NCBI RefSeq assembly: GCF_009557455.1
Contig: NZ_CP045651.1
Coordinates: 372,001-436,000 of the forward strand
Direction of reading: 5' to 3'
Length of the DNA: 64,000 nt
Origin: Alistipes sp. dk3624
GTDB taxonomy: Bacteria; Bacteroidota; Bacteroidia; Bacteroidales; Rikenellaceae
Position numbers and translations under genes: made by a program. The notes beneath the pieces were generated by a model that was not told where the DNA came from, ran no database searches, and worked only from the letters and a program-made list of their open reading frames with translations. This document shows positions 1 to 64,000 of this stretch, in pieces. The number at the start of each line of letters is the position of its first letter. Positions within the stretch are counted from its first letter, which is position 1.

Positions 1-1318
1 GGCGGGTAATCCCCAACTGAGCCGCGACGGCGGACATGTTGCCGTCGTTTATCCGGATGGCCCGGACGATCATGTCCCGTTCCATCTGCTCCAGAGTCGA
101 AACGGCAGGCTGAGCGGCCGAAACCTGCGGCGATGCCATCAGCAGATTGTCCTCCGCGATATTTTCCGTTTCGCAGACGATCACCGCTTTTTCAACGGTA
201 TGCTGCAATTCTCGGATATTTCCGGGCCATGGATAGTCCCTCAGTTTCTTCTGGGCGCCGGTGTCGATTCCGAGCCCCTGTTTGTGATATTTCGCCGCAT
301 ACCTCGACAGAAACATTTCGGCGAGCGGCAGGATATCTTCTTTTCGTTCGCGCAGCGACGGGATCTCGATATGAATCGTATTGATCCGGTACAACAGGTC
401 TTCGCGGAACTGCTTCTGCGTCACCATTTCCGGCAGGTTTCGATTCGTCGCGCAGATCAGGCGGATGTCGGTCGGGACAGACAGGTTGCTTCCGACCCGG
501 ACGATGCTGCGACTCTGGATGGCCGACAACAGTTTCGCCTGCAAATGGTACGATAGGTTGCCGATCTCGTCCAGAAACAGCGTTCCGCCCCGCGCAATTT
601 CGAATTTGCCGATCCGATCGGTGCGGGCGTCGGTAAAAGCGCCTTTGACATGACCGAACAACTCGCTTTCGAACAGCGATTCGGTCAGCGCGCCCATATC
701 GACCGTGACCATCAATTCGGCGGCCCGCGAGGAGAGGCGGTGTATTTCACGCGCCAACACCTCTTTCCCGGTCCCGTTCTCCCCGGTTATCAGGACATTG
801 GCATCGGTCACCGCCACTTTGTCCACCAGCAAGCGAACCTGTCGCATAGACTGCGAAGCGCCCCAGAACATCGGTGCTGCGGAAGAGAGTTCCTGCCGCA
901 TTCCTTTCAGAAATTTGACTTCTTTTTTCGATTTTCCGAGGTTGTAGGCCGAAAGCAGCGTGGCGATCAGCTTGTCGTTTTCCCAGGGCTTTACGACAAA
1001 ATCGGCAGCGCCTTCCTTGATTGCACGGACAGCCAGGTCGATATCGGCGTAAGCTGTAAACACGACGACTTGGATGTTGGCATCCGCCTTTTTGATCTGC
1101 GACAACCAGTAGATCCCTTCGTTCCCGGTATTGATTCCGGCCGAGAAATTCATATCCAGCAGCACCACGTCCACGCGTTCGTTCCACAACGTCCCGGCGA
1201 TCCGATTCGGCGAGGAAATCAGGATTACTTTGTCAAAATACTTATCGAGCAATAATCCGAGCGCCTTCAGTATGCCCTTGTTATCGTCGACGACCAATAC
1301 CGTCCCCTGCTTAACCAT
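1..1318 (-). CDS. Sigma-54-dependent response regulator, NtrC family (C-terminus cut by window edge)
   Basis: Two-component transcription activator; 439 residues are visible. Residues 5-120 form a receiver domain with acidic residues D11/D12, probable phosphorylation site D55 (in LLDMNF) and K110. Residues 150-375 are an AAA+ sigma-54 activation domain with Walker A GENGTGKE (179-186), the sigma-54 contact loop GAFTDA (226-231) and Walker B TLFLDE. The last residues begin a Fis-type helix-turn-helix (MSAVAAQLGITR), so only a few residues are missing. The start is the ATG at 1318. It is divergent from the efflux operon at 1530, and a sigma-54-like promoter precedes that operon, so I infer that it activates the operon. 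The partner histidine kinase is probably left of the window. Confidence 0.93.
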   Translation of the reverse strand, partial: MVKQGTVLVVDDNKGILKALGLLLDKYFDKVILISSPNRIAGTLWNERVDVVLLDMNFSAGINTGNEGIYWLSQIKKADANIQVVVFTAYADIDLAVRAIKEGAADFVVKPWENDKLIATLLSAYNLGKSKKEVKFLKGMRQELSSAAPMFWGASQSMRQVRLLVDKVAVTDANVLITGENGTGKEVLAREIHRLSSRAAELMVTVDMGALTESLFESELFGHVKGAFTDARTDRIGKFEIARGGTLFLDEIGNLSYHLQAKLLSAIQSRSIVRVGSNLSVPTDIRLICATNRNLPEMVTQKQFREDLLYRINTIHIEIPSLRERKEDILPLAEMFLSRYAAKYHKQGLGIDTGAQKKLRDYPWPGNIRELQHTVEKAVIVCETENIAEDNLLMASPQVSAAQPAVSTLEQMERDMIVRAIRINDGNMSAVAAQLGITR

Positions 1319-1374
1319 GAAATACGGATTTTTTTTAATCGATCTCTAAAGATAAAGCAATATTTCCGGTTTCC

Positions 1375-1458
1375 GACAGGATTTGTCAAGAAAAAAGACA
1401 TCCGTGTAAAATAAATAGACACACAAACAAAAGTAGACACCGGACAAAAACCTGACAA
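1375..1458. promoter_or_regulatory. Candidate upstream activator sites (GACA/TGTC dyads)
   Basis: GACA (1375-1378) and TGTC (1384-1387) form a short dyad, and TTGTC (1383-1387) is matched by GACAA at 1454-1458. TAGACAC also occurs twice between them. The sites lie 20-100 bp upstream of the putative -24 box, where an NtrC-type activator would bind. The elements are short and could be chance. Confidence 0.22.
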
Positions 1459-1476
1459 ACAAACGGTTTCGGGGAA

Positions 1477-1492
1477 AGGTACGATTTTGGTA
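1477..1492 (+). promoter_or_regulatory. Sigma-54-like -24/-12 promoter of the tripartite ABC operon
   Basis: aGGTACG, four bases, then TGGTA resembles TGGCACG-N4-TTGCA. The -24 GG and the -12 G have the required spacing; the invariant C of the -12 GC is T here. It lies 38 bp before the ATG at 1530, and no TAnnTTTG box is visible between the divergent genes. A sigma-54 activator gene next door supports the reading. Confidence 0.45.
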
Positions 1493-1529
1493 TTTTATTA
1501 TATAATAAAACACACAAACCAAACGGCCG

Positions 1530-2855
1530 ATGAAAAAATCGCTTTTTACCATTATACTGTCTGTTTTCTTTACATATTCGTTCGCGCAGGGAGAAACATG
1601 GTCGCTGGAGCGCTGCATGCAATATGCCATCGCGAACAGCCCGAGCGCCAAACGGCAGCAATACAGCAACGACAATTACAAACAGGACTATATCAACGCC
1701 ATTGCGAACATGCTGCCGTCGATCAGCGGCAGCGTGAGCGCTACGCCCAATTTCGGCCGTTCGATCAACGACGACAACGTCTACGTCAACAACTCTTCGT
1801 TTAACAATGCCTATTCGCTCTCGGCGTCGATGCCGATCTTCAACGGATTCGCCACGATCAACGCCGTCCGGTCGAGCAAGATCGGACGGCTACTGGGCAA
1901 GGAGTATCAACAACAGGTACACGACGATATCTCGCTGTCGGTGATGGAACGCTATTTCAACGTGATTCTTTACATGGGACTGGTCACCATTGCGGAAGAA
2001 CAACTGCAGGAGAGCGGCCAAAACCTGTTCAAAGCGCGCGAACTCGAAAAGCTCGGACTGCGAAGCAGCGCCGACGTAGCGCAGGTCGAAGCGCAGGTAG
2101 CCACGAACGACGCCAACCTGATCAACCAGCAGAATAACCTGACCAACGCATGGACATTGCTGAAAAACGTCATGAACTACCCCCTGGAAGACTCGCTACG
2201 AATCGACACGGCGATCAACATGATCGACGACGTTCCGCAGGAATCCGCAAGCGAAGTGTTCGTCACGGCGCGAACTCTGCATCCGTCGATCCGGATAGCG
2301 GACTATCAACTCCGGCAAAGTAAGCTGAACTATGCCATGAGCCGGGGACGCCTCTTGCCGTCGGTCAGCCTGTCGGCCGAGTACCATACCAATTATTATA
2401 GCGATAAACAGTCCACTCCGGCGCCGTTCAGCTACCAGTTCCGAAACAAAAGAGGCGGATACATTTCGGCGACGCTGAGCATCCCCATTTTCAACGGTCT
2501 GGCGCGGCGTACCAACGTCAACCGGAACCTGAACAATCTTCGCATCACCGAACAAAACAACGCGGAAACGCTGCGTGCGCTGCAAAGTTCGATCAAGCAA
2601 GCCGTAGACCGCTGCAACGGACTCGCCAAGGAGTACCTGCAAGCCGCCAAACAGGTCAGCGCGACCACGCTGGCGCACCGGGCCGTCCAGCGTAAATACG
2701 ACGAAGGACTGCTCAGTTCGCTCGAACTGCAAACCAGCGCCACGCAGGTGCAGCAGGCAAAATCCTACCTGCTGGACGTCAAACTGCAGTACGTCATCCA
2801 ATACCGGCTGATCCGCTATTACCAGGGAATCCCGCTGATCGAACAGGTTCACTAA
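1530..2855 (+). CDS. TolC-family outer membrane efflux protein
   Basis: Outer membrane channel of a tripartite ABC export system, 441 residues. Residues 1-19 are a signal peptide cleaved after SFA-Q. The mature part has the TolC pattern: long alpha-helical stretches rich in Gln, Asn and Ala, and two repeated halves, each with a strand motif of the type SASMPIFNGF (about residue 105) and SATLSIPIFNG (about 315). There is no lipobox Cys, unlike the OprM-type protein at 39193. First gene of the operon; the adaptor gene follows after 42 bp. Family is certain; the transported substrate is unknown. Confidence 0.93.
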   Translation: MKKSLFTIILSVFFTYSFAQGETWSLERCMQYAIANSPSAKRQQYSNDNYKQDYINAIANMLPSISGSVSATPNFGRSINDDNVYVNNSSFNNAYSLSASMPIFNGFATINAVRSSKIGRLLGKEYQQQVHDDISLSVMERYFNVILYMGLVTIAEEQLQESGQNLFKARELEKLGLRSSADVAQVEAQVATNDANLINQQNNLTNAWTLLKNVMNYPLEDSLRIDTAINMIDDVPQESASEVFVTARTLHPSIRIADYQLRQSKLNYAMSRGRLLPSVSLSAEYHTNYYSDKQSTPAPFSYQFRNKRGGYISATLSIPIFNGLARRTNVNRNLNNLRITEQNNAETLRALQSSIKQAVDRCNGLAKEYLQAAKQVSATTLAHRAVQRKYDEGLLSSLELQTSATQVQQAKSYLLDVKLQYVIQYRLIRYYQGIPLIEQVH

Positions 2856-2897
2856 ACACGCTCCGAAATCGAAAATCAATAAAAACGACAATCATCT

Positions 2898-4145
2898 ATG
2901 GACATCCAACTCAAGCAAAAAAAAGGTCTCAAGAAAAAACATATTCCCTACATCCTGGGAGGAGTATTGCTCCTCTTCATCCTGTGGCTGATTCTCGGCG
3001 ACCACTCTTCGACGCTGGTGATCGACAGCCGCACGATCACCGTCGGGACGGCCAGAAACGACCTTTTCAACGATTATATCCGGGTCAACGGCACCGTGCA
3101 GCCGATCACGATCCTGCAACTCTCCCCGCTGGAGGGCGGCGTGGTCGAAAAGCGGAACATCGAAGAGGGCAACACGGTCAAAGAGGGAGACGTGATCCTG
3201 ACGCTGAGCAACCAAAACCTGAGCGCTTCGGTACTGGAAAGCGAGTCCCAGTTGGCCGACCGGGTGAACGCCCTGCGGAACGCACAGATCCAAATGGAAC
3301 AGGATCGGCTGAACCAGCAAAAAGAGCAATTCGCGACCGACCTCGACATCCAGCGAAAAAAACGGCAGTACCAACAAAAAGAAAAGCTGTACAACGAAAA
3401 GCTGATCGCCAGGGAGGAATACCTGCAAGCCAAAGAAGACTACGAGCTGGTCGAGCGCAGCCGAGAACTGATTATCGAACGCCAGAAGCAGGATTCGCTG
3501 GCCCGTGCCGTACAGATCGATCACCTGAAAGAAAACGTTGAGAACATGAACAAAAACATGGAGTTGATCCGCCAGCGGGTGGAAAACCTGAAAGTAAAGT
3601 CTCCGATCAACGGCGAACTGGTGCAACTGAACGTCGAACTGGGACAGTCGATCGGCGCGGGTCAAAAAGTCGGGCAAATCAACGACCTTTCCGACTTTAA
3701 AATCCAAGCGACGCCCGACGAGCACTACCTCGATAAAGTGCATCCCGGCCTGGACGCCAAATTCGAACGGCAGGGAGTCGAATTCGGTCTGAAAGTCTCG
3801 AAGGTCTACCCGGAAGTGCAGGGCGGACAATTCAAGATCGATTTCCATTTCGAAGGCGAGCGCCCCGACAACATCTGGTCGGGACAGACCTATTACATCA
3901 ACCTCGAACTCGGACAACCCGTCCAAGCGCTGCTGATCCCGCGCGGGGCATTCTACCAGAGCACCGGAGGCAGTTGGATATTCGTCCTGTCGGCAGACGG
4001 TAAAAAAGCTTTCCGACGCAAAATCAAGATCGGACGGCAAAATCCGCAGTTCTACGAAGTGACCGAAGGGCTCGACCCGGACGAAAAGGTAATCGTTTCG
4101 AGTTACGAAACCTATGGCGACAACGACGTGCTGATCCTTCGATAG
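2898..4145 (+). CDS. HlyD/MacA-type periplasmic adaptor of ABC exporter
   Basis: Membrane-fusion protein linking the inner membrane permeases to the TolC-type channel; 415 residues. A basic N-terminus (KQKKGLKKK) is followed by one membrane anchor at about residues 15-33. A split biotinyl-lipoyl domain appears as LSPLEGGVVEKRNIEEG (about 75) and KSPINGELVQLNVELGQ (about 235). Between the halves is a long Gln/Glu/Lys/Arg coiled coil (about 110-225). The C-terminal beta-barrel part contains IPRGAFYQSTGGSW. It lies between the TolC and permease genes with 42 bp on each side, so it should serve all six permeases. Confidence 0.92.
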   Translation: MDIQLKQKKGLKKKHIPYILGGVLLLFILWLILGDHSSTLVIDSRTITVGTARNDLFNDYIRVNGTVQPITILQLSPLEGGVVEKRNIEEGNTVKEGDVILTLSNQNLSASVLESESQLADRVNALRNAQIQMEQDRLNQQKEQFATDLDIQRKKRQYQQKEKLYNEKLIAREEYLQAKEDYELVERSRELIIERQKQDSLARAVQIDHLKENVENMNKNMELIRQRVENLKVKSPINGELVQLNVELGQSIGAGQKVGQINDLSDFKIQATPDEHYLDKVHPGLDAKFERQGVEFGLKVSKVYPEVQGGQFKIDFHFEGERPDNIWSGQTYYINLELGQPVQALLIPRGAFYQSTGGSWIFVLSADGKKAFRRKIKIGRQNPQFYEVTEGLDPDEKVIVSSYETYGDNDVLILR

Positions 4146-4187
4146 CCCCGTCATATTACACAGAAACTGTCAAACCGAAGAATCCGC

Positions 4188-6515
4188 ATGAAGCGACTGA
4201 TCTACACTTTCCGGTACCTGACCCGAAACCGGGGCAACAACCTGATCCGTATCCTGTCCATGACGCTCGGGCTGGTCGTAGGCGCTATTCTGCTGTCGCA
4301 GGTAGCTTTCGACACCTCTTTCGACCGTTTTTATCCGGATGCCGACCGCATTTACCAGGCCCGGTTCGTATGGGTCGGCGAAAATGAAGACGACGTGGCC
4401 GACGGGTTGTTCGGAGAGCCCTGGTCCGTTCTGCGCGACGAGCTGCCGAGAACGGTCTCAGGCACGATGTTTTTCCCCCAACGCAATTTACGTCCCTTTT
4501 ATTACGAGGATCATCCTCACGTTTTCCAAGGACTGTACCACGCCGATTCCGTATTTTTCGATTTTTTCGGAGTGAAACTGACTCAAGGGGATCTCCGCAG
4601 CGGATTCCTGAGCGACCGGAATATTTTCCTATCCGGAAGCTGTGCGGAACGGATGTTCGGCGGGCGAAATCCGGTCGGGGAAATCGTCTTTTACGACAAG
4701 TCCGCCCCTTACACCGTGGCGGGCGTGTTCGAGGATTTTCCGAAAAACAGCACACTGAGTTTCGATGCGCTGATTCCGCTGAGGAACATCGCCCCGTTCA
4801 CGGACATCAACGGATGGCGGCCGAATATGAAATGGGGCGGCACCGACTGTTTCAGGGGATACGTAAAACTGGTTCCGGGAGCCAACCCCGATTCGGTCAA
4901 TGCAGATTTACGGAAAATCTGCAGGAAATACGCAGATACGGACGAGGTCTTTTACAGACTGTATCCGGTAACGCAACTGCACCGGGACAATGCCGACGTC
5001 CGTCATCATGTCTTCATCCGGAGCCTGCTGGCTTTCATCGTGCTGCTCGTCGCGGCGATGAATTACGCGCTGGCTTCGATCTCGTCGCTGGCCACCCGCG
5101 CCCGGACAATGGCAATGTACAAATGCAACGGCAACACCTCTTCCGGCATTTTCGGCATGATGCTTTCGGAGACCGCGATCCTGATCCTGTTGTCGATGCT
5201 GCTGGCCGTTCTTCTCGTTTTTTCATTCAGGCAACCGATCCAGCAAATCATAACCACCCCTTTCAGCGCTATTTTCACGGCCGGCAATCTGACCAAAACG
5301 CTGGCAGTCATCATCCCGCTGTTCCTGATCGCCGGCGTCATCCCGGCCAAAATATTCTCGTCGATCCCGGTCGCGCTGGCATTCCGTAACTATGCGCTAA
5401 ACAAACGGCTGTGGAAACAATTCCTGCTTTTCATCCAGTTCGGATGCGCGGCCCTGATGATCACGTTGCTGGCGATCGTCGTCAGGCAATACCGCCTGGT
5501 GCTTCATAAAGATCTGGGGTTCCGTTACGAGAATCTCGTCTTTGTCCGGTTTCCGGGACTCGACCCGGCACAGGCCGACATGCTGAAACACCAGCTCGGG
5601 AAGCTCCCGGCCGTGCAGGTTGTGTGTTTCGCGTCGGGTCTGCCCGGATATGAATGTTCGGGAGACAACATCTCGGAAGAGGCCACCGGCAGGGGCGTGC
5701 ATATTTTCGCCTACGGCGTCGACTCCGACTTTATCCCGGCAATGGAGATCCGGGTGGCATCGGGCCGTAATTTCGGCGCCGACCCGGCCGGCAATGAAAT
5801 CATTGTCAACGAAGAGTTGGTCGAAAAAATGCAATGGACCGACAGCCCGATCGGGAAAACGGTACTCTTGTTCCAAACTCCGCGCACGATCGTCGGAGTG
5901 GTCGAAAACTTCTACAACCAGCCGCTGATCCGGGAACCGAACTCCGTCATACACCCTTCCGTGCTGATGCCGGCGACGGGGAGCCCGATCCTGATCGCAA
6001 AACTCGACGGGATTACCCCGGAAAAACTCTCCGAAATTCGCAAACTCCTGACGAATCTGTTCCCCTCGACGGATATTACCGTCGATATCTACCGGGAAGT
6101 CATCCGGGCGCAATACGAAAACGAGTTGCACTTTCGCAACACGGTATTCGTCGGCGTGATCGTCACGCTGCTGATCTCGTTGATCGGCTTGGTCGGTTAT
6201 ACGAACAATGAAATCCAGCGCCGCAGCAAGGAAATCGCCATCCGCAAAGTCAACGGAGCGACCGCGAGCAGCATCGTCCGGCTGATCGCCCGCGACCTGC
6301 AATGGATCACATTGGCGGCGCTGGTCGCCGGATTCGCGGGAGCGTATTTGATCGGGGGCAACTGGTTGCTTCGATTCGCGACAAAGACGCCGTTGAACAT
6401 CGGACTGTTCGCCGGATGCGGCTTGACCGTTTGCGCGATCATCGCCGTAACGGTCATCCTAAAAACACGGCGGACAGCCTGCGAAAACCCGGTAAAATCC
6501 ATTAAAAAAGAATAA
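4188..6515 (+). CDS. FtsX/MacB-type ABC permease 1 of 6 (subfamily A)
   Basis: Full-length two-module permease, 775 residues. Transmembrane helix 1 lies at about 22-41, followed by a periplasmic MacB_PCD-like domain with the entry motif FDTSFDRFYPDADRIYQ. A central bundle of helices spans about 270-440. A second periplasmic domain and three C-terminal FtsX helices follow (about 650-770). The conserved RRSKEIAIRKVNGAT coupling segment precedes the last helices, and the protein ends NPVKSIKKE. It carries the subfamily A motif MAMYKCNG in the central FtsX region, shared only with the next permease. No ATPase domain; it must use the ATPase at 18394. Confidence 0.92.
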   Translation: MKRLIYTFRYLTRNRGNNLIRILSMTLGLVVGAILLSQVAFDTSFDRFYPDADRIYQARFVWVGENEDDVADGLFGEPWSVLRDELPRTVSGTMFFPQRNLRPFYYEDHPHVFQGLYHADSVFFDFFGVKLTQGDLRSGFLSDRNIFLSGSCAERMFGGRNPVGEIVFYDKSAPYTVAGVFEDFPKNSTLSFDALIPLRNIAPFTDINGWRPNMKWGGTDCFRGYVKLVPGANPDSVNADLRKICRKYADTDEVFYRLYPVTQLHRDNADVRHHVFIRSLLAFIVLLVAAMNYALASISSLATRARTMAMYKCNGNTSSGIFGMMLSETAILILLSMLLAVLLVFSFRQPIQQIITTPFSAIFTAGNLTKTLAVIIPLFLIAGVIPAKIFSSIPVALAFRNYALNKRLWKQFLLFIQFGCAALMITLLAIVVRQYRLVLHKDLGFRYENLVFVRFPGLDPAQADMLKHQLGKLPAVQVVCFASGLPGYECSGDNISEEATGRGVHIFAYGVDSDFIPAMEIRVASGRNFGADPAGNEIIVNEELVEKMQWTDSPIGKTVLLFQTPRTIVGVVENFYNQPLIREPNSVIHPSVLMPATGSPILIAKLDGITPEKLSEIRKLLTNLFPSTDITVDIYREVIRAQYENELHFRNTVFVGVIVTLLISLIGLVGYTNNEIQRRSKEIAIRKVNGATASSIVRLIARDLQWITLAALVAGFAGAYLIGGNWLLRFATKTPLNIGLFAGCGLTVCAIIAVTVILKTRRTACENPVKSIKKE

Positions 6516-6544
6516 TCCGAAAAACATCTAAACCCCGAACGATT

Positions 6545-8869
6545 ATGAAAACGCTCTCCTATGCCTTCAAATACCTGCTCAAACTGCGTGGAAACAATGT
6601 AATCAAGCTGATATCCATCACAATGGGGTTGTTTCTCGGATGGGTGTTCCTGGCAAAAATCGTCTATGTGGAATCTTACAACAAATCGTTCCCCGACGCA
6701 GAACGGATCTACCGTGTGGACGAACGTGTAACCCTGCCCGACCGGGAGATCAGGGCCGGATACATATCGGCGCCCGTCGCCCCGGCCCTGAAAGACGAAT
6801 TCCCGGAAATCGAAACCGCTACGGTCATCTGCCGGCATTTCCCTTTGCTGACACACGGCGAACATCCTTTCGAGATAAACATAGCCTGTACAGACACGGC
6901 GTTTTTCGACTTGTTCAGTATCGAAGTCCTGTCCGGCGATCCGGAGCAGGCTCTTCAGGATCCGGACAACCTGTTCCTTTCCCGAAAAACGGCGCGACGG
7001 ATCTTCGGCGAAGCCGACCCGATCGGACAAATGCTGGAGGAAGCGACCGGAACCCATTACCGGGTAGCCGGGATATTCGAGGATCTGCCGGATAATACGG
7101 ATGTAAGATGTGAAGGAATCGTTTCGTTCGACAACGTAAAAAAAATGCGCCGGAATTCGGGATGGGGCGGCGGAGACAGTTATACGGGGTACGTAAGGCT
7201 CGTTCCCCAAGCCGTTCCCGATTCGATAGAACCGCGGATCATGGACGTACTGCAAAAGTATTACGATTATGCCGGCGATGCCGCGCAAGGGTTCAAGATC
7301 GAATATTTTTTCAATCCGATGACCGACATTTACGCGCAACAACCCGACGTTAAAAACGCAACGCAACTGCTGATCCTGCTCGCCGTTGCGATCCTGTTCG
7401 TATCGGCGCTGAATTACGTCCTGTCGAACTTTTCTTCCCTCCCGGAACGAGGCCGGACCATGGCGATGCACAAATGTAACGGAGCCCGCAAATCGGACAT
7501 CTTCAGCATCATGATGAGCGAAACGTCCCTATTGATCCTGATTTCGTTCCTGTTCGTCATCGCTTTGCTGTTCGGTTTGCGGGACACCATCCAGAAAATG
7601 GTCGGAGCGACTCCGAAAATGCTTTTCTCCGGATATAATCTCAGGTATATCATCCCGATAGTCGCCGGAGTATTCCTGCTGGCAGGGCTGGTACCGGCGA
7701 ATCTGCTCGCAAGAATTCCCGTCACGACCGCCTACCGGCGCTATTCGCCGAGCAACCGGTTGTGGAAGCAGGCATTACTGCTGATCCAGTTTACTGCGGT
7801 AACACTGCTGATTTCGCTGCTGGTCACGGTGGCCAGGCAATACGACCTGATGCTGCGGGAAAATCCGGGATACAATACGAAAAACATGCTTCATACCGAG
7901 GCTCTGGCGGGCAGAAACATCCAACAGTACGAAACCGCCAGGCAGGAATTGTTGTCGCTGCCTTTCGTGACCGGAATCGGAGCGGGATGCCACCCGCTCG
8001 AAGGAGGGTATTCCGGAAACCCTGTTCAGGACGATCAGAAAAACAATCTCTTCGTCACGCGTCTTGACGTGATTTCACCGGACTACATACCCACGATGGG
8101 TATCCAACTGAAGCAAGGCGAAAACTTTGAAAATATGCCCACCGAGGGACAGGTGATCGTCAACGAAGAGTTCGTGCGAAAAATGGGCTGGCAGGGCAAT
8201 CCGGTCGGGAACAGTTTTTTCTTCGGCAGCCCGACCCCTTGCACCGTCATCGGCGTGGTCCGGGATTTCCGGACGTCGACACTGCGCGCCGGCATCGAAC
8301 CGCTGGCCCTGTTCTGTATGAACGACCAGAACGGCATAGAAGACATTCAGATCCGCGTCGATGCGATCACGCCGGAAAATATCGCGTCATTGACCGCAAA
8401 GCTGAAAACCCTGGCGCCGGAACAGGATATCCGGATCTGGGCTTACGACGACCTGACGCTCAATGCCTATTACAACGAAAGAATGTTGCGCAACATGATA
8501 TTCGTCGGCGTATTCATTACGCTGGCAATAAGCCTGATCGGGCTGCTCGGCTTCATCAACGACGAAATCCGCCGCCGCAGCAAGGAGATCGCCATCCGCA
8601 AAGTGAACGGAGCGACTCCGGGCAGCGTCGTCCGGCTGATAGCATCCGATCTGAAATACACCGTATGCGCCGGCATCGTAGCGGGGCTCGGCCTGTCCTT
8701 CCTGCAAGGCAGACACTGGCTGGAACGCTTCGCCGTTAAAGTACCGCTGAGTTTGTGGATCTACATCGTTTGCGGGATAGCCGTCGCCGGGCTGATCTGT
8801 GCAATCACCGTCCTGAAAATCCGCAAAACGGCCAACGAAAACCCGGTCAATTCGATCAAAAAAGAGTAA
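6545..8869 (+). CDS. FtsX/MacB-type ABC permease 2 of 6 (subfamily A)
   Basis: Paralogue of the preceding permease, 774 residues and the same layout: N-terminal helix, periplasmic domain starting with YNKSFPDAERIYRVDE, central helices with MAMHKCNGARKSDIF, a second periplasmic domain, then RRSKEIAIRKVNGATPGSVVRLIASDL and the terminal ENPVNSIKKE. The close match to permease 1 in both membrane modules marks the two as a subfamily distinct from permeases 3-6. Starts 29 bp after its neighbour. Substrate unknown. Confidence 0.92.
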   Translation: MKTLSYAFKYLLKLRGNNVIKLISITMGLFLGWVFLAKIVYVESYNKSFPDAERIYRVDERVTLPDREIRAGYISAPVAPALKDEFPEIETATVICRHFPLLTHGEHPFEINIACTDTAFFDLFSIEVLSGDPEQALQDPDNLFLSRKTARRIFGEADPIGQMLEEATGTHYRVAGIFEDLPDNTDVRCEGIVSFDNVKKMRRNSGWGGGDSYTGYVRLVPQAVPDSIEPRIMDVLQKYYDYAGDAAQGFKIEYFFNPMTDIYAQQPDVKNATQLLILLAVAILFVSALNYVLSNFSSLPERGRTMAMHKCNGARKSDIFSIMMSETSLLILISFLFVIALLFGLRDTIQKMVGATPKMLFSGYNLRYIIPIVAGVFLLAGLVPANLLARIPVTTAYRRYSPSNRLWKQALLLIQFTAVTLLISLLVTVARQYDLMLRENPGYNTKNMLHTEALAGRNIQQYETARQELLSLPFVTGIGAGCHPLEGGYSGNPVQDDQKNNLFVTRLDVISPDYIPTMGIQLKQGENFENMPTEGQVIVNEEFVRKMGWQGNPVGNSFFFGSPTPCTVIGVVRDFRTSTLRAGIEPLALFCMNDQNGIEDIQIRVDAITPENIASLTAKLKTLAPEQDIRIWAYDDLTLNAYYNERMLRNMIFVGVFITLAISLIGLLGFINDEIRRRSKEIAIRKVNGATPGSVVRLIASDLKYTVCAGIVAGLGLSFLQGRHWLERFAVKVPLSLWIYIVCGIAVAGLICAITVLKIRKTANENPVNSIKKE

Positions 8870-8890
8870 CCTTTCACAATAGATCACCCG

Positions 8891-11215
8891 ATGATTTTTT
8901 TTAAAAACTTTCTCTACCTGCTACGGCATCACAAAGCGGCCGCCCTGCTGAACCTCGCAGGACTGACCGTCGCGCTCGCCTCGTTCATGCTAATCGTCAT
9001 GCAGGTCGACTACGACCTGGGCTATGACCGGCAGTACGAAAACGCCGACCGGATTTTCCGGATCGAACGCAGTTCGGCAGCGGACAACGCCACCGTCTTT
9101 TCACCCTGGATCGGCAACGACTTTTCGACCGTCGAACAAATGACCGCATCCGTTCCGGACATCGCAGGGGAAGGCGGACTGAGATGGTTTTCAAACAATG
9201 TTTTCGACGAGTCGGAGACACGGTTTCCGATCCGGTGCATACAGGTCACGGAAAACTGGCCGGAGGTATTCGGTTTCCGGTATGTCGGGGGAGATCCGGA
9301 CAGGCTTTCCGAACCGGGCACAGCCGTCGTTCCGGAAAGTTTTGCAAAAACGGCCTTTCCGGACGGCGACGCCGTCGGCAAAACGCTGATTCCGGAAAAT
9401 TACGAAAAACCGCTACAAATCGTCGCCGTTTACCGGGATTTTCCGAAGAATTCATCCGTAAAAAACGATGTCTACACGGTTCGTCCGCTCGAAACTACCA
9501 TCTCCGACATCATGTATTATATCGTGGCGAACGATGCCGGACACAAAGCGAAAATAGAGGCCGATCTGACCCGGAAAATCCGGGAGACCGACGGCGATTC
9601 GACGAAACGTATCCGGCTCCATAACCTGCACGACGTATATTATGCGACGGACTGCATCAGCGACTCCCACGAAAAAGGCAGTCGCGCGACCACCTTGTCG
9701 CTGATCGCCGCCGCCATTCTGATTCTCGGGATCGCCGCCATCAATTCGGTCAATTTCGCGATCGCACTGATACCGACCCGCGTACGAAGCCTGAACGCTC
9801 GTAAGATTTTCGGATGCAAAACTTCCGTATTACGGCGCAATCTGATCGCCGAAACTGTCGGGACAACGCTGGTTGCATTTTTACTGGCGCTGTGCATCGT
9901 ACAATGGCTGTCTCCGCTGTCGGCGAATCTGCTGAACGGAATCGCTTCGCCGAGCGAGAATCCGGCTGCGATCTGGATCTCGCTGGCCGCCGCTTCGACA
10001 ACCGGGATACTTTCGGGACTTTACCCGGCTTTTTACAGCACCTCGTTCAATCCGGCCCTCGCGATCCAGGGAAATTTCGGAAATACCCGTACCGGGAAAC
10101 GGCTGCGCACCGTGCTGATTGCAACACAGTTCATGGTCACTATCGGCTTTATCGCAGCGGCCCTGCTCATTCACCGGCAAGACAGGTTTCTGAAAAGCCA
10201 CGATCTCGGCTTCCGGCAACAAAACATCCTGATAACGACCGTATCGTCGAAAACGAGCGAACAACCGGACGCATACGCCGGCATGCTGAAAAGCCATCCC
10301 GCCATCGCTGACGTCACCTTCTCGTTCGGCCAACTCGTCGACCGCACCCCTCCGATGCGGCTTTCGTCCGTTTACAAAAATCGAACAAGCAAATTCTGCG
10401 TCTATTGCGTAGCGTCCAATTTCTTGTCGTTCATGGGAATGGAGATTGCCGAAGGGCGCGACTTCCGGGAAACCGACCGTCTGAAAGAAAACAATACGTT
10501 CATTTTCAATCAAACGGCCGAAAGAAAATACGGCATAGAACCGAACAGCACGATCCACGGTTTCACCGCCCGGGACGACATCGCAGGGATTGTCCGGGAC
10601 TTCAACTACCAGCCGTTGCAATACGCGATCGAACCGGCCGCCTTTTGCCTGTTCGGAATCAATGACTGCATTCCGCTGAACGTCGTTTACGTGAAAGTCA
10701 ACGGAGGCGATCTGGCGGCCGTCATCGGGCACATCCGGGAAACGGGCGGGAAATTCGACATCCGAAACCGGGCTCAGGACATCGTTTTCATGGATCAAGC
10801 GATCGGCAACCTGTATCGGAAAGAAGCCCTTTTTTCGAAACAGATCGCCCTGTTCAGCCTGCTGTCGATCCTCATATCGGTCGTCGGAGTCTTCGGCCTC
10901 GTGCTGTTCGACATGCAGTACCGCCGCAAAGAGATCGGGCTGCGGAAAGTACACGGCGCCACCTCAGGAGAAATCCTGCGCATGTTCAATGCCGGATACA
11001 TACGGATAATTCTGATCTGTTTCGCCGTCGCGACGCCGATAACGTGGTACGCGGGCGACAAGTGGCTGGAACGGTTCGCTTACCGGACTCCGATCGATCC
11101 GTGGATATTCGGCACGGCCCTATCGCTCGTGCTGTCGATTACCGTCGCGACCATTTCGCTATTGTGCTACCGTACCGCCCGTGAAAACCCGGCCGACTCG
11201 ATCCGGAAAGAATAA
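8891..11215 (+). CDS. FtsX/MacB-type ABC permease 3 of 6 (subfamily B)
   Basis: 774 residues, same two-module fold. The N-terminus (KNFLYLLRHHKAAALLNLAG) and the motif VDYDLGYDRQYENADRIFR start the first periplasmic domain. The central region has RVRSLNARKIFGCKTSVLRRNLIAE in place of the CNG motif of permeases 1-2. The coupling segment is YRRKEIGLRKVHGATSGEI. It is the first of four subfamily B proteins in the operon. Ends ENPADSIRKE. Starts 21 bp after permease 2. Confidence 0.92.
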   Translation: MIFFKNFLYLLRHHKAAALLNLAGLTVALASFMLIVMQVDYDLGYDRQYENADRIFRIERSSAADNATVFSPWIGNDFSTVEQMTASVPDIAGEGGLRWFSNNVFDESETRFPIRCIQVTENWPEVFGFRYVGGDPDRLSEPGTAVVPESFAKTAFPDGDAVGKTLIPENYEKPLQIVAVYRDFPKNSSVKNDVYTVRPLETTISDIMYYIVANDAGHKAKIEADLTRKIRETDGDSTKRIRLHNLHDVYYATDCISDSHEKGSRATTLSLIAAAILILGIAAINSVNFAIALIPTRVRSLNARKIFGCKTSVLRRNLIAETVGTTLVAFLLALCIVQWLSPLSANLLNGIASPSENPAAIWISLAAASTTGILSGLYPAFYSTSFNPALAIQGNFGNTRTGKRLRTVLIATQFMVTIGFIAAALLIHRQDRFLKSHDLGFRQQNILITTVSSKTSEQPDAYAGMLKSHPAIADVTFSFGQLVDRTPPMRLSSVYKNRTSKFCVYCVASNFLSFMGMEIAEGRDFRETDRLKENNTFIFNQTAERKYGIEPNSTIHGFTARDDIAGIVRDFNYQPLQYAIEPAAFCLFGINDCIPLNVVYVKVNGGDLAAVIGHIRETGGKFDIRNRAQDIVFMDQAIGNLYRKEALFSKQIALFSLLSILISVVGVFGLVLFDMQYRRKEIGLRKVHGATSGEILRMFNAGYIRIILICFAVATPITWYAGDKWLERFAYRTPIDPWIFGTALSLVLSITVATISLLCYRTARENPADSIRKE

Positions 11216-11238
11216 TTATCACAAAACGATACAAAGTC

Positions 11239-13593
11239 ATGAAAATCTTGTTACGAAACTTAGTCAACCTGTTCGCCCGGAACAAAACAGCCGCCCTGCT
11301 GAACATAGCCGGACTTACCGTTGCGTTCGCTTCGTTCATGCTCATCATGATGCAGGTATGGTATGAACTCGGATACGACCGATGCTACCCGAATGCCAAC
11401 CGGATATACGGGCTCTGTTTTCAAGTACCGCAATCCGGCGATCTGGGCACCGTGCTGCCCCGGCCGCTGGCCGAAAAACTGCTCCGGTCATCAGCCGGAA
11501 TCGAAACGGGCGGATGCCTATCGTATCAACACGGAGATCCCAACGTTCCGTTCTTTCGGCCCGAACGAGGGCCGGAGTCGGCTATCGCCGCCGGTTTTTC
11601 GCTCGTTTCGCGATCCTGGTTGGATGTCTTCGGATTCGAAACGCTTTCCGGCGACCTAAACGCCTTTTCCGAACCCAACGCGGCGATTATTCCCCATTCG
11701 CTGGCCGTAAAGCTTTTCGGCAGCGAAAACCCGGTCGGGCAAACCATTGCCAAGTCGGAAGGATACCGGGAGGCCGCCCAATTTACGATCGTCGCCGTAT
11801 ACCGTGATTTTCCGAAAAACGCCTCGTTGAAAAACGATGTCTATACCGACCTGAAGGAGCGGCTGCTCCAAGATTTCAACAACTGTTCGACCCCTTATTT
11901 CGTCCGGGTAAAACAGAATGCCGACATCCGCCGAATCGAACAGGATCTGCTACCCCTCGTATGGAATTATGCGAAAACGTATGACGAAGACTCGACAAGA
12001 AGCCAACGGCTACGGCTCGTCGGATTGAACGACCTCTATTTCTTCAACGAAACGATCTCCCAGGAAGGGGGAAACCGCAACACCACCTATTCGCTGCTGA
12101 CGGTTGCCCTGCTGATCCTGCTGATCGCGGTTATCAACTTCATTAATTTCACGATCGCACAGGCTCCGGCGCGCATGCGCAGTATCAATACGCAAAAAGT
12201 ATTCGGATGCCGCTCCCGGCAGTTGCGGATCAATCTGATCGCCGAAGCGGTCTGCCTGACGGCAGTCTCGTTCCTGCTGGCCGTACTCACCGTTCACGCA
12301 CTGGAAGAAACGAACCTATCTTCGCTGATTACCGGAGGAATCTCGCCCGGCGACTATCCCGGCCTGATCCCGATTTCTGCGGGAATCGCACTGCTGACCG
12401 GTTTTATCGCAGGAATCTATCCCGCTTTTTACATTACATCCTTGCAACCCGCCCTGGCGCTGAAGGGGACGTTCTCCGTCTCCCGGCCGGGTAAAAAACT
12501 ACGCGTCGTCCTTATTGCGGTTCAGTTCTCCATCTCGATGATACTAATTATCGTTGCGCTGGCGGTTCATATTCAAAACCGCTATATTCGACAATTCGAC
12601 ATCGGGTTGCCGCGCGAAAATATCGTAACGTTCGATCTGGGCCCGTTAGCGGGCAGATCGGCCGACCCGTTGATCCATAAGCTGAAAAGCAATCCGGACA
12701 TCGCCGACGTAACCCTCAGCCGCACTTTTATCGTCAGCAAAGGCGGAACGTTTTGCAACCGCCTTTATAAAAACGATGAAATCGGTTTCCGACTCATGGG
12801 GGTTGCGCCGAATTTTTGTTCTTTCATGGGAATGCACCTGGTCGAAGGACGGGATTTCACGGAGACCGACCAGCAGAGGGACGCTCCCGCCCTTATTTTC
12901 AACCGAACGGCAAAAAAACTTTATGACATAACCGTCCCCGACTGGCTGGAACATTCCGGAGAAATCGTCGGCATCGTCGAAGATTACCACGATAAACCGT
13001 TGCATTACTCCATCGAACCGATAGCTCTGATCGTATACGATCGTTCGTCGCCGTTGTACTGCATGTACGTCAAAATAAACAATCCCGATCCCGGACCGGC
13101 TATCGCTTTCATCAGGGAAGCCTACCGGACACTCAGTCCGCAGAGGCAGGTTCCCGACGTAAAATTCATGGAAGAACAACTGGGCAACCTGTATCAGAAG
13201 GAACGAAACCTTTCGGAAATGATTTTCCTGTTCAGCCTGGTGTCGGTATCGCTTGCGATCACCGGGGTTTTCGGAGTCATCCATTTCGAAACCTCCAGCC
13301 GGCGCAAGGAGATCGCTCTACGTAAAGTGTACGGTTCCCAAACCGGCGAAATTCTTCGGATGTTTAACAAAACCTACATCCGCATCGTATTGATATGCTT
13401 TGCGGTCGCGGCGCCTGCGGCCTATATCGTCGTAAAACGATGGCTCGAAAGCTTCACCTATAAAACACCGATCCCTAGTTGGATCTTCCTCATGGCGCCG
13501 GCTATCGTGCTGATTATCGTCGTCGCCGTCATCACGCTGCGCTGCTACAAAACCGCGACGGACAATCCTATAAAATCGATCCGAACCGAATAA
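11239..13593 (+). CDS. FtsX/MacB-type ABC permease 4 of 6 (subfamily B)
   Basis: 784 residues, two FtsX modules. Motifs: WYELGYDRCYPNANRIYG after helix 1, RMRSINTQKVFGCRSRQLRINLIAE in the middle, RRKEIALRKVYGSQTGEI before the last helices. The usual G-A-T of the coupling segment is G-S-Q here, the most divergent of the six. The C-terminus DNPIKSIRTE is encoded by a 26 bp block identical to that of permease 5, which suggests recent duplication or gene conversion. Starts 23 bp after permease 3. Confidence 0.92.
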   Translation: MKILLRNLVNLFARNKTAALLNIAGLTVAFASFMLIMMQVWYELGYDRCYPNANRIYGLCFQVPQSGDLGTVLPRPLAEKLLRSSAGIETGGCLSYQHGDPNVPFFRPERGPESAIAAGFSLVSRSWLDVFGFETLSGDLNAFSEPNAAIIPHSLAVKLFGSENPVGQTIAKSEGYREAAQFTIVAVYRDFPKNASLKNDVYTDLKERLLQDFNNCSTPYFVRVKQNADIRRIEQDLLPLVWNYAKTYDEDSTRSQRLRLVGLNDLYFFNETISQEGGNRNTTYSLLTVALLILLIAVINFINFTIAQAPARMRSINTQKVFGCRSRQLRINLIAEAVCLTAVSFLLAVLTVHALEETNLSSLITGGISPGDYPGLIPISAGIALLTGFIAGIYPAFYITSLQPALALKGTFSVSRPGKKLRVVLIAVQFSISMILIIVALAVHIQNRYIRQFDIGLPRENIVTFDLGPLAGRSADPLIHKLKSNPDIADVTLSRTFIVSKGGTFCNRLYKNDEIGFRLMGVAPNFCSFMGMHLVEGRDFTETDQQRDAPALIFNRTAKKLYDITVPDWLEHSGEIVGIVEDYHDKPLHYSIEPIALIVYDRSSPLYCMYVKINNPDPGPAIAFIREAYRTLSPQRQVPDVKFMEEQLGNLYQKERNLSEMIFLFSLVSVSLAITGVFGVIHFETSSRRKEIALRKVYGSQTGEILRMFNKTYIRIVLICFAVAAPAAYIVVKRWLESFTYKTPIPSWIFLMAPAIVLIIVVAVITLRCYKTATDNPIKSIRTE
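13555..13580 (+). repeat. 26 bp block shared with 15924-15949 (copy 1)
   Basis: The 3' end of permease 4 is identical over 26 bp, including all third codon positions, to the 3' end of permease 5. The flanking bases are also very similar. This marks a recent duplication or conversion tract within the permease array. Confidence 0.75.
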
Positions 13594-13610
13594 CGAAAAA
13601 CGAATAAGCT

Positions 13611-15962
13611 ATGCATACGCTGAAAAACCTGATTTTGCCATTTAAAAAGTACAAAGTCGCCGCCATACTCAACATCATCGGACTGTCGGTAGCTTTCGCC
13701 TCGTTCACGATCATTACGACACAGGTGAAGTACGACTTTTCGTTCGACCGGCATTACAAAAACAAAGACCGGATTTTCAGGCTCGAAACCCGTTCTTTCG
13801 ACGGCAATGTCCACAACGCGGTGGTAAGCCGGCCGATGGCAAAACCGTTGGGTTCGATTCCCGAAGTGGAACGACAAGGCTTGTTCACCGGCGGCCCGGA
13901 GCTTGCCGTCTATGATAAAAATGCCGGAAAAAACGCGCAGCAAGGCCCTTTCCGCATCTATTCCGCCGAGCCCGGCGCGCTGGACGTACTGGAATTCGAA
14001 TACGTCCGGGGAAATGCGCAACGTTTTCGCGAACCGAACACGGTATTGATCTCCGAAACGGTCGCCACCGCCCTCTACGGAACGGAAGATCCCGTAGGGC
14101 GCAGTCTGATCCTCGCGCTGGATACCGAAGCCCCGCAGGAGATCATCGGAGTCTACAAAGATTTCCCGAAAAACGGATCGGTGGAAACCGGCAGCATCGT
14201 CCGTTTTATCGGGGATGCGGATATTAACGCCAACAACGAAAGCTACGTCTATTATATCCGGCTGAATGCTCCGCAAAACAGGGGAAAAGTCGAAGCGGAA
14301 CTGTGGAACTTCAACAAACATTCCGATATCTTCAAACAGATTAAAGAAGATTCGACCATTTTCCGACTGAGCCCGATCTCCGAAATCCATTATTTGAAAA
14401 ACGTCCGGTTCGATCCTACTCCTAAAAGCAGTCGCACAACGGTCTGGTCGTTACTGGCCATCGCCGTGCTGATCATCGGGATCGCCATTGTCAATTTCGT
14501 CAATTTTTCCATCGCGCTCACGCCGGTTCGCCTGCGCAGCATCAATACACAGAAAGTGTTTGGCAATACCAACGGAGCCATCCGCTGCAACCTGATCGGG
14601 GAAGCCATGGGGATCGCCCTCCTTTCGCTACTTCTGTCGCTGATCGTCGTAAAGCTCTTCGCTGGCTCCGCATACGCCTCGTTCATCGAGAGTTGCACAA
14701 AAATCGGATCCGATCTGCAAATCCTGGCGATAACGGCCGTCGTCGCCATCGTTACCGGTCTGCTGTCGGGCATTTATCCTGCATTTTACGCGACTTCGCG
14801 GCCCCCAATCCTGGCGATCAAAGGCTCTTTTGCTCTTTCGCCGAAAGGGAAGCGCGTGCGGACGCTGCTCATCGCGTTCCAATTCGTCATTTCGATCGTC
14901 CTGATTGTTTTCTCCATTTCGATCCACGTTCAAAACCGCTACATGCAACGGTTCAATATGGGATTCGAGCGCGACAACATCTTGATCCAGCAGTGGATCG
15001 GAAGCAGGATAGCCTCGCAAAAGGATGCGTTCGCCGACAAGCTGAAAAGCAATCCGGCAATCGTCGACGTTACGTTCTCCAGCGGAAAAATCGTGGATCT
15101 CAACAAATCCCGCTGGGGTCAAACGTATAAAGGGGAACTGATTGCCCCGAATATTTTTCCGGTAGCGCCGAACTTCCTGTCGTTCATGGGAATCGGAATT
15201 ACGGAAGGACGCGACTTTATTGCGGACGACAACCGGAAATCCAACTTTACCGTCATATTCAACCAAACGGCCCAACGCCAGTACGGACTGACAGTCGGAG
15301 AACGATTCGGAGAGTGGGACATAGCAGGCATCGCCCGGGATTTCAACTTCAAGCCGCTGCAATACGGTATCGAACCGATCGCTTTCGCCGTATTCGGCGA
15401 CCATCCGATTGCGAAGAGCTGGCAGACAGGCACCCTGTACGTTAAAGTCAACCCGGCGAATCTTTCCGCCACCTTGAAGTTTATCCGGGAAACCATACAA
15501 GAATTCGATCCGGATGCGGAAGAAAATCTCGTATTTCTGGACGATTCAATCGGACAACTGTATCAGAAAGAACGGAACCTCTCGACCCTGATTTTGCTGT
15601 TCAGCCTACTGTCGATGCTGATCTCGGTCGTCGGCATATTCGGTCTCGTGCTGTTCGAAACACAGTACCGGCGTAAGGAGATCGGCATCCGGAAAATCCA
15701 CGGCGCGACCGTCGGCGAAATCCTCCGAATATTTAACGGCACTTATGTCCGGATCGTACTGGCCTGCTTCGTTGTCGCGACACCGGTCGCTTATTACGGA
15801 GTAAAACGATGGCTCGAAAATTTCGCTTACCGAACGCCGATCCATAGTTGGATCTTCCTCGCCGCGCTGATCGTCGTACTAAGCGTCGTCGTCGCGATCA
15901 TCACGCTTCGCTGCTACAAAACAGCGACGGACAATCCTATAAAATCGATTAAAACCGAATAA
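13611..15962 (+). CDS. FtsX/MacB-type ABC permease 5 of 6 (subfamily B)
   Basis: 783 residues, two FtsX modules. N-terminal KNLILPFKKYKVAAILNIIG, then VKYDFSFDRHYKNKDRIFRLE, RLRSINTQKVFGNTNGAIRCNLIGE and YRRKEIGIRKIHGATVGEILR. It is most like permease 6 over much of its length (SFDRHYKN, IRKIHGATVGEILR) but shares its extreme 3' end with permease 4, a mosaic pattern expected from exchange among tandem copies. Starts 17 bp after permease 4. Confidence 0.92.
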   Translation: MHTLKNLILPFKKYKVAAILNIIGLSVAFASFTIITTQVKYDFSFDRHYKNKDRIFRLETRSFDGNVHNAVVSRPMAKPLGSIPEVERQGLFTGGPELAVYDKNAGKNAQQGPFRIYSAEPGALDVLEFEYVRGNAQRFREPNTVLISETVATALYGTEDPVGRSLILALDTEAPQEIIGVYKDFPKNGSVETGSIVRFIGDADINANNESYVYYIRLNAPQNRGKVEAELWNFNKHSDIFKQIKEDSTIFRLSPISEIHYLKNVRFDPTPKSSRTTVWSLLAIAVLIIGIAIVNFVNFSIALTPVRLRSINTQKVFGNTNGAIRCNLIGEAMGIALLSLLLSLIVVKLFAGSAYASFIESCTKIGSDLQILAITAVVAIVTGLLSGIYPAFYATSRPPILAIKGSFALSPKGKRVRTLLIAFQFVISIVLIVFSISIHVQNRYMQRFNMGFERDNILIQQWIGSRIASQKDAFADKLKSNPAIVDVTFSSGKIVDLNKSRWGQTYKGELIAPNIFPVAPNFLSFMGIGITEGRDFIADDNRKSNFTVIFNQTAQRQYGLTVGERFGEWDIAGIARDFNFKPLQYGIEPIAFAVFGDHPIAKSWQTGTLYVKVNPANLSATLKFIRETIQEFDPDAEENLVFLDDSIGQLYQKERNLSTLILLFSLLSMLISVVGIFGLVLFETQYRRKEIGIRKIHGATVGEILRIFNGTYVRIVLACFVVATPVAYYGVKRWLENFAYRTPIHSWIFLAALIVVLSVVVAIITLRCYKTATDNPIKSIKTE
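15924..15949 (+). repeat. 26 bp block shared with 13555-13580 (copy 2)
   Basis: Second copy of the identical 3'-end block, encoding the ATDNPIKSI segment of permease 5. Confidence 0.75.
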
Positions 15963-15986
15963 CCAAACTACAAACGCTTGCCAATC

Positions 15987-18344
15987 ATGACACCTTTGAA
16001 AAATTTCTTCCACGTACTGAAAAAGTACAAAATCGCTTCGCTGCTCAACGTCATTGGGTTGAGTATCGCATTCGCCTCGTTCATGATTATCATGACGCAG
16101 GTAAAATACGATCTGTCGTTCGACCGGCATTACAAAAATGCGGATCGGATATTCCGGGTCGAAAATCAGGCAATGACCGAAAACGGAAAGTATAGCGCCA
16201 ACACCTCCCGCCTGGTGGCGGAAAAGGTGTTCGCAGCAGAACCCGAAATCGAAAAAACGGGACTGATCCAAAGTTATCAACAGCTCGACATCTACGACCA
16301 GAGTCTCGGGAAAGACTCCCGTCAGGGCCCTTTCCACTTTTATACCGCCGAACCCGACGCGCTGGATATATTGGAATTCGAATTCGTTCACGGCAGTCCG
16401 CAGCGTTTTTCGGAATCCGGGACGGTATTGATCTCGGAACAGGTCGCCACAGCGATTTACGGCGACCAAAACCCGGTCGGACGCAGCCTTATTTTCGACA
16501 AGGACACGGAGCACCCGGTAGAGATCGTCGGAGTTTATAAAAACTTTCCGCAAAACGCGACGATAAGATCCAACAGCATCGTCCGGTTTATCGGCCAGGA
16601 AAATGCCGGCAACGGCAACAACTGGAATTACGTCTATTACATCCGGCTGAACGCAAGGGAAAATGCCGAGCAAGTCATGCAGGCCATGAACAAAAAGTAT
16701 CAGGAGTTCGTCGGTACGGGAAATTCGGTTCCGGACAACTTTTTCCGGCTCACTCCGATCACCGAAACCCATTTTACACAAAGCGTCAGCTACAGTCCGA
16801 CGGATACGGGCAACCGCGCGACGGTCTACTCCCTGATGAGTATCGGCGTTCTGATTATCCTGATCGCTATGATCAACTTCGTCAATTTCTCCACTTCGCT
16901 TATTCCGACCCGTATCCGCAGCATCAACGTCCAGAAAGTGCTGGGCGGATCGAACGCCGCCATCCGACGGAACATGATTGCGGAATCGGCGGGACTCGCG
17001 GTCGTCTCGTTTTTCGTTGCGCTGCTGATCGTTCATGCATTCTCCGGAACGCCGCTGGCATCCGACATCAGCGCCCCGTGCGACGTCGGAGCCGATATGC
17101 CGATTCTGTGGGGCACGGCGCTTATCGCCGTCGCGACCGGAATCCTGTCCGGAATATACCCGGCTTTTTACAGCACCTCGTTCGCTCCGGCGCTCGTAGT
17201 GAAAGGCGTTTTCGGGCTTACCCCGAAAGGACGCCGTTTGCGCACGGTACTGATATCGGTACAGTACGCGATATCGATCACATTGATCATCGTCACACTG
17301 TCGATACACAGACAAAACCGTTACATGCAAAAATCCGATATGGGGTTCCAACGTGAAAATATCCTGACCACATGGGTGCCCCGTGAAATAGCCGACAAAA
17401 GAAAAACCCTGGCCGACAAGCTGACGAGCAATCCCGCCATCACGGACGTGACTTTCGCCGCCGGACCGTTTGTCGCAAAAGGACGGATGCGCTGGGGACG
17501 TAGTTACAAAGGAAAAGGCATTACTTATGACGCCTATCCGGTAGCTTCGAATTTTTTACGTTTCATGGGAATCCGGATTACGAACGGACGCGATTTCAAC
17601 GAAAACGATGATTTAAAACCGGAAATATCTCAAATATTCAACGAAACGTCTCAGCGGAAAGACAGCATCACAGTCGGCGAAAAGATGGAGGACGGAACAA
17701 ATATCGTAGGCATCGCCAGAGATTTCAATTTTCAACCGCTGCAATACGGCATCAATCCGTTCGCATTCGTCACGTTCGGGACAACCGAATGGGGCGCGTG
17801 GACTCCGCTGCGCTATCTGTTCGTCAAGACCAACGGAACGGATATTCCCGCCGTCGCGGATTTCATCAGGAAATCCGTCAAAGAGCTGGTTCCGGACAGC
17901 CAGCTCGACATCAGATTCATGGACGAAGAGATCGGAAATCAATACTACAAAGAACAAAAACTGTCGAATTTACTCACCTTGTTCAGCCTGCTGTCGATCT
18001 TGATCTCGATCGTAGGGGTATTCGGCCTCGTGCTGTTCGAAACCCAGTACCGTCGCAAAGAGATCGGGATTCGGAAGATCCACGGCGCGACTGTCGGCGA
18101 GATCCTCCGGATGTTCAACAAAATTTACGTGCGCATCGTACTGGCGTGTTTCGTTGTCGCCGTACCGATAGCTTACTGCATCGTCGACCGGTGGCTCGAA
18201 AACTTCGCCTACAAAGCTCCGGTCGAAATCTGGATTTATCTCGCGGCGCTGGCGATCGTGCTGGGAACCACCGTCGCCACCGTACTGATCCAGACGTACC
18301 GGGCCGCCACGGACAATCCCGTCCGGTCGTTGAAAAAACATTAA
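15987..18344 (+). CDS. FtsX/MacB-type ABC permease 6 of 6 (subfamily B)
   Basis: 785 residues from the ATG at 15987; a TTG nine bases upstream is in frame, but the ATG matches the N-termini of the other copies (MTPLKNFF against MHTLKNLI). Motifs: VKYDLSFDRHYKNADRIFRVE, RIRSINVQKVLGGSNAAIRRNMIAE, YRRKEIGIRKIHGATVGEILR. It ends DNPVRSLKKH, the only copy not ending in Glu. Last permease of the array; the shared ATPase gene starts 49 bp downstream. Confidence 0.91.
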   Translation: MTPLKNFFHVLKKYKIASLLNVIGLSIAFASFMIIMTQVKYDLSFDRHYKNADRIFRVENQAMTENGKYSANTSRLVAEKVFAAEPEIEKTGLIQSYQQLDIYDQSLGKDSRQGPFHFYTAEPDALDILEFEFVHGSPQRFSESGTVLISEQVATAIYGDQNPVGRSLIFDKDTEHPVEIVGVYKNFPQNATIRSNSIVRFIGQENAGNGNNWNYVYYIRLNARENAEQVMQAMNKKYQEFVGTGNSVPDNFFRLTPITETHFTQSVSYSPTDTGNRATVYSLMSIGVLIILIAMINFVNFSTSLIPTRIRSINVQKVLGGSNAAIRRNMIAESAGLAVVSFFVALLIVHAFSGTPLASDISAPCDVGADMPILWGTALIAVATGILSGIYPAFYSTSFAPALVVKGVFGLTPKGRRLRTVLISVQYAISITLIIVTLSIHRQNRYMQKSDMGFQRENILTTWVPREIADKRKTLADKLTSNPAITDVTFAAGPFVAKGRMRWGRSYKGKGITYDAYPVASNFLRFMGIRITNGRDFNENDDLKPEISQIFNETSQRKDSITVGEKMEDGTNIVGIARDFNFQPLQYGINPFAFVTFGTTEWGAWTPLRYLFVKTNGTDIPAVADFIRKSVKELVPDSQLDIRFMDEEIGNQYYKEQKLSNLLTLFSLLSILISIVGVFGLVLFETQYRRKEIGIRKIHGATVGEILRMFNKIYVRIVLACFVVAVPIAYCIVDRWLENFAYKAPVEIWIYLAALAIVLGTTVATVLIQTYRAATDNPVRSLKKH

Positions 18345-18393
18345 TTATTTTCCGAACATTCATAATCATCCATTCTTTTTAAAAATTACTGCT

Positions 18394-19074
18394 ATGTTGA
18401 AAGTTGAAGAACTGAGCAAGAGCTTCCGTACGGAAGAGATCGAAACCATCGCTCTGAACAAGGTTTCGTTCGAAGTCACCGAAGGCGAATTCATTGCGGT
18501 CATGGGGCCGTCCGGCTGCGGCAAATCGACGCTGTTGAACATCCTCGGGCTGCTGGACAACCCTACCTCGGGCAAATACTACCTGCTCGGAAAGGAAGTC
18601 GGAACCCTGAAGGAAAAAGACCGCACGCTGTACCGCAAAGGCAAAATCGGTTTCGTTTTCCAAAGTTTCAACCTGATCGACGAACTGAACGTCTACGAGA
18701 ACGTCGAACTGCCTTTGATCTACCTGCGCGTCAAAGCCGCCCAGCGCAAAAAAATGGTCAACGAGATCCTCGACCGGATGAATATCAGCCACCGCGCCCG
18801 CCACTTTCCCCAACAGCTTTCCGGAGGTCAGCAGCAGCGCGTCGCCATCGCCCGCGCCGTCGTTTCGAACCCGAAGCTGATCCTCGCCGATGAGCCCACC
18901 GGCAACCTCGACTCGAAGAACGGCAAAGAGGTCATGGATCTGCTGACCGAACTGAACAAGGAGGGCACGACCGTCGTAATGGTAACCCACTCGCAGCACG
19001 ACTCCTCCTACGCATCGCGCACGATCGACCTGTTCGACGGCGAGATCGTAACCGACGTGAAAGCCTTCCTGTAA
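18394..19074 (+). CDS. ABC transporter ATPase, MacB/LolD type
   Basis: 226-residue nucleotide-binding subunit. Walker A GPSGCGKST (38-46), Q-loop Q90, signature LSGGQQQR (142-149), Walker B LILADE with catalytic E167, then the D-loop TGNLDS, and switch His in VTHSQ. The sequence is typical of stand-alone ATPases that drive FtsX/MacB permeases by mechanotransmission. It is the only ATPase gene in the operon and lies last, so it should power all six permeases as a homodimer under each permease pair. A strong terminator follows. Confidence 0.95.
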   Translation: MLKVEELSKSFRTEEIETIALNKVSFEVTEGEFIAVMGPSGCGKSTLLNILGLLDNPTSGKYYLLGKEVGTLKEKDRTLYRKGKIGFVFQSFNLIDELNVYENVELPLIYLRVKAAQRKKMVNEILDRMNISHRARHFPQQLSGGQQQRVAIARAVVSNPKLILADEPTGNLDSKNGKEVMDLLTELNKEGTTVVMVTHSQHDSSYASRTIDLFDGEIVTDVKAFL

Positions 19075-19117
19075 TCCCTCCGCAGGCAAAACGACCGTTC
19101 CGGTTAGATAATAAGCG

Positions 19118-19147
19118 AAGTTGCCGACATGGTTCGGCAACTTTTTT
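19118..19147 (+). terminator. Intrinsic terminator of the ABC operon
   Basis: A perfect 10 bp stem (19118-19127 with 19134-19143, centred on GTTGCCGA/TCGGCAAC) with a 6-base loop and a T run. It lies 44 bp after the ATPase stop. Confidence 0.88.
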
Positions 19148-19283
19148 CGCTATACAAAGCTTTGGAATGCAGATACTTACATAACAACCATTCCGATTCG
19201 TTATCGGAAATAAGAATTTTGCATGACTATTGATCCGCTGAAAAAACTACTTTTATGTTATGAAACTCTAAAACCGAATCGAT

Positions 19284-20285
19284 ATGAAATTTCTGACAAA
19301 CGAAAAACTGACCATCGTCGGAGCGGCCGGGATGATCGGCTCGAACATGGTGCAAACCGCGATCATGATGGGACTGACCCCGAACATCTGCGCCTACGAC
19401 CCCTATGCCCCGGCATTGGAAGGAGTCGCCGAAGAGATGTACCACTGCGGATTCGAGGGCGTCAACCTAACCTATACCAGCGATATCCGCAAAGCGCTCG
19501 ACGGAGCGGGATACGTCGTTTCTTCGGGCGGGGCCGCCCGCAAAGCGGGCATGACGCGCGAAGACCTGCTGAAAGGCAACGCCGAGATCGCCGCGCAGTT
19601 CGGCAAAGACCTCCGCAACTATTGTCCCGACGTGAAGCATGTGGTCGTGGTGTTTAATCCGGCCGACATTACCGGACTGATTACGCTGCTCTACTCCGGC
19701 TTGAAGCCTTCGCAGGTCAGCACGCTGGCCGCACTGGACAGCACGCGGCTGCAAATCGCGCTGGCGCAGCATTTCGGCATCGCGCAAGACCGGGTAACCG
19801 GTTCGCGCACTTACGGAGGACACGGCGAACAGATGGCCGTATTCGCTTCCACCGCGAAAGTGGACGGCAAACCGCTGACCGAACTGATCGGCACGGCGGC
19901 GCTGACCGACGAACAATGGGCCGCCCTGCGGCAGCACGTGATTCAGGGCGGCAAGCGTATCATCGAACTGCGCGGACGTTCTTCGTTCCAAAGTCCCGCC
20001 TACCTGTCGATCGAAATGATCCGCGCGGCCATGGGCGGAACTCCGTTCCGTTGGCCGGCCGGCGTCTACGTCCCGGACGGCGATCAGGGGCCGGTCATGA
20101 TGGCGATGGAGACCACGATCGACCGCGACGGCGTGCGCTATAAAGTCCCGCACGGCACAGCCGGGGAGACCGAATCGCTGCACGCCAGCTATCTGCACTT
20201 GGTCAAGCTGCGCGACGAGGTGATCGGCATGGGTATTCTGCCGCCGGTATCCGAATGGGGAAATCTCAACCCGCACCTTCGATAA
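19284..20285 (+). CDS. mdh: Malate dehydrogenase (Bacteroidetes type)
   Basis: NAD-dependent oxidation of malate to oxaloacetate, or the reverse in the reductive branch used by Bacteroidales. 333 residues. The Rossmann loop is TIVGAAGMIGSNM (about 10-22), with VSSGGAARKAGMTREDLLKGNA in the substrate loop region and a catalytic His in TYGGHGEQM. Overall it resembles the proteins annotated as malate dehydrogenase in Bacteroides rather than E. coli Mdh. It is a single gene between two terminators. A lactate dehydrogenase assignment is less likely but cannot be excluded from motifs alone. Confidence 0.82.
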   Translation: MKFLTNEKLTIVGAAGMIGSNMVQTAIMMGLTPNICAYDPYAPALEGVAEEMYHCGFEGVNLTYTSDIRKALDGAGYVVSSGGAARKAGMTREDLLKGNAEIAAQFGKDLRNYCPDVKHVVVVFNPADITGLITLLYSGLKPSQVSTLAALDSTRLQIALAQHFGIAQDRVTGSRTYGGHGEQMAVFASTAKVDGKPLTELIGTAALTDEQWAALRQHVIQGGKRIIELRGRSSFQSPAYLSIEMIRAAMGGTPFRWPAGVYVPDGDQGPVMMAMETTIDRDGVRYKVPHGTAGETESLHASYLHLVKLRDEVIGMGILPPVSEWGNLNPHLR

Positions 20286-20316
20286 ATCCGGTACGAAACG
20301 CCGCGCATATACCCGA

Positions 20317-20350
20317 AAACGATACCGGCACCGTCCGGTATCGTTTTTTT
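20317..20350 (+). terminator. Intrinsic terminator of mdh
   Basis: A 12 bp stem (20317-20328 with 20335-20346, core GATACCGG/CCGGTATC) with a 6-base loop runs into a T tract, 31 bp after the mdh stop. Confidence 0.88.
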
Positions 20351-20393
20351 TTCATACCTTTATCAAATCAATTCAAACCCAAAACTTAACGAT

Positions 20394-22289
20394 ATGAAAC
20401 GTAAAGTGATATCCGCCGCGCTATTATCCCTGCTGATCGTCGGGGAAACCGCTGCGGCGCGCAAGCCCTCCGCGACTTTCAAAAGAGCGCCGGAGCCGAC
20501 CGTTCAGACCCACGTCGACGGCTACCTCGGCGGACGCATCGACGCCTGCATCCGCGTCCGCGTGATGAGCGAGGACGAAAACCTACTGGTCGCCCCGTTC
20601 CGGCAACGGAACGAGACTAACCGCTGGCAATCCGAATTCTGGGGCAAATGGACGCTCGGCGCCATCGGAGCCTACCGATACAACCGCGACCCGCAGTTGT
20701 TGCAGAAGATCGGCAACGGCGTGAGCGGTCTGCTCTCGACCCAGTCCGAGGACGGATACATCGGCAATTACGCGCCGGAAGCGCAACTGACCAACTGGGA
20801 CGTATGGGGGCAGAAATACACGTTGCTCGGTCTGCTTGCCTATTACGACCTGACCGGAGACAAAAAAGCGATCGAAGGAGCCTGCAAGCTGGCCGACCGC
20901 CTGATGACCGTGATTCCGGCGAAAAAAGAGATCGAGATGGCCGGCATCTACCGGGGACTGCCGCCCAGCTCGATCCTCGAACCGATCGTCTATCTATATA
21001 ACCGTACGGGGAACGGCAAGTACCTCGACTTCGCCAAATACATCGTCGGCCGTTGGGAAACCGACAAAGGTCCGCAGTTGATCGGCAAAGCGCTGGCCGG
21101 GGTTCCGGTGGCGGAGCGCTTCCCGTTCAAAAGCGGCTGGGAAACCTGGTGTTCGTGGGACAACGGGCAAAAAGCCTATGAAATGATGTCTTGTTACGAC
21201 GGTCTGCTCGAACTGTACAAGATCACGAAAAATCCCGACTACCTGAAGGCCGTCGAGGCGACCGTGCGGAACATCATCGACGAGGAGATCAATATCGCCG
21301 GCTCGGGCAGCGCATTCGAATGTTTCTATCACGGGAAACGGCTGCAGACCGACCCGGCTTACCATACGATGGAAACCTGCGTTACGATGACATGGATGAA
21401 GCTCTGCCAAAACCTGCTCGATTTGACCAAAAATCCGCTTTATGCCGACCAAATCGAAAAAACGACGTACAACGCGCTGCTCGCAGCGCTGAAAGAGGAC
21501 GCCGGGCAAATCGCCAAATACAGTCCGCTCGAAGGCGTGCGTTCGGCCGGCGAACATCAGTGCGGCATGCATGTGAACTGCTGCAATTCGAACGGTCCGC
21601 GGGCATTCGCGATGATCCCGACCGCTGCCGTCCTTTCCAGCAACGACAGTCTGTTCGTCAACCTGTACGGTCCGTCGACCACCAAAGCTTCGTTGGGTAA
21701 AAACGAAATCTCGCTGGAACAGACGACCGCCTATCCCGAAGATGGCGACATCGAAATCGCCGTGAACGCGCCGAGGAACCTCGAATTCGCAGTCGCCGTG
21801 CGAATTCCCGCCTGGAGCAAGGTCAGCCGGGTCGCCGTGAACGGCGAATCGATCGGAGACGTCCGGCCCGGAACCTACGTCACCGTCAGAAGACGCTGGG
21901 AACCGGGCGACAAGATTTCCGTAAATCTGGATATGCGCGGACGGCTCGTCGAACTGAACGGTTACCAGGCTATCGAGCGCGGGCCGATCGTTCTGGCGCG
22001 GGATTCCCGGTTCGACGACGGATTCGTGGACGAAGCCTCCGTCATCCAAGCCAATGCAGACGGCTATGTGGAACTGATGCCCGTAACGGAAGCGGACAAA
22101 CCCGAAAAGATGTGGATGGTCTATACGGCCCCGCTGGTGCTGGGTACCGACCTGGAAGGCGATTTTTATAAACCCAGGCAGATCCGGTTCTGCGATTTCG
22201 CTTCGGCCGGCAACACCTGGGACAGACGGATTCGTTACCGCGTATGGCTGAAAAAAACGTATAACGTCATTCTGGCTCCGCAACAGTAA
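20394..22289 (+). CDS. GH127-type glycoside hydrolase (DUF1680), probable beta-L-arabinofuranosidase
   Basis: Secreted glycosidase, 631 residues, with a signal peptide at 1-22 (ending TAAA-R). Known GH127 enzymes use a Zn-bound Cys nucleophile with a Glu and three Cys. The corresponding residues appear to be E327 and C329 (METCVTM) and the C396-C397 pair (HVNCCNSNGPR). The N-terminal two thirds is an alpha/alpha toroid (YGYIGN-like repeats, Trp-rich), and the last third is beta-rich. It is monocistronic with no SusC/SusD neighbours, so the glycan target is not indicated. GH146 or another DUF1680 specificity is possible. Confidence 0.82.
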   Translation: MKRKVISAALLSLLIVGETAAARKPSATFKRAPEPTVQTHVDGYLGGRIDACIRVRVMSEDENLLVAPFRQRNETNRWQSEFWGKWTLGAIGAYRYNRDPQLLQKIGNGVSGLLSTQSEDGYIGNYAPEAQLTNWDVWGQKYTLLGLLAYYDLTGDKKAIEGACKLADRLMTVIPAKKEIEMAGIYRGLPPSSILEPIVYLYNRTGNGKYLDFAKYIVGRWETDKGPQLIGKALAGVPVAERFPFKSGWETWCSWDNGQKAYEMMSCYDGLLELYKITKNPDYLKAVEATVRNIIDEEINIAGSGSAFECFYHGKRLQTDPAYHTMETCVTMTWMKLCQNLLDLTKNPLYADQIEKTTYNALLAALKEDAGQIAKYSPLEGVRSAGEHQCGMHVNCCNSNGPRAFAMIPTAAVLSSNDSLFVNLYGPSTTKASLGKNEISLEQTTAYPEDGDIEIAVNAPRNLEFAVAVRIPAWSKVSRVAVNGESIGDVRPGTYVTVRRRWEPGDKISVNLDMRGRLVELNGYQAIERGPIVLARDSRFDDGFVDEASVIQANADGYVELMPVTEADKPEKMWMVYTAPLVLGTDLEGDFYKPRQIRFCDFASAGNTWDRRIRYRVWLKKTYNVILAPQQ

Positions 22290-22352
22290 ACCCTTCAGCC
22301 GCGCTTTTGGCCGCAGGAGACCTCGCTACGACCGGAGTCCCGTCAACCGAAA

Positions 22353-22386
22353 ATAAAAAAACCGACCGTATCCCGGCCGGTTTTTT
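22353..22386. terminator. Bidirectional terminator between the glycosidase and gltD genes
   Basis: An A tract, the stem CCGaCCG/CGGcCGG (22362-22368 with 22374-22380, one mismatch) and a T tract serve both converging genes. Confidence 0.8.
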
Positions 22387-22406
22387 ATTGCGGACACTGC
22401 ACAAGA

Positions 22407-23828
22407 TTACTGTCCTTTCAGGAATCGGTCGATGTTTTCGGCGGCCCTGCGCCCCGACGCGATCGCGCGGACAACCAACGATGCGCCCATAGAGGCATCC
22501 CCGGCGGCAAAAACTTTTCCGACCGTAGTTCTGTTCGCATCGTCGACCGCAATGTTCTTGCGCGCATCGAGCCCGACTCCCAGATCGCCGACCAGCCCGT
22601 CGAGTTCGGGATGAACGAATCCCATCGCCAGCAATACGATATCGGCCTCTATGACCTCCGTTTCCCCGGTATGTTTCAGCGTCATCTTTCCCGCATCGTC
22701 CTTTTCCCATTCGACGCGTTCGGTCTCGACGCCGATCAGCACGCCGTCTTTCCCGATAAAGCGGTTCGTTGCGAGATTCCAACGGCGTTCGCAGCCTTCC
22801 TCATGCGACGAGGAGGTTTTCAACACCTGCGGATACATCGGCCACGGAGTATCCGGATTGCTGCCTACCGGCGGCTTGGGCATGATCTCGATCTGGGTAA
22901 CCCCGACGGCGCCTTGACGGATGGACGTGCCGACACAATCCGATCCGGTATCGCCGCCGCCGATCACCAATACCCGTTTTCCCTGTGCGGAAATCCGCTC
23001 GTTCTGCGGAATCTGTGCGCCGGCATTCACCCGATTTTGCTGTTGCAACAGCTCCAGCGCGAAATACACCCCTTTCAGGTCGCGCCCCTCCACCGGAAGA
23101 TCTCGCGGCACCCCGGCGCCGATCGTCACGCAAACGGCATCGAACTTTTCGAGTAATTCTTTAGTTTTAAAATCTTTACCTACACAAACAGAAGGTTTAA
23201 ACTCGATCCCCTCCTCAGCCAGCAGCTTCAATCTCCGGTCGATAATTTTCTTACCGAGTTTGAAGTCCGGAATCCCCAACCGCAACAGTCCGCCGATAAA
23301 CTCATTTTTTTCGAACACCGTTACACGGTGCCCGCGCCGGTTCAGCCTGTTCGCGCAAGCCAGTCCCGAAGGTCCCGATCCGACGACCGCCACCCGCTTT
23401 CCGGTACGCCTGCGCGGCGGGCGCGCCGTAACGTACCCTTCGGCAAAAGCACGTTCCACGATCGACACTTCATTTTCCCGGATAGTCACCGGTGCGTCGT
23501 GCAGTTTCAGTACGCAGGATTTTTCGCACAACGCCGGACACACGCGCCCGGTAAACTCAGGGAAGTCGTCCGTCTCGGCCAGCGAACGGTAAGCCTCCTC
23601 CCAGCGACCGCGCCAGGCCAGATCCTGCCATTCGCCCTGGCGGTTACCCAGCGGACAGGCCCAGTGGCAAAACGGCACCCCGCAGTCCATGCAGCGCGAA
23701 GCCTGCAGGCGGCGGTCTTCGATATTGAGCGTCTGCTCGACTTCGGCATAATCGTATATCCGGTCGTGCAACGGGCGGTACCCCGCCTCTTTACGACCTA
23801 TGGTCAAAAATGCTTTCGGATTTCCCAT
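22407..23828 (-). CDS. gltD: Glutamate synthase small subunit
   Basis: NAD(P)H-oxidising subunit of GOGAT, passing electrons through Fe-S clusters to GltB. 473 residues. The N-terminal cluster-binding Cys motifs are CMDCGVPFCHWACP (about 46-59) and CPALCEKSC (about 97-105). The FAD-binding loop is VVGSGPSGLA (about 148), the NAD(P)H loop VIGGGDTGSD (about 290), and the C-terminal FAD segment is GKVFAAGDA. Last gene of the nitrogen operon, 21 bp after gltB. Full length. Confidence 0.96.
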   Translation of the reverse strand: MGNPKAFLTIGRKEAGYRPLHDRIYDYAEVEQTLNIEDRRLQASRCMDCGVPFCHWACPLGNRQGEWQDLAWRGRWEEAYRSLAETDDFPEFTGRVCPALCEKSCVLKLHDAPVTIRENEVSIVERAFAEGYVTARPPRRRTGKRVAVVGSGPSGLACANRLNRRGHRVTVFEKNEFIGGLLRLGIPDFKLGKKIIDRRLKLLAEEGIEFKPSVCVGKDFKTKELLEKFDAVCVTIGAGVPRDLPVEGRDLKGVYFALELLQQQNRVNAGAQIPQNERISAQGKRVLVIGGGDTGSDCVGTSIRQGAVGVTQIEIMPKPPVGSNPDTPWPMYPQVLKTSSSHEEGCERRWNLATNRFIGKDGVLIGVETERVEWEKDDAGKMTLKHTGETEVIEADIVLLAMGFVHPELDGLVGDLGVGLDARKNIAVDDANRTTVGKVFAAGDASMGASLVVRAIASGRRAAENIDRFLKGQ

Positions 23829-23849
23829 GATTGTTCGTTTTTCAGCGGT

Positions 23850-26800
23850 TTAATAATCTTTTTCCATCTCGGCGATCTTGCGGTCGAGCGCGGCCATGCG
23901 CTGCGCATGGAGCACTTTTTTGTATTCGATCGGCATCACCTTGATAAACTGGCCGACGTATTCGCTCCAGTCGTCGATCATCGTTTTGGCGAGCGGGCTG
24001 CCCGTATGGTAATAGTGCGAACTGATCAGCGCATGCAATTCCTTGCTGTCGGCCGTCTCTTCGATCAACGACAATTCGACCATCTCCATGTTGCAGAAGA
24101 AGTCGAAATTGCCGAGACGGTTCCACACGTAAGCGATTCCGCCGCTCATGCCCGCCGCAAAGTTTCGTCCGGTCGTACCGAGCACTACGGCGCGGCCGCC
24201 GGTCATGTATTCGCAACAGTGATCTCCCACCCCTTCGACAACGGCCGTCGCGCCGCTGTTACGGACGCAGAAACGCTCGCCGACCTGCCCGTTGATATAC
24301 ACTTCGCCCGCCGTCGCGCCGTAGAGCAGCGTATTGCCGGCAATGATGTTCTCGTGGGGCAGGAAAGTCGAGTTTTTCGGCGGCACCAAAACGATTTTTC
24401 CGCCGGAAAGCCCTTTGCCGAGGTAGTCGTTGGCGTCTCCCTCCAAGCGAAACGTCACGCCCCGGCACAGGAACGCTCCGAAACTCTGCCCGGCAGAACC
24501 GCGGAAAGTCACGCTGACCGTATTCTCGGGCAACGCTTCGCTGCCGTATTTCGAAGTGATCTGTCCCGAAAGCATCGCTCCGACCGAACGGTCCGTATTG
24601 TAAATCGGGAAACTCAGGTGCACCGGCATTTTCGAATCGATGGCCGGAGACGCCATCCCGATGATCGAACGGTCCTTGACCTTTTCGATCTTATGATCCT
24701 GCACGGTCGTCCGACGGACGTCGTTCGTTCCGGCTTCGGCCGGACGGTACAGGATCCTCGACAAATCCACTTTCGAAATTTTGGTTCCCGGTTCGAACTT
24801 TTTCGGCTCGATCAGGTCGGTGCGACCGATAATGTCGTCCAACCGCGCGTATCCGAGTTCGGCCAACGTTTCGCGGACATCTTCGGCCAGAAAGTTAAAG
24901 AAATTGACCAGGTACTCGTAACGCCCGCGGAAATGTTCCCGCAGCCGTTCGTCCTGCGTAGCCACGCCGACCGGACAAGTGTTCATATGGCACTTGCGCA
25001 TCATCACGCACCCCAGTACGATCAACGCGCTCGTAGCGAATCCGAACTCCTCGGCCCCGAGCAGCGCGGCGATCACCACGTCGCGGCCGGTTTTCAACTG
25101 GCCGTCGGTCTGCAGCGTGACTTTACCGCGCAGACCGTTCAGCACGAGGGTTTGCTGTACGTCGGCCAAGCCGATTTCGGTCGGCAGGCCGGCATGTTTC
25201 ACCGAGCTGACCGGACTGGCTCCGGTACCGCCTTCGCCGCCGCTGACCAGGATCATATCGGCTTTCGCTTTAGCGACTCCGGCCGCAATGGTGCCGATTC
25301 CGCTTTCGGAAACCAATTTCACGCTGATCCGCGCGCGCGGATTGACATTCTTCAGGTCGAAAATCAATTGCGCCAGGTCCTCGATCGAATAAATATCGTG
25401 GTGCGGAGGCGGCGAGATCAGCGAAATGCCGGGGATCGAATGCCGCGTCCGGGCGATCATCTCGTCGACTTTGTAACCGGGGAGTTGTCCGCCCTCGCCG
25501 GGCTTGGCCCCCTGGGCGACCTTGATCTGGATCTCGTCGGCATTGACCAGGTATTCGGCATGGACGCCGAAACGTCCCGAAGCCACCTGTTTGATCGCGC
25601 TGCGGGCGATCGTACCGTCCGTATTGGGACGGTAACGCCGCGCGTCCTCGCCGCCTTCGCCGGTATTGCTTTTGCCTCCGATCTTATTCATCGCGATCGC
25701 GATCGCCTCGTGCGCCTCGCGGCTGAGCGAACCGAACGACATCGCACCGGTTACGAAACGCTTCATGATCTCCGTCGCCGGCTCCACGAGCGACAGGTCG
25801 ATCGGATTGCGTTTCAATTCCATCAAATCGCGCAGAAACATCGGCGACGGTTTTTCGTTGACAAGTCGCGTATACTCCTTGAATTTCTTGTAACTGCCCA
25901 GCCGCGTGGCCAGTTGCAGCGTAGAGATCGTCTCCGGATTCCACGCATGCCGCTCGCCGTCCTTACGATAGGCGTAATTGCCGAAATTCTCCAGCGGCGC
26001 ATCCTCGTCGTACAGCTCCCCGAAACCGTGCGCATGAGCGGTCAGCGTATCGACGGCGAGGTCTTCCAAGTCGGCCCCGCCGATCTTCGAGGTCATCCCC
26101 CGGAAATACCGTTTCAGCAATCCGTCCGACAGTCCCACCGCTTCGAAGATCTCCGCGCCGCGGTAACTGCGGATCGTCGAAATCCCCATCTTGGAGATAA
26201 TTTTCAGTAATCCTTTATTTAACGCTTTGACGTAATGTTTTTCGGCCGTTTCGTAGTCCAACTGAATATCGCCTTGGGCAACCAGCCGGTCGAGCACGGC
26301 GAAAGCCATATACGGATTGACGGCGCTGGCCCCGAATCCGATCAGCAACGCCATATGCATCACTTCGCGCGCCTCGGCGGTTTCGACGATCAGCGCGATC
26401 TGAGCCCGCTTGCGCCGGTCGTTCAGGTAGTGGTGCACGGCCGACAGAGCCAGCAGCGACGGGATCGGAGCATGTTCGACGTCGACGCCCCGATCGCTCA
26501 GAATCACATAATTGTAACCGTCGTCGACCGCTTTTTCCGCCATTCCGCAAAGTCGGTCAACCGCGTCCGCAAGCCCCTGTCCGCCGTCTGCCGGGCCGAA
26601 CAGCATCGGCAAGGTCAGCGTCCGAAATCCTTTGTAACGCAGATTATTCAAAATATCCAGTTCGGCATTGGTCAGGATCGGACTCGGCAGTTTGACCACT
26701 TTGCAGTGTTCGGCCGACGGGTGCAAGATATTTCCGCCGACCGCGCCGATGTAACTGGCGATCGACATGACCAGTTCTTCGCGGATCGGATCGATCGGCG

Positions 26801-28376
26801 GATTGGTCACCTGCGCGAACTGCTGCCGGAAATAGTTGAACAACCGCTGCGGTTTGGCCGACAGAATGGCCAGTGGCGTGTCGTTGCCCATCGAACCGAG
26901 CGGTTCGAAACCGTTTTCGCCCATCGGCTTGATAAGCTTCTCGACGTCCTCCCGGTTGTACCCGAACACGCGCAGCATCCGGTCGTACTGTTCGACCGAA
27001 TGTTTCACCTGCCGGCCCGAAGTAATCTGGTTCAGCACGACCCGGTTCCGTCCGAGCCACTCTTTGTACGGATGTTCGGCGGCGAGCTGTTCCTTGATTT
27101 CCGGATCGTAACGGATTTCGCCCTTCTCGGTGTCGATCATCAGGATTTTACCGGGACGCAAACGACCCTTTTCGCGGATCTCCGAAGCTTCGACGGCAAA
27201 CGTCCCGGTCTCCGAAGCGACCACCATCATGTCGTTCTTGGTAATAAAGTAACGGGCCGGGCGCAGGCCGTTACGGTCAAGCATACCGCCGGCATAACGG
27301 CCGTCCGAAAAAAGCAACGTCGCCGGGCCGTCCCAAGGCTCCATGAAAATACTGTGGTATTCGTAAAAAGCCTTCAGTTCGGCGGATATCGGATTTTTAT
27401 CGTTATAGCTTTCCGGAATCAACATCGCCAGCGCATGGGGTAACGTCATGCCGCTCTGAACGAAAAATTCCAGTACGTTGTCCAACGAAGCGCTGTCGCT
27501 CATTCCCCGCTGCACGACGGGCCCCAGCTCTTCGAGCGGACAGAGCAGGTCGGGATGCAGCACGCCCTCGCGGCTCTCCATCCAGCTCCGGTTACCGCGG
27601 ATCGTATTGATCTCGCCGTTGTGCCCCAACAGGCGAAACGGCTGCGCGAGACTCCAGGTCGGAAACGTATTGGTCGAAAAACGCGAATGCACCAAAGCCA
27701 GGCCGCTGGTAAAATACGGATTGACCAGATCGGGGAAATAATAGCGTAACTGTACCGACGACAACATCCCTTTGTAGACCAGCGTACGGGTAGACAGGCT
27801 GACCACATAGCACGCCTCCTTCTGTTCCAGGTCGCTTTCGAGCCACTCTTTCTCGATCTTTTTGCGGACGATATAGAGCTTGCGCTCCAGGGTCGACGCG
27901 CCCGGATCGCCCGTTACGAAGACCTGTTTAATCACAGGTTCCGTGTCGCGGGCCGCCCGGCCCAGCACGTCGTCGTTCACCGGAACGTCGCGCACGTGCA
28001 TCAGGTTAAGTCCCTCGGCCTGTACGTTTCGTTTGACGATCCCCAGAGCCGCCGTCTGACCGGCTTTGTCGCGCGGTAAGAAAACGAGTCCGGTTCCGTA
28101 ATGCCCCTTTTCGGGAACCGGAATGCCCTGCAAGAGAATAAATTCATGGGGAATCTGCACCAGGATGCCGGCTCCGTCGCCGGTTTTGTTATCGGCCCCT
28201 TCGGCTCCGCGGTGCATCATGTGTTCGAGTACCTGGAGACCGTTTTCGACAATGTCGTGGGTCTTATTCCCCTTGATATTGACAACCAGTCCGACGCCGC
28301 ACGCGTCGCGTTCGTTATCGGGATCGTATAACCCCTGTCGGCGGGGCGCAACGTTTATTTTTCGATTCTGTTTCAT
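23850..28376 (-). CDS. gltB: Glutamate synthase large subunit
   Basis: Converts glutamine plus 2-oxoglutarate to two glutamates; 1508 residues, the usual length. A short propeptide precedes the N-terminal nucleophile C26 (DACGVG), which releases ammonia from glutamine. The central and FMN-binding synthase domains include GEGGED and SGGEGGTGASP. The 3Fe-4S site is CVMMRKCHMNTCPVG. The C-terminal GXGXG beta-helix carries GGRAVVLG and GMSGG. Sits between glnN and gltD in the nitrogen operon, so GS and GOGAT are produced together. Confidence 0.97.
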   Translation of the reverse strand: MKQNRKINVAPRRQGLYDPDNERDACGVGLVVNIKGNKTHDIVENGLQVLEHMMHRGAEGADNKTGDGAGILVQIPHEFILLQGIPVPEKGHYGTGLVFLPRDKAGQTAALGIVKRNVQAEGLNLMHVRDVPVNDDVLGRAARDTEPVIKQVFVTGDPGASTLERKLYIVRKKIEKEWLESDLEQKEACYVVSLSTRTLVYKGMLSSVQLRYYFPDLVNPYFTSGLALVHSRFSTNTFPTWSLAQPFRLLGHNGEINTIRGNRSWMESREGVLHPDLLCPLEELGPVVQRGMSDSASLDNVLEFFVQSGMTLPHALAMLIPESYNDKNPISAELKAFYEYHSIFMEPWDGPATLLFSDGRYAGGMLDRNGLRPARYFITKNDMMVVASETGTFAVEASEIREKGRLRPGKILMIDTEKGEIRYDPEIKEQLAAEHPYKEWLGRNRVVLNQITSGRQVKHSVEQYDRMLRVFGYNREDVEKLIKPMGENGFEPLGSMGNDTPLAILSAKPQRLFNYFRQQFAQVTNPPIDPIREELVMSIASYIGAVGGNILHPSAEHCKVVKLPSPILTNAELDILNNLRYKGFRTLTLPMLFGPADGGQGLADAVDRLCGMAEKAVDDGYNYVILSDRGVDVEHAPIPSLLALSAVHHYLNDRRKRAQIALIVETAEAREVMHMALLIGFGASAVNPYMAFAVLDRLVAQGDIQLDYETAEKHYVKALNKGLLKIISKMGISTIRSYRGAEIFEAVGLSDGLLKRYFRGMTSKIGGADLEDLAVDTLTAHAHGFGELYDEDAPLENFGNYAYRKDGERHAWNPETISTLQLATRLGSYKKFKEYTRLVNEKPSPMFLRDLMELKRNPIDLSLVEPATEIMKRFVTGAMSFGSLSREAHEAIAIAMNKIGGKSNTGEGGEDARRYRPNTDGTIARSAIKQVASGRFGVHAEYLVNADEIQIKVAQGAKPGEGGQLPGYKVDEMIARTRHSIPGISLISPPPHHDIYSIEDLAQLIFDLKNVNPRARISVKLVSESGIGTIAAGVAKAKADMILVSGGEGGTGASPVSSVKHAGLPTEIGLADVQQTLVLNGLRGKVTLQTDGQLKTGRDVVIAALLGAEEFGFATSALIVLGCVMMRKCHMNTCPVGVATQDERLREHFRGRYEYLVNFFNFLAEDVRETLAELGYARLDDIIGRTDLIEPKKFEPGTKISKVDLSRILYRPAEAGTNDVRRTTVQDHKIEKVKDRSIIGMASPAIDSKMPVHLSFPIYNTDRSVGAMLSGQITSKYGSEALPENTVSVTFRGSAGQSFGAFLCRGVTFRLEGDANDYLGKGLSGGKIVLVPPKNSTFLPHENIIAGNTLLYGATAGEVYINGQVGERFCVRNSGATAVVEGVGDHCCEYMTGGRAVVLGTTGRNFAAGMSGGIAYVWNRLGNFDFFCNMEMVELSLIEETADSKELHALISSHYYHTGSPLAKTMIDDWSEYVGQFIKVMPIEYKKVLHAQRMAALDRKIAEMEKDY

Positions 28377-28440
28377 GCCTTTTGTCTGTAATTGCGCCGC
28401 AGCGTTTTTTCACAACCACCGCAGCGCGGATTAAAAACCA

Positions 28441-30633
28441 CTAGCGTACGAATAGCAACTCCCTGTATTTCGGCAGCGGCCACATTTCGTTGTCGACCAC
28501 CTCTTCGAGTTTGTCGGCGTGGTAACGGATCTCATCGAATGCCACAGCCACCGTATCGTGATAGGCAATCGCCTTTTTCCGTTCGCTGGCGATTTTGTTG
28601 GCCACTTTGCGAGCTTCGATCATCTTTTCGGTCAACGTCTGGATCTTCTCCATGTGAACGGAGATCTTCTCGATCAGCGCCATGTCCTGGCCAGCCACGC
28701 TTCCGAATTTATCGGCGCCGAACAACTCTTTCATTTTAAAAGCCTTGTCCAGCAGCATTCCCTGGTAGCGCGAAGCGACCGGAAGAATGTGATTCATCAC
28801 CAGATCTCCCAACACGCGGGCTTCGATCTGGATCTTTTTCGTATAGGTCTCCCACTTCACCTCGGCACGCGCATGCAACTCTTTCGACGAAAGCACCCCC
28901 ATCCGAACGAACATCTCGGCATGGGTCGGCGCAACGAACTGGTCGATGATCTCCGGAACGGAAACCGCGCAGTCCAGACCGCGCCTCAGAGCTTCCTCTT
29001 TCCACTCGTCGGTATAACCGTTGCCGTCGAAATGAACCGCGGCGGACTCCCTGACGTAAGCCTTCAGCACGGACAGAATCGCCTGCTCTTTGGGTTCGCC
29101 TTTGCCGACACGGGTGTCGACGGCCTCCTTGAATTCGGCCAACTGATCGGCTACGGCGGTATTCAATACGGTCATCGCGCCGCCGCAGTTATCCGAAGAG
29201 CCTACGGCGCGGAACTCGAAACGGTTGCCCGTAAAGGCGAACGGAGACGTCCGGTTGCGGTCGGTATTGTCGATCAGCAATTCCGGAATATGATCGATTC
29301 CTCCCATCCGGAAACCGCACTTGTCGTCGAATTCGATCGTATCGTCGCACGAACTGGAGGCCAGTTTGTCAAGCACCGCCGAAATCTGGCGGCCGAGGAA
29401 CACCGAAATGATCGCCGGGGGCGCTTCGTTCGCACCCAGCCGGTGGGCATTCGTCGCGCTCGCGATACTGGCCTTCAGTAATCCGTTCCGCTTGTAAACG
29501 GCCATCATCACATTGACCAGAAACGTGATGAACTGCAGGTTATCCTGCGGCGTTTTGCCCGGGGAGAGCAGGTTGACGCCGGTATCGGTTCCGAGCGACC
29601 AGTTGTTGTGTTTGCCCGAACCGTTGATTCCTTTAAACGGCTTTTCGTGCAGGATCACCCGGAAACAGTGGCGGCGCGCCACCTTTTTCATAATCGACAT
29701 CAGCAGCAGGTTATGGTCGTTGGCCAGGTTGGTCTCTTCGAAAATCGGGGCAAGCTCGAACTGGTTCGGAGCCACCTCGTTGTGACGCGTTTTGGCCGGA
29801 ATGCCGAGTTTCCAGCACTCGTATTCGAGATCTTTCATAAACGCCATCACCCGGGTCGGAATGGCTCCGAAATAATGGTCTTCCAACTGCTGGTTTTTGG
29901 CGCTCTCGTGCCCCATCAGCGTACGACCGGTCAGCACCATGTCCGGACGAGCCGCATAAAGGCCCTCGTCGACGAGAAAGTACTCCTGCTCCCATCCCAG
30001 GTAGGAGTACACTTTCGACACCGTCGGATCGAAGTAGCGGCACACCTCCGTAGCGGCTCTATCGACGGCCTGCAGCGACCGAAGCAAGGGTACCTTGTAG
30101 TCGAGCGCTTCCCCGGTATAGGCGATAAAAATCGTCGGGATACAGAGCGTCGTATCGACGATGAAAGCCGGCGAAGTCGCATCCCAAGCCGAATAACCGC
30201 GCGCTTCGAACGTATTGCGGATACCGCCGCTCGGAAAGCTCGATGCATCGGGCTCCTGCTGAATCAGCAGCTTCCCGGAAAACTCCTCGATCACCCCGCC
30301 CTTGCCGTCGTACTCGACAAAAGCGTCGTGTTTTTCGGCCGTACCGCCCGTAAGCGGCTGAAACCAGTGCGTATAGTGCGTGGCGCCCATGTCCATCGCC
30401 CACTGTTTCATACCCGATGCGACGCTGTCTGCAATTTCGCGGCTCAGCGCTTTACCGTGCTTCATCGTCTCGAACAGCGCCTCGTATGTTTTTTTCGGCA
30501 GGTACTTGCGCATTTTGTCTTCATTGAAAACATACATTCCGAAATATTCGGAAGCCCGTTCCGCCGGCGCGGGCATACAAACGGCCTTGCGTTTGATCGC
30601 CTCTTCCACTACTTTAAATCTAAGTTCTGACAT
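28441..30633 (-). CDS. glnN: Glutamine synthetase type III
   Basis: ATP-dependent condensation of glutamate and ammonia to glutamine. 730 residues, the size of the GSIII family found in Bacteroidetes and some Clostridia (types I and II are much shorter). Family signatures include FQPLTGGTAEKHDAF, the metal-site region NQFELAPIFEETN and the catalytic segment KPFKGINGSGKHNNWS. A C-terminal helical extension is typical of GSIII. It is 50 bp after asnA and 64 bp before gltB. Confidence 0.97.
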   Translation of the reverse strand: MSELRFKVVEEAIKRKAVCMPAPAERASEYFGMYVFNEDKMRKYLPKKTYEALFETMKHGKALSREIADSVASGMKQWAMDMGATHYTHWFQPLTGGTAEKHDAFVEYDGKGGVIEEFSGKLLIQQEPDASSFPSGGIRNTFEARGYSAWDATSPAFIVDTTLCIPTIFIAYTGEALDYKVPLLRSLQAVDRAATEVCRYFDPTVSKVYSYLGWEQEYFLVDEGLYAARPDMVLTGRTLMGHESAKNQQLEDHYFGAIPTRVMAFMKDLEYECWKLGIPAKTRHNEVAPNQFELAPIFEETNLANDHNLLLMSIMKKVARRHCFRVILHEKPFKGINGSGKHNNWSLGTDTGVNLLSPGKTPQDNLQFITFLVNVMMAVYKRNGLLKASIASATNAHRLGANEAPPAIISVFLGRQISAVLDKLASSSCDDTIEFDDKCGFRMGGIDHIPELLIDNTDRNRTSPFAFTGNRFEFRAVGSSDNCGGAMTVLNTAVADQLAEFKEAVDTRVGKGEPKEQAILSVLKAYVRESAAVHFDGNGYTDEWKEEALRRGLDCAVSVPEIIDQFVAPTHAEMFVRMGVLSSKELHARAEVKWETYTKKIQIEARVLGDLVMNHILPVASRYQGMLLDKAFKMKELFGADKFGSVAGQDMALIEKISVHMEKIQTLTEKMIEARKVANKIASERKKAIAYHDTVAVAFDEIRYHADKLEEVVDNEMWPLPKYRELLFVR

Positions 30634-30683
30634 GGCTTTATAAATTTAAGTATTAGAAACTTTTCCGTCTCTCAAATCATTTT

Positions 30684-31718
30684 TTACTTCAGATAGATAT
30701 TGTGCTTGCGGCACGTCTCTACCATCTCTTCGGGCCAGATACTGGCCTGCACTTCGCCGATATGCGCGCAGCGCAGCAGGAACATGCATAACCGCGACTG
30801 GCCGATCCCTCCGCCAATCGACAACGGAATACGGTCTTCGAGCAGCGCTTTGTGAAATTCCAAATCGGCGCGCTCGGGACACCCCTCGAGTTCCAACTGA
30901 CGCAATAAAGCCGTTTTGTCGACCCGGATACCCATGCTTGAAACTTCGAAAGCGGATTCGAGCACCGGGTTCCACAGGATAATGTCGCCGTTCAACCCTT
31001 TATACCCTCCGTCGGACGGGGTTGTCCAGTCGTCGTAATCCGGAGCCCGGCCGTCGTGTTTTTTGCCGTCGGACAGTTTGCCGCCGATGCCGATCACGAA
31101 GATCGCCCCGTATTTGCGGGCCGCTTCCGTCTCGCGTTCCCGAGGAGACAGCGACGGATACATTTTCAACAGGTCTTCGCTTTGGATGAACCGGATGGTC
31201 TCCGGAAGGATCGGCGTGATGTGCGGATAGATCTCATACACTTCGCGTTCCATGCGGCGAACTACACCGTAAATTTTAGTAACGATCTCTTTCAGGAAAT
31301 CGAGGTTGCGCTGTTCGGCCGTCACGGTGCGTTCCCAATCCCACTGATCCACGTAGATCGAATGCAAGTTATCCAGCTCTTCGTCGGCGCGGATGGCGTT
31401 CATGTCGGTATAAAGACCGTAACCGGGAGCGATGCCGTAAGCTCCGAGTTTCATTCGTTTCCACTTGGCCAGCGAATGCACCACCTCGGCGCGGCGTTCA
31501 CCCATATCTTTGATCGGGAACGAAACCGGCCGTTCGACGCCGTTCAGGTCGTCGTTGATTCCCGTCCCGGACAGCACGAAAAGCGGCGCGGTGACCCGGC
31601 GCAAATCCAGTTCGGCCGCCAGCGATTTCTGAAAGCGGGTTTTAATCGTCTTGATGGCCTGTTCCATCATCTCCGGAACGAGTTTGGCCTTGTACTGTTT
31701 TACCATGTAAAGTGACAT
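30684..31718 (-). CDS. asnA: Aspartate-ammonia ligase (asparagine synthetase A)
   Basis: Makes asparagine from aspartate, ATP and free ammonia. 344 residues from the ATG at 31718 (MSLYMVKQ); a longer reading upstream is unlikely because the family begins here. Motifs match AsnA: VTAPLFVLSGTGINDDLNG, AEVVHSLAKWKRMKLG, SIYVDQWDWER, DYDDWTTPS and SIGGGIGQSRLCM. The ammonia-using enzyme, rather than glutamine-using AsnB, fits an operon headed by an ammonium channel. Confidence 0.96.
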   Translation of the reverse strand: MSLYMVKQYKAKLVPEMMEQAIKTIKTRFQKSLAAELDLRRVTAPLFVLSGTGINDDLNGVERPVSFPIKDMGERRAEVVHSLAKWKRMKLGAYGIAPGYGLYTDMNAIRADEELDNLHSIYVDQWDWERTVTAEQRNLDFLKEIVTKIYGVVRRMEREVYEIYPHITPILPETIRFIQSEDLLKMYPSLSPRERETEAARKYGAIFVIGIGGKLSDGKKHDGRAPDYDDWTTPSDGGYKGLNGDIILWNPVLESAFEVSSMGIRVDKTALLRQLELEGCPERADLEFHKALLEDRIPLSIGGGIGQSRLCMFLLRCAHIGEVQASIWPEEMVETCRKHNIYLK

Positions 31719-31754
31719 ATGCTTGAATTTTAACGTTTTTTCTTTTTTCGATAT

Positions 31755-31778
31755 CCCGGCGGCCGGTTCGCCGCCGGG
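31755..31778. other. Strong hairpin between amtB and asnA
   Basis: A perfect 9 bp stem CCCGGCGGC/GCCGCCGGG with a 6-base loop in the 114 bp gap. On the transcribed minus strand it is followed by an A run, not a T run, so it is not an intrinsic terminator. It could protect the distal mRNA or set expression levels. Confidence 0.6.
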
Positions 31779-31832
31779 GCATCTTGCAACCAACTTAAAC
31801 TTAAACCTCTATTACGCTACATCCAACGATGT

Positions 31833-33113
31833 CTAACTGTTGTAAGCGCTCTCGCCGTGTTCGTAGATATCGAGTCCCTCCTCTTCCACGCGGGCGTCAA
31901 CACGCAGACCGACCAATTTGTCGACGATCTTGAACAGAATATAGGTCATTGCGGCGCTGAAAACGACGGATACCGCCGTAGCCACTACCTGCACCCACAA
32001 CTGATGCCAGTCGCCGTAAAGCGCTCCTTCCACACCGCCTTCGCCGCTGATATACCGCGTAGCGAAAACTCCGGTAAGAATAGAACCCACGATACCGCCC
32101 ATGCCGTGTACGCCGAATGCGTCGAGGGCGTCGTCGTATTTGAATTTCGGTTTGACGACGGCCACCATGAAAAAGCAAACGACCGAGGAAAGAAGCCCGA
32201 TGCAAACGGCTCCAAGAACGCTTACGGTGCCTGCGGCAGGCGTAATGGCAACCAGTCCGGCCACCGCTCCGGTACACACGCCGACCGTCGTCGGCTTTTT
32301 GTTGTGCACCCAGTCGATCAGCATCCACGTCATCGCCGCCACGCAAGTGGCCAAGTGCGTCACCAGAAAAGCGTTGGCCGCGATACCGTCGGCCTGCAGA
32401 CCGCTTCCGGCATTGAAACCGAACCAGCCGAGCCACAGAAAAGCCGTTCCCATGAATACGAAAGTAACGTTGTGCGGGCTCATCGGCTGTCCGACCCGGT
32501 AGCCTCTTCTCTTACCGAGCAGCACGGCCATTACCAGTGCGGAAATACCGGCATTGATATGCACGACCGTTCCGCCCGCAAAGTCGATGGCCCCCATTTC
32601 CTGCAGCCATCCGCCGCCCCATACCCAGTGCGCCATCGGGTTGTACACCAAGATGCTCCACAGGATCGTGAAGAGCATAAAGCCCGAAAATTTGATCCGT
32701 TCGGCAAAAGCGCCCAGTATCAAAGCCGGCGTGATCACGGCAAACATACACTGGAAAACCACGAAAATGATTTCGGGAATGTTGCCCGTAGTCAGCGCCG
32801 ACGGCGTTACGCCGTTCAGCATCACTTTATCGAAACCGCCGATCACGCTGCCTGCGGCAGTCCCGCAAAGAGAGGTTCCGAATACGAAACTGTAACCGAA
32901 TGCCACCCACAGAATACTAATTACGCCGACGATAAGCAAGCACTGCATAATGATGCTCAGTACGTTTTTCTGGCGCACCAGCCCGCCGTAAAACAGGGCG
33001 ATACCGGGAATGGTCATTAACAGGACGAGAATGGTAGCGACGATCATCCACGCCGTGTTGCCGCTGTCCACCGCAGGGACGGCGACTTGTGTAATATCTT
33101 CTATATAATCCAT
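31833..33113 (-). CDS. amtB: Ammonium transporter
   Basis: Inner membrane ammonium channel, 426 residues with about 11 membrane segments. Visible family motifs are the pore region GFDKVM to FAERIKFSGFM, MAHWVWGGGWL, DFAGGTVVHINAGI (pore His) and AFGVHGMGGIVGSI (second pore His). The Cys-containing segment after helix 3 and the cytoplasmic C-tail (RVDARVEEEGLDIYEHGE) that contacts P-II are intact. It lies 59 bp after the P-II gene, the usual AmtB/GlnK pairing in reversed order. Confidence 0.96.
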   Translation of the reverse strand: MDYIEDITQVAVPAVDSGNTAWMIVATILVLLMTIPGIALFYGGLVRQKNVLSIIMQCLLIVGVISILWVAFGYSFVFGTSLCGTAAGSVIGGFDKVMLNGVTPSALTTGNIPEIIFVVFQCMFAVITPALILGAFAERIKFSGFMLFTILWSILVYNPMAHWVWGGGWLQEMGAIDFAGGTVVHINAGISALVMAVLLGKRRGYRVGQPMSPHNVTFVFMGTAFLWLGWFGFNAGSGLQADGIAANAFLVTHLATCVAAMTWMLIDWVHNKKPTTVGVCTGAVAGLVAITPAAGTVSVLGAVCIGLLSSVVCFFMVAVVKPKFKYDDALDAFGVHGMGGIVGSILTGVFATRYISGEGGVEGALYGDWHQLWVQVVATAVSVVFSAAMTYILFKIVDKLVGLRVDARVEEEGLDIYEHGESAYNS

Positions 33114-33172
33114 GACTCAAAATTCTTTGTCGTTATACTTCGTGTTCGTTCAATAACAAGCCCTCGAAAAAA

Positions 33173-33529
33173 CTATTTCTCCAGCTCCGCATTGTAAAGG
33201 GCGATATCGCCCCTTTCACCGGTACGGATGCGGATGGCGTCGTCGATGGGAATGACGAATATGCGCCCGTCGCCGATCTCGCCGGTAAAAGCCGATTTAA
33301 GAAGGGCCTGCACCGTCTTTTCCACATTCTTATCGCGCAGAACAATCGATATCAGTATCCGCTCGATGGAACTGGTATCATACACCACTCCGCGGTAGAT
33401 ACGGGCCTGGCGGGACTTTCCGATCCCTCGAACGTCGTAATAAGAGAACCACTCGATGTCTGCTGCGAGCAAAGCTTCCTTCACTTCCTCGAACTTGGTC
33501 TTACGAATAATTGCCTCGATCTTTTTCAT
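33173..33529 (-). CDS. P-II family nitrogen regulator
   Basis: Trimeric 2-oxoglutarate/ATP sensor expected to plug AmtB when nitrogen is ample; 118 residues. Conserved parts are the N-terminal KKIEAIIRKTKFEEVKEAL, the B-loop TGEIGDGRIFV and the C-terminal IRIRTGERG. The T-loop reads RIYRGVVYDTSSIERI: the tyrosine at the uridylylation position is kept (Y50), but the rest differs from E. coli GlnB/GlnK and is about one residue shorter. That suits the Bacteroidetes branch. It lies 26 bp after the barrel gene. Confidence 0.93.
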   Translation of the reverse strand: MKKIEAIIRKTKFEEVKEALLAADIEWFSYYDVRGIGKSRQARIYRGVVYDTSSIERILISIVLRDKNVEKTVQALLKSAFTGEIGDGRIFVIPIDDAIRIRTGERGDIALYNAELEK

Positions 33530-33555
33530 TTTGCTTGGATTTTATGGTGAATGAA

Positions 33556-34281
33556 CTAAAAAGATATCCCGAATACGAGACTCGCATCATCGGTCGCCGG
33601 CGAAGCGACGGCCTGCACGAAGACCGGCAGCGAATAAGAATCCGTAATCCGGACCGTTTTGGAGGCTTTCAGCGAAATATTCGAAACCTGAAACCCTTTG
33701 TCGCCCCATCGCGGAGTCAGCCATGCCGGAGCGTCCCACGGCGCCACGCCGACTGCACAGGTCAGATCGACGCCTTTGATCCGGAAATCGTAACCGAGTT
33801 CGATATAGGTCGAAAACTTCCGCTCGCCGTCCACTTTGTCGAGATTCCCGGCGAACATCGTGCTCCAGGAGACGTGCAACGGAAACTTTTTGCCGAAATG
33901 ATAGCCCAGCGTCCCCTCAAACAGGTGCGTATTCAGATAATCGGAATAGAAAGGAGCGCCCTGTCCGGCCCACCAGTAATCGGTGACTCCGACCGAAAAA
34001 CCGCCGACCGAATAACCGGCCGAAAGATCCAGCTCCTTGAAACCTTCCCGCAAGCTGGTCGAGCCCCAGGCTCCGATGGAAAATCCTTTATAAGCCAATC
34101 CGAGCGAAGGCTGAACACTCGCCCCCGATCCTATCTGATAGACCCCCCTCCACACATATCCGCTCACGAGGTCCGCTCCCACGTTCACCACCACTCCGGA
34201 CTGGGCTTTTAAAGACGGCGCGCAAGTCGAAAACACTATCGCCGCCAACATCATACGTACAATGGATAAATTCTTTTTCAT
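33556..34281 (-). CDS. Outer membrane beta-barrel of the Gcw_chp/TorF-like type
   Basis: 241 residues, with a signal peptide at 1-26 (cleavage near LKA-Q). The mature part alternates short aromatic strands (VNVGADLVSGYVWRGVYQ, FSIGAWGSTS, LDLSAGYSVGG) and ends in a Phe (FGISF), as outer membrane barrels do. The sequence resembles the Gcw_chp family of unknown function. As the first gene before P-II and amtB, it may be an outer membrane pore for ammonium or amines; that role is inferred only from position. Confidence 0.75.
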   Translation of the reverse strand: MKKNLSIVRMMLAAIVFSTCAPSLKAQSGVVVNVGADLVSGYVWRGVYQIGSGASVQPSLGLAYKGFSIGAWGSTSLREGFKELDLSAGYSVGGFSVGVTDYWWAGQGAPFYSDYLNTHLFEGTLGYHFGKKFPLHVSWSTMFAGNLDKVDGERKFSTYIELGYDFRIKGVDLTCAVGVAPWDAPAWLTPRWGDKGFQVSNISLKASKTVRITDSYSLPVFVQAVASPATDDASLVFGISF

Positions 34282-34326
34282 AGCCTTTCATTTAAATGGA
34301 TCAACAACTCATTTCTTTTCCCGGAC

Positions 34327-34391
34327 TCCGATCCGTTTCGACGAATCGGACCGTTTTGTCAGATTTTCCGTTCAATCCCCATACGGGGATT
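34327..34391 (-). promoter_or_regulatory. Two hairpins in the nitrogen operon leader
   Basis: Hairpin 1 is 34374-34391 (AATCCCC/GGGGATT, 4-base loop). Hairpin 2 is 34327-34350 (10 bp with one mismatch around a 4-base loop). Both lie in the leader of about 170 nt predicted from the promoter at 34458-34490. A cis-regulatory RNA is possible; neither is followed by a U run. Confidence 0.4.
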
Positions 34392-34457
34392 TTCTGCCAA
34401 CGAAAAATAATAAGTAAAATCCTCAGGCTTCATAACCACAAATTCAATCGTTTGATG

Positions 34458-34490
34458 CAAATATAGTATTTTTAAATTCTATAATGCAAA
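34458..34490 (-). promoter_or_regulatory. Bacteroides-type promoter of the nitrogen assimilation operon
   Basis: On the minus strand TTTG (34490-34487), a 21-base spacer and TATATTTG (34465-34458) exactly match the Bacteroides primary sigma consensus TTTG-N19-21-TAnnTTTG. The predicted start is near 34450, giving a leader of about 170 nt. Confidence 0.68.
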
Positions 34491-34496
34491 TTTTAT

Positions 34497-34540
34497 GGGG
34501 TATATTTTAATATAAATACTTATTTTAAAACATATACCCC
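34497..34540. promoter_or_regulatory. Long palindrome upstream of the nitrogen promoter (candidate operator)
   Basis: GGGGTATAT at 34497-34505 is mirrored by ATATACCCC at 34532-34540. The arms extend inward through TTTTAA-type matches with a one-base offset. The element starts 7 bp upstream of the -33 box, a classical activator position. Confidence 0.5.
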
Positions 34541-34864
34541 CAAAATACACACACAAATCACAAATAATTTAAATTACGATTTAAAACAATAATTCTATTA
34601 AACGCATAATTATCTCGTCAAAATCCGGTAAAAACACGTAATATCCCTGCCTGAAACCCGGATTTAATAAAAAACAGTAACCTAAAATTACGACTCGGCA
34701 TAAATTCGATCTTTTTCGGACACCCCCTCACATTTCGGGGGATTATTTCCACAAAATCGTTTTTGAACCGCCAAGCGTCAAAATTCACAACCCTGTAACT
34801 TCAAAAAGGACATAATAAGAAAAAAAAGGACTTAAAAAGAGTACCCCTTCCTGCAAAACAATAC

Positions 34865-34905
34865 TACCGTCAATAAGCGGTATGTTTTTTGACAGAATAA
34901 CGGTA
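34865..34905. promoter_or_regulatory. TACCG/CGGTA half-sites before the RND operon
   Basis: TACCG (34865-34869), 8 bases, then CGGTA (34878-34882) forms a dyad. A third half-site, CGGTA, lies at 34901-34905, 13 bp before the ATG. This could be a repressor operator; no regulator gene is adjacent. Confidence 0.25.
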
Positions 34906-34917
34906 AACTCTAAACGT

Positions 34918-36033
34918 ATGAAAGCGAATAAATCTACCTTTCTGATTCTGATTTTATCCGGAGCCCTGTTGTTGGGCTGCAAACGAAAGCGAGAGACGCA
35001 GACGCCGCCGCTCGAACTACCGGTGGCCGAAGCGACGACGAGCGATATTCCGATATGGATGGACTTCGTAGGCCAGACCTACGGAAAATCGGACATCACG
35101 ATACAGGCGCGCGTAAGCGGATTTTTGCGCGGAATCTATTTCAGAGAAGGGACATTCGTACACAAGGGAGACTTGCTCTACGTGATCGAACCGGCCCCTT
35201 ACGCCGCGCAAACGGCTCAGCGGCAGGCCTCGGTCAGCCAGGCCGAAGCGGAACTGACCAATGCCCGGCAGAATTACGAACGCGTGAAACCGCTCGCAAC
35301 CATCAACGCTGCCAGCAAAAGCGACCTAGACGCCGCCGTCTCGCGGCTATCGGCAGCCCAGGCGGCTCTGAAAGCAGCTCAGGCTGCATTGAAATACACC
35401 GAAATCGAACAAAGTTACACGCAGGTACTCTCCCCCGTAAACGGCATTATCGGACAGACAAAAGCCCGCACCGGAGACTACGTAGGCCCCGGATCGCAAT
35501 ATGCGGTACTGAACACCGTCTCGCAGGTCGATACGATACGCGTGGTATTCTTCATCCCGGAAGACACCTATTTCGATCTGATACGTCGGGGCAGGGCCGA
35601 TTTCAGCGAAATCATGCTGACGATCTCGGACAACATCGCCTATCCGCACCGGGGGCACTTCGATTTTATCGGACGGGCCGTCGAGCAGGGCACCGGATCG
35701 CTGAACGCACAGGTTTCGTTCCCGAATCCGGATACGCTGTTGCGCCCCGGGCAGTTCGCCCGCATCCGCACCGTCGTCGACACGCTGCGGTCGGCGCTGC
35801 TGATCCCGCAACAAGCGGTAATGCGCACGCAGGGCATCAGCAGCGTCTATGCGCTCGATTCGGCCGGACGGGCGAAACAGCGCATCGTATCCCTCGGCAA
35901 TACCTATAATAATATGTGGGTAGTCAACTCCGGACTCGACTCCGGAGCGCGCGTCGTCACTTCGGGTTTCCACAAAGTTCGTGAAGGAGCGGTCGTAGAG
36001 CCGATGACCGTCGCCGATTCACTCCAAAAATAG
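34918..36033 (+). CDS. RND efflux periplasmic adaptor (lipoprotein)
   Basis: 371 residues from the ATG at 34918, chosen because it gives a clean lipoprotein signal (MKANKSTF, then LLLGC). The lipoyl halves are ITIQARVSGFLRGIYFREG and SPVNGIIGQTKARTGDYVG, separated by an Ala-rich coiled coil (QAEAELTNARQNYE to AAQAALKAAQAALKY). The beta-barrel and membrane-proximal domains follow (FIPEDTYFDL, LLIPQQAVMRTQG). It is an AcrA/MexA-type adaptor bridging the pump encoded 6 bp downstream to the outer membrane channel. Confidence 0.94.
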   Translation: MKANKSTFLILILSGALLLGCKRKRETQTPPLELPVAEATTSDIPIWMDFVGQTYGKSDITIQARVSGFLRGIYFREGTFVHKGDLLYVIEPAPYAAQTAQRQASVSQAEAELTNARQNYERVKPLATINAASKSDLDAAVSRLSAAQAALKAAQAALKYTEIEQSYTQVLSPVNGIIGQTKARTGDYVGPGSQYAVLNTVSQVDTIRVVFFIPEDTYFDLIRRGRADFSEIMLTISDNIAYPHRGHFDFIGRAVEQGTGSLNAQVSFPNPDTLLRPGQFARIRTVVDTLRSALLIPQQAVMRTQGISSVYALDSAGRAKQRIVSLGNTYNNMWVVNSGLDSGARVVTSGFHKVREGAVVEPMTVADSLQK

Positions 36034-36039
36034 AAAACT

Positions 36040-39000
36040 ATGGGAAACTTTTTCGTAAGACGTCCGATATTCGCCATGGTCATCGCCATCATGATCGTAG
36101 TGCTGGGACTGATCGCCATCAAAAGCATGCCGATCGAGCAATACCCTGACATCACGCCGCCCGTGGTCGAAGTGACGGCTCAGTATCAGGGAGCCGACGC
36201 GCTCACGGTCGAGCAGAGCGTTGCCACGCCGATCGAAGAGAGCGTTAACGGAGTGAGCGACATGATCTACATGCAGTCGACCAACTCGAACGACGGCAGC
36301 ATGTCGTTACAGGTGTCCTTCGGCGTAGGAAGCAACCCGGACATGAGCACCGTATTCACTCAGAACCGCGTCTCGTCGGCCACGCCGATGCTACCGCAGC
36401 CGGTGATCCAACAGGGCGTCACCACGCAAAAAACCATGACGAGTTTCATCATGGTGCTATCGCTGTTCTCCGACGGCCGGTACGACGAGAATTTCCTGGC
36501 CAATTACGCGATCATCAACATGAAAGACCCGATCTCGCGGATCAACGGCGTCGGCAGCGTCCAGGTGCTCGGCGGCGGTCCTTACGCGATGCGGATATGG
36601 GTCAAACCGGATAAGATGGATTACCTCGGCATCACGGTCGGCGATATTTCGGCGGCGATCGGCCAGCAAAGCCAGGTCGTTCCCGGCGGTCAGCTCGGAG
36701 CCGAACCGAACGACGGCTCTCCGGAATTCACCTATACGGTACGGATGCCGGGCCAGTACAGTACGGCCGAAGAGTTCGAACGGATCGTGCTGCGGGCCAA
36801 TCCGGACGGTTCGCTGGTGCGACTCCGGGACGTCGCGCGGGTAGAACTCGGCGTACAATCTTACAGCACGACGGCCTCCTTCCAGGAACATCCGGCCTGT
36901 TTGCTGCTGATCAACCAGTCGCCGGGCAGCAATGCCGTCGAGGTCGGCAGGCAGGTCAACTCGCTGATGAAAGACCTCGCGAAATCGTTCCCGGACGGCG
37001 TACAGTACAACACGGTAGTCGACTCGACGCATACGATCGTGCTCGGCATCCAGGATATCGTCACGACGCTGCTGTTGGCGCTGCTGCTCGTCGTGCTGGT
37101 CATCTATCTTTTTCTGCAAAACATCCGGGCCACGATCGTGCCGCTGATTGCGATTCCGGTCTCGCTGATCGGAGCCTTTATGGTCTTCCCGCTGTTCGGA
37201 TTCTCAATCAACGTCTTTTCGCTGCTCGGACTGGTACTCGCGATCGGGCTGGTAGTCGACGACGCCATCGTAGTCGTCGAAGCCGTCCAGGTGAATATCG
37301 AAAAAGGCATGAACGGCCGGGACGCCACGATCGCGGCGATGAAGACCGTCGCTTCGCCGATCATTGCGACGACGTCGGTGTTGATGGCCGTATTTCTGCC
37401 GGTCGGACTGATGCCGGGCGCAGCCGGGAAACTCTACGGACAATTCGCCATCACGATCGCCATCAGCGTTTGCCTGTCGGGGATCAACGCGCTGTCGCTG
37501 AGTCCGGCGCTCTGTTCGCTGCTGCTGCGTCCCAAGAAAGAGGGCCAGACGGACAACCGGTTTTTCCGGTGGTTCAACCGCCGTTTTACCAGCGGCGTCG
37601 ACGGCTATCTGAAAACCAGCGGCGTGATCGTCCGACACAGCGCGCGAACGCTGCTGTTCATCGGCATTTCGGCGGCGGCCGTCGTCATCCTGATGAAGCA
37701 GATCCCGACCGGATTCCTACCGGACGAAGACCAGGGCTACCTGATTACCAACATCCAACTGCCCAACGCCGCTTCGCTGACGCGCACCGAAGCGGTCATC
37801 AAGCAGATCAACGACGTTCTCGACAAAAACGACAATGTCCAGTCGGTCACCTCGGCCGCCGGATTCAGCCTGCTGGCCGGCACGCAATCGCCGAATAGCG
37901 GTCTGATATTTATCCGGTTGAAAGACTGGAACAAACGCAAGATGACCGCAGCGCAAATCACCGAAGCGTTGAACATGGAACTTTACGAAGAGATCGACGC
38001 TGCCGAAGTCTTTACGTTCGGACCGCCGTCGATTCCCGGCCTGGGACCGAGTTCGGGCTTTACGATCATGATCCAGGACAAGGGCGGCAACACGCCGCAA
38101 TACCTGGCCGAATACACCGGAAAATTCATCGAAGAGGCCAAGAAGCGCCCCGAAATCGCCAGCATCAGCACGATGTTCCAGGCCGACGTGCCTCAAAAGG
38201 CGATCTCGATCGACAACGACAAAGTACTGAGCGCGGGAGTTTCGCTGGACGAACTGCATACGCAGGTGTCGGCCTATCTCGGCGGCATGTACGTCAACAA
38301 CTTCAACCGTTTCGGCCGGATGTACCAAACCTATATCCAGGCCGAAAGCGAGTACCGGCTGAACGAATCGAAGATCAGCCAGTTCTATCTGACGAACAAC
38401 CGGGGTGAAAGCGTCCCGCTGTCGGCCTTCATCACGGTGCGCGACACGACCGGGCCGCAGTTCACGAACCGCTTCAACCTCTACCGCTCGGCCGGAGTGA
38501 CGGGACTGCCTTCGACGAAATACTCGACCGACGAAGCGAGGACCGCCCTCGCGGAAGTCGCCGACGAGGTGCTTCCGGACGACATGGGCTACGCATGGAG
38601 CAACATGTCGTACCAGGAAGCCCACAACAGCGGCGCGGGAATCGTATTCCTCTATGCGGTGATCTTCGTTTTTTTGATTCTCGCCGCGCTGTACGAAAGC
38701 TGGAGCCTGCCGTTGAGCATCCTGCTCGGCATCCCGTTCGCGCTGCTCGGAGCGATGGGCTTCACTTACCTGGCGCACCTGTTCGACCCGATATACGTCA
38801 ACGACATCTTCATGCAGGTGTCGCTGATCATGCTGATCGGACTGGCGGCCAAAAACGCGATCCTGATCGTGGAATACGCCCGCGACAAATTCAGCGAAGG
38901 CATGAACCTGCAACAGGCGGCTCTCGAAGGAGCCAAACTGCGGGTGCGGCCGGTCATCATGACCGCCGTAGCGTTCCTGATGGGCGTACTACCGCTGATC

Positions 39001-39189
39001 TTCGCGACCGGCAGCAATGCCGTCGCGCGCAACATCATGGGGCTGGCGCTGTTCGGCGGCATGCTGATCGCCACGCTGATCGGACTGTTCGCTTACCCCG
39101 GGTTGTTCGTGCTGATCGGAAAATGGGGACGTTACGAAGAAAAACGAAATCAAAAAGCCGCGACGGAAAACAGTCCGGCCGTAAAATAA
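36040..39189 (+). CDS. RND multidrug efflux pump, HAE1 family (AcrB/MexB type)
   Basis: Proton-driven trimeric inner membrane pump; 1049 residues, the typical length. The N-terminus MGNFFVRRPIFAMVIAI is the canonical first helix. Proton relay residues are intact: the Asp pair in IGLVVDDAIVVVEA (about 405) and the Lys in LIGLAAKNAILIVEYA (about 940). The porter-domain segment PGLGPSSGF is present. Translationally coupled between the adaptor and channel genes. The substrate range cannot be read from the sequence. Confidence 0.97.
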   Translation: MGNFFVRRPIFAMVIAIMIVVLGLIAIKSMPIEQYPDITPPVVEVTAQYQGADALTVEQSVATPIEESVNGVSDMIYMQSTNSNDGSMSLQVSFGVGSNPDMSTVFTQNRVSSATPMLPQPVIQQGVTTQKTMTSFIMVLSLFSDGRYDENFLANYAIINMKDPISRINGVGSVQVLGGGPYAMRIWVKPDKMDYLGITVGDISAAIGQQSQVVPGGQLGAEPNDGSPEFTYTVRMPGQYSTAEEFERIVLRANPDGSLVRLRDVARVELGVQSYSTTASFQEHPACLLLINQSPGSNAVEVGRQVNSLMKDLAKSFPDGVQYNTVVDSTHTIVLGIQDIVTTLLLALLLVVLVIYLFLQNIRATIVPLIAIPVSLIGAFMVFPLFGFSINVFSLLGLVLAIGLVVDDAIVVVEAVQVNIEKGMNGRDATIAAMKTVASPIIATTSVLMAVFLPVGLMPGAAGKLYGQFAITIAISVCLSGINALSLSPALCSLLLRPKKEGQTDNRFFRWFNRRFTSGVDGYLKTSGVIVRHSARTLLFIGISAAAVVILMKQIPTGFLPDEDQGYLITNIQLPNAASLTRTEAVIKQINDVLDKNDNVQSVTSAAGFSLLAGTQSPNSGLIFIRLKDWNKRKMTAAQITEALNMELYEEIDAAEVFTFGPPSIPGLGPSSGFTIMIQDKGGNTPQYLAEYTGKFIEEAKKRPEIASISTMFQADVPQKAISIDNDKVLSAGVSLDELHTQVSAYLGGMYVNNFNRFGRMYQTYIQAESEYRLNESKISQFYLTNNRGESVPLSAFITVRDTTGPQFTNRFNLYRSAGVTGLPSTKYSTDEARTALAEVADEVLPDDMGYAWSNMSYQEAHNSGAGIVFLYAVIFVFLILAALYESWSLPLSILLGIPFALLGAMGFTYLAHLFDPIYVNDIFMQVSLIMLIGLAAKNAILIVEYARDKFSEGMNLQQAALEGAKLRVRPVIMTAVAFLMGVLPLIFATGSNAVARNIMGLALFGGMLIATLIGLFAYPGLFVLIGKWGRYEEKRNQKAATENSPAVK

Positions 39190-39192
39190 ATC

Positions 39193-40626
39193 ATGATGCG
39201 ATTCGATATGAACAAACGATATTTTATCCGGATATTCCCGCTGATCGTCCTTTTTGCGGGCAGTTGCACGGTCGGTCCGAAATTCAAAGCGCCGGTCGTC
39301 GAAACCCCGCCGAGATACATGGGAGCGGCCGGCACCGCCGCAACGGATCTCTACTGGTGGCAACTGTTCGACGACACGACGCTGACGAGGCTGATCGCGA
39401 CGGCAATCGAGAACAACCGCAACGTCGAAATCGCCTTCTCCCGGGTCGAACAGGCGCGGCTGACGCTGAAGGAGACCCGCGCCGGTCTGTGGCCGTCGGT
39501 AAGCTACGGCGTCACCGGACAGTACGGTACGGAATCTTTCATCGGGCTGAAAAGCGACAAACCGGTGGAAACCTATATCATCAAACCGAGCATCTCCTGG
39601 GAACTGGATCTGTTCGGCAAAATCAGGCGGATGAGCGAAGCCGACCGCGCGCAACTGCTGGCGACCGACCGGGCGGCGCAAGGCGTGTTGGTTTCGCTGG
39701 TAGCCGAGGTGGCATCGACCTATTTTTCCTACCTGCAGTACGAATATGCCGGTGAAACCGCCCGACAGACCAGCATTTCCCGCGAAGCGACCTACGCGCT
39801 GCAGCAACAAAGCTATGCGATCGGCTCGATCGACGAGCTGCAACTGCGCCAGGGAGAAGCGGCCTATGCCACGGCCGCCGCGGCGAATGCCCAGTACGAA
39901 CGCGCCAGCGAGCAGGCGTTACACGCCCTCAGCCTGTTGCTGGGACAAAATCCCTCGCAGGTCGTCGGCAAACACACTCCGCTGGTCGACCTCCGCATTC
40001 CGGCCGAAGTGCCCGCCGGTTTGCCGTCCGACCTGCTCGCCCGTCGGCCCGACATGGTCGAAGCTTACTATCAGGTGATGGCTGCCAACGCTCAGATCGG
40101 CGTGGCGCAGGCGATGCGTTTTCCGAGCATCGCGCTGACCGGAAACGGCGGCGTATTCAGCGAGGAATTCAAAAAGCTGTTCGATCACAATGCTTGGATG
40201 TGGTCGGCGGCAGGAGGGATTACGGGGCCGGTTTTCAATTTCGGAGCCAACAAACGCAGGGTACAGATCATGCGCGAGAAACACCGCGAGGCAATTATGA
40301 ATTACGAGCAATGTTTTCTGCAGGCGCTCCGGGAGGTCGAAGACGCGCTGACAGCCGTCCGCACTTACCGTACCCAACTCGAATCGATGCTGACATTGGT
40401 AACGGCTGCCGAAAAAGCCGACCGGCTGTCGCAGCAGCAGTACGCCGCCGGACAGATCAGTTACTTGGACGTTCTGGAAACGCAACGAACATTATTCGAC
40501 GCGCAATCCGATTACGCGGAGACGCTCAGCGCAACGATGAGCAGCTACGCCACGCTTTACAAAGCGCTCGGAGGCGGCATCATGTCGCCGGAAGAATCGG
40601 CAGAAAAGAGCGCCGCAACTCAGTAA
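39193..40626 (+). CDS. OprM/NodT-family outer membrane efflux lipoprotein
   Basis: Outer membrane channel of the RND system; 477 residues, starting 3 bp after the pump stop. An in-frame ATG at 39208 (MNKRYF) is an alternative start. A lipobox FAGSC is followed by CTVGPKFKAP, a hallmark of this family, then WWQLFDD. Two repeated halves hold LNLAIENN-like and RRPDMVEAYYQVMAANAQIGVA motifs. Its stop overlaps by a few bases the end of the converging clostripain gene. Confidence 0.95.
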   Translation: MMRFDMNKRYFIRIFPLIVLFAGSCTVGPKFKAPVVETPPRYMGAAGTAATDLYWWQLFDDTTLTRLIATAIENNRNVEIAFSRVEQARLTLKETRAGLWPSVSYGVTGQYGTESFIGLKSDKPVETYIIKPSISWELDLFGKIRRMSEADRAQLLATDRAAQGVLVSLVAEVASTYFSYLQYEYAGETARQTSISREATYALQQQSYAIGSIDELQLRQGEAAYATAAAANAQYERASEQALHALSLLLGQNPSQVVGKHTPLVDLRIPAEVPAGLPSDLLARRPDMVEAYYQVMAANAQIGVAQAMRFPSIALTGNGGVFSEEFKKLFDHNAWMWSAAGGITGPVFNFGANKRRVQIMREKHREAIMNYEQCFLQALREVEDALTAVRTYRTQLESMLTLVTAAEKADRLSQQQYAAGQISYLDVLETQRTLFDAQSDYAETLSATMSSYATLYKALGGGIMSPEESAEKSAATQ

Positions 40627-41822
40627 GCGATCCCGACCGCTTTCGCCCACGGGGTTTCCTTATAGGATTCTTGCAGAAGTTGCAACGCGGACAGGTCGCG
40701 CGGAACGTACGTGGAAAGTCCGCAGAAAGTATTCAGCTTGACGCACATATTAAAGGGTCCTACTCCCGGACCGGAATAGGCGCTGAAAACGTACTCGGTA
40801 TGATCTTCGTAAACCACCGTTTTGCGAAGTTGCCCGGCGAACGCGGCATAAAGAGCGGCATCTCCGCCGATTTTGGAATAATAGTCCAGCAGATCGTGAA
40901 AAACGTGGGTCTGCATCCGCTCCAAATACTGAACCTGCGACACATCCGCCGAAGCGGGCGAAGCGGAGGCGTAAAACGCTTTGGCAGCCGCAGCCAGCGC
41001 GTCCAGTTCGTCGGTTTTAATCAGACCGACCGAGGCATAGGGCCACGTAGACGACGATTGCCGGTAGTAATCGACGAACAGTCGGCAGACCTCTTCGAAC
41101 CGCGGCGTATCCGCGAACAGTTCCGGCAAAATCGCATCGTACGAAAAACCGGACGAAAGGATCTCCGTCGGAGAAGCGATGATGTATTTGGCGGCATTCC
41201 GCAGTTCGTACAACGCCTCGACACTCCCCATAAAGCAGGCGTCGAACAGCAGGAAGTCGAATTCCCGATCCCGGGGCAACGCCCCGGCCAGATCGGAAAT
41301 GTCGATATAATTGGCGCCGTCCTGAGCGAACCATTTGGTAAGGGGCGCATTCGGATCTTTCCGCCACAGATCGTCCGCCGAATAGCTTTTCGGAATCACT
41401 CCGGCAGGCGCCCAGCCCAATCCGTGCGACCACAGCACCAGCCCGTAGGATTCGGCCGGATACAGCGCTTTGGTACGCGCGATCACCCGGCTCAGCACCG
41501 ACGTCGATGCGGAATTCTCTTTCGCATACTCCTCGACGACCGTCTTTTTGCCTCCCGACTCGATCTTCAACAATTGGGGAGTACCTCCCTGCGGATCGAT
41601 ATAGACGATCAGGTTCCCGTCGATCGACTCCATTCCGACAAGCATCTGATCGACATTTTGCCAGGCGGAGTTCACCAAATTATTATCGGCGGCCATATAG
41701 ACCAGGATCGTCCGCCCGCTCTTTACAGGCGGCGGATCGATTTTTCCTCCATCTTCATTCTTTCCGCAGGAGAAAAACAGACAGGCTATCAGCCCTAAAA
41801 CCGAAAAGTAAAATTTTCCCAT
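40620..41822 (-). CDS. Clostripain-family (C11) cysteine peptidase, lipoprotein
   Basis: 400 residues from the ATG at 41822, which gives a lipoprotein signal ending LFFSC (C19); the longer upstream frame is Arg-rich and not credible. The catalytic dyad is visible as H133 in LWSHGLGW and C196 in LFDACFMG. Such C11 peptidases cut after Arg or Lys and are common in gut Bacteroidetes, usually surface exposed or periplasmic. It is downstream of the TPM gene (29 bp) and probably in the DUF4919-LemA-TPM transcript. Confidence 0.9.
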   Translation of the reverse strand: MGKFYFSVLGLIACLFFSCGKNEDGGKIDPPPVKSGRTILVYMAADNNLVNSAWQNVDQMLVGMESIDGNLIVYIDPQGGTPQLLKIESGGKKTVVEEYAKENSASTSVLSRVIARTKALYPAESYGLVLWSHGLGWAPAGVIPKSYSADDLWRKDPNAPLTKWFAQDGANYIDISDLAGALPRDREFDFLLFDACFMGSVEALYELRNAAKYIIASPTEILSSGFSYDAILPELFADTPRFEEVCRLFVDYYRQSSSTWPYASVGLIKTDELDALAAAAKAFYASASPASADVSQVQYLERMQTHVFHDLLDYYSKIGGDAALYAAFAGQLRKTVVYEDHTEYVFSAYSGPGVGPFNMCVKLNTFCGLSTYVPRDLSALQLLQESYKETPWAKAVGIAY

Positions 41823-41851
41823 CGAATCCGTATTATTGTTCGTTATCAAAC

Positions 41852-42619
41852 CTACCAGGAACGTCCGGCTCCGCCGCCGCCCGACATTCCGCCTCCGAAA
41901 CCGCCGAAACCTCCGCCTCCGAAACTGCCTCCGCCACGCGACCCGCCGCCCAGGAAAATCGGGGGGAACCACCCTCCCCCGCCGCGGCTGCCGTTGCCTC
42001 CATGCCCTCCTCCCTTGCGGCCGGCGGCAAACAAAAAGAAAAGCACCAGAATCGCTACCAGCCCGACGGCGACTCCGCCGCCTTCGTCTCGACCGGCATA
42101 CTGATCGGCCGTGAATTCCCCGCGGGAAAGTTGCATCAGTACGTTCGTCGCCTTGTCCAACCCGTCATAAACGCTTCCCCGGCGAAACTCCGGGATCATC
42201 TCCTGATCCAAAATCCGCCCGGCGGTAATATCCGGGATCACCCCTTCCAGGCCGTATCCCACCGAAATGTAGGCTTCGCCCCGGGAATCGGGTTGCGACG
42301 GCTTGACCAGAATCAGAATCCCGTTATCCTTGCCTTTGCGTCCGACTCCCCACTTGTCGTGCAGCCGCTGCGCATAGTCGGCCGGAGCGTAACCGTCCAG
42401 ATCGTCCACCGTAACGACGGTAATCTGCGTCGAAGTCTCGCGGTCGAAATCCGCCAGCTTTTGTTCCAGCGACCGGCGCTGCGCCTCGTCGAGCAATCCG
42501 GCGAAATCGTTGACCAAGCGCGGCGGCGACATCTGATCGGGCAACTGCTGCGCGACGAGCGGCAGCGAAAGCAAAGCCGCGCCGCACCAGCAGGCAAAGA
42601 TCCTTAACAGCGATCTCAT
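41852..42619 (-). CDS. TPM-domain protein (YgcG family) with Gly-rich tail
   Basis: 255 residues. A signal peptide at 1-23 precedes a TPM domain (about 30-165) containing RLVNDFAGLLDEAQ, TVVTVDDLDGYAPADYAQRL, GILILV and VGYGLEGVIPD. One membrane helix (about 183-202) follows, then a Gly/Ser-rich tail of about 50 residues. TPM proteins are membrane-associated, linked in some cases to photosystem repair or respiratory assembly; the bacterial role is unclear. It lies 14 bp after lemA, a pairing seen widely in bacteria. Confidence 0.9.
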   Translation of the reverse strand: MRSLLRIFACWCGAALLSLPLVAQQLPDQMSPPRLVNDFAGLLDEAQRRSLEQKLADFDRETSTQITVVTVDDLDGYAPADYAQRLHDKWGVGRKGKDNGILILVKPSQPDSRGEAYISVGYGLEGVIPDITAGRILDQEMIPEFRRGSVYDGLDKATNVLMQLSRGEFTADQYAGRDEGGGVAVGLVAILVLFFLFAAGRKGGGHGGNGSRGGGGWFPPIFLGGGSRGGGSFGGGGFGGFGGGMSGGGGAGRSW

Positions 42620-42633
42620 CGATATGCGACCCG

Positions 42634-43221
42634 TTAAAATTCGACTTTAGGAGCGACTTCCGAGCCGGGTTGCGCTTCGAAATAACCGATCGGGGCGAAT
42701 CCGAACATCCCGGCCAGCAGGTTGCGCGGAAACATTTTGATATAGGTGTTGAACTGCTGCGCGGCATCGTTGAATTTGCGCCGTTCGACGGCAATCCGGT
42801 TTTCCGTCCCTTCGAGCTGCGTCTGCAAATCCAGGAAGTTCTGGTTGGCTTTCAGGTCGGGATAACTCTCGGAGATAGCCATCAACCGACTGAGCGCCGA
42901 CGAAAGCTCGCCTTGCGCCTGATCGAAACGGGCCATAGCGGCGGCATCGTTCACGTCGATCCGGGTCTGCGTCGCTTTCGCACGCGCTTCGACTACCTGT
43001 TCCAGCGTATTCTGTTCGTGGGCGGCGTAACCCTTTACGGTGCTCACCAAATTCGGAATCAGGTCGGCGCGACGCTGATACTGATTCTCAATGTTGCCCA
43101 ACTGCGCCGTAGCGGCTTCGCTGCGGCTGACCATATCGTTGTAACTTCCTTTCAACCATGAATAAGCGCCCAGCACAACGACTGCCACGACCGCCAAAAT
43201 AATCCATCCTTTACGTTTCAT
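42634..43221 (-). CDS. lemA: LemA family protein
   Basis: 195 residues. An N-terminal membrane anchor (about 5-21) is followed by coiled-coil helices. The family motifs are YNDMVSRSEAATAQLGNIENQYQRRADLIPNL (split across 27-58), AISESYPDLKANQNFLDLQ and a C-terminal FNTYIKMFPRNLLAGMFGF. Function is unknown in bacteria; the partner TPM protein is encoded directly downstream, which suggests a joint membrane-associated role. Confidence 0.94.
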   Translation of the reverse strand: MKRKGWIILAVVAVVVLGAYSWLKGSYNDMVSRSEAATAQLGNIENQYQRRADLIPNLVSTVKGYAAHEQNTLEQVVEARAKATQTRIDVNDAAAMARFDQAQGELSSALSRLMAISESYPDLKANQNFLDLQTQLEGTENRIAVERRKFNDAAQQFNTYIKMFPRNLLAGMFGFAPIGYFEAQPGSEVAPKVEF

Positions 43222-43245
43222 TCTCTGTCTTCTTAATAACTGTTT

Positions 43246-44019
43246 TTACTCAACCTTCTCCACACTGGGCGCCGCCCGCCTTTTCAACGGCAGTCCGTTG
43301 AATTCCCATCCGCTACTGCGCTTTTCGGGCTCCTTGTCGGGCCGCTGCCAATAGATCCGCCCGAAATCGAAATAATATCCTTTAACTCCTTTCTCCTTCA
43401 CCAGCAGCGGCGTATAAGCCACCGTCCGACTGATCACGCGCTCCTTGCCGCAAATGATATTCTCGCTGGCCAGAAAATCGCGCACATGCGAAAAATAGAT
43501 GATGTGCCACGGCGACTCCTCGCTCAGTCCGGTTCCCGAAGACTTGATCGCATTCAGCACCCCCTGCAACCGGTAATAGTTGATCCGCTCGTTCAGCGTA
43601 TCTCCGATCCCGCCGTAAGCGTAAATCAGGAAATTGATCGCTCCCGGATCGAACGGCTCTTTTTTCAACACCTCGTTCCCGTAGGCGATAACCCGCCGGT
43701 AGTCCGCCTCGTTCAGCGAATCGGCCTCCAGAATTTGCAGGATCTTGTCGCGGGCCGCCGGCGTCTCGAACGGCTTGTATTCCGGACGCCATACGAAACC
43801 GTAGTACAAATAACGGTAGTCGGTATCCGTCAGAGTCGTATCGCCGGTCAGATAACGGGTGAAAAGCGTCGGGTAATAGTAAGGGGAAGCGCTGTTGATC
43901 GTTTCCCGGAGGATCGCGTCGTTATCCGGGGCCTGTGTCCGCACCGTATCCTGCTGCGCCGCAGCGGACAAAACCCCTGCAAACATCAACACCGCCAAAG
44001 AGAAAACAATTCGTCTCAT
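43246..44019 (-). CDS. DUF4919-type secreted protein
   Basis: 257 residues from the ATG at 44019; a GTG 15 bases upstream is possible. A signal peptide (RRIVFSLAVLMFAGVLSAAA) leads to a soluble alpha-helical protein rich in Tyr (SPYYYPTLFTRYLTGD, DYRYLYYGFVWRPEY) that resembles DUF4919 of Bacteroidetes. Function is unknown. It heads the DUF4919-lemA-TPM-clostripain group with spacings of 24, 14 and 29 bp. Confidence 0.75.
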   Translation of the reverse strand: MRRIVFSLAVLMFAGVLSAAAQQDTVRTQAPDNDAILRETINSASPYYYPTLFTRYLTGDTTLTDTDYRYLYYGFVWRPEYKPFETPAARDKILQILEADSLNEADYRRVIAYGNEVLKKEPFDPGAINFLIYAYGGIGDTLNERINYYRLQGVLNAIKSSGTGLSEESPWHIIYFSHVRDFLASENIICGKERVISRTVAYTPLLVKEKGVKGYYFDFGRIYWQRPDKEPEKRSSGWEFNGLPLKRRAAPSVEKVE

Positions 44020-44111
44020 ATCTTTATATTTCACCCTTAATAAACGCTAAAAATATAAAAATATTTGACGCGGACGAAATTTAGGGCTTATTCGGTCGGC
44101 CCGCGAAGCGG

Positions 44112-44999
44112 TCAACGGAGTTCGTACGCTTTCAGCAGGCCGTCGATCTTGGAGACCAACCGGTCGCTGGCAGGCACCAGCGGCAGGCGCAAATAATTGC
44201 CGATCACGCCCAGACAACTCAGCGCAGCTTTGATACCGGTCGGATTCCCCTCTTCGAACAGGGAATCGACCGCCTCCATCATCTGAAGGTGCAGCGAAGC
44301 CGCTTCTTTCACGCGGCCGTCGAGAGCCAAATGCGCCATCCGGCAAAATTTCTCAGGGAAAGCCTGAGCTGCGACGGAGATGATCCCGTCCCCGCCCAGC
44401 GCCACCATCGGCAGGGTCAGGTTATCGTCGCCGGAAACCACGGCGAATCCCTCCGGCCGGTCGCGCAGGATATAAGCCGCCTGCGACAGGCATCCGCTGG
44501 CCTCCTTGACCGCGACGACGTTCGGACAATCGTGCGCCAGGCGCAGCACGGTTTCGGCTTTCATGTTGACGCCGGTACGTCCCGGCACGTTGTACAGCAC
44601 CACTCCGCACGGAGCCGCAGCGGCAACCGCCTTGTAATGCTGATAAATACCCTCCTGCGAAGGCTTATTATAATAAGGAGTGACCGTAAGGATCGCATCG
44701 ATCCCGGTAAAATCGGTTTTGCGGATCGAAGCCACCACTTCGGCCGTATTGTTACCGCCCATTCCGAGCACGACCGGCAGGCGTCCGTTATTCTTCCGAA
44801 CCACGCAACTGACGACCGCCTCTTTCTCGTCGGCAGTCAGCGTAGGCGTTTCGGCCGTCGTTCCGAGCACGACCAGGTAATCGGCCCCGCCGGCAGTCAC
44901 CCGTTCAACCAGCGCTTCCAATGCGCCGAAATCGACCGATCCGTCTTCCGAAAACGGGGTTATCAGGGCGATCCCCACGCCTCTCATGTTAGGTTTCAT
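44112..44999 (-). CDS. dapA: 4-hydroxy-tetrahydrodipicolinate synthase
   Basis: Condenses pyruvate and aspartate semialdehyde in lysine and diaminopimelate synthesis. 295 residues, TIM barrel. The motifs are GTTAETPTLTADEK (pyruvate pocket), VTPYYNKPSQEG, catalytic Tyr in LYNVPGRTGVN and Schiff-base Lys in VAVKEASG. Full length. A TAAATTTG box lies 22 bp before the start, so it probably has its own promoter inside the end of ligA. Confidence 0.96.
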   Translation of the reverse strand: MKPNMRGVGIALITPFSEDGSVDFGALEALVERVTAGGADYLVVLGTTAETPTLTADEKEAVVSCVVRKNNGRLPVVLGMGGNNTAEVVASIRKTDFTGIDAILTVTPYYNKPSQEGIYQHYKAVAAAAPCGVVLYNVPGRTGVNMKAETVLRLAHDCPNVVAVKEASGCLSQAAYILRDRPEGFAVVSGDDNLTLPMVALGGDGIISVAAQAFPEKFCRMAHLALDGRVKEAASLHLQMMEAVDSLFEEGNPTGIKAALSCLGVIGNYLRLPLVPASDRLVSKIDGLLKAYELR

Positions 45000-45020
45000 C
45001 GTGAAATGTTAATTTTCGGA

Positions 45021-45028
45021 CAAATTTA
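45021..45028 (-). promoter_or_regulatory. Bacteroides -7 box before dapA
   Basis: TAAATTTG on the minus strand matches TAnnTTTG exactly, 22 bp upstream of the dapA ATG. No TTTG occurs at the usual -33 spacing (a CTTG lies 16 bases upstream). Confidence 0.4.
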
Positions 45029-45035
45029 ATATTTT

Positions 45036-47144
<2,109 letters not shown>

Positions 47145-47191
47145 TTAATATAAAAGGCATTACTTTTGTGCCGCCTACGGGAAAGCCGTGA

Positions 47192-47199
47192 CAAAACTA
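47192..47199 (-). promoter_or_regulatory. Bacteroides -7 box before ligA
   Basis: TAGTTTTG on the minus strand matches TAnnTTTG, 60 bp upstream of the ligA ATG. CAAA-rich sequence follows upstream, but no -33 box has the standard spacing. Confidence 0.4.
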
Positions 47200-47345
47200 A
47201 TAAAAAACAAACACAAAAACCAGACCCCAAACGGCAACGTTTCGGAGTAAAAAACAGGCCATACGGACAATTTGCAGTTTTTTTGGGATGTTCGTGTTTT
47301 GATTTACAAATTTTGCTTATACTTGCAGAAAATTTTTGGGAAACA

Positions 47346-47657
47346 ATGACGGAAAAGAAACAAAAGAAGCGAGTTGCTATCAGTTACAAGAACCTTTCGC
47401 CTGAATTGCGGGATGAGGTGAAGAAGCAATATCCGAACGGATATACCGATCACATGATCCGCATCGACAAAGGCCCCGGGGATTTTTTCTACGCGATCGT
47501 ATTGGAAACCGAAGACACTTCTTACCTGATCAAAGTGGACGTCAAAGTGGACGATCAGGTCGAAGAGGACGACAAAGACTTCTTCGGGGACGACGAGATT
47601 AAGGACGACGATGAAATCATCGACACCGATATGGCGGATATGGACGACGAAGAGTAA
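47346..47657 (+). CDS. Small acidic conserved protein of unknown function
   Basis: 103 residues from the ATG at 47346; the frame upstream lacks a credible start and reads through AT-rich leader. The first 70 residues are ordered (RVAISYKNLSPELRDEV, YPNGYTDHMIRI, GPGDFFYAIVLETEDTSYLIKVDVKV). The last 35 are almost all Asp and Glu. I do not recognise a characterised family; it resembles small hypothetical proteins of Bacteroidales. A TATACTTG box (47318-47325) close before the start may be its promoter, and a strong terminator follows, so it is monocistronic. Confidence 0.75.
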   Translation: MTEKKQKKRVAISYKNLSPELRDEVKKQYPNGYTDHMIRIDKGPGDFFYAIVLETEDTSYLIKVDVKVDDQVEEDDKDFFGDDEIKDDDEIIDTDMADMDDEE

Positions 47658-47683
47658 GCGCTTATCTAAATAAAACTTAAACA

Positions 47684-47725
47684 ATCAGGGCTGCACCGGA
47701 AGGATGCAGCCCTGATCTATTTTTT
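47684..47725. terminator. Terminator after the small acidic protein gene
   Basis: A perfect 12 bp stem (47684-47695 with 47705-47716, core CAGGGCTGCA) with a 9-base loop and a T run. It may also end the converging phosphofructokinase transcript through the T-rich opposite strand. Confidence 0.88.
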
Positions 47726-47740
47726 ATCCGGCGGAACGGA

Positions 47741-48976
47741 TTATTCGTTCCACTCCAGAATCTTGTAGAAATCGAAAGCTTCCGGATTCGGCACGTATTT
47801 TTTGGCGGCTTCGTAATCGGCCGGCGTGACGTAGTTCAGGATGTTTTTGATGACCATCGTAAACTTGTCCGAATTGATATCGACCAAACGCGGCGGAATC
47901 TTGCCGGTTTCGGGATCCTGCAGGTCTTTCAGGTACAGCGGAGAAATCTGTCCGGCGGGATCGGCATACACCATACAGCCGGTCTTGCCTTCGCTGAACA
48001 ACTTATAAGTCCCCATACCCAGCAGCGAACAGTAAACCAGGTCGTAAGCGACCGGAGTCTGGCAGCGCACCTCGTAACCGATTTCGACCGGACGGGATTT
48101 CACCTTAATTTTCAGTTCGCCCAATTTCTTTTCGAGCATTTCATTGAATATGTGAGCTTTCGACACTTTGCCGAGTTCGGGATGCCCGTGGTCGTCATAC
48201 GAAAAATGAATCCCCGATTTTTTGATTTCGGCATCGCTCAGCGAGTGGAACACGCCCTCCGAGATCATCGCCACGCCGTAATCGAGACCCATGATCTTGC
48301 GCTTGATAATCGACGAAACGACGAGGTTCACGATCTTTTCGACGGTGATCTCGGTTTTGTTGAACATTTCGGGGATCACGATCATCGGATAGTGGCAGGC
48401 CGTGCCGATACCGAACGCCAGGTGTCCGGCGGAACGTCCCATAGCAGCCACGACGAACCAGTTTCCGCTGGTGCGCGCGTCGGTATAGACCGTGCGGCCG
48501 ATGATCGAGCCCATGTCCTTGGCCGACTGGTAGCCGAACGTCGGCGAGCCGGCCGGCAGCGGCAGGTCGTTGTCGATCGTTTTCGGAACATGGATGTTGG
48601 CGATCGGATACTTTTTGGCTGCCAAGAATTTGGCGATGCGGTTCGCAGTCGAAGCCGTATCGTCGCCTCCGACGGTCACCAGCAACTTAACGTTGTTTTT
48701 GACGAACAGGTCGAGGTTGAAATCTTCTTCGAAGTTTTTGTCCGACGGTTTGAAACGACTCATCGTCAGGAACGATCCGCCGCGGTTGAAGATGTCGTCG
48801 GCCAGCAGGAAGTCGATCTCGGTGATTTTCGGCGTGTCGGTGAACAGAGCGGAATATCCGCCGTGCAGTCCGAGCACCCGGTATCCTTTCTGTAAAAACG
48901 TTTTTGCCACGCTACCGACCACAGTGTTCATTCCGGGAGCAGGCCCCCCGCCCGTCAAAATTGCAATTGCATCCAT
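47741..48976 (-). CDS. Pyrophosphate-dependent 6-phosphofructokinase
   Basis: Interconverts fructose 6-phosphate and fructose 1,6-bisphosphate; 411 residues. The nucleotide/PPi site reads GGDDTAS, where ATP enzymes have GGDGS, and the catalytic loop is PKTIDNDLPLP with the Lys typical of PPi enzymes. Substrate motifs include MGRSAGHLAFG and PEM. I therefore call it PPi-dependent, as common in Bacteroidales. A TATTTTTG box lies about 70 bp upstream. Confidence 0.88.
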   Translation of the reverse strand: MDAIAILTGGGPAPGMNTVVGSVAKTFLQKGYRVLGLHGGYSALFTDTPKITEIDFLLADDIFNRGGSFLTMSRFKPSDKNFEEDFNLDLFVKNNVKLLVTVGGDDTASTANRIAKFLAAKKYPIANIHVPKTIDNDLPLPAGSPTFGYQSAKDMGSIIGRTVYTDARTSGNWFVVAAMGRSAGHLAFGIGTACHYPMIVIPEMFNKTEITVEKIVNLVVSSIIKRKIMGLDYGVAMISEGVFHSLSDAEIKKSGIHFSYDDHGHPELGKVSKAHIFNEMLEKKLGELKIKVKSRPVEIGYEVRCQTPVAYDLVYCSLLGMGTYKLFSEGKTGCMVYADPAGQISPLYLKDLQDPETGKIPPRLVDINSDKFTMVIKNILNYVTPADYEAAKKYVPNPEAFDFYKILEWNE

Positions 48977-49047
48977 TTCTTTTATTTTAAAGTTTAAGTT
49001 CTATCGGTTCCGGCCCTTGCGCCGGATGTTTTTTCGTTTGAGCGATC

Positions 49048-49055
49048 CAAAAATA
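49048..49055 (-). promoter_or_regulatory. Bacteroides -7 box before the phosphofructokinase gene
   Basis: TATTTTTG on the minus strand matches TAnnTTTG, about 70 bp upstream of the ATG. The -33 element is degenerate. Confidence 0.4.
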
Positions 49056-49144
49056 CAATTTATTTTTAATATTTTTTAACAATTTTTGAGATTTATTACC
49101 GCATTTACCGCTTTTTTAACACGACGCTACGGCAGTACCACACC

Positions 49145-50335
49145 CTACCCGAGCAACCGGGCGGCCATCGCCGCAGCCAACGCATCGCAGGCCGCCTCTT
49201 TTCCGGGCTCGGGATGCCCCATGATCTCCGCGGCGGGCGCGACCACCTCCCACCCGATCTCTTCGGCGAAAGCATTCAGATTTTTGACGCCCCCTCCGTT
49301 CCAACTGTACGTACCGAAAATACCGAGCAATCTCTCCTTAACGCCCATATGCAGCAACTCGCGCGTCAGGTTCTCCATCAGCGGAAACATCTGCAGGTTG
49401 TAGGCGCAGCTTCCGAGCACCACCCCCTTATAGCGCCAGATATCGTTGATAAGGTATGAAATATGCGTTTTCGACACATCGTGGACGCGGACCTTTTTCA
49501 CGCCGGCTTCGGCGATCCGACGGGCGATGTAATCGGCCATTTGCGCCGTATTGCCATACATCGACGCATAGATGACCACGACGCCGTCCTCGCCCTGATA
49601 GCTGCTCCAGCGATCGTACAGGCCGATCACCTTGCACGGATCGGTACGCCACACCAATCCGTGCAGCGGGCAGATCGTACGGATCGGATAGTCGCGCAAT
49701 TTGGCGAGCGCCTTTTGCACCATCGGGCTGTACTTGCCGACGATGTTCGAATAATAGCGGCGCATCTCGTCCTCGTAGAAAGCGAAATCGGTCTGGTCGT
49801 CGTACACCCCTCCGTCGAGCGCCCCGAACATACCGAACGCATCGCCCGAAAAAAGCACGCCGTCGGTCTGGTCGAACGTCATCATCGTTTCGGGCCAGTG
49901 CACCCACGGCGTAAACACGAACTTCAGGTTGTGATATCCGAGCGACAGCGTGTCGCCGTCCTTCACCTCGATCAGGTTGTCCCGTTTGCCGAAATAGGCT
50001 TCCAACACCCGGAAAGTTTTACAGTTACCGACGATTTTCACATCCGGGTAACGCTGCACCAGGTTTTCGATCTCGCCCGAATGATCGAGTTCCATATGGT
50101 GGATGATCAGGTAATCGAGCGGACGCCCATCGAGCGACTCGGACACCCAGTCCGCATACGAACGGTCGCTGCCGCTCTCGACGGTATCCATCAGCGCGCA
50201 CTTTTCGTCCCGAATCAGGTACGAATTGTAGGACACTCCGTTGGGCAATGGCCAGATATTTTCAAAAAGTTGTTTGCGGCGATCGTTGACGCTCGTCCAA
50301 TAAATCCGTTCGCCGATGCGTTGTTTACAATTCAT
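49145..50335 (-). CDS. FprA-family A-type flavodiiron protein
   Basis: Reduces oxygen (or NO) to protect an anaerobe; 396 residues. The N-terminal metallo-beta-lactamase domain binds a di-iron centre through HHMELDHSGE (about 78-87), with further ligands in TPWVHWPETM, LFSGDAFG and CPLHGLVW. The C-terminal flavodoxin domain (about 255-396) binds FMN through YASMYGNTAQMAD. There is no rubredoxin or reductase extension, so a separate electron donor is needed. Single gene, divergent from the DUF4294 gene. Confidence 0.93.
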   Translation of the reverse strand: MNCKQRIGERIYWTSVNDRRKQLFENIWPLPNGVSYNSYLIRDEKCALMDTVESGSDRSYADWVSESLDGRPLDYLIIHHMELDHSGEIENLVQRYPDVKIVGNCKTFRVLEAYFGKRDNLIEVKDGDTLSLGYHNLKFVFTPWVHWPETMMTFDQTDGVLFSGDAFGMFGALDGGVYDDQTDFAFYEDEMRRYYSNIVGKYSPMVQKALAKLRDYPIRTICPLHGLVWRTDPCKVIGLYDRWSSYQGEDGVVVIYASMYGNTAQMADYIARRIAEAGVKKVRVHDVSKTHISYLINDIWRYKGVVLGSCAYNLQMFPLMENLTRELLHMGVKERLLGIFGTYSWNGGGVKNLNAFAEEIGWEVVAPAAEIMGHPEPGKEAACDALAAAMAARLLG

Positions 50336-50483
50336 AATCTAACTCTCCTCTTTTATCTTGTCCGTAAACGTTTCGTAATACAGTCTGCGGGCAGCGCGCC
50401 CGCGTTCCGTCCGGGGAAACACAACAATCCGTCCTCCATGCACGTTTTATACCCGAGCGGGCAGCGCCCGAATTTTATTTTAA

Positions 50484-50501
50484 TTACCTTTGCAAAGGTA
50501 A
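50484..50501. promoter_or_regulatory. 18 bp palindrome containing back-to-back -7 boxes
   Basis: A perfect palindrome centred between 50492 and 50493 gives TACCTTTG on both strands (50485-50492 and 50500-50493). Both match TAnnTTTG. It lies 22 bp before the DUF4294 gene and about 150 bp before the divergent flavodiiron gene. It may be two overlapping promoters or an operator placed on one promoter. Confidence 0.5.
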
Positions 50502-50523
50502 AAATTATTTAGAAATCGAAAAC

Positions 50524-51102
50524 ATGAACCGCTGTCTGTTCCCGGTGCTTGCGGCCATTCTGCTGTTGACGAACCTGAAAGCCCCGGCACAGGTAATGAC
50601 CGAGTACGGCCCGGTGCAAACGAAAGTCGTGGACGGGGATACGATCACGACGGTTTACCTGAAACCGGCGTTCGTCTTCAAACGCGCGGCCGACGAGAGA
50701 CGGTGGTCGCGACTAATCTACAATCTGAAGGTCGTCTACCCGATCGCGCTCGAAGCCAATGCGACGTTGCACGCCATGGAACAGCGCATGGACAGCATGA
50801 AAACGAAGCGCGAAAAACAGGAATTCGTCAAAGCGATGGAACGCGCGCTGAAAAGGAAATACACTCCCGTTCTGAAAAACATGACCCTATCGCAAGGAAA
50901 GCTGCTGATCAAACTGATCGACCGGGAGACCGACCAGACCTCCTACGACCTGGTCAAACAACTGCGCGGCGGATTCCGCGCATTTTTCTGGCAAAGCATC
51001 GCGCGCCTGTTCGGCGCGAACCTGAAAGACACCTATGACGCCGAAGGCGACGACCAGATCATCGAAGAGCTGATCATGCTGTACGAAGCGGGATTGCTTT
51101 AA
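50524..51102 (+). CDS. DUF4294-type secreted protein
   Basis: 192 residues. A signal peptide at 1-22 (ending KAPA-Q) precedes a mostly helical mature protein rich in Lys and Arg (MEQRMDSMKTKREKQEFV, KRKYTPVLKNMTLSQGKLLI) with the conserved IDRETDQTSYDLVKQLRGG segment. It matches DUF4294, a Bacteroidetes-specific family of unknown function that I recognise by these motifs. Single gene converging on guaD. Confidence 0.8.
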   Translation: MNRCLFPVLAAILLLTNLKAPAQVMTEYGPVQTKVVDGDTITTVYLKPAFVFKRAADERRWSRLIYNLKVVYPIALEANATLHAMEQRMDSMKTKREKQEFVKAMERALKRKYTPVLKNMTLSQGKLLIKLIDRETDQTSYDLVKQLRGGFRAFFWQSIARLFGANLKDTYDAEGDDQIIEELIMLYEAGLL

Positions 51103-51131
51103 ACCGATCCATAAACTCCCCCCGAAAACAT

Positions 51132-51599
51132 TCAATATTCGACCTTATCGGGCTTTTCCCGCCACAGGCGGAATGCCTCGAGCGCTTCGCGGCGCAACAG
51201 ACTCTCGCCCGGAATGCTGCGCCGCGACGGGGCGAGGACGACTTCGTCGTAGATAAACGCATCCCCGAAACCGATCTCTGCGGCATCCTTCCGGTTGTTG
51301 CCGTAATAAATCCGGGATATCCCGGCCCAGTAAGCAGCGCTCAGGCACATCGGGCACGGTTCGCAGGAGGTATAGAGTTCGCAACCTTCGAGCCGGAACA
51401 CCTTCATCGCGGAACAGGCCGCGCGGATAGCCGTCATTTCGGCATGCGCCGTCGGATCGTTCAGCAGAGTCACTGAATTGGAACCCCGAGCAACGATCTT
51501 TCCGTCTTTCACGATCACTGCGCCGAAAGGCCCGCCGCCTTGCCGAACGCTTTCGCAGGACAGGCTGATAGCCTCCCGCATAAAATCTTCTTTCGTCAT
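51132..51599 (-). CDS. guaD: Guanine deaminase (cytidine deaminase-like fold)
   Basis: Hydrolyses guanine to xanthine; 155 residues. The zinc site is HAE in DPTAHAEMTAI (His ligand and catalytic Glu) and PCPMC in SCEPCPMCLSA. The C-terminal tail ending DKVEY, with the conserved Tyr, resembles the domain-swapped tail of Bacillus guanine deaminase rather than the tRNA adenosine deaminase TadA. It lies 51 bp after namZ and may be the last gene of that operon. TadA is the main alternative. Confidence 0.82.
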   Translation of the reverse strand: MTKEDFMREAISLSCESVRQGGGPFGAVIVKDGKIVARGSNSVTLLNDPTAHAEMTAIRAACSAMKVFRLEGCELYTSCEPCPMCLSAAYWAGISRIYYGNNRKDAAEIGFGDAFIYDEVVLAPSRRSIPGESLLRREALEAFRLWREKPDKVEY

Positions 51600-51650
51600 C
51601 TTCCTGTTTCTTTAATTACACGACACGTTCCGCCGGATATTGTCGTTCTT

Positions 51651-52886
51651 TCACTCCCCGTACAAATAGTATTTCCGCGACAACGTCCTGAACGGAGCGA
51701 CATCCTTGTACCAATAGGCCCGGATATCTTCGAAACGGTTGCGCGCCGCAAAAGTCTTGCGCACGTAATCGCTGCCGGTCACCTGGTCCATCATCCGAAA
51801 ACGCGCCGTATCGGCATTGGCCAGCACTGCGCGATCGGGATAGAGCCGGGCGATCTCCTGCATCACGTAAAACTGAATATCGGTCAGCGGCGCATCGGGG
51901 TACTTCGTAAGATGTACCTGCACGCCATGCAACTGCTTTCCCTGTCCGACCGAGTAAAACGGTTTGACATGGATCGGTCTGAAAATCACCCCTGGTAACT
52001 TCAGTGCGTTCAGGCTGTCGGCAAACTGCTCGGCATCGATCCATTCGGCGGCGAACATCTGGAACGGAATCGTGTACCCGACCCCGATCGACAGGTAGCC
52101 GAAATCGCCCACAATTCCGGAAGCCGGATAAAAAAAGGCCGTTTCCGCCTGCGGAATATGCGGCGACGACGGAATCCACTGCAACCCGGTGTCCTCGTAC
52201 ACCATATCCCGCTTCCAGCCCTCCATCGCGACAACGTGCAGGTTGCACGGCTTACCGATCATCCCTTCGCCGTTGAGCAGCATCGCCAATTCGCCGCAGG
52301 TCAACCCATAAACATACGGGATGCGGTACTGGCTGACGAAGCTGAAAAAACCGTCTTGCACCAGCGGCCCTTCAACCTTCCGTCCTCCGAGCGGATTGGG
52401 CCGGTCGAGCACGACGAATTCGATACCGTTCTCGGCGGCGGCGGCCATCGCTTCGCCCATCGTGCTGATGTAGGTGAACGACCGGCAGCCGATGTCCTGG
52501 ATGTCGTACACCAGCACGTCGATCCCCCGCAGCATCTCCGGCGTCGGTTTCCGCGTCTTGCCGTACAGCGAATAGACAGGCAGTCCGGTCACGGGATCGG
52601 TCTGGTTGCCAACGTGATCGCCGGCATGCGCATCGCCGCGCACGCCGTGCTCCGGCCCGAACAGGGCCACCAACTCGACATTCGGCGCTTCGTTCAAAAT
52701 ATCGACCGTCGACCGCAGTCCGTCGTCGACTCCGGTAGGATTCGTAATCAACCCGACGCGCTTGCCCTCGAGCAGTTCGAACCGCTGCGCTTTCAACACC
52801 TCTATTCCCGTCTTGACGACGATCGGGCGAGCGACGCCCGTTCCGGCCAGCAACAGCGCCAGGCCGATCAACAAACTCTTTTTCAT
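51651..52886 (-). CDS. namZ: Exo-beta-N-acetylmuramidase NamZ (DUF1343, GH171)
   Basis: Releases MurNAc from the non-reducing end of peptidoglycan fragments. 411 residues, with a signal peptide at 1-19 (GTGVA-R). The family motifs are GLITNPTG, ALFGPEHGVRGDAHAG, YDIQDIGCRSFTYISTM and LDRPNPLGG; the C-terminal half has GVQVHLTKYPDAPLTDIQFYV. The start codon overlaps the stop of the AmpG-like transporter gene (ATGA), so export-side cleavage and import are translationally coupled. Confidence 0.93.
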   Translation of the reverse strand: MKKSLLIGLALLLAGTGVARPIVVKTGIEVLKAQRFELLEGKRVGLITNPTGVDDGLRSTVDILNEAPNVELVALFGPEHGVRGDAHAGDHVGNQTDPVTGLPVYSLYGKTRKPTPEMLRGIDVLVYDIQDIGCRSFTYISTMGEAMAAAAENGIEFVVLDRPNPLGGRKVEGPLVQDGFFSFVSQYRIPYVYGLTCGELAMLLNGEGMIGKPCNLHVVAMEGWKRDMVYEDTGLQWIPSSPHIPQAETAFFYPASGIVGDFGYLSIGVGYTIPFQMFAAEWIDAEQFADSLNALKLPGVIFRPIHVKPFYSVGQGKQLHGVQVHLTKYPDAPLTDIQFYVMQEIARLYPDRAVLANADTARFRMMDQVTGSDYVRKTFAARNRFEDIRAYWYKDVAPFRTLSRKYYLYGE

Positions 52887-54757
52887 CCGTTATCGTTTTC
52901 TTTTCTCCTTCCGTAATCCGGATCGATCTTCAGCAGCGACACCGCAACGACCGGCACGACGCTGCACAGCATGACCCATACGAAGAAGTGATTGTAGCCG
53001 AGCTGTTCTTGCAGCCAGCCGGCGAACATACCGGGAATCATCATCCCCAGCGCCATAAAACCGGTGCAGATCGCATAATGCGCCGTCTTCTGCGGTCCGT
53101 CGGCATAGTACATCAGGTAGAGCATATAAGCCGTAAAGCCGAACCCGTAGCCGAACTGTTCGATAAAAACGCAGGCGTTGATCGCCAGCAGGTTCGACGT
53201 TTGCGAGAAGCTCAAGTAGACGAACGTGACGCAGGTCAGCAACATACTGAACGTCATCGGCCATATCCATTTTTTCAGGCCGCCGCGGGCCGCCGCCACA
53301 CCGCCGATAATCCCGCCGAGCGTCAGTCCGATAATCCCGATCGTACCGTATACCAGTCCGACCTCGCCGGTGGTAAGCCCCAGCCCGCCGGCCTCCTTCG
53401 GGTCGAGTAGAAACGGGTTGATCAGTTTCAGCAGCTGGGCTTCCGAAAAACGGAACGTCAGCATAAAAAAGATCGCGGCCGCAGCCTGCGGCTTTTTAAA
53501 GAACGATACGAAAGTGGCCGAAAACTGCCGCAGGATATCGCGCGGCGTCGATCGGGCGGAAGCCCGGTCGGAACCGGGTCTCGGCAAAGCGAAGCGATGC
53601 CACAGGCCGAACAGCACGAACAGGCCCGCCAATACGAAAAAAGTGACCGACCAGGCGAACGGGATATTGCCCGAAAGCCCTTTATATTCGGCCGAACTGG
53701 ATTGTTCCAGTTTCGGATCGGCTTGGAAAACGATGTAGGCCGGTCGGTTCCAGTTGGTTTCGTCGAACGTCAGCCGGTCGCCGTGGACGAGCGAAACGCT
53801 CCTGTCCCCCCGGTTCATCGACGTGTTCAGCACAACCTCCCGTCCCGGCTCCGGACAGCCGGAAAGCGAAACCGCCGCAACCGCGATGTCACCGGAGAAG
53901 CCGCTAACGACCGCCGCCTCGCGCCGTTCGCCGAAACGACGCCGGATCCAGCCGCCCAGCGGTTCCGAAACGTGAATGGTCCACCATCCGGCCTCCGCGA
54001 CGTTTCGCACCGCCGTACCCGGCTGCTCTCCGGAAGTCAGAAATCCGTTGGCGCGATTTTGCGCTTCGACCAGTTGCAACCAACGCTTAAGGCTATCCTG
54101 CGGGATTCCGGCCGTACTTATCGTCACCGGCCCGGGCGCCGTCAAAAAATGCAGCTCTCCGGAGTGTCCGGACGGCACGGCAGCCGTCTCGGGCAAACGA
54201 AACTCCGTCCGCGACTGTCCGGGTTGGACTTTCACATCGATTCTCAGCGGCTCCGTCCCGGTCGCGCTTTCGATCAGTCCGGCCAGAATAATCAGCAGCC
54301 CCTGCCCCATGATGGTCGCTACCCGGTAAAACGTACTGCGCACCCCGACATACAACGCCTGCCGGTTCGTATCCAACGCCAGCATGTAGAAACCGTCGGC
54401 GGCAATGTCATGCGTCGCCGAGCTGAACGCCATCAGCCAGAAAAAAGCCAGCGTGGCCTGGAAAAAGAACGGAGCGGGAATCGTGAACGCAATCCCGGCA
54501 AACCCCGCCCCCAGCAGCAATTGCATCGTAACGATCCACCAGCGCTTGGTTTTCAGCAAATCGACGAACGGACTCCAGAACGGTTTTATGACCCAAGGCA
54601 GGTAAAGCCAACTGGTGTACAGCGCGATATCGGTATTGGATACCCCCATCCGCTTGTACAGGATTACCGAAATGGTCATCACCGCCACGTACGGCAACCC
54701 CTCGGCAAGGTACAGCGTGGGAATCCATGCCCACGGCGATCTTTTCAGGTTCTTCAT
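52883..54757 (-). CDS. AmpG-like MFS transporter with a large inserted domain
   Basis: 624 residues from the ATG at 54757 (MKNLKRSPW). Helices 1-5 (about 12-162) include LYLAEGLPY and the AmpG/PAT motif HDIAADGFYM. The second helix group spans about 365-620. Between them, about 165-362, is a soluble, beta-rich insertion with no membrane segment, likely periplasmic, which standard AmpG (about 490 residues, 12-14 helices) lacks. Its neighbours NamZ and SpoIID suggest import of muropeptides or MurNAc sugars. The insert may bind substrate or cell wall. Confidence 0.85.
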   Translation of the reverse strand: MKNLKRSPWAWIPTLYLAEGLPYVAVMTISVILYKRMGVSNTDIALYTSWLYLPWVIKPFWSPFVDLLKTKRWWIVTMQLLLGAGFAGIAFTIPAPFFFQATLAFFWLMAFSSATHDIAADGFYMLALDTNRQALYVGVRSTFYRVATIMGQGLLIILAGLIESATGTEPLRIDVKVQPGQSRTEFRLPETAAVPSGHSGELHFLTAPGPVTISTAGIPQDSLKRWLQLVEAQNRANGFLTSGEQPGTAVRNVAEAGWWTIHVSEPLGGWIRRRFGERREAAVVSGFSGDIAVAAVSLSGCPEPGREVVLNTSMNRGDRSVSLVHGDRLTFDETNWNRPAYIVFQADPKLEQSSSAEYKGLSGNIPFAWSVTFFVLAGLFVLFGLWHRFALPRPGSDRASARSTPRDILRQFSATFVSFFKKPQAAAAIFFMLTFRFSEAQLLKLINPFLLDPKEAGGLGLTTGEVGLVYGTIGIIGLTLGGIIGGVAAARGGLKKWIWPMTFSMLLTCVTFVYLSFSQTSNLLAINACVFIEQFGYGFGFTAYMLYLMYYADGPQKTAHYAICTGFMALGMMIPGMFAGWLQEQLGYNHFFVWVMLCSVVPVVAVSLLKIDPDYGRRKENDNG

Positions 54758-54798
54758 CTCTTTTCGATCAACGGACGGCACTCCGAGGCCGCTCCGAA

Positions 54799-56100
54799 TC
54801 AATAATATTTTTCAACGGCGGCGCCCCGGTAATAGTGCAGCAGAATCCGGTCGTAAGCGAATCCCCGGTGTCCCATCACCGCCGCGCCGATCTGACACAG
54901 CCCTACGCCGTGCCCCCAACCGGCTCCGCGCAATATAAAACCCTCCGCCGTTTTCTCCACGACGAAAGCCGAACTGTACAGGTGCGACTCCGAAAGGACG
55001 CGCCGTATTTCGAGCTCTTTACCGATAGTCACGGCTCCCTGCGTACCGACGATCCGAAGCTTCACCAACCGGCCCGAAGCGCCGCGCTGCACGGGAATCA
55101 GTTCCCGAATCGCCCCCAGGTCGATCCCCAACCGACGGCGCACCAGATCGGACAGTTTCCACGGCGTATATTCTACCCGCCATCGGTAGAAATCCGAAGT
55201 TTCGCAGTCGTACCCGTTCAATACCTGTCCGAGAATCCCCGGATCGGACGTATTGCAAAAAGCCTCGGCAGACGCCCCGATCCACCGCGCAGCTTCGTCC
55301 TCCCGCGTCAGGTCGGGCGCCGGAGGATCGCCGTCGCAATCCCGCACTCTCGACAGGTAAGGATAATCGCGCTCCTCCCAACAATTGCGGAACTCTTCGG
55401 TAACCCCGCCGCAACACTTCGAAAAACGGGCGTCGCAAATTTCCCCTCCGTAGGTCAGCACTTCGCCGCAGGTATCGGCGACCGCCCGACGTACCGCGGC
55501 CGCATGTTCGTAAGTACGGGTAATCCCCTGATAACGCTGACAGTGATCGTCGGCGCAAACATCGAAAAGCGAATGATCCTCCCGGTCGTACCAGCGGATT
55601 CGTTCTTCATCGTCGGAACGGACAATGCACTTGGACTCCGCCACAGCAGGCTTCGCCTGCCGCCGAACGATCTGCGCCAGCAACCAACTGCGCGAAATCA
55701 CCGCATGGGCTTTCAGAAGTTCGGGCGATGCGGAAGCGTTCATCTCCGACGCAATCACGCTTACGAGATACTCTTCTACGCCGATACGGTTGACAGCCGT
55801 AACCCGTCCGTCGTCCGCGATCAGTTCCAATGCGCCGCGGAATACCTGGTCTTCAGTCCGCTGCCAGTGAAAACCAATCCCGATCACCACCTCTTTCAGC
55901 GTAAAAGAAGCATCTGCCCCGCACGGTTCGAACCGCAAACGCCCGTAAGACGCTCCGTCCCATCGCACCCGGTCGCCGTCGGCCGAAACCCGGTTTTCTC
56001 CCGCAACCGTCTTTCCCGCCGCCGTATAGTCGCCATGCAGCACGAAACCGATCCGTTGCGCCGTCAGTATCCCGACGCTTACCTGCGGTTGCCGATTCAT
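54799..56100 (-). CDS. SpoIID/LytB-domain protein without signal peptide
   Basis: 433 residues. The SpoIID signature runs from GVEEYLVSVIASEMNAS (candidate catalytic E119) to HAVISRSWL. Later parts read DTCGEVLTYGGEICDARFSKCCGG and the C-terminal GAGWGHGVGLCQIGA. SpoIID is a lytic transglycosylase acting on denuded glycan. The N-terminus (MNRQPQVSVGILT) has no hydrophobic signal, unusual for a wall enzyme. Start codon overlaps the stop of the DUF4922 gene (ATGA). It is either cytosolic, processing imported fragments, or exported by an unseen route. Confidence 0.85.
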   Translation of the reverse strand: MNRQPQVSVGILTAQRIGFVLHGDYTAAGKTVAGENRVSADGDRVRWDGASYGRLRFEPCGADASFTLKEVVIGIGFHWQRTEDQVFRGALELIADDGRVTAVNRIGVEEYLVSVIASEMNASASPELLKAHAVISRSWLLAQIVRRQAKPAVAESKCIVRSDDEERIRWYDREDHSLFDVCADDHCQRYQGITRTYEHAAAVRRAVADTCGEVLTYGGEICDARFSKCCGGVTEEFRNCWEERDYPYLSRVRDCDGDPPAPDLTREDEAARWIGASAEAFCNTSDPGILGQVLNGYDCETSDFYRWRVEYTPWKLSDLVRRRLGIDLGAIRELIPVQRGASGRLVKLRIVGTQGAVTIGKELEIRRVLSESHLYSSAFVVEKTAEGFILRGAGWGHGVGLCQIGAAVMGHRGFAYDRILLHYYRGAAVEKYY

Positions 56101-57038
56101 CCGATATTCAATTTACCGACAATCCGCTGCAACGCACTGTCGTCGATACATACTTCATTAAAAATCGCACGGATATTCTCCGCCGTAATCTTCACGAAAT
56201 CATCCTTGCGCGGAACGATCATCACGCCGGCCAGATCGACCGAAGCCGGACTGACCAACAGATCGGTCGCTCCTTCGCCGTAAAAGCAGGCTGGCCGGTG
56301 CTTCGTACGCGGAAAAACGCAACTCGTCCATCCGTCGCTGTCGTACCACGTCAGCACGTTCATCATCGGTTCCGCATCCGCCGGCAATACCTCCAATGCC
56401 TCGTACAATTTCCCGAAGCAGGCGGCCGCAGCCGACGCGTCGGCGGAACGGATCACGAATCCGCCGCGCAGGTAATCGCGGATCGCATACGCTGCTGCCC
56501 CGGACGCTTCGAGAACCTTTTCGGTCGCAAAACGTCCGACTTCGGCCTCCAACGGCATCGCGCCTTTGCCTACCGCCTGAAAATGAGCATGGTCTGGAGC
56601 CGAGGCTCCGCACCGCGGGCCGTTGTAAAAGACGACCTCCCGGTCGAAGCAGCGCGCCAAAGCCAGCATATCCCCATAACGATCCGCGATCGACTGCGGC
56701 ACGTGTTCCGCCGCAGGAATCGTAAAATGTCGGGCGAAAATCGGATACGGATTTACCAATACCCGATAACCGTCCCCCCAGGGTAATCCCCGCTGTTCGG
56801 GCGGTTGATTTTCCGAACATAAAAAACATTTTCGGGCAACGACGGACGCCGCATCGACCTTTGCGGCCGACGAAACGATCCGCGCCGGATTGAACTGCAC
56901 CCGAATCGAAAAACCGTCCAGATCGAACGTCTTGGTTTCAATCCGCCGCAGCGCTTCGAAATTCCGCCGGGCAAACTCCCATTCCGCGAGTTGACTTTCG
57001 AAAAACGCGTTCAATTCATCGGCTCCAGGACAATTCAT
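56097..57038 (-). CDS. DUF4922 protein, GalT/Ap4A-phosphorylase-like (HIT superfamily)
   Basis: 313 residues, probably cytosolic. Visible motifs: a Zn-type pair KCFLC (C71, C74), VLVNPYPIF, and FYNGPRCGAS followed by H150-A-H152-F-Q154. This HxHxQ signature and the preceding segment resemble the active sites of galactose-1-phosphate uridylyltransferase and Ap4A phosphorylase, where the middle His is the nucleotidylated residue. A nucleotidyl transfer or phosphorolysis on a sugar phosphate is therefore likely. It lies 24 bp after the glycosyltransferase gene and overlaps the SpoIID gene by 4 bp. The true substrate is unknown. Confidence 0.75.
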   Translation of the reverse strand: MNCPGADELNAFFESQLAEWEFARRNFEALRRIETKTFDLDGFSIRVQFNPARIVSSAAKVDAASVVARKCFLCSENQPPEQRGLPWGDGYRVLVNPYPIFARHFTIPAAEHVPQSIADRYGDMLALARCFDREVVFYNGPRCGASAPDHAHFQAVGKGAMPLEAEVGRFATEKVLEASGAAAYAIRDYLRGGFVIRSADASAAAACFGKLYEALEVLPADAEPMMNVLTWYDSDGWTSCVFPRTKHRPACFYGEGATDLLVSPASVDLAGVMIVPRKDDFVKITAENIRAIFNEVCIDDSALQRIVGKLNIG

Positions 57039-57062
57039 TTTTATACAATCGGTTACAATCCG

Positions 57063-58532
57063 TTATTTCACTTGCTTATTCATATTCAAGGCGATGCGGG
57101 CCCGCAGTTCCCACGTCCGCAGGCGGTCCTTGTAAACATTGTTCCGGTTCGTCCGGACGATGTCGAGCGAAGCGTCGGAATTGTCGTCCCAGCGACGGCA
57201 CAGATAAAGCACGTCGTATATCCGGCCGATCCGGTATTCGCGCGAAAAGCGCAGCCCGAGCGCGTAATCCTCCCCATAACTGGTATTCGGCACTTTCAGT
57301 TCGCGCAGCAGCGGCGTATAAAACGCGCGCGGAGCTCCCAGACCATTGATCCGTAACGCATTGTTCCGCCCGTTCTCAAGCGTCCATTCCCGGTGGTCGA
57401 TCACCCCCGGCGGGATCGGTTTCATCTCGAAATCGGTCAGCATATAAGTTCCCACGACCATCGCGCACCGCTGGCTGTAAAAGGCGTCGACGATTTTCTG
57501 CAACGTATGTTCGTCGGCATATACGTCGTCGCTGTCGAGCTGCACGGCAAACCGGCCGCATCCGGGATGATTCACCCCGACATTCCAACAACCGCCGATC
57601 CCGAGGTCGTCCCGTTGCGGAACGATATGGATCAGCCGCCCGTCCGCTGCAAAGCGGTCGATCGCTTCGGTCGTGCCGTCGGTCGAATGATTGTCGATCA
57701 CGATCAGATTGAATTTAAATCCGGCCTGCTGCTTCAGCACCGAAGCGATCGCATCTGCGATCGTCCGTACCCGGTTGCGTACCGGAATGATTACCGAAGC
57801 CTCGCATTCGAAACCGTCTGCGGCGAACTCCAGTTCCCGGAACGTCGGCTCCAGATAAGCCCCCACCCGTTTCAGATGGTCGGTACACGCCTGTTCCATT
57901 TCCATCTGCGCGTCCCGGTTTTTCGGATCGACATAGCTAAATAAAGAATTCATATCACCAGACTCATCATCCTTTAAATCAGAATATAGATATTCGTTAA
58001 TATGCACCAACAAGTCCCGACAGGAAACCCTCAGGCGCAGGTCGTAAAGCCCGGCGAAACGGTAATCGCGTTCCATCTGTCCTACGGCTCGTTTCAGCGC
58101 GTCCGTCCGGTACAGCAAAACCGGCCCGAAATCGAAATCGTCGCGCAGGCTGCCCGCCTGGCAATCGATCACCGGGTGTTCGCTGCGGCGACCGTTCCGC
58201 ACTTCGTAATAATCGGCGTAAACCAGCCCGGCATTCGTATCCCGCGCAACTTGCAGCATCCGGTCGAGAGCGAACATTCCCATCCGCAATACGGCATTGC
58301 CGGTATAGATCAACGTATAATCCCCAGAGGACGCTTCGGCGATCTTCCGGAGCGTCGCCGAAGCGCACAACGGCCCGCCGATCCGGTTTTCGCACTCATC
58401 GGCCGGATCGTTCTCCGACCCGTCCACCCAGAAAATTTTGTCTACCGCCTCTTCCCGGCGCAACCCGTCCGTTACGCTTTTCGCCTGCTCCGTACCCATA
58501 CCGGGCAGAAAACAATCCACACGTATTTTCAT
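57063..58532 (-). CDS. Tandem-domain family 2 glycosyltransferase
   Basis: 489 residues from the ATG at 58532 ([11 protein letters not shown]); upstream in-frame sequence holds the promoter. Two GT-A-like halves are visible. The first (about 1-185) has degenerate GT features ([30 protein letters not shown]). The second (about 245-489) is a canonical GT2 with [35 protein letters not shown] and GEDYALGLR. No membrane helices. First gene of the DUF4922-SpoIID-transporter-NamZ operon. Acceptor unknown. Confidence 0.85.
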
Positions 58533-58560
58533 CGCAATCTGCTTCTTGAACTTAGCAGAA

Positions 58561-58592
58561 CAAAGATAGGACAAAATCCGCACGATCCCAAC
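58561..58592 (-). promoter_or_regulatory. Bacteroides-type promoter of the cell-wall salvage operon
   Basis: On the minus strand GTTG (58592-58589), a 20-base spacer and TATCTTTG (58568-58561) fit TTTG-N19-21-TAnnTTTG with one change in the -33 box. It lies 28 bp before the glycosyltransferase ATG. Confidence 0.58.
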
Positions 58593-58626
58593 CGGCAGAC
58601 TCTTTTTTACGGCCCCGTTCGTTTCG

Positions 58627-59256
58627 CTATTTTACCCGGATCAGATTCAACCCGTCGCGGATCGGCAGGATCACGTTTTCCACGCGGTCGTCCTGCAATA
58701 CCCGGTCGTTGAACTCTCGGATCGCCCATGTATGCCGGTCGCCGACAGGTACGGTTTCGGCCACTTTCCCGTACCAGAGGATGTTGTCGGCCAGAAGATA
58801 GCTGCCGCTGCGCACCAGATGCGACAGGGCCATATCATAATACTGCGGGTATTCGCGTTTATCGCCGTCGATAAAAATCAGATCGAATACGCCGAGCGAC
58901 GGAGCGATATCGAGCGCGGAACCGATGTGCAGCGTAATGCGGCCGGAAAGCCCGCTGCGGATGAAATATTTCGATGCGATCGGTTCCAGTTCGTCGTTCG
59001 CTTCGATCGTATGCAGCTCGCCGCCTTCGCCGAGCCCGCGCGCCATGCAGATCGCCGAATAGCCGGTAAAGGTACCGATCTCCAGGATCCGCTGCGGACG
59101 GATCATCCGCACGACCATCTCCAGCAACCGCCCCTGCAAATGACCCGAAATCATCCGGGGTTGCACCACGCGCAGGTGGGTCTCCCGGTCGAGTTCGGCC
59201 AGTAGCGGATCTTCGGGGGTAACGTGCCGCTCGATATATCGTTCCAGATCGTCCAT
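58627..59256 (-). CDS. O-methyltransferase (caffeoyl-CoA type fold)
   Basis: 209 residues. SAM-binding motif I is [16 protein letters not shown] (about 75-90), followed by the acidic ribose-binding segment, then [17 protein letters not shown] with metal-site Asp residues, and [11 protein letters not shown] with another metal ligand. This is the small bacterial O-methyltransferase family, Mg-dependent, acting on catechol-like or other hydroxyls; the substrate is unknown. It begins 2 bp after the M16 peptidase gene in the uvrA-M16-methyltransferase operon. Confidence 0.92.
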
Positions 59257-59258
59257 AT

Positions 59259-60485
59259 CTACCGGTACATGAGCATCGAAAGGTTCTGTGTCCCGTAAAT
59301 CTCGTTGGCCACCGCGACGATTTCGTCCCGCGTGACGGTGCCGATCTTCTCGCGGATCGTCTCCATCGCATCGATATTATTGTAAACCAGAAAACTGCGC
59401 GCGGCACTCAACATATAGCTCTCGTTGTTCTCCATCGCGATCGTAATCTGGCCGAGGTACTGTTTTTTGGCGATATGCAACAGGCGGTCGCTCAACTTTC
59501 CGCTGCGGATTTTCGTCAGTTCGAGGTCGATCAGTTCGAGGCATTCGTCGGCCCGTTCCTTGTCGGTTCCGAAATAGATCGTCGCAAGACCCGTATCGCT
59601 GAACGGGGTGAACCCCGCTTCGATATTATAAGCCAAGCCGTTGCGCTCCCTTACGGCCAGGTTCAGCAGCGAATTGGCCGACGGGCCGCCGAGTAGGTTC
59701 GTCAGTAGCGACAGCACCACGCGCCGTTCGTCGTTCAGGTTGTAGGCCCGGCCGCCGAGAATGCAATGAGCCTGATAGCATTTCCGGTGGAGCTCTTTCG
59801 AAAAGGATGCGACCGGAACGACCGCATCGCGCGTAAAACCGCGCAGCGACTCCCCCATCCCGCCGAAATAACGGTCGCACGTATCCTTGAAACGCTTTGC
59901 CGAGACATTGCCGATCACCGAAAAAACCATCTGATCGGTATTGTAAGTACGCGCCACGAAACGCAGCAAATCGTCCCGCGTATACTTCATCAACGCGCTT
60001 TTACATCCCAGGATATTGTGGCCGAGCGACGAACCGACGAAGATCATATCCTCGAAATCGTCGAAAATCCGGTCGGAAGGCGAATCTTTGTACGAGTTGA
60101 TTTCATCGACGATCACCTCTTTCTCCTTCTCCAACTCGCGCTGCGGGAAAGTCGAATGAAAAACGATATCGGCGATCAGCTCCGCCGCCTTGGCAAAATC
60201 GCCGCGCAGCGTGGTAGCGTGCACCACCGTCTCCTCCTTCGTCGTATAGGCGTTCAATTCGCCGCCGAGATTCTCGAGCCGACAATTGATATGGAACGCC
60301 TTGCGGTGGGTCGTTCCTTTGAAAAACGCATGTTCGAGCAGGTGGGCGAGCCCCTGTTCGGACATTTCTTCGTCCCGGCTGCCGGTATTGACCGTCAGCG
60401 CACAGTTGACGACCGCCGAACGCACCTGTTTATGAATGCAGCGAATCCCGTTAGGCAGGGTATAGCAGGTAAATTCCATCGTCAT
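59259..60485 (-). CDS. M16-family zinc peptidase
   Basis: 408 residues from the ATG at 60485, which overlaps the uvrA stop (ATGA). The zinc site HLLEH lies in GLAHLLEHAFFKG (about 47-51), with the third ligand Glu in KEVIVDEINSYKD. The C-terminal half is the catalytically silent partner domain (RNGLAYNIEAGF). It resembles mitochondrial-processing-peptidase-like bacterial enzymes. No signal peptide is seen, suggesting the cytoplasm. Coupled to uvrA only by operon structure. Confidence 0.94.
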   Translation of the reverse strand: MTMEFTCYTLPNGIRCIHKQVRSAVVNCALTVNTGSRDEEMSEQGLAHLLEHAFFKGTTHRKAFHINCRLENLGGELNAYTTKEETVVHATTLRGDFAKAAELIADIVFHSTFPQRELEKEKEVIVDEINSYKDSPSDRIFDDFEDMIFVGSSLGHNILGCKSALMKYTRDDLLRFVARTYNTDQMVFSVIGNVSAKRFKDTCDRYFGGMGESLRGFTRDAVVPVASFSKELHRKCYQAHCILGGRAYNLNDERRVVLSLLTNLLGGPSANSLLNLAVRERNGLAYNIEAGFTPFSDTGLATIYFGTDKERADECLELIDLELTKIRSGKLSDRLLHIAKKQYLGQITIAMENNESYMLSAARSFLVYNNIDAMETIREKIGTVTRDEIVAVANEIYGTQNLSMLMYR

Positions 60486-63322
60486 TTTTTTGTCTTCGCA
60501 GCCCCCCGCCGCGAATTTTCGGCCAAAGATAGGAATTTTCCGGTATAACTTTCGCGGCACGTCATCAGATCGGCGGGCGTTCCTTCGAAAACCACCCTGC
60601 CGCCGCGCTCGCCGGCCTCGGGCCCGAGGTCGATCACCCAGTCGGCCGATCGAATCACGTCCATGTTATGCTCGACGATCACCACCGTATGTCCCCGGGC
60701 CAGCAGGGCGTCGAAAGCCCCCAGCAGCTTGCGGATATCGTGGAAATGCAGCCCGGTGGTCGGCTCGTCAAAAATGAACAGGATCGGGCCTCCGGCATTT
60801 TCCTTGATCAGGAACGACGCCAGTTTGACGCGCTGGCTCTCCCCGCCGGACAGCGTCGACGACGACTGCCCGAGTTTGACATAGCCCAGTCCCACATCCT
60901 GCAACGTCTTCAGTTTCTCGATAATCTTTTTATTGATCGCATCCTTGTCCTGATAGGCTGCGAACAGGTCTACGGCAGCATCGACCGTCAGTTCGAGAAT
61001 ATCGTAAATCGAATGACCGTGATACTTCACCTCCAGCACCTCGTCCTTGAACCGTTTGCCGCCGCAGCTTTCGCACACCAGTTCGACGTCGGCCATAAAC
61101 TGCATACCGACCTTGATGACGCCTTCGCCTTGACACTCCTCGCACCGGCCTCCCGCCATGTTGAACGAAAAGTGCGACGGAGTCAGTCCATTATGCTTCG
61201 CATAAGGCTGATCGGCAAACAGTTTACGAATATCATCGTAAGCTTTTAAATAGGTGACCGGATTCGATCTAAGCGATTTCCCGATCGGGTTCTGGTCGAT
61301 GATCTCGACCCCTTTCAATCGCTTCAGATCGCCGCCGAGCCGCTCGAAATCGCCCGGCTTCATCCCCGTTTCATAAAGTTCCCGACGGATCGCCGGATAA
61401 AGGATTTCGCGAACGAGCGACGATTTACCGCTGCCGCTAACCCCGGTTACGCAGGTCATCACGCCGAGCGGGAATTTCACGTCGATCCCTTTCAGGTTGT
61501 TTTCCCGGGCTCCGATCACCTCGACGTAGCTATTCCAGCGACGCTTGTTCGCAGGCGGTTCGATCCGTTCGACGCCAGTCAGGTATTTCGCCGTCAGACT
61601 GTCCTTCGCAGAAGCCAGTCGATCGATACCGCCCTGAAACATCACCTCGCCGCCCTGGTAACCGGCCAGCGGTCCGATATCGATGATCGTATCGGCCGCC
61701 CGGATAATCTCTTCCTCGTGCTCGACGACGATCACCGTATTGCCCAAATCGCGCAGTTTTTTCAGCACGGCGATCAGCCGGTTCGTATCGCGCGGATGCA
61801 GACCGATACTCGGTTCGTCGAGGATATACAACGATCCTACCAGACTGCTGCCAAGCGAAGTAGCCAGATTGATCCGCTGGCTCTCGCCGCCGGACAGCGT
61901 CGACGACAGCCGGTCGAGGGTCAGGTAGCCGAGACCGACCTCATTGAGGTATTCGAGCCGGTTGCGGATTTCGGTCAGCACCCGCGCAGCGGTTTTCCCG
62001 TCGCGGTCGTCGAGCCGCAAACCGTCGAAAAAACGTTGCAGTTCGTCGACCGGCATCGTCACCAGCTCGCCGATATGCTTTCCGCCAACCTGCACGTAGA
62101 ACGCCTCCTTACGCAACCGCCCGCCGCCGCAGTCGGGACAAACGGTCTTGCCGGTATAGCGAGAAAGCATCACCCGGTACTGGATCTTGTAACGTTCTCC
62201 CTCCAAGAATTTGAAAAATTCGTCGAGTCCGTGGAAAAACTCATTGCCTTTCCATAGCAGCCTCTTCTCTTCGCGCGTAAGTTCGTGGAACGGACGATGG
62301 ATCGGAAAGTCGAATTTCGGGGCATTGATTACCAACTGGTCGCGCCACCACTTCATCGTCTCGCCGCGCCAACATGCGATCGCATCCTGATAAATGCTTT
62401 TGTTCTTGTCCGGCACGACCAGATCCTCGTCGATCCCGATTACCTTACCGTATCCTTCGCAGCGCGGACAGGCGCCGATCGGATTATTAAAACTGAACAT
62501 ATGTTCCGACGGATGCTCGAAAACGATGCCGTCCAACTCGAAACGGGACGAAAACGACTCGACACGGTCGCCGTCCGCTTGCTGAACGATCACGTCGCAC
62601 ACGCCGTCGCCCTGCAAAAATGCGGTAGCCACCGAATCGCCCAAGCGACTGAACGTCTCCTCGTCATCGGTAGCTTTCGCCCGGTCGACCACGATCCGCA
62701 AGTCGGCGCGTCCGGCGTAATCGTCCGCCTGCGCGATAATATCCTCGATAAAAAGCGACTGTCCGTCGATATAAAGCCGTTGCAAGCCCTCCTTGACCAA
62801 CAGCGTCAGTTTCTCGATCAATCCCTGTCCTTCGGCCGTTTTCAGCGGAGCAGCGACCAGCACGCGGGTTCCGGACGGCAGCGCGGCGATGTAGTTGACT
62901 ACGTCGGCCACCGTATGCGAACGTACCTCGCGTCCCGACACCGGCGAATAGGTACGCCCGATACGGCCGAACAGCAGTTTCAGGTAGTCGTAAATTTCGG
63001 TCGACGTACCGACCGTCGATCGCGGATTGCGCGTATTGACCTTTTGCTCGATGGCGATGGCCGGCGCGATCCCCGTAATGAAATCGACGTCCGGCTTGTT
63101 GATCTTACCCAGAAACTGCCGCGCATAGGCCGACAGGCTCTCGACGTAGCGCCGCTGCCCCTCGGCGAAAATGGTGTCGAACGCGAGCGTGGATTTGCCC
63201 GATCCCGACAATCCCGTAATGACAACCAACTGATTGTGCGGAATTTTAACCTCGATATTCTTCAGATTGTGCACCCGCGCGCCTTTGACATGAATATATT
63301 TTTCCTCTTTCGGATTCTGCAT
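60482..63322 (-). CDS. uvrA: UvrABC excinuclease subunit A
   Basis: DNA-damage recognition ATPase of nucleotide excision repair. 946 residues from the ATG at 63322 (MQNPKEEKY), the usual length; longer readings run into the upstream intergenic region. Motifs: Walker A GLSGSGKST (about 37-45) and GVSGSGKSS (second half), two signatures LSGGESQR, zinc fingers CPRCEGYGK to CPDCGGGR and CEECQGEGV to CESCGGKRF, and Walker B segments YILDEPSIGLH and FIFDEPTTGLH. Heads a three-gene operon. Confidence 0.97.
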   Translation of the reverse strand: MQNPKEEKYIHVKGARVHNLKNIEVKIPHNQLVVITGLSGSGKSTLAFDTIFAEGQRRYVESLSAYARQFLGKINKPDVDFITGIAPAIAIEQKVNTRNPRSTVGTSTEIYDYLKLLFGRIGRTYSPVSGREVRSHTVADVVNYIAALPSGTRVLVAAPLKTAEGQGLIEKLTLLVKEGLQRLYIDGQSLFIEDIIAQADDYAGRADLRIVVDRAKATDDEETFSRLGDSVATAFLQGDGVCDVIVQQADGDRVESFSSRFELDGIVFEHPSEHMFSFNNPIGACPRCEGYGKVIGIDEDLVVPDKNKSIYQDAIACWRGETMKWWRDQLVINAPKFDFPIHRPFHELTREEKRLLWKGNEFFHGLDEFFKFLEGERYKIQYRVMLSRYTGKTVCPDCGGGRLRKEAFYVQVGGKHIGELVTMPVDELQRFFDGLRLDDRDGKTAARVLTEIRNRLEYLNEVGLGYLTLDRLSSTLSGGESQRINLATSLGSSLVGSLYILDEPSIGLHPRDTNRLIAVLKKLRDLGNTVIVVEHEEEIIRAADTIIDIGPLAGYQGGEVMFQGGIDRLASAKDSLTAKYLTGVERIEPPANKRRWNSYVEVIGARENNLKGIDVKFPLGVMTCVTGVSGSGKSSLVREILYPAIRRELYETGMKPGDFERLGGDLKRLKGVEIIDQNPIGKSLRSNPVTYLKAYDDIRKLFADQPYAKHNGLTPSHFSFNMAGGRCEECQGEGVIKVGMQFMADVELVCESCGGKRFKDEVLEVKYHGHSIYDILELTVDAAVDLFAAYQDKDAINKKIIEKLKTLQDVGLGYVKLGQSSSTLSGGESQRVKLASFLIKENAGGPILFIFDEPTTGLHFHDIRKLLGAFDALLARGHTVVIVEHNMDVIRSADWVIDLGPEAGERGGRVVFEGTPADLMTCRESYTGKFLSLAENSRRGAAKTKK

Positions 63323-63479
63323 TCTAAAAAAATTAATCGCTAAAGATAACGATTTTTCAGCAAAAATTGATACACGACACCGGACTCTATCATCGCCGTA
63401 TTCGGAAAAACAATGACAGAAGAGTATTTGAAAACAATATTTTGTAACTTTACATGACCAACTAATCATTTCTGAATCC

Positions 63480-64000
63480 GTGAAAATTCCCCTGCTGCTC
63501 TTCCTGTCCATATTACTTTCCGGACTCCGGGCCGTCTATGCCGACACGCCCTTGACAGCCAAAGTAGACAAACGCGTCGAATTACTGGGCATCGTCGCCC
63601 GGCTGGCCGAATATCCCGAATATTGCCGGAATGACAACGCCCCCTACATCGCCGACATACACGCGCATTTCGACCGGTACAAAACACATCCGCTGATCGA
63701 ACTGATGCGACGGCTAAAAAAAGAAAATTCGATCGGTTACGACGCAGTGGTCCGTATGGCCCTTCATCTCGGACAGCCCCCCGGTCTGAAGCCGATCGTT
63801 CCTTTTACAAACCGGATTCCGGAAGAAAGATGGAGCAAGGAAAATGCGGAAAAATTCATCGACCTATTACGACAATTTTATGCAGAAACTCGTTGCGGTG
63901 ATTTTTTCGATTCACAGCATACACGGTACGAGCACGCCGAAAAAGCGTACAACAAACAACTAAGGCACATTGACTTGAAATGGTTTCCCGCATACTACGG
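63480..64000 (+). CDS. Secreted DUF4932-like protein (3' end beyond window)
   Basis: Starts with a GTG at 63480; no in-frame ATG lies closer, and stops lie upstream. Residues 1-22 are a signal peptide (KIPLLLFLSILLSGLRAVYA). The mature part begins KVDKRVELLGIVARLAEYPEYCRND, then DIHAHFDRYKTHPLIELM, and later ENAEKFIDLLRQFYAETR. This resembles DUF4932 of Bacteroidetes, a peptidase-like family of unknown role; any catalytic motif lies beyond the edge. At least 173 residues. Divergent from uvrA with 157 bp between them. Confidence 0.72.
   Translation, partial: MKIPLLLFLSILLSGLRAVYADTPLTAKVDKRVELLGIVARLAEYPEYCRNDNAPYIADIHAHFDRYKTHPLIELMRRLKKENSIGYDAVVRMALHLGQPPGLKPIVPFTNRIPEERWSKENAEKFIDLLRQFYAETRCGDFFDSQHTRYEHAEKAYNKQLRHIDLKWFPAYY

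Follow-up and report, generated by a model that had tools for sequence, protein, structure and literature searches.

The window, that is, the whole stretch of 64,000 nucleotides analysed from Alistipes sp. dk3624, has, between positions 1530 and 19074, six intact permease genes of the double-length MacB/FtsX kind together with one gene each for a TolC-family channel, an HlyD-type adaptor and an ATPase. Its features, together with those of the adjoining regulatory genes, are the following.

Just beyond the window edge (L009 14648..15958), minus strand: histidine kinase; HATPase_c and PAS; two membrane helices near the N-terminus, separated by about 4 residues
2..1318, minus strand: sigma-54 (NtrC-type) response regulator; Pfam Response_reg, Sigma54_activat and HTH_8; truncated by the window start and divergent from the operon
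1477..1492, plus strand: putative sigma-54 (-24/-12) promoter, AGGTACGATTTTGGTA; degenerate; 38 nt upstream of the tolC start
1530..2855, plus strand: TolC-family outer-membrane channel; Pfam OEP, 3.3e-49
2898..4145, plus strand: HlyD/DarC-like periplasmic adaptor; Pfam HlyD_3; NCBIfam DarC, 185 bits (cut-off 450)
4188..6515, plus strand: P1, double-length permease, class I by tree; MacB_PCD and FtsX; AF2 model with pLDDT 87.9 and pTM 0.87
6545..8869, plus strand: P2, double-length permease by Pfam domains, class I by tree
8891..11215, plus strand: P3, double-length permease by Pfam domains, class II by tree
11239..13593, plus strand: P4, double-length permease by Pfam domains, class II by tree
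13611..15962, plus strand: P5, double-length permease by Pfam domains, class II by tree
15978..18344, plus strand: P6, double-length permease by Pfam domains, class II by tree; AF2 model with pLDDT 89.8 and pTM 0.85
18394..19074, plus strand: the only ATPase, a DarD/LolD/MacB-like nucleotide-binding protein; ABC_tran, 1.8e-35; best NCBIfam match DarD, 284 bits (cut-off 375)
19118..19143, plus strand: terminator-like hairpin of 10 pairs, 3' of the ATPase gene; in the scan a minus-strand entry only; TTTT follows the stem on the plus strand

The initial annotation had described six full-length permeases with a single adaptor, TolC and ATPase, and the open reading frames and their Pfam domains agree with this. 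The spacing of 17-29 bp that it gave applies to four of the inter-permease spacers (29, 21, 23 and 17 bp); the one 5' of P6 measures 15 bp, or 24 bp from the in-frame ATG at 15987, a likelier start than the listed TTG at 15978. The ATPase (226 aa) is encoded by a gene separate from those of the permeases (about 780 aa). Absent from the earlier description are the response regulator, the kinase and a seventh double permease, which is encoded in the same genome and unlinked to the array. Downstream lie genes that by sequence encode malate dehydrogenase and GltD, and one for a glycoside hydrolase-like protein. The terminator scan returned 41 terminator-like sites in the window versus 25 in shuffles, so most of its matches mean little.

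Permease architecture and control of the operon

MacB_PCD and FtsX domains occur twice each in all six permeases, except for a single MacB_PCD stretch in P3. None of the six copies has an internal stop, and residues of both coupling helices are invariant among them (R304, R306, K312 and G315 in the first; R679, K681, E682, R686, K687 and G690 in the second; P1 numbering). Most copies in the window are therefore not inactivated, a possibility raised by the initial annotation. Hydropathy gives eight peaks in P1, P4, P5 and P6, seven in P2, and eight in P3, one of which falls inside its second periplasmic domain. AF2 models of P1 and P6 show the same helix order, and their best match in the PDB is YbbP, aligned over the whole length with modest TM-scores (0.45-0.46) and an rmsd of 11-12. 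From these models, each chain is predicted to be a fused pseudo-dimer with about eight membrane helices, two periplasmic domains and two coupling helices. In coupling helix 1 the E and R are mostly lost in classes I and II and kept in class III, which makes two equal ATPase contacts per permease uncertain. The six permeases are 26-55% identical, with P5/P6 at 55% and the other 14 of 15 pairs at 26-46%, and by tree their two classes are both older than the family; class III occurs in relatives.

Taken alone, the promoter AGGTACGATTTTGGTA is not significant: the shuffle fraction is 0.415, and the window holds 8 pattern matches versus 9.3 expected. It aligns with AGGCACGATATTGGCA and AGGCACAATTTTGGCA of two congeners, and sigma-54-like sites lie upstream of tolC in relatives, a convincing one being missing in L017, L031 and L092. 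The promoter scan took the first start codon of each ORF, so that scripted starts are often too early; the best site runs into such a scripted start in 11 of the 23 relatives. The genome contains rpoN, and sigma-54 promoters are predicted to be enriched upstream of COG0577 permeases in Bacteroidia, according to the available text of PMC12316311. The kinase shows hydropathy peaks at 12-28 and 33-49 as well as a cytoplasmic PAS domain, and a two-helix, short-loop kinase of the intramembrane type is found at 31 of 37 loci. The operon is probably induced through sigma-54, with envelope stress as the presumed signal.

Comparison with known transport systems

The array would work like MacAB-TolC, DarBCD or YbbAP and belongs to none of them. 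In NCBIfam, all six permeases match the ADOP duplicated permeases (TIGR03434) best and share their internal duplication, but with 174-247 bits they stay below the cut-off of 622. The ADOP permeases are orphans, not known to have an ATPase gene nearby, whereas the array has one in its operon (18394-19074). Group II ECF importers, in which one energising module is common to several, and MsmK-type shared ATPases resemble the array in combining one energising module with several membrane parts; these are importers, whereas the array is an export system across two membranes. No description of tandem multi-permease arrays was recognised in the literature searched, subscription papers and preprints lying outside the search, and the one match for duplicated orphan permeases was a Dyadobacter paper (PMC11573002).

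With MacAB-TolC the array shares MacB_PCD and FtsX domains and adaptor and TolC partner genes in the operon, the partnership here being predicted from the genes. In MacB, however, the ATPase and a four-helix permease are fused into one chain that works as a homodimer, whereas the array has a separate ATPase, double-length permeases and several permeases per motor. DarBCD (NF038008/NF038010/NF038007) likewise has a double-length permease, a separate ATPase and a separate adaptor, and supplies the best families for the array ATPase and adaptor; it differs in that all array scores fall far under the curated cut-offs (DarB 28-98 against 700, DarC 185 against 450, DarD 284 against 375) and that the array has six permeases. 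The dar cluster, as described in the available text of PMC9055067, includes a precursor gene and a radical SAM gene; inspection of the ORFs around the array, very short ones excepted, recognised neither. YbbAP(-TesA) of E. coli also has a single-chain pseudo-dimer permease with two coupling helices and a separate ATPase, and YbbP is described as binding two ATPases as one chain (PMC12646458, available text). YbbP has 10 membrane helices with two linking ones, as opposed to about eight in the array permeases, and the system is reported with TesA and without adaptor or TolC. In BceAB-RS an FtsX-type transporter adjoins an intramembrane-type kinase and a regulator, a likeness that for the array kinase is judged by hydropathy. 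This Gram-positive system is characterised, in the available text of PMC5985334, by one large extracellular domain (TM7-TM8) and the lack of an adaptor, whereas the array permeases have two periplasmic domains and the regulator is sigma-54-dependent by its domains.

Distribution and evolution in Bacteroidota

At 26 Rikenellaceae loci, which were hand-picked, mostly high-scoring matches rather than a random sample and partly from near-identical species (L029/L033; L018/L019), TolC, adaptor and one such ATPase are accompanied by 0-6 intact permeases, and a sigma-54 regulator is in view at 25. Permease copy number, whose survey in related genomes the initial annotation had proposed, thus varies. 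Single-permease operons are found in L023 and L035 (class II) and in L145 (class III), and L143 and L144 hold only broken copies. Many arrays combine classes I, II and III, but no class is constant across arrays; obligate class combinations were rejected because the class make-up is irregular. The tree shows that arrays both grow and shrink, with some lineage-specific duplications.

The array type of ATPase occurs in 41 of 100 Rikenellaceae genomes, one in each and never without such permeases, alongside 1-10 permease matches; the line for this type, 340 bits, was chosen after the scores were known, the lowest score above it being 355 and the next below 268. In the relative G009 a permease of the array kind lies mid-contig, and the array type of ATPase is absent. 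Outside the family, G243 has 10 permeases and one ATPase on the whole contig, which ends about 4 kb beyond the array, G226 has eight permeases to one ATPase, and a Parabacteroides acidifaciens contig at least seven. The 16 permeases of G208 come with two ATPases, the second at the far end, so that G243 is the largest one-ATPase array found. A second, different ATPase is present in the array in 7 of 14 annotated stretches outside the family, and at least four ATPases score 316 bits or more in one Parabacteroides genome; the rule of one ATPase per genome is therefore limited to the family sample.

The genome itself gives 36 PF00005 matches, of which those in 11 stretches were compared with the array ATPase, the rest lying mostly in long ORFs. 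Nine of the 11 stretches have ATPase ORFs: those 53%, 48% and 45% identical adjoin single-length permeases of their own, and identity is 28-35% for seven further ATPases, spread over six stretches. The initial annotation had coupled two findings that would speak against it, a common arrangement and a dedicated ATPase for each permease elsewhere; the arrangement is common, but such dedicated ATPases were not found among those compared in these 11 stretches.

Among congeners the ATPase is 84-92% identical, whereas the permeases reach at best 47%, with the lowest values in the periplasmic domains. Compared with G003 and G005, the array ATPase is 92% identical and the permeases at best 46-47%; between these two genomes omega is 0 for the ATPase and 0.15-0.32 for the permeases. 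The permeases of the two congeners are under purifying selection, and a slow-changing motor goes with fast-changing periplasmic heads. Chance or artefact was rejected as an explanation of the array, whose copies are intact, have diverged and are conserved together with their partners.

Competing readings and a proposed mechanism

The initial annotation had offered two readings, different substrates served by a shared motor and duct, and mixed permease dimers. The former fares better and fits the survey, given one ATPase per genome in 41 of 100 genomes, single-permease operons, a slow ATPase and fast periplasmic domains. A combinatorial exporter, in which different permeases would assemble as mixed dimers or larger oligomers on a single ATPase pair and TolC duct, might be read from the tight spacing of the six paralogues, the single motor gene and the many arrays that mix classes I, II and III. 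Class combinations are irregular, however, and the models suggest that each chain is already a complete two-half transporter with two coupling helices. This pseudo-dimer fold, together with the single-permease operons L023, L035 and L145, argues against obligate mixed dimers; unsupported, they were rejected as the main reading, and we consider the combinatorial exporter very unlikely.

Gene dosage, in which redundant copies would provide more capacity for one substrate, appears improbable: the 55% identity of P5/P6 and the expansion and shrinkage of arrays, with some lineage-specific duplications, would suit it, but all but one of the 15 pairs have identities of 26-46%, the two classes are older than the family and the periplasmic domains diverge fastest. 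For BceS, a role in monitoring how its FtsX-type transporter cycles has been proposed (PMC10314905, PMC5985334, available text), and the BceS-like kinase with two helices and a short loop at 31 of 37 loci, as well as a coupling helix 1 degenerate in classes I and II and not in III, could point to a division of labour in which some permeases are Bce-style sensors gating the kinase and only some are exporters. As no class is constant across arrays and the cytoplasmic PAS domain of the kinase could be the sensor, we regard this as rather unlikely. Extremely unlikely is a system devoted to a peptide of the cell's own making, whether for its export or as an immunity pump, as DarBCD is for darobactin. 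The top-scoring families of the ATPase and the adaptor are indeed DarD and DarC, and DarB ranks second for every permease but P3, where it ranks third; yet all Dar scores stay below the curated cut-offs, the downstream genes encode malate dehydrogenase, GltD and a glycoside hydrolase-like protein, and flanks vary among relatives. No conserved cargo gene was seen next to the array in the flanks read, very short ORFs apart.

We favour, with reasonable though far from full confidence, the reading that the operon encodes several tripartite exporters of type VII (mechanotransmission) that serve as alternatives to one another: their heads diversify, while the motor and the exit duct are common to all. 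Being a pseudo-dimer, each permease chain would form a whole transporter by itself and recruit two copies of the shared ATPase, presumably in a 2:1 stoichiometry. The permeases would dock one at a time to one type of adaptor and to TolC, which all six may share. Heads of classes I and II, and of class III in relatives, would take up different molecules, perhaps amphipathic or peptide-like, that are present in the periplasm or in the outer leaflet of the inner membrane, and expel them via TolC. The whole set would be induced together by the divergent response regulator, probably from the sigma-54 promoter, with the two-helix membrane-embedded kinase sensing membrane stress or transporter activity.

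More tentatively, and with slightly more doubt than conviction, we propose that 'one motor, many heads' exporters are widespread and so far undescribed in Bacteroidota. They would combine one slow-changing ATPase and one adaptor/TolC duct with one to at least ten permeases, unlinked orphans included, as an export counterpart of the group II ECF systems, and larger arrays elsewhere would add a second ATPase. If this is true, gut and environmental Bacteroidota would acquire new export specificities as further permease heads join a motor that stays the same, 'orphan' permeases without an ATPase would have a candidate motor, and the arrays may have a bearing on bacterial resistance to antimicrobials of hosts or competitors.

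The operon and its double-length permeases

The six-permease arrangement of the window is real and intact. TolC, adaptor, permeases, ATPase and hairpin were confirmed where the initial annotation had placed them; its permease spacing of 17-29 bp stands as close packing, though not in its lower limit. A regulator and its kinase, absent from that annotation, were found upstream in addition.

2-1318, strand opposite to the operon, upstream: sigma-54-type response regulator
L009 14648-15958 (fetched locus past the window edge): histidine kinase partner of the regulator, with HATPase_c and PAS
1530-2855: TolC
2898-4145: HlyD adaptor
4188-18344: six double-length permeases, P1-P6, with spacers of 15-29 bp
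18394-19074: single ATPase
19118-19143: terminator-like hairpin

MacB_PCD and FtsX domains are present in each of the six permeases. Their reading frames are free of internal stops and their coupling-helix residues do not vary among P1-P6, which speaks against inactivating changes in most copies. The genome is one contig of 3.02 Mb (window at 372001-436000). Elsewhere in the window lie a nitrogen-assimilation cluster (22407-33113; an ammonium transporter and, by reading the sequence, GltD- and GltB-like ORFs and a type III-like glutamine synthetase) and genes for an AcrAB-type RND efflux adaptor and pump (34882-39189).

By hydropathy, P2 shows seven peaks and the other five permeases eight each; in P3, one of the eight falls inside the second periplasmic domain. 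AlphaFold models of P6 (pLDDT 89.8, pTM 0.85; 48 sequences) and P1 (pLDDT 87.9, pTM 0.87; 38 sequences) share the order helix, periplasmic domain, three helices, which is then repeated as a whole. The best Foldseek match of both in the PDB is E. coli YbbP over the full length (E 3.9e-16 and 1.6e-19, TM 0.45 and 0.46 for P6 and P1, respectively; rmsd 11-12), followed by MacB, LolC/LolE and Streptococcus MacB-like permease chains, whose alignments span the length of one half, and also by BceB. In excerpts of the literature, YbbP is described as pseudosymmetric and as imitating a MacB dimer, each permease binding two ATPases (PMC12646458); a MacB review likewise describes fused permeases whose ATPase is a protein of its own (PMC5985334). 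On the models, every permease chain is predicted to be a whole transporter.

A tree of 125 permeases, built by a quick method with SH-aLRT as the only support measure, resolves three supported groups in Bacteroidales: class I with P1 and P2, class II with P3-P6, and class III, absent from the window. Arrays combine the classes in no fixed set, and some operons hold just one permease, of class II (loci L023 and L035) or of class III (L145). Since each chain would be a fused, YbbP-like two-half unit, the mixed dimers of different chains considered initially appear unnecessary, and the single-permease operons likewise argue against a need for them.

A probable motor common to the permeases

Array-type ATPases were delimited at 340 bits or more to the window ATPase (weakest match above, 355; next below, 268). 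They occur in 41/100 genomes of the family Rikenellaceae, one copy in each, and all 41 also have double permeases (1 to at least 10 matches, fragments possible); none was found in the 52 family genomes without permeases (Fisher p 3.7e-21, descriptive because the species are related). Seven family genomes have permeases without a full array-type ATPase match: in G050, G054, G072, G076 and G094 the permeases lie at a contig edge, which in G054 cuts the ATPase, G009 holds a true orphan in mid-contig, and the locus of G055 was not placed. Outside the family the pattern of one array ATPase per genome fails, as the Parabacteroides acidifaciens genome (G249) has four (316-398 bits). These lie on four contigs, so that several such operons probably coexist there.

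Among the PF00005 matches compared in the own genome, which are part of the total, the closest ATPases are 53%, 48% and 45% identical to the array ATPase and adjoin their own single-length permeases; seven more, on six further stretches, reach 28-35%. A further double permease of class I, the seventh in this genome, lies apart from the array (G000:C1:564600-566975; L010 8600-10978), with no array-type ATPase in its 20-kb stretch. It adjoins a gene read as a LepA-like GTPase, and in the tree it clusters with array permeases from a congener and from Parabacteroides.

Identity of the array ATPase to its counterparts is 92% in G001, G003 and G005 and 84% in G002. Relative to G003/G005, malate dehydrogenase, the sole housekeeping yardstick, reaches 79%, the adaptor 75-76% and the best-matching permeases (P1, P2, P4) 46-47%; TolC, compared with G005 alone, reaches 59%. 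In three orthologue pairs the periplasmic domains are the least conserved permease regions (32-41%), the helix blocks TM2-4 and TM6-8 showing 51-63% in the same type of comparison. Between G003 and G005 the ATPase has an omega (NG86) of 0; malate dehydrogenase follows with 0.021, the adaptor with 0.039, the regulator with 0.058 and the kinase with 0.085. Three permeases gave 0.153, 0.292 and 0.322 (periplasmic parts 0.199, 0.439 and 0.311), which places the G003/G005 permeases, the nearest relatives of the window's six being too diverged, under purifying selection weaker than that on the motor. Synonymous divergence between two close species (L018 2157 versus L019 10972) is strongly uneven from one neighbouring gene to the next, at 0.34 for one permease and 0.09-0.11 for the other two, which suggests that single permeases were exchanged by recombination.

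Coupling helix 2, in the C-terminal half, retains its E and R in 100/100 sequences of the three classes. In helix 1, of the N-terminal half, both persist in class III (19/19) and are mostly lost in classes I (E in 21%) and II, which hints at one main ATPase contact in these two classes. Gene counts and conservation together support a motor that the permeases would have in common.

Recurrence in the family and phylum

Counting the own genome, the six-permease profile is matched in 7/9 genomes of the genus (the other two are 69% and 79% complete), 48/100 of the family (best 10 or fewer candidates per genome scored) and 41/148 of the phylum Bacteroidota (best 7 or fewer). The loci surveyed for architecture, annotated with family-member profiles, were mostly picked for high-scoring or multiple matches. 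TolC, adaptor and one array-type ATPase occur together in 26 family loci, window included, and a sigma-54 regulator is visible in 25 of them, L028 being cut on that side. Two loci were excluded: in L147 the TolC and adaptor genes go with a different ATPase, and in L018 TolC went undetected. L035 additionally contains an adjacent system that has a separate ATPase.

Intact permeases per operon range from none to six, which answers the question of copy number in relatives: six in four loci (window, L017, L031 and L074, whose ATPase runs off the fetched stretch), five in four, four in four, three in seven, two in two, one in three and none in two. L028 and L152 have one extra incomplete copy each, and L023 an extra permease on the far side of the kinase. 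L143 and L144 (G011, G025) retain TolC, adaptor, ATPase and regulators with broken permease ORFs, possibly a decay of the set. Two divergent double permeases (L023 14585, L026 4571) fit all three classes poorly, with two class scores within 30 bits and separate positions in the tree; one lies next to the kinase gene in an operon with one array permease.

Elsewhere in the phylum, one ATPase accompanies 10 permeases on an entire 45.8-kb contig (G243), 8 in 47 kb (G226) and at least 7 in P. acidifaciens (L058; one ATPase of this kind on the contig). Two ATPases, one window-like and one more distant, accompany 16 permeases in G208 and 9 each in G222 and G161. Six is thus high for the family, not extreme. 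Among 14 stretches outside the family, seven have at least two ATPases and seven have one (some cut at the edge), so a strict one-ATPase rule fails phylum-wide. A second, different ATPase stands at the array's far end in L050, L129, G208, G222 and G161, from other families. The arrangement is common, which is one half of a condition that the initial annotation had set for its own refutation, and the layout is a recurrent design of family and phylum.

Regulation and proposed function

Upstream of tolC, the best sigma-54-like site towards the gene has at least 9/12 consensus positions in 19/23 regions, and in the opposite direction in 1/23; the site overlaps the script-set start codon in 11/23. 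In 13/23 regions (12/21 without two from contigs fetched twice) the score is reached by fewer than 5% of mononucleotide shuffles. The window site (1477-1492) is degenerate (8/12, shuffle fraction 0.415) and aligns with AGGCACGATATTGGCA and AGGCACAATTTTGGCA of congeners inside a well-conserved block. Sigma-54 is encoded in the genome, and in excerpts of a regulon study COG0577 permeases of Bacteroidia are predicted to be preceded by sigma-54 promoters (PMC12316311).

The window system's kinase has two N-terminal helices about 4 residues apart, and such a pair, separated by at most 25 residues, is present in 31/37 regulator-adjacent kinases of these loci (6/37 miss this criterion). BceS likewise has two closely spaced helices and is proposed, in an excerpt of one report, to sense its transporter's cycling (PMC10314905); by analogy we infer that the window kinase may do the same.

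The notion of a shared motor and exit duct is favoured by ATPase counts and conservation; what is carried is a guess from the protein families and the regulator, perhaps antimicrobial or other amphipathic molecules. Most likely, each permease would be an alternative pseudo-dimeric exporter drawing on a single ATPase, adaptor and TolC; the periplasmic heads would diversify and the exporters would be induced jointly.
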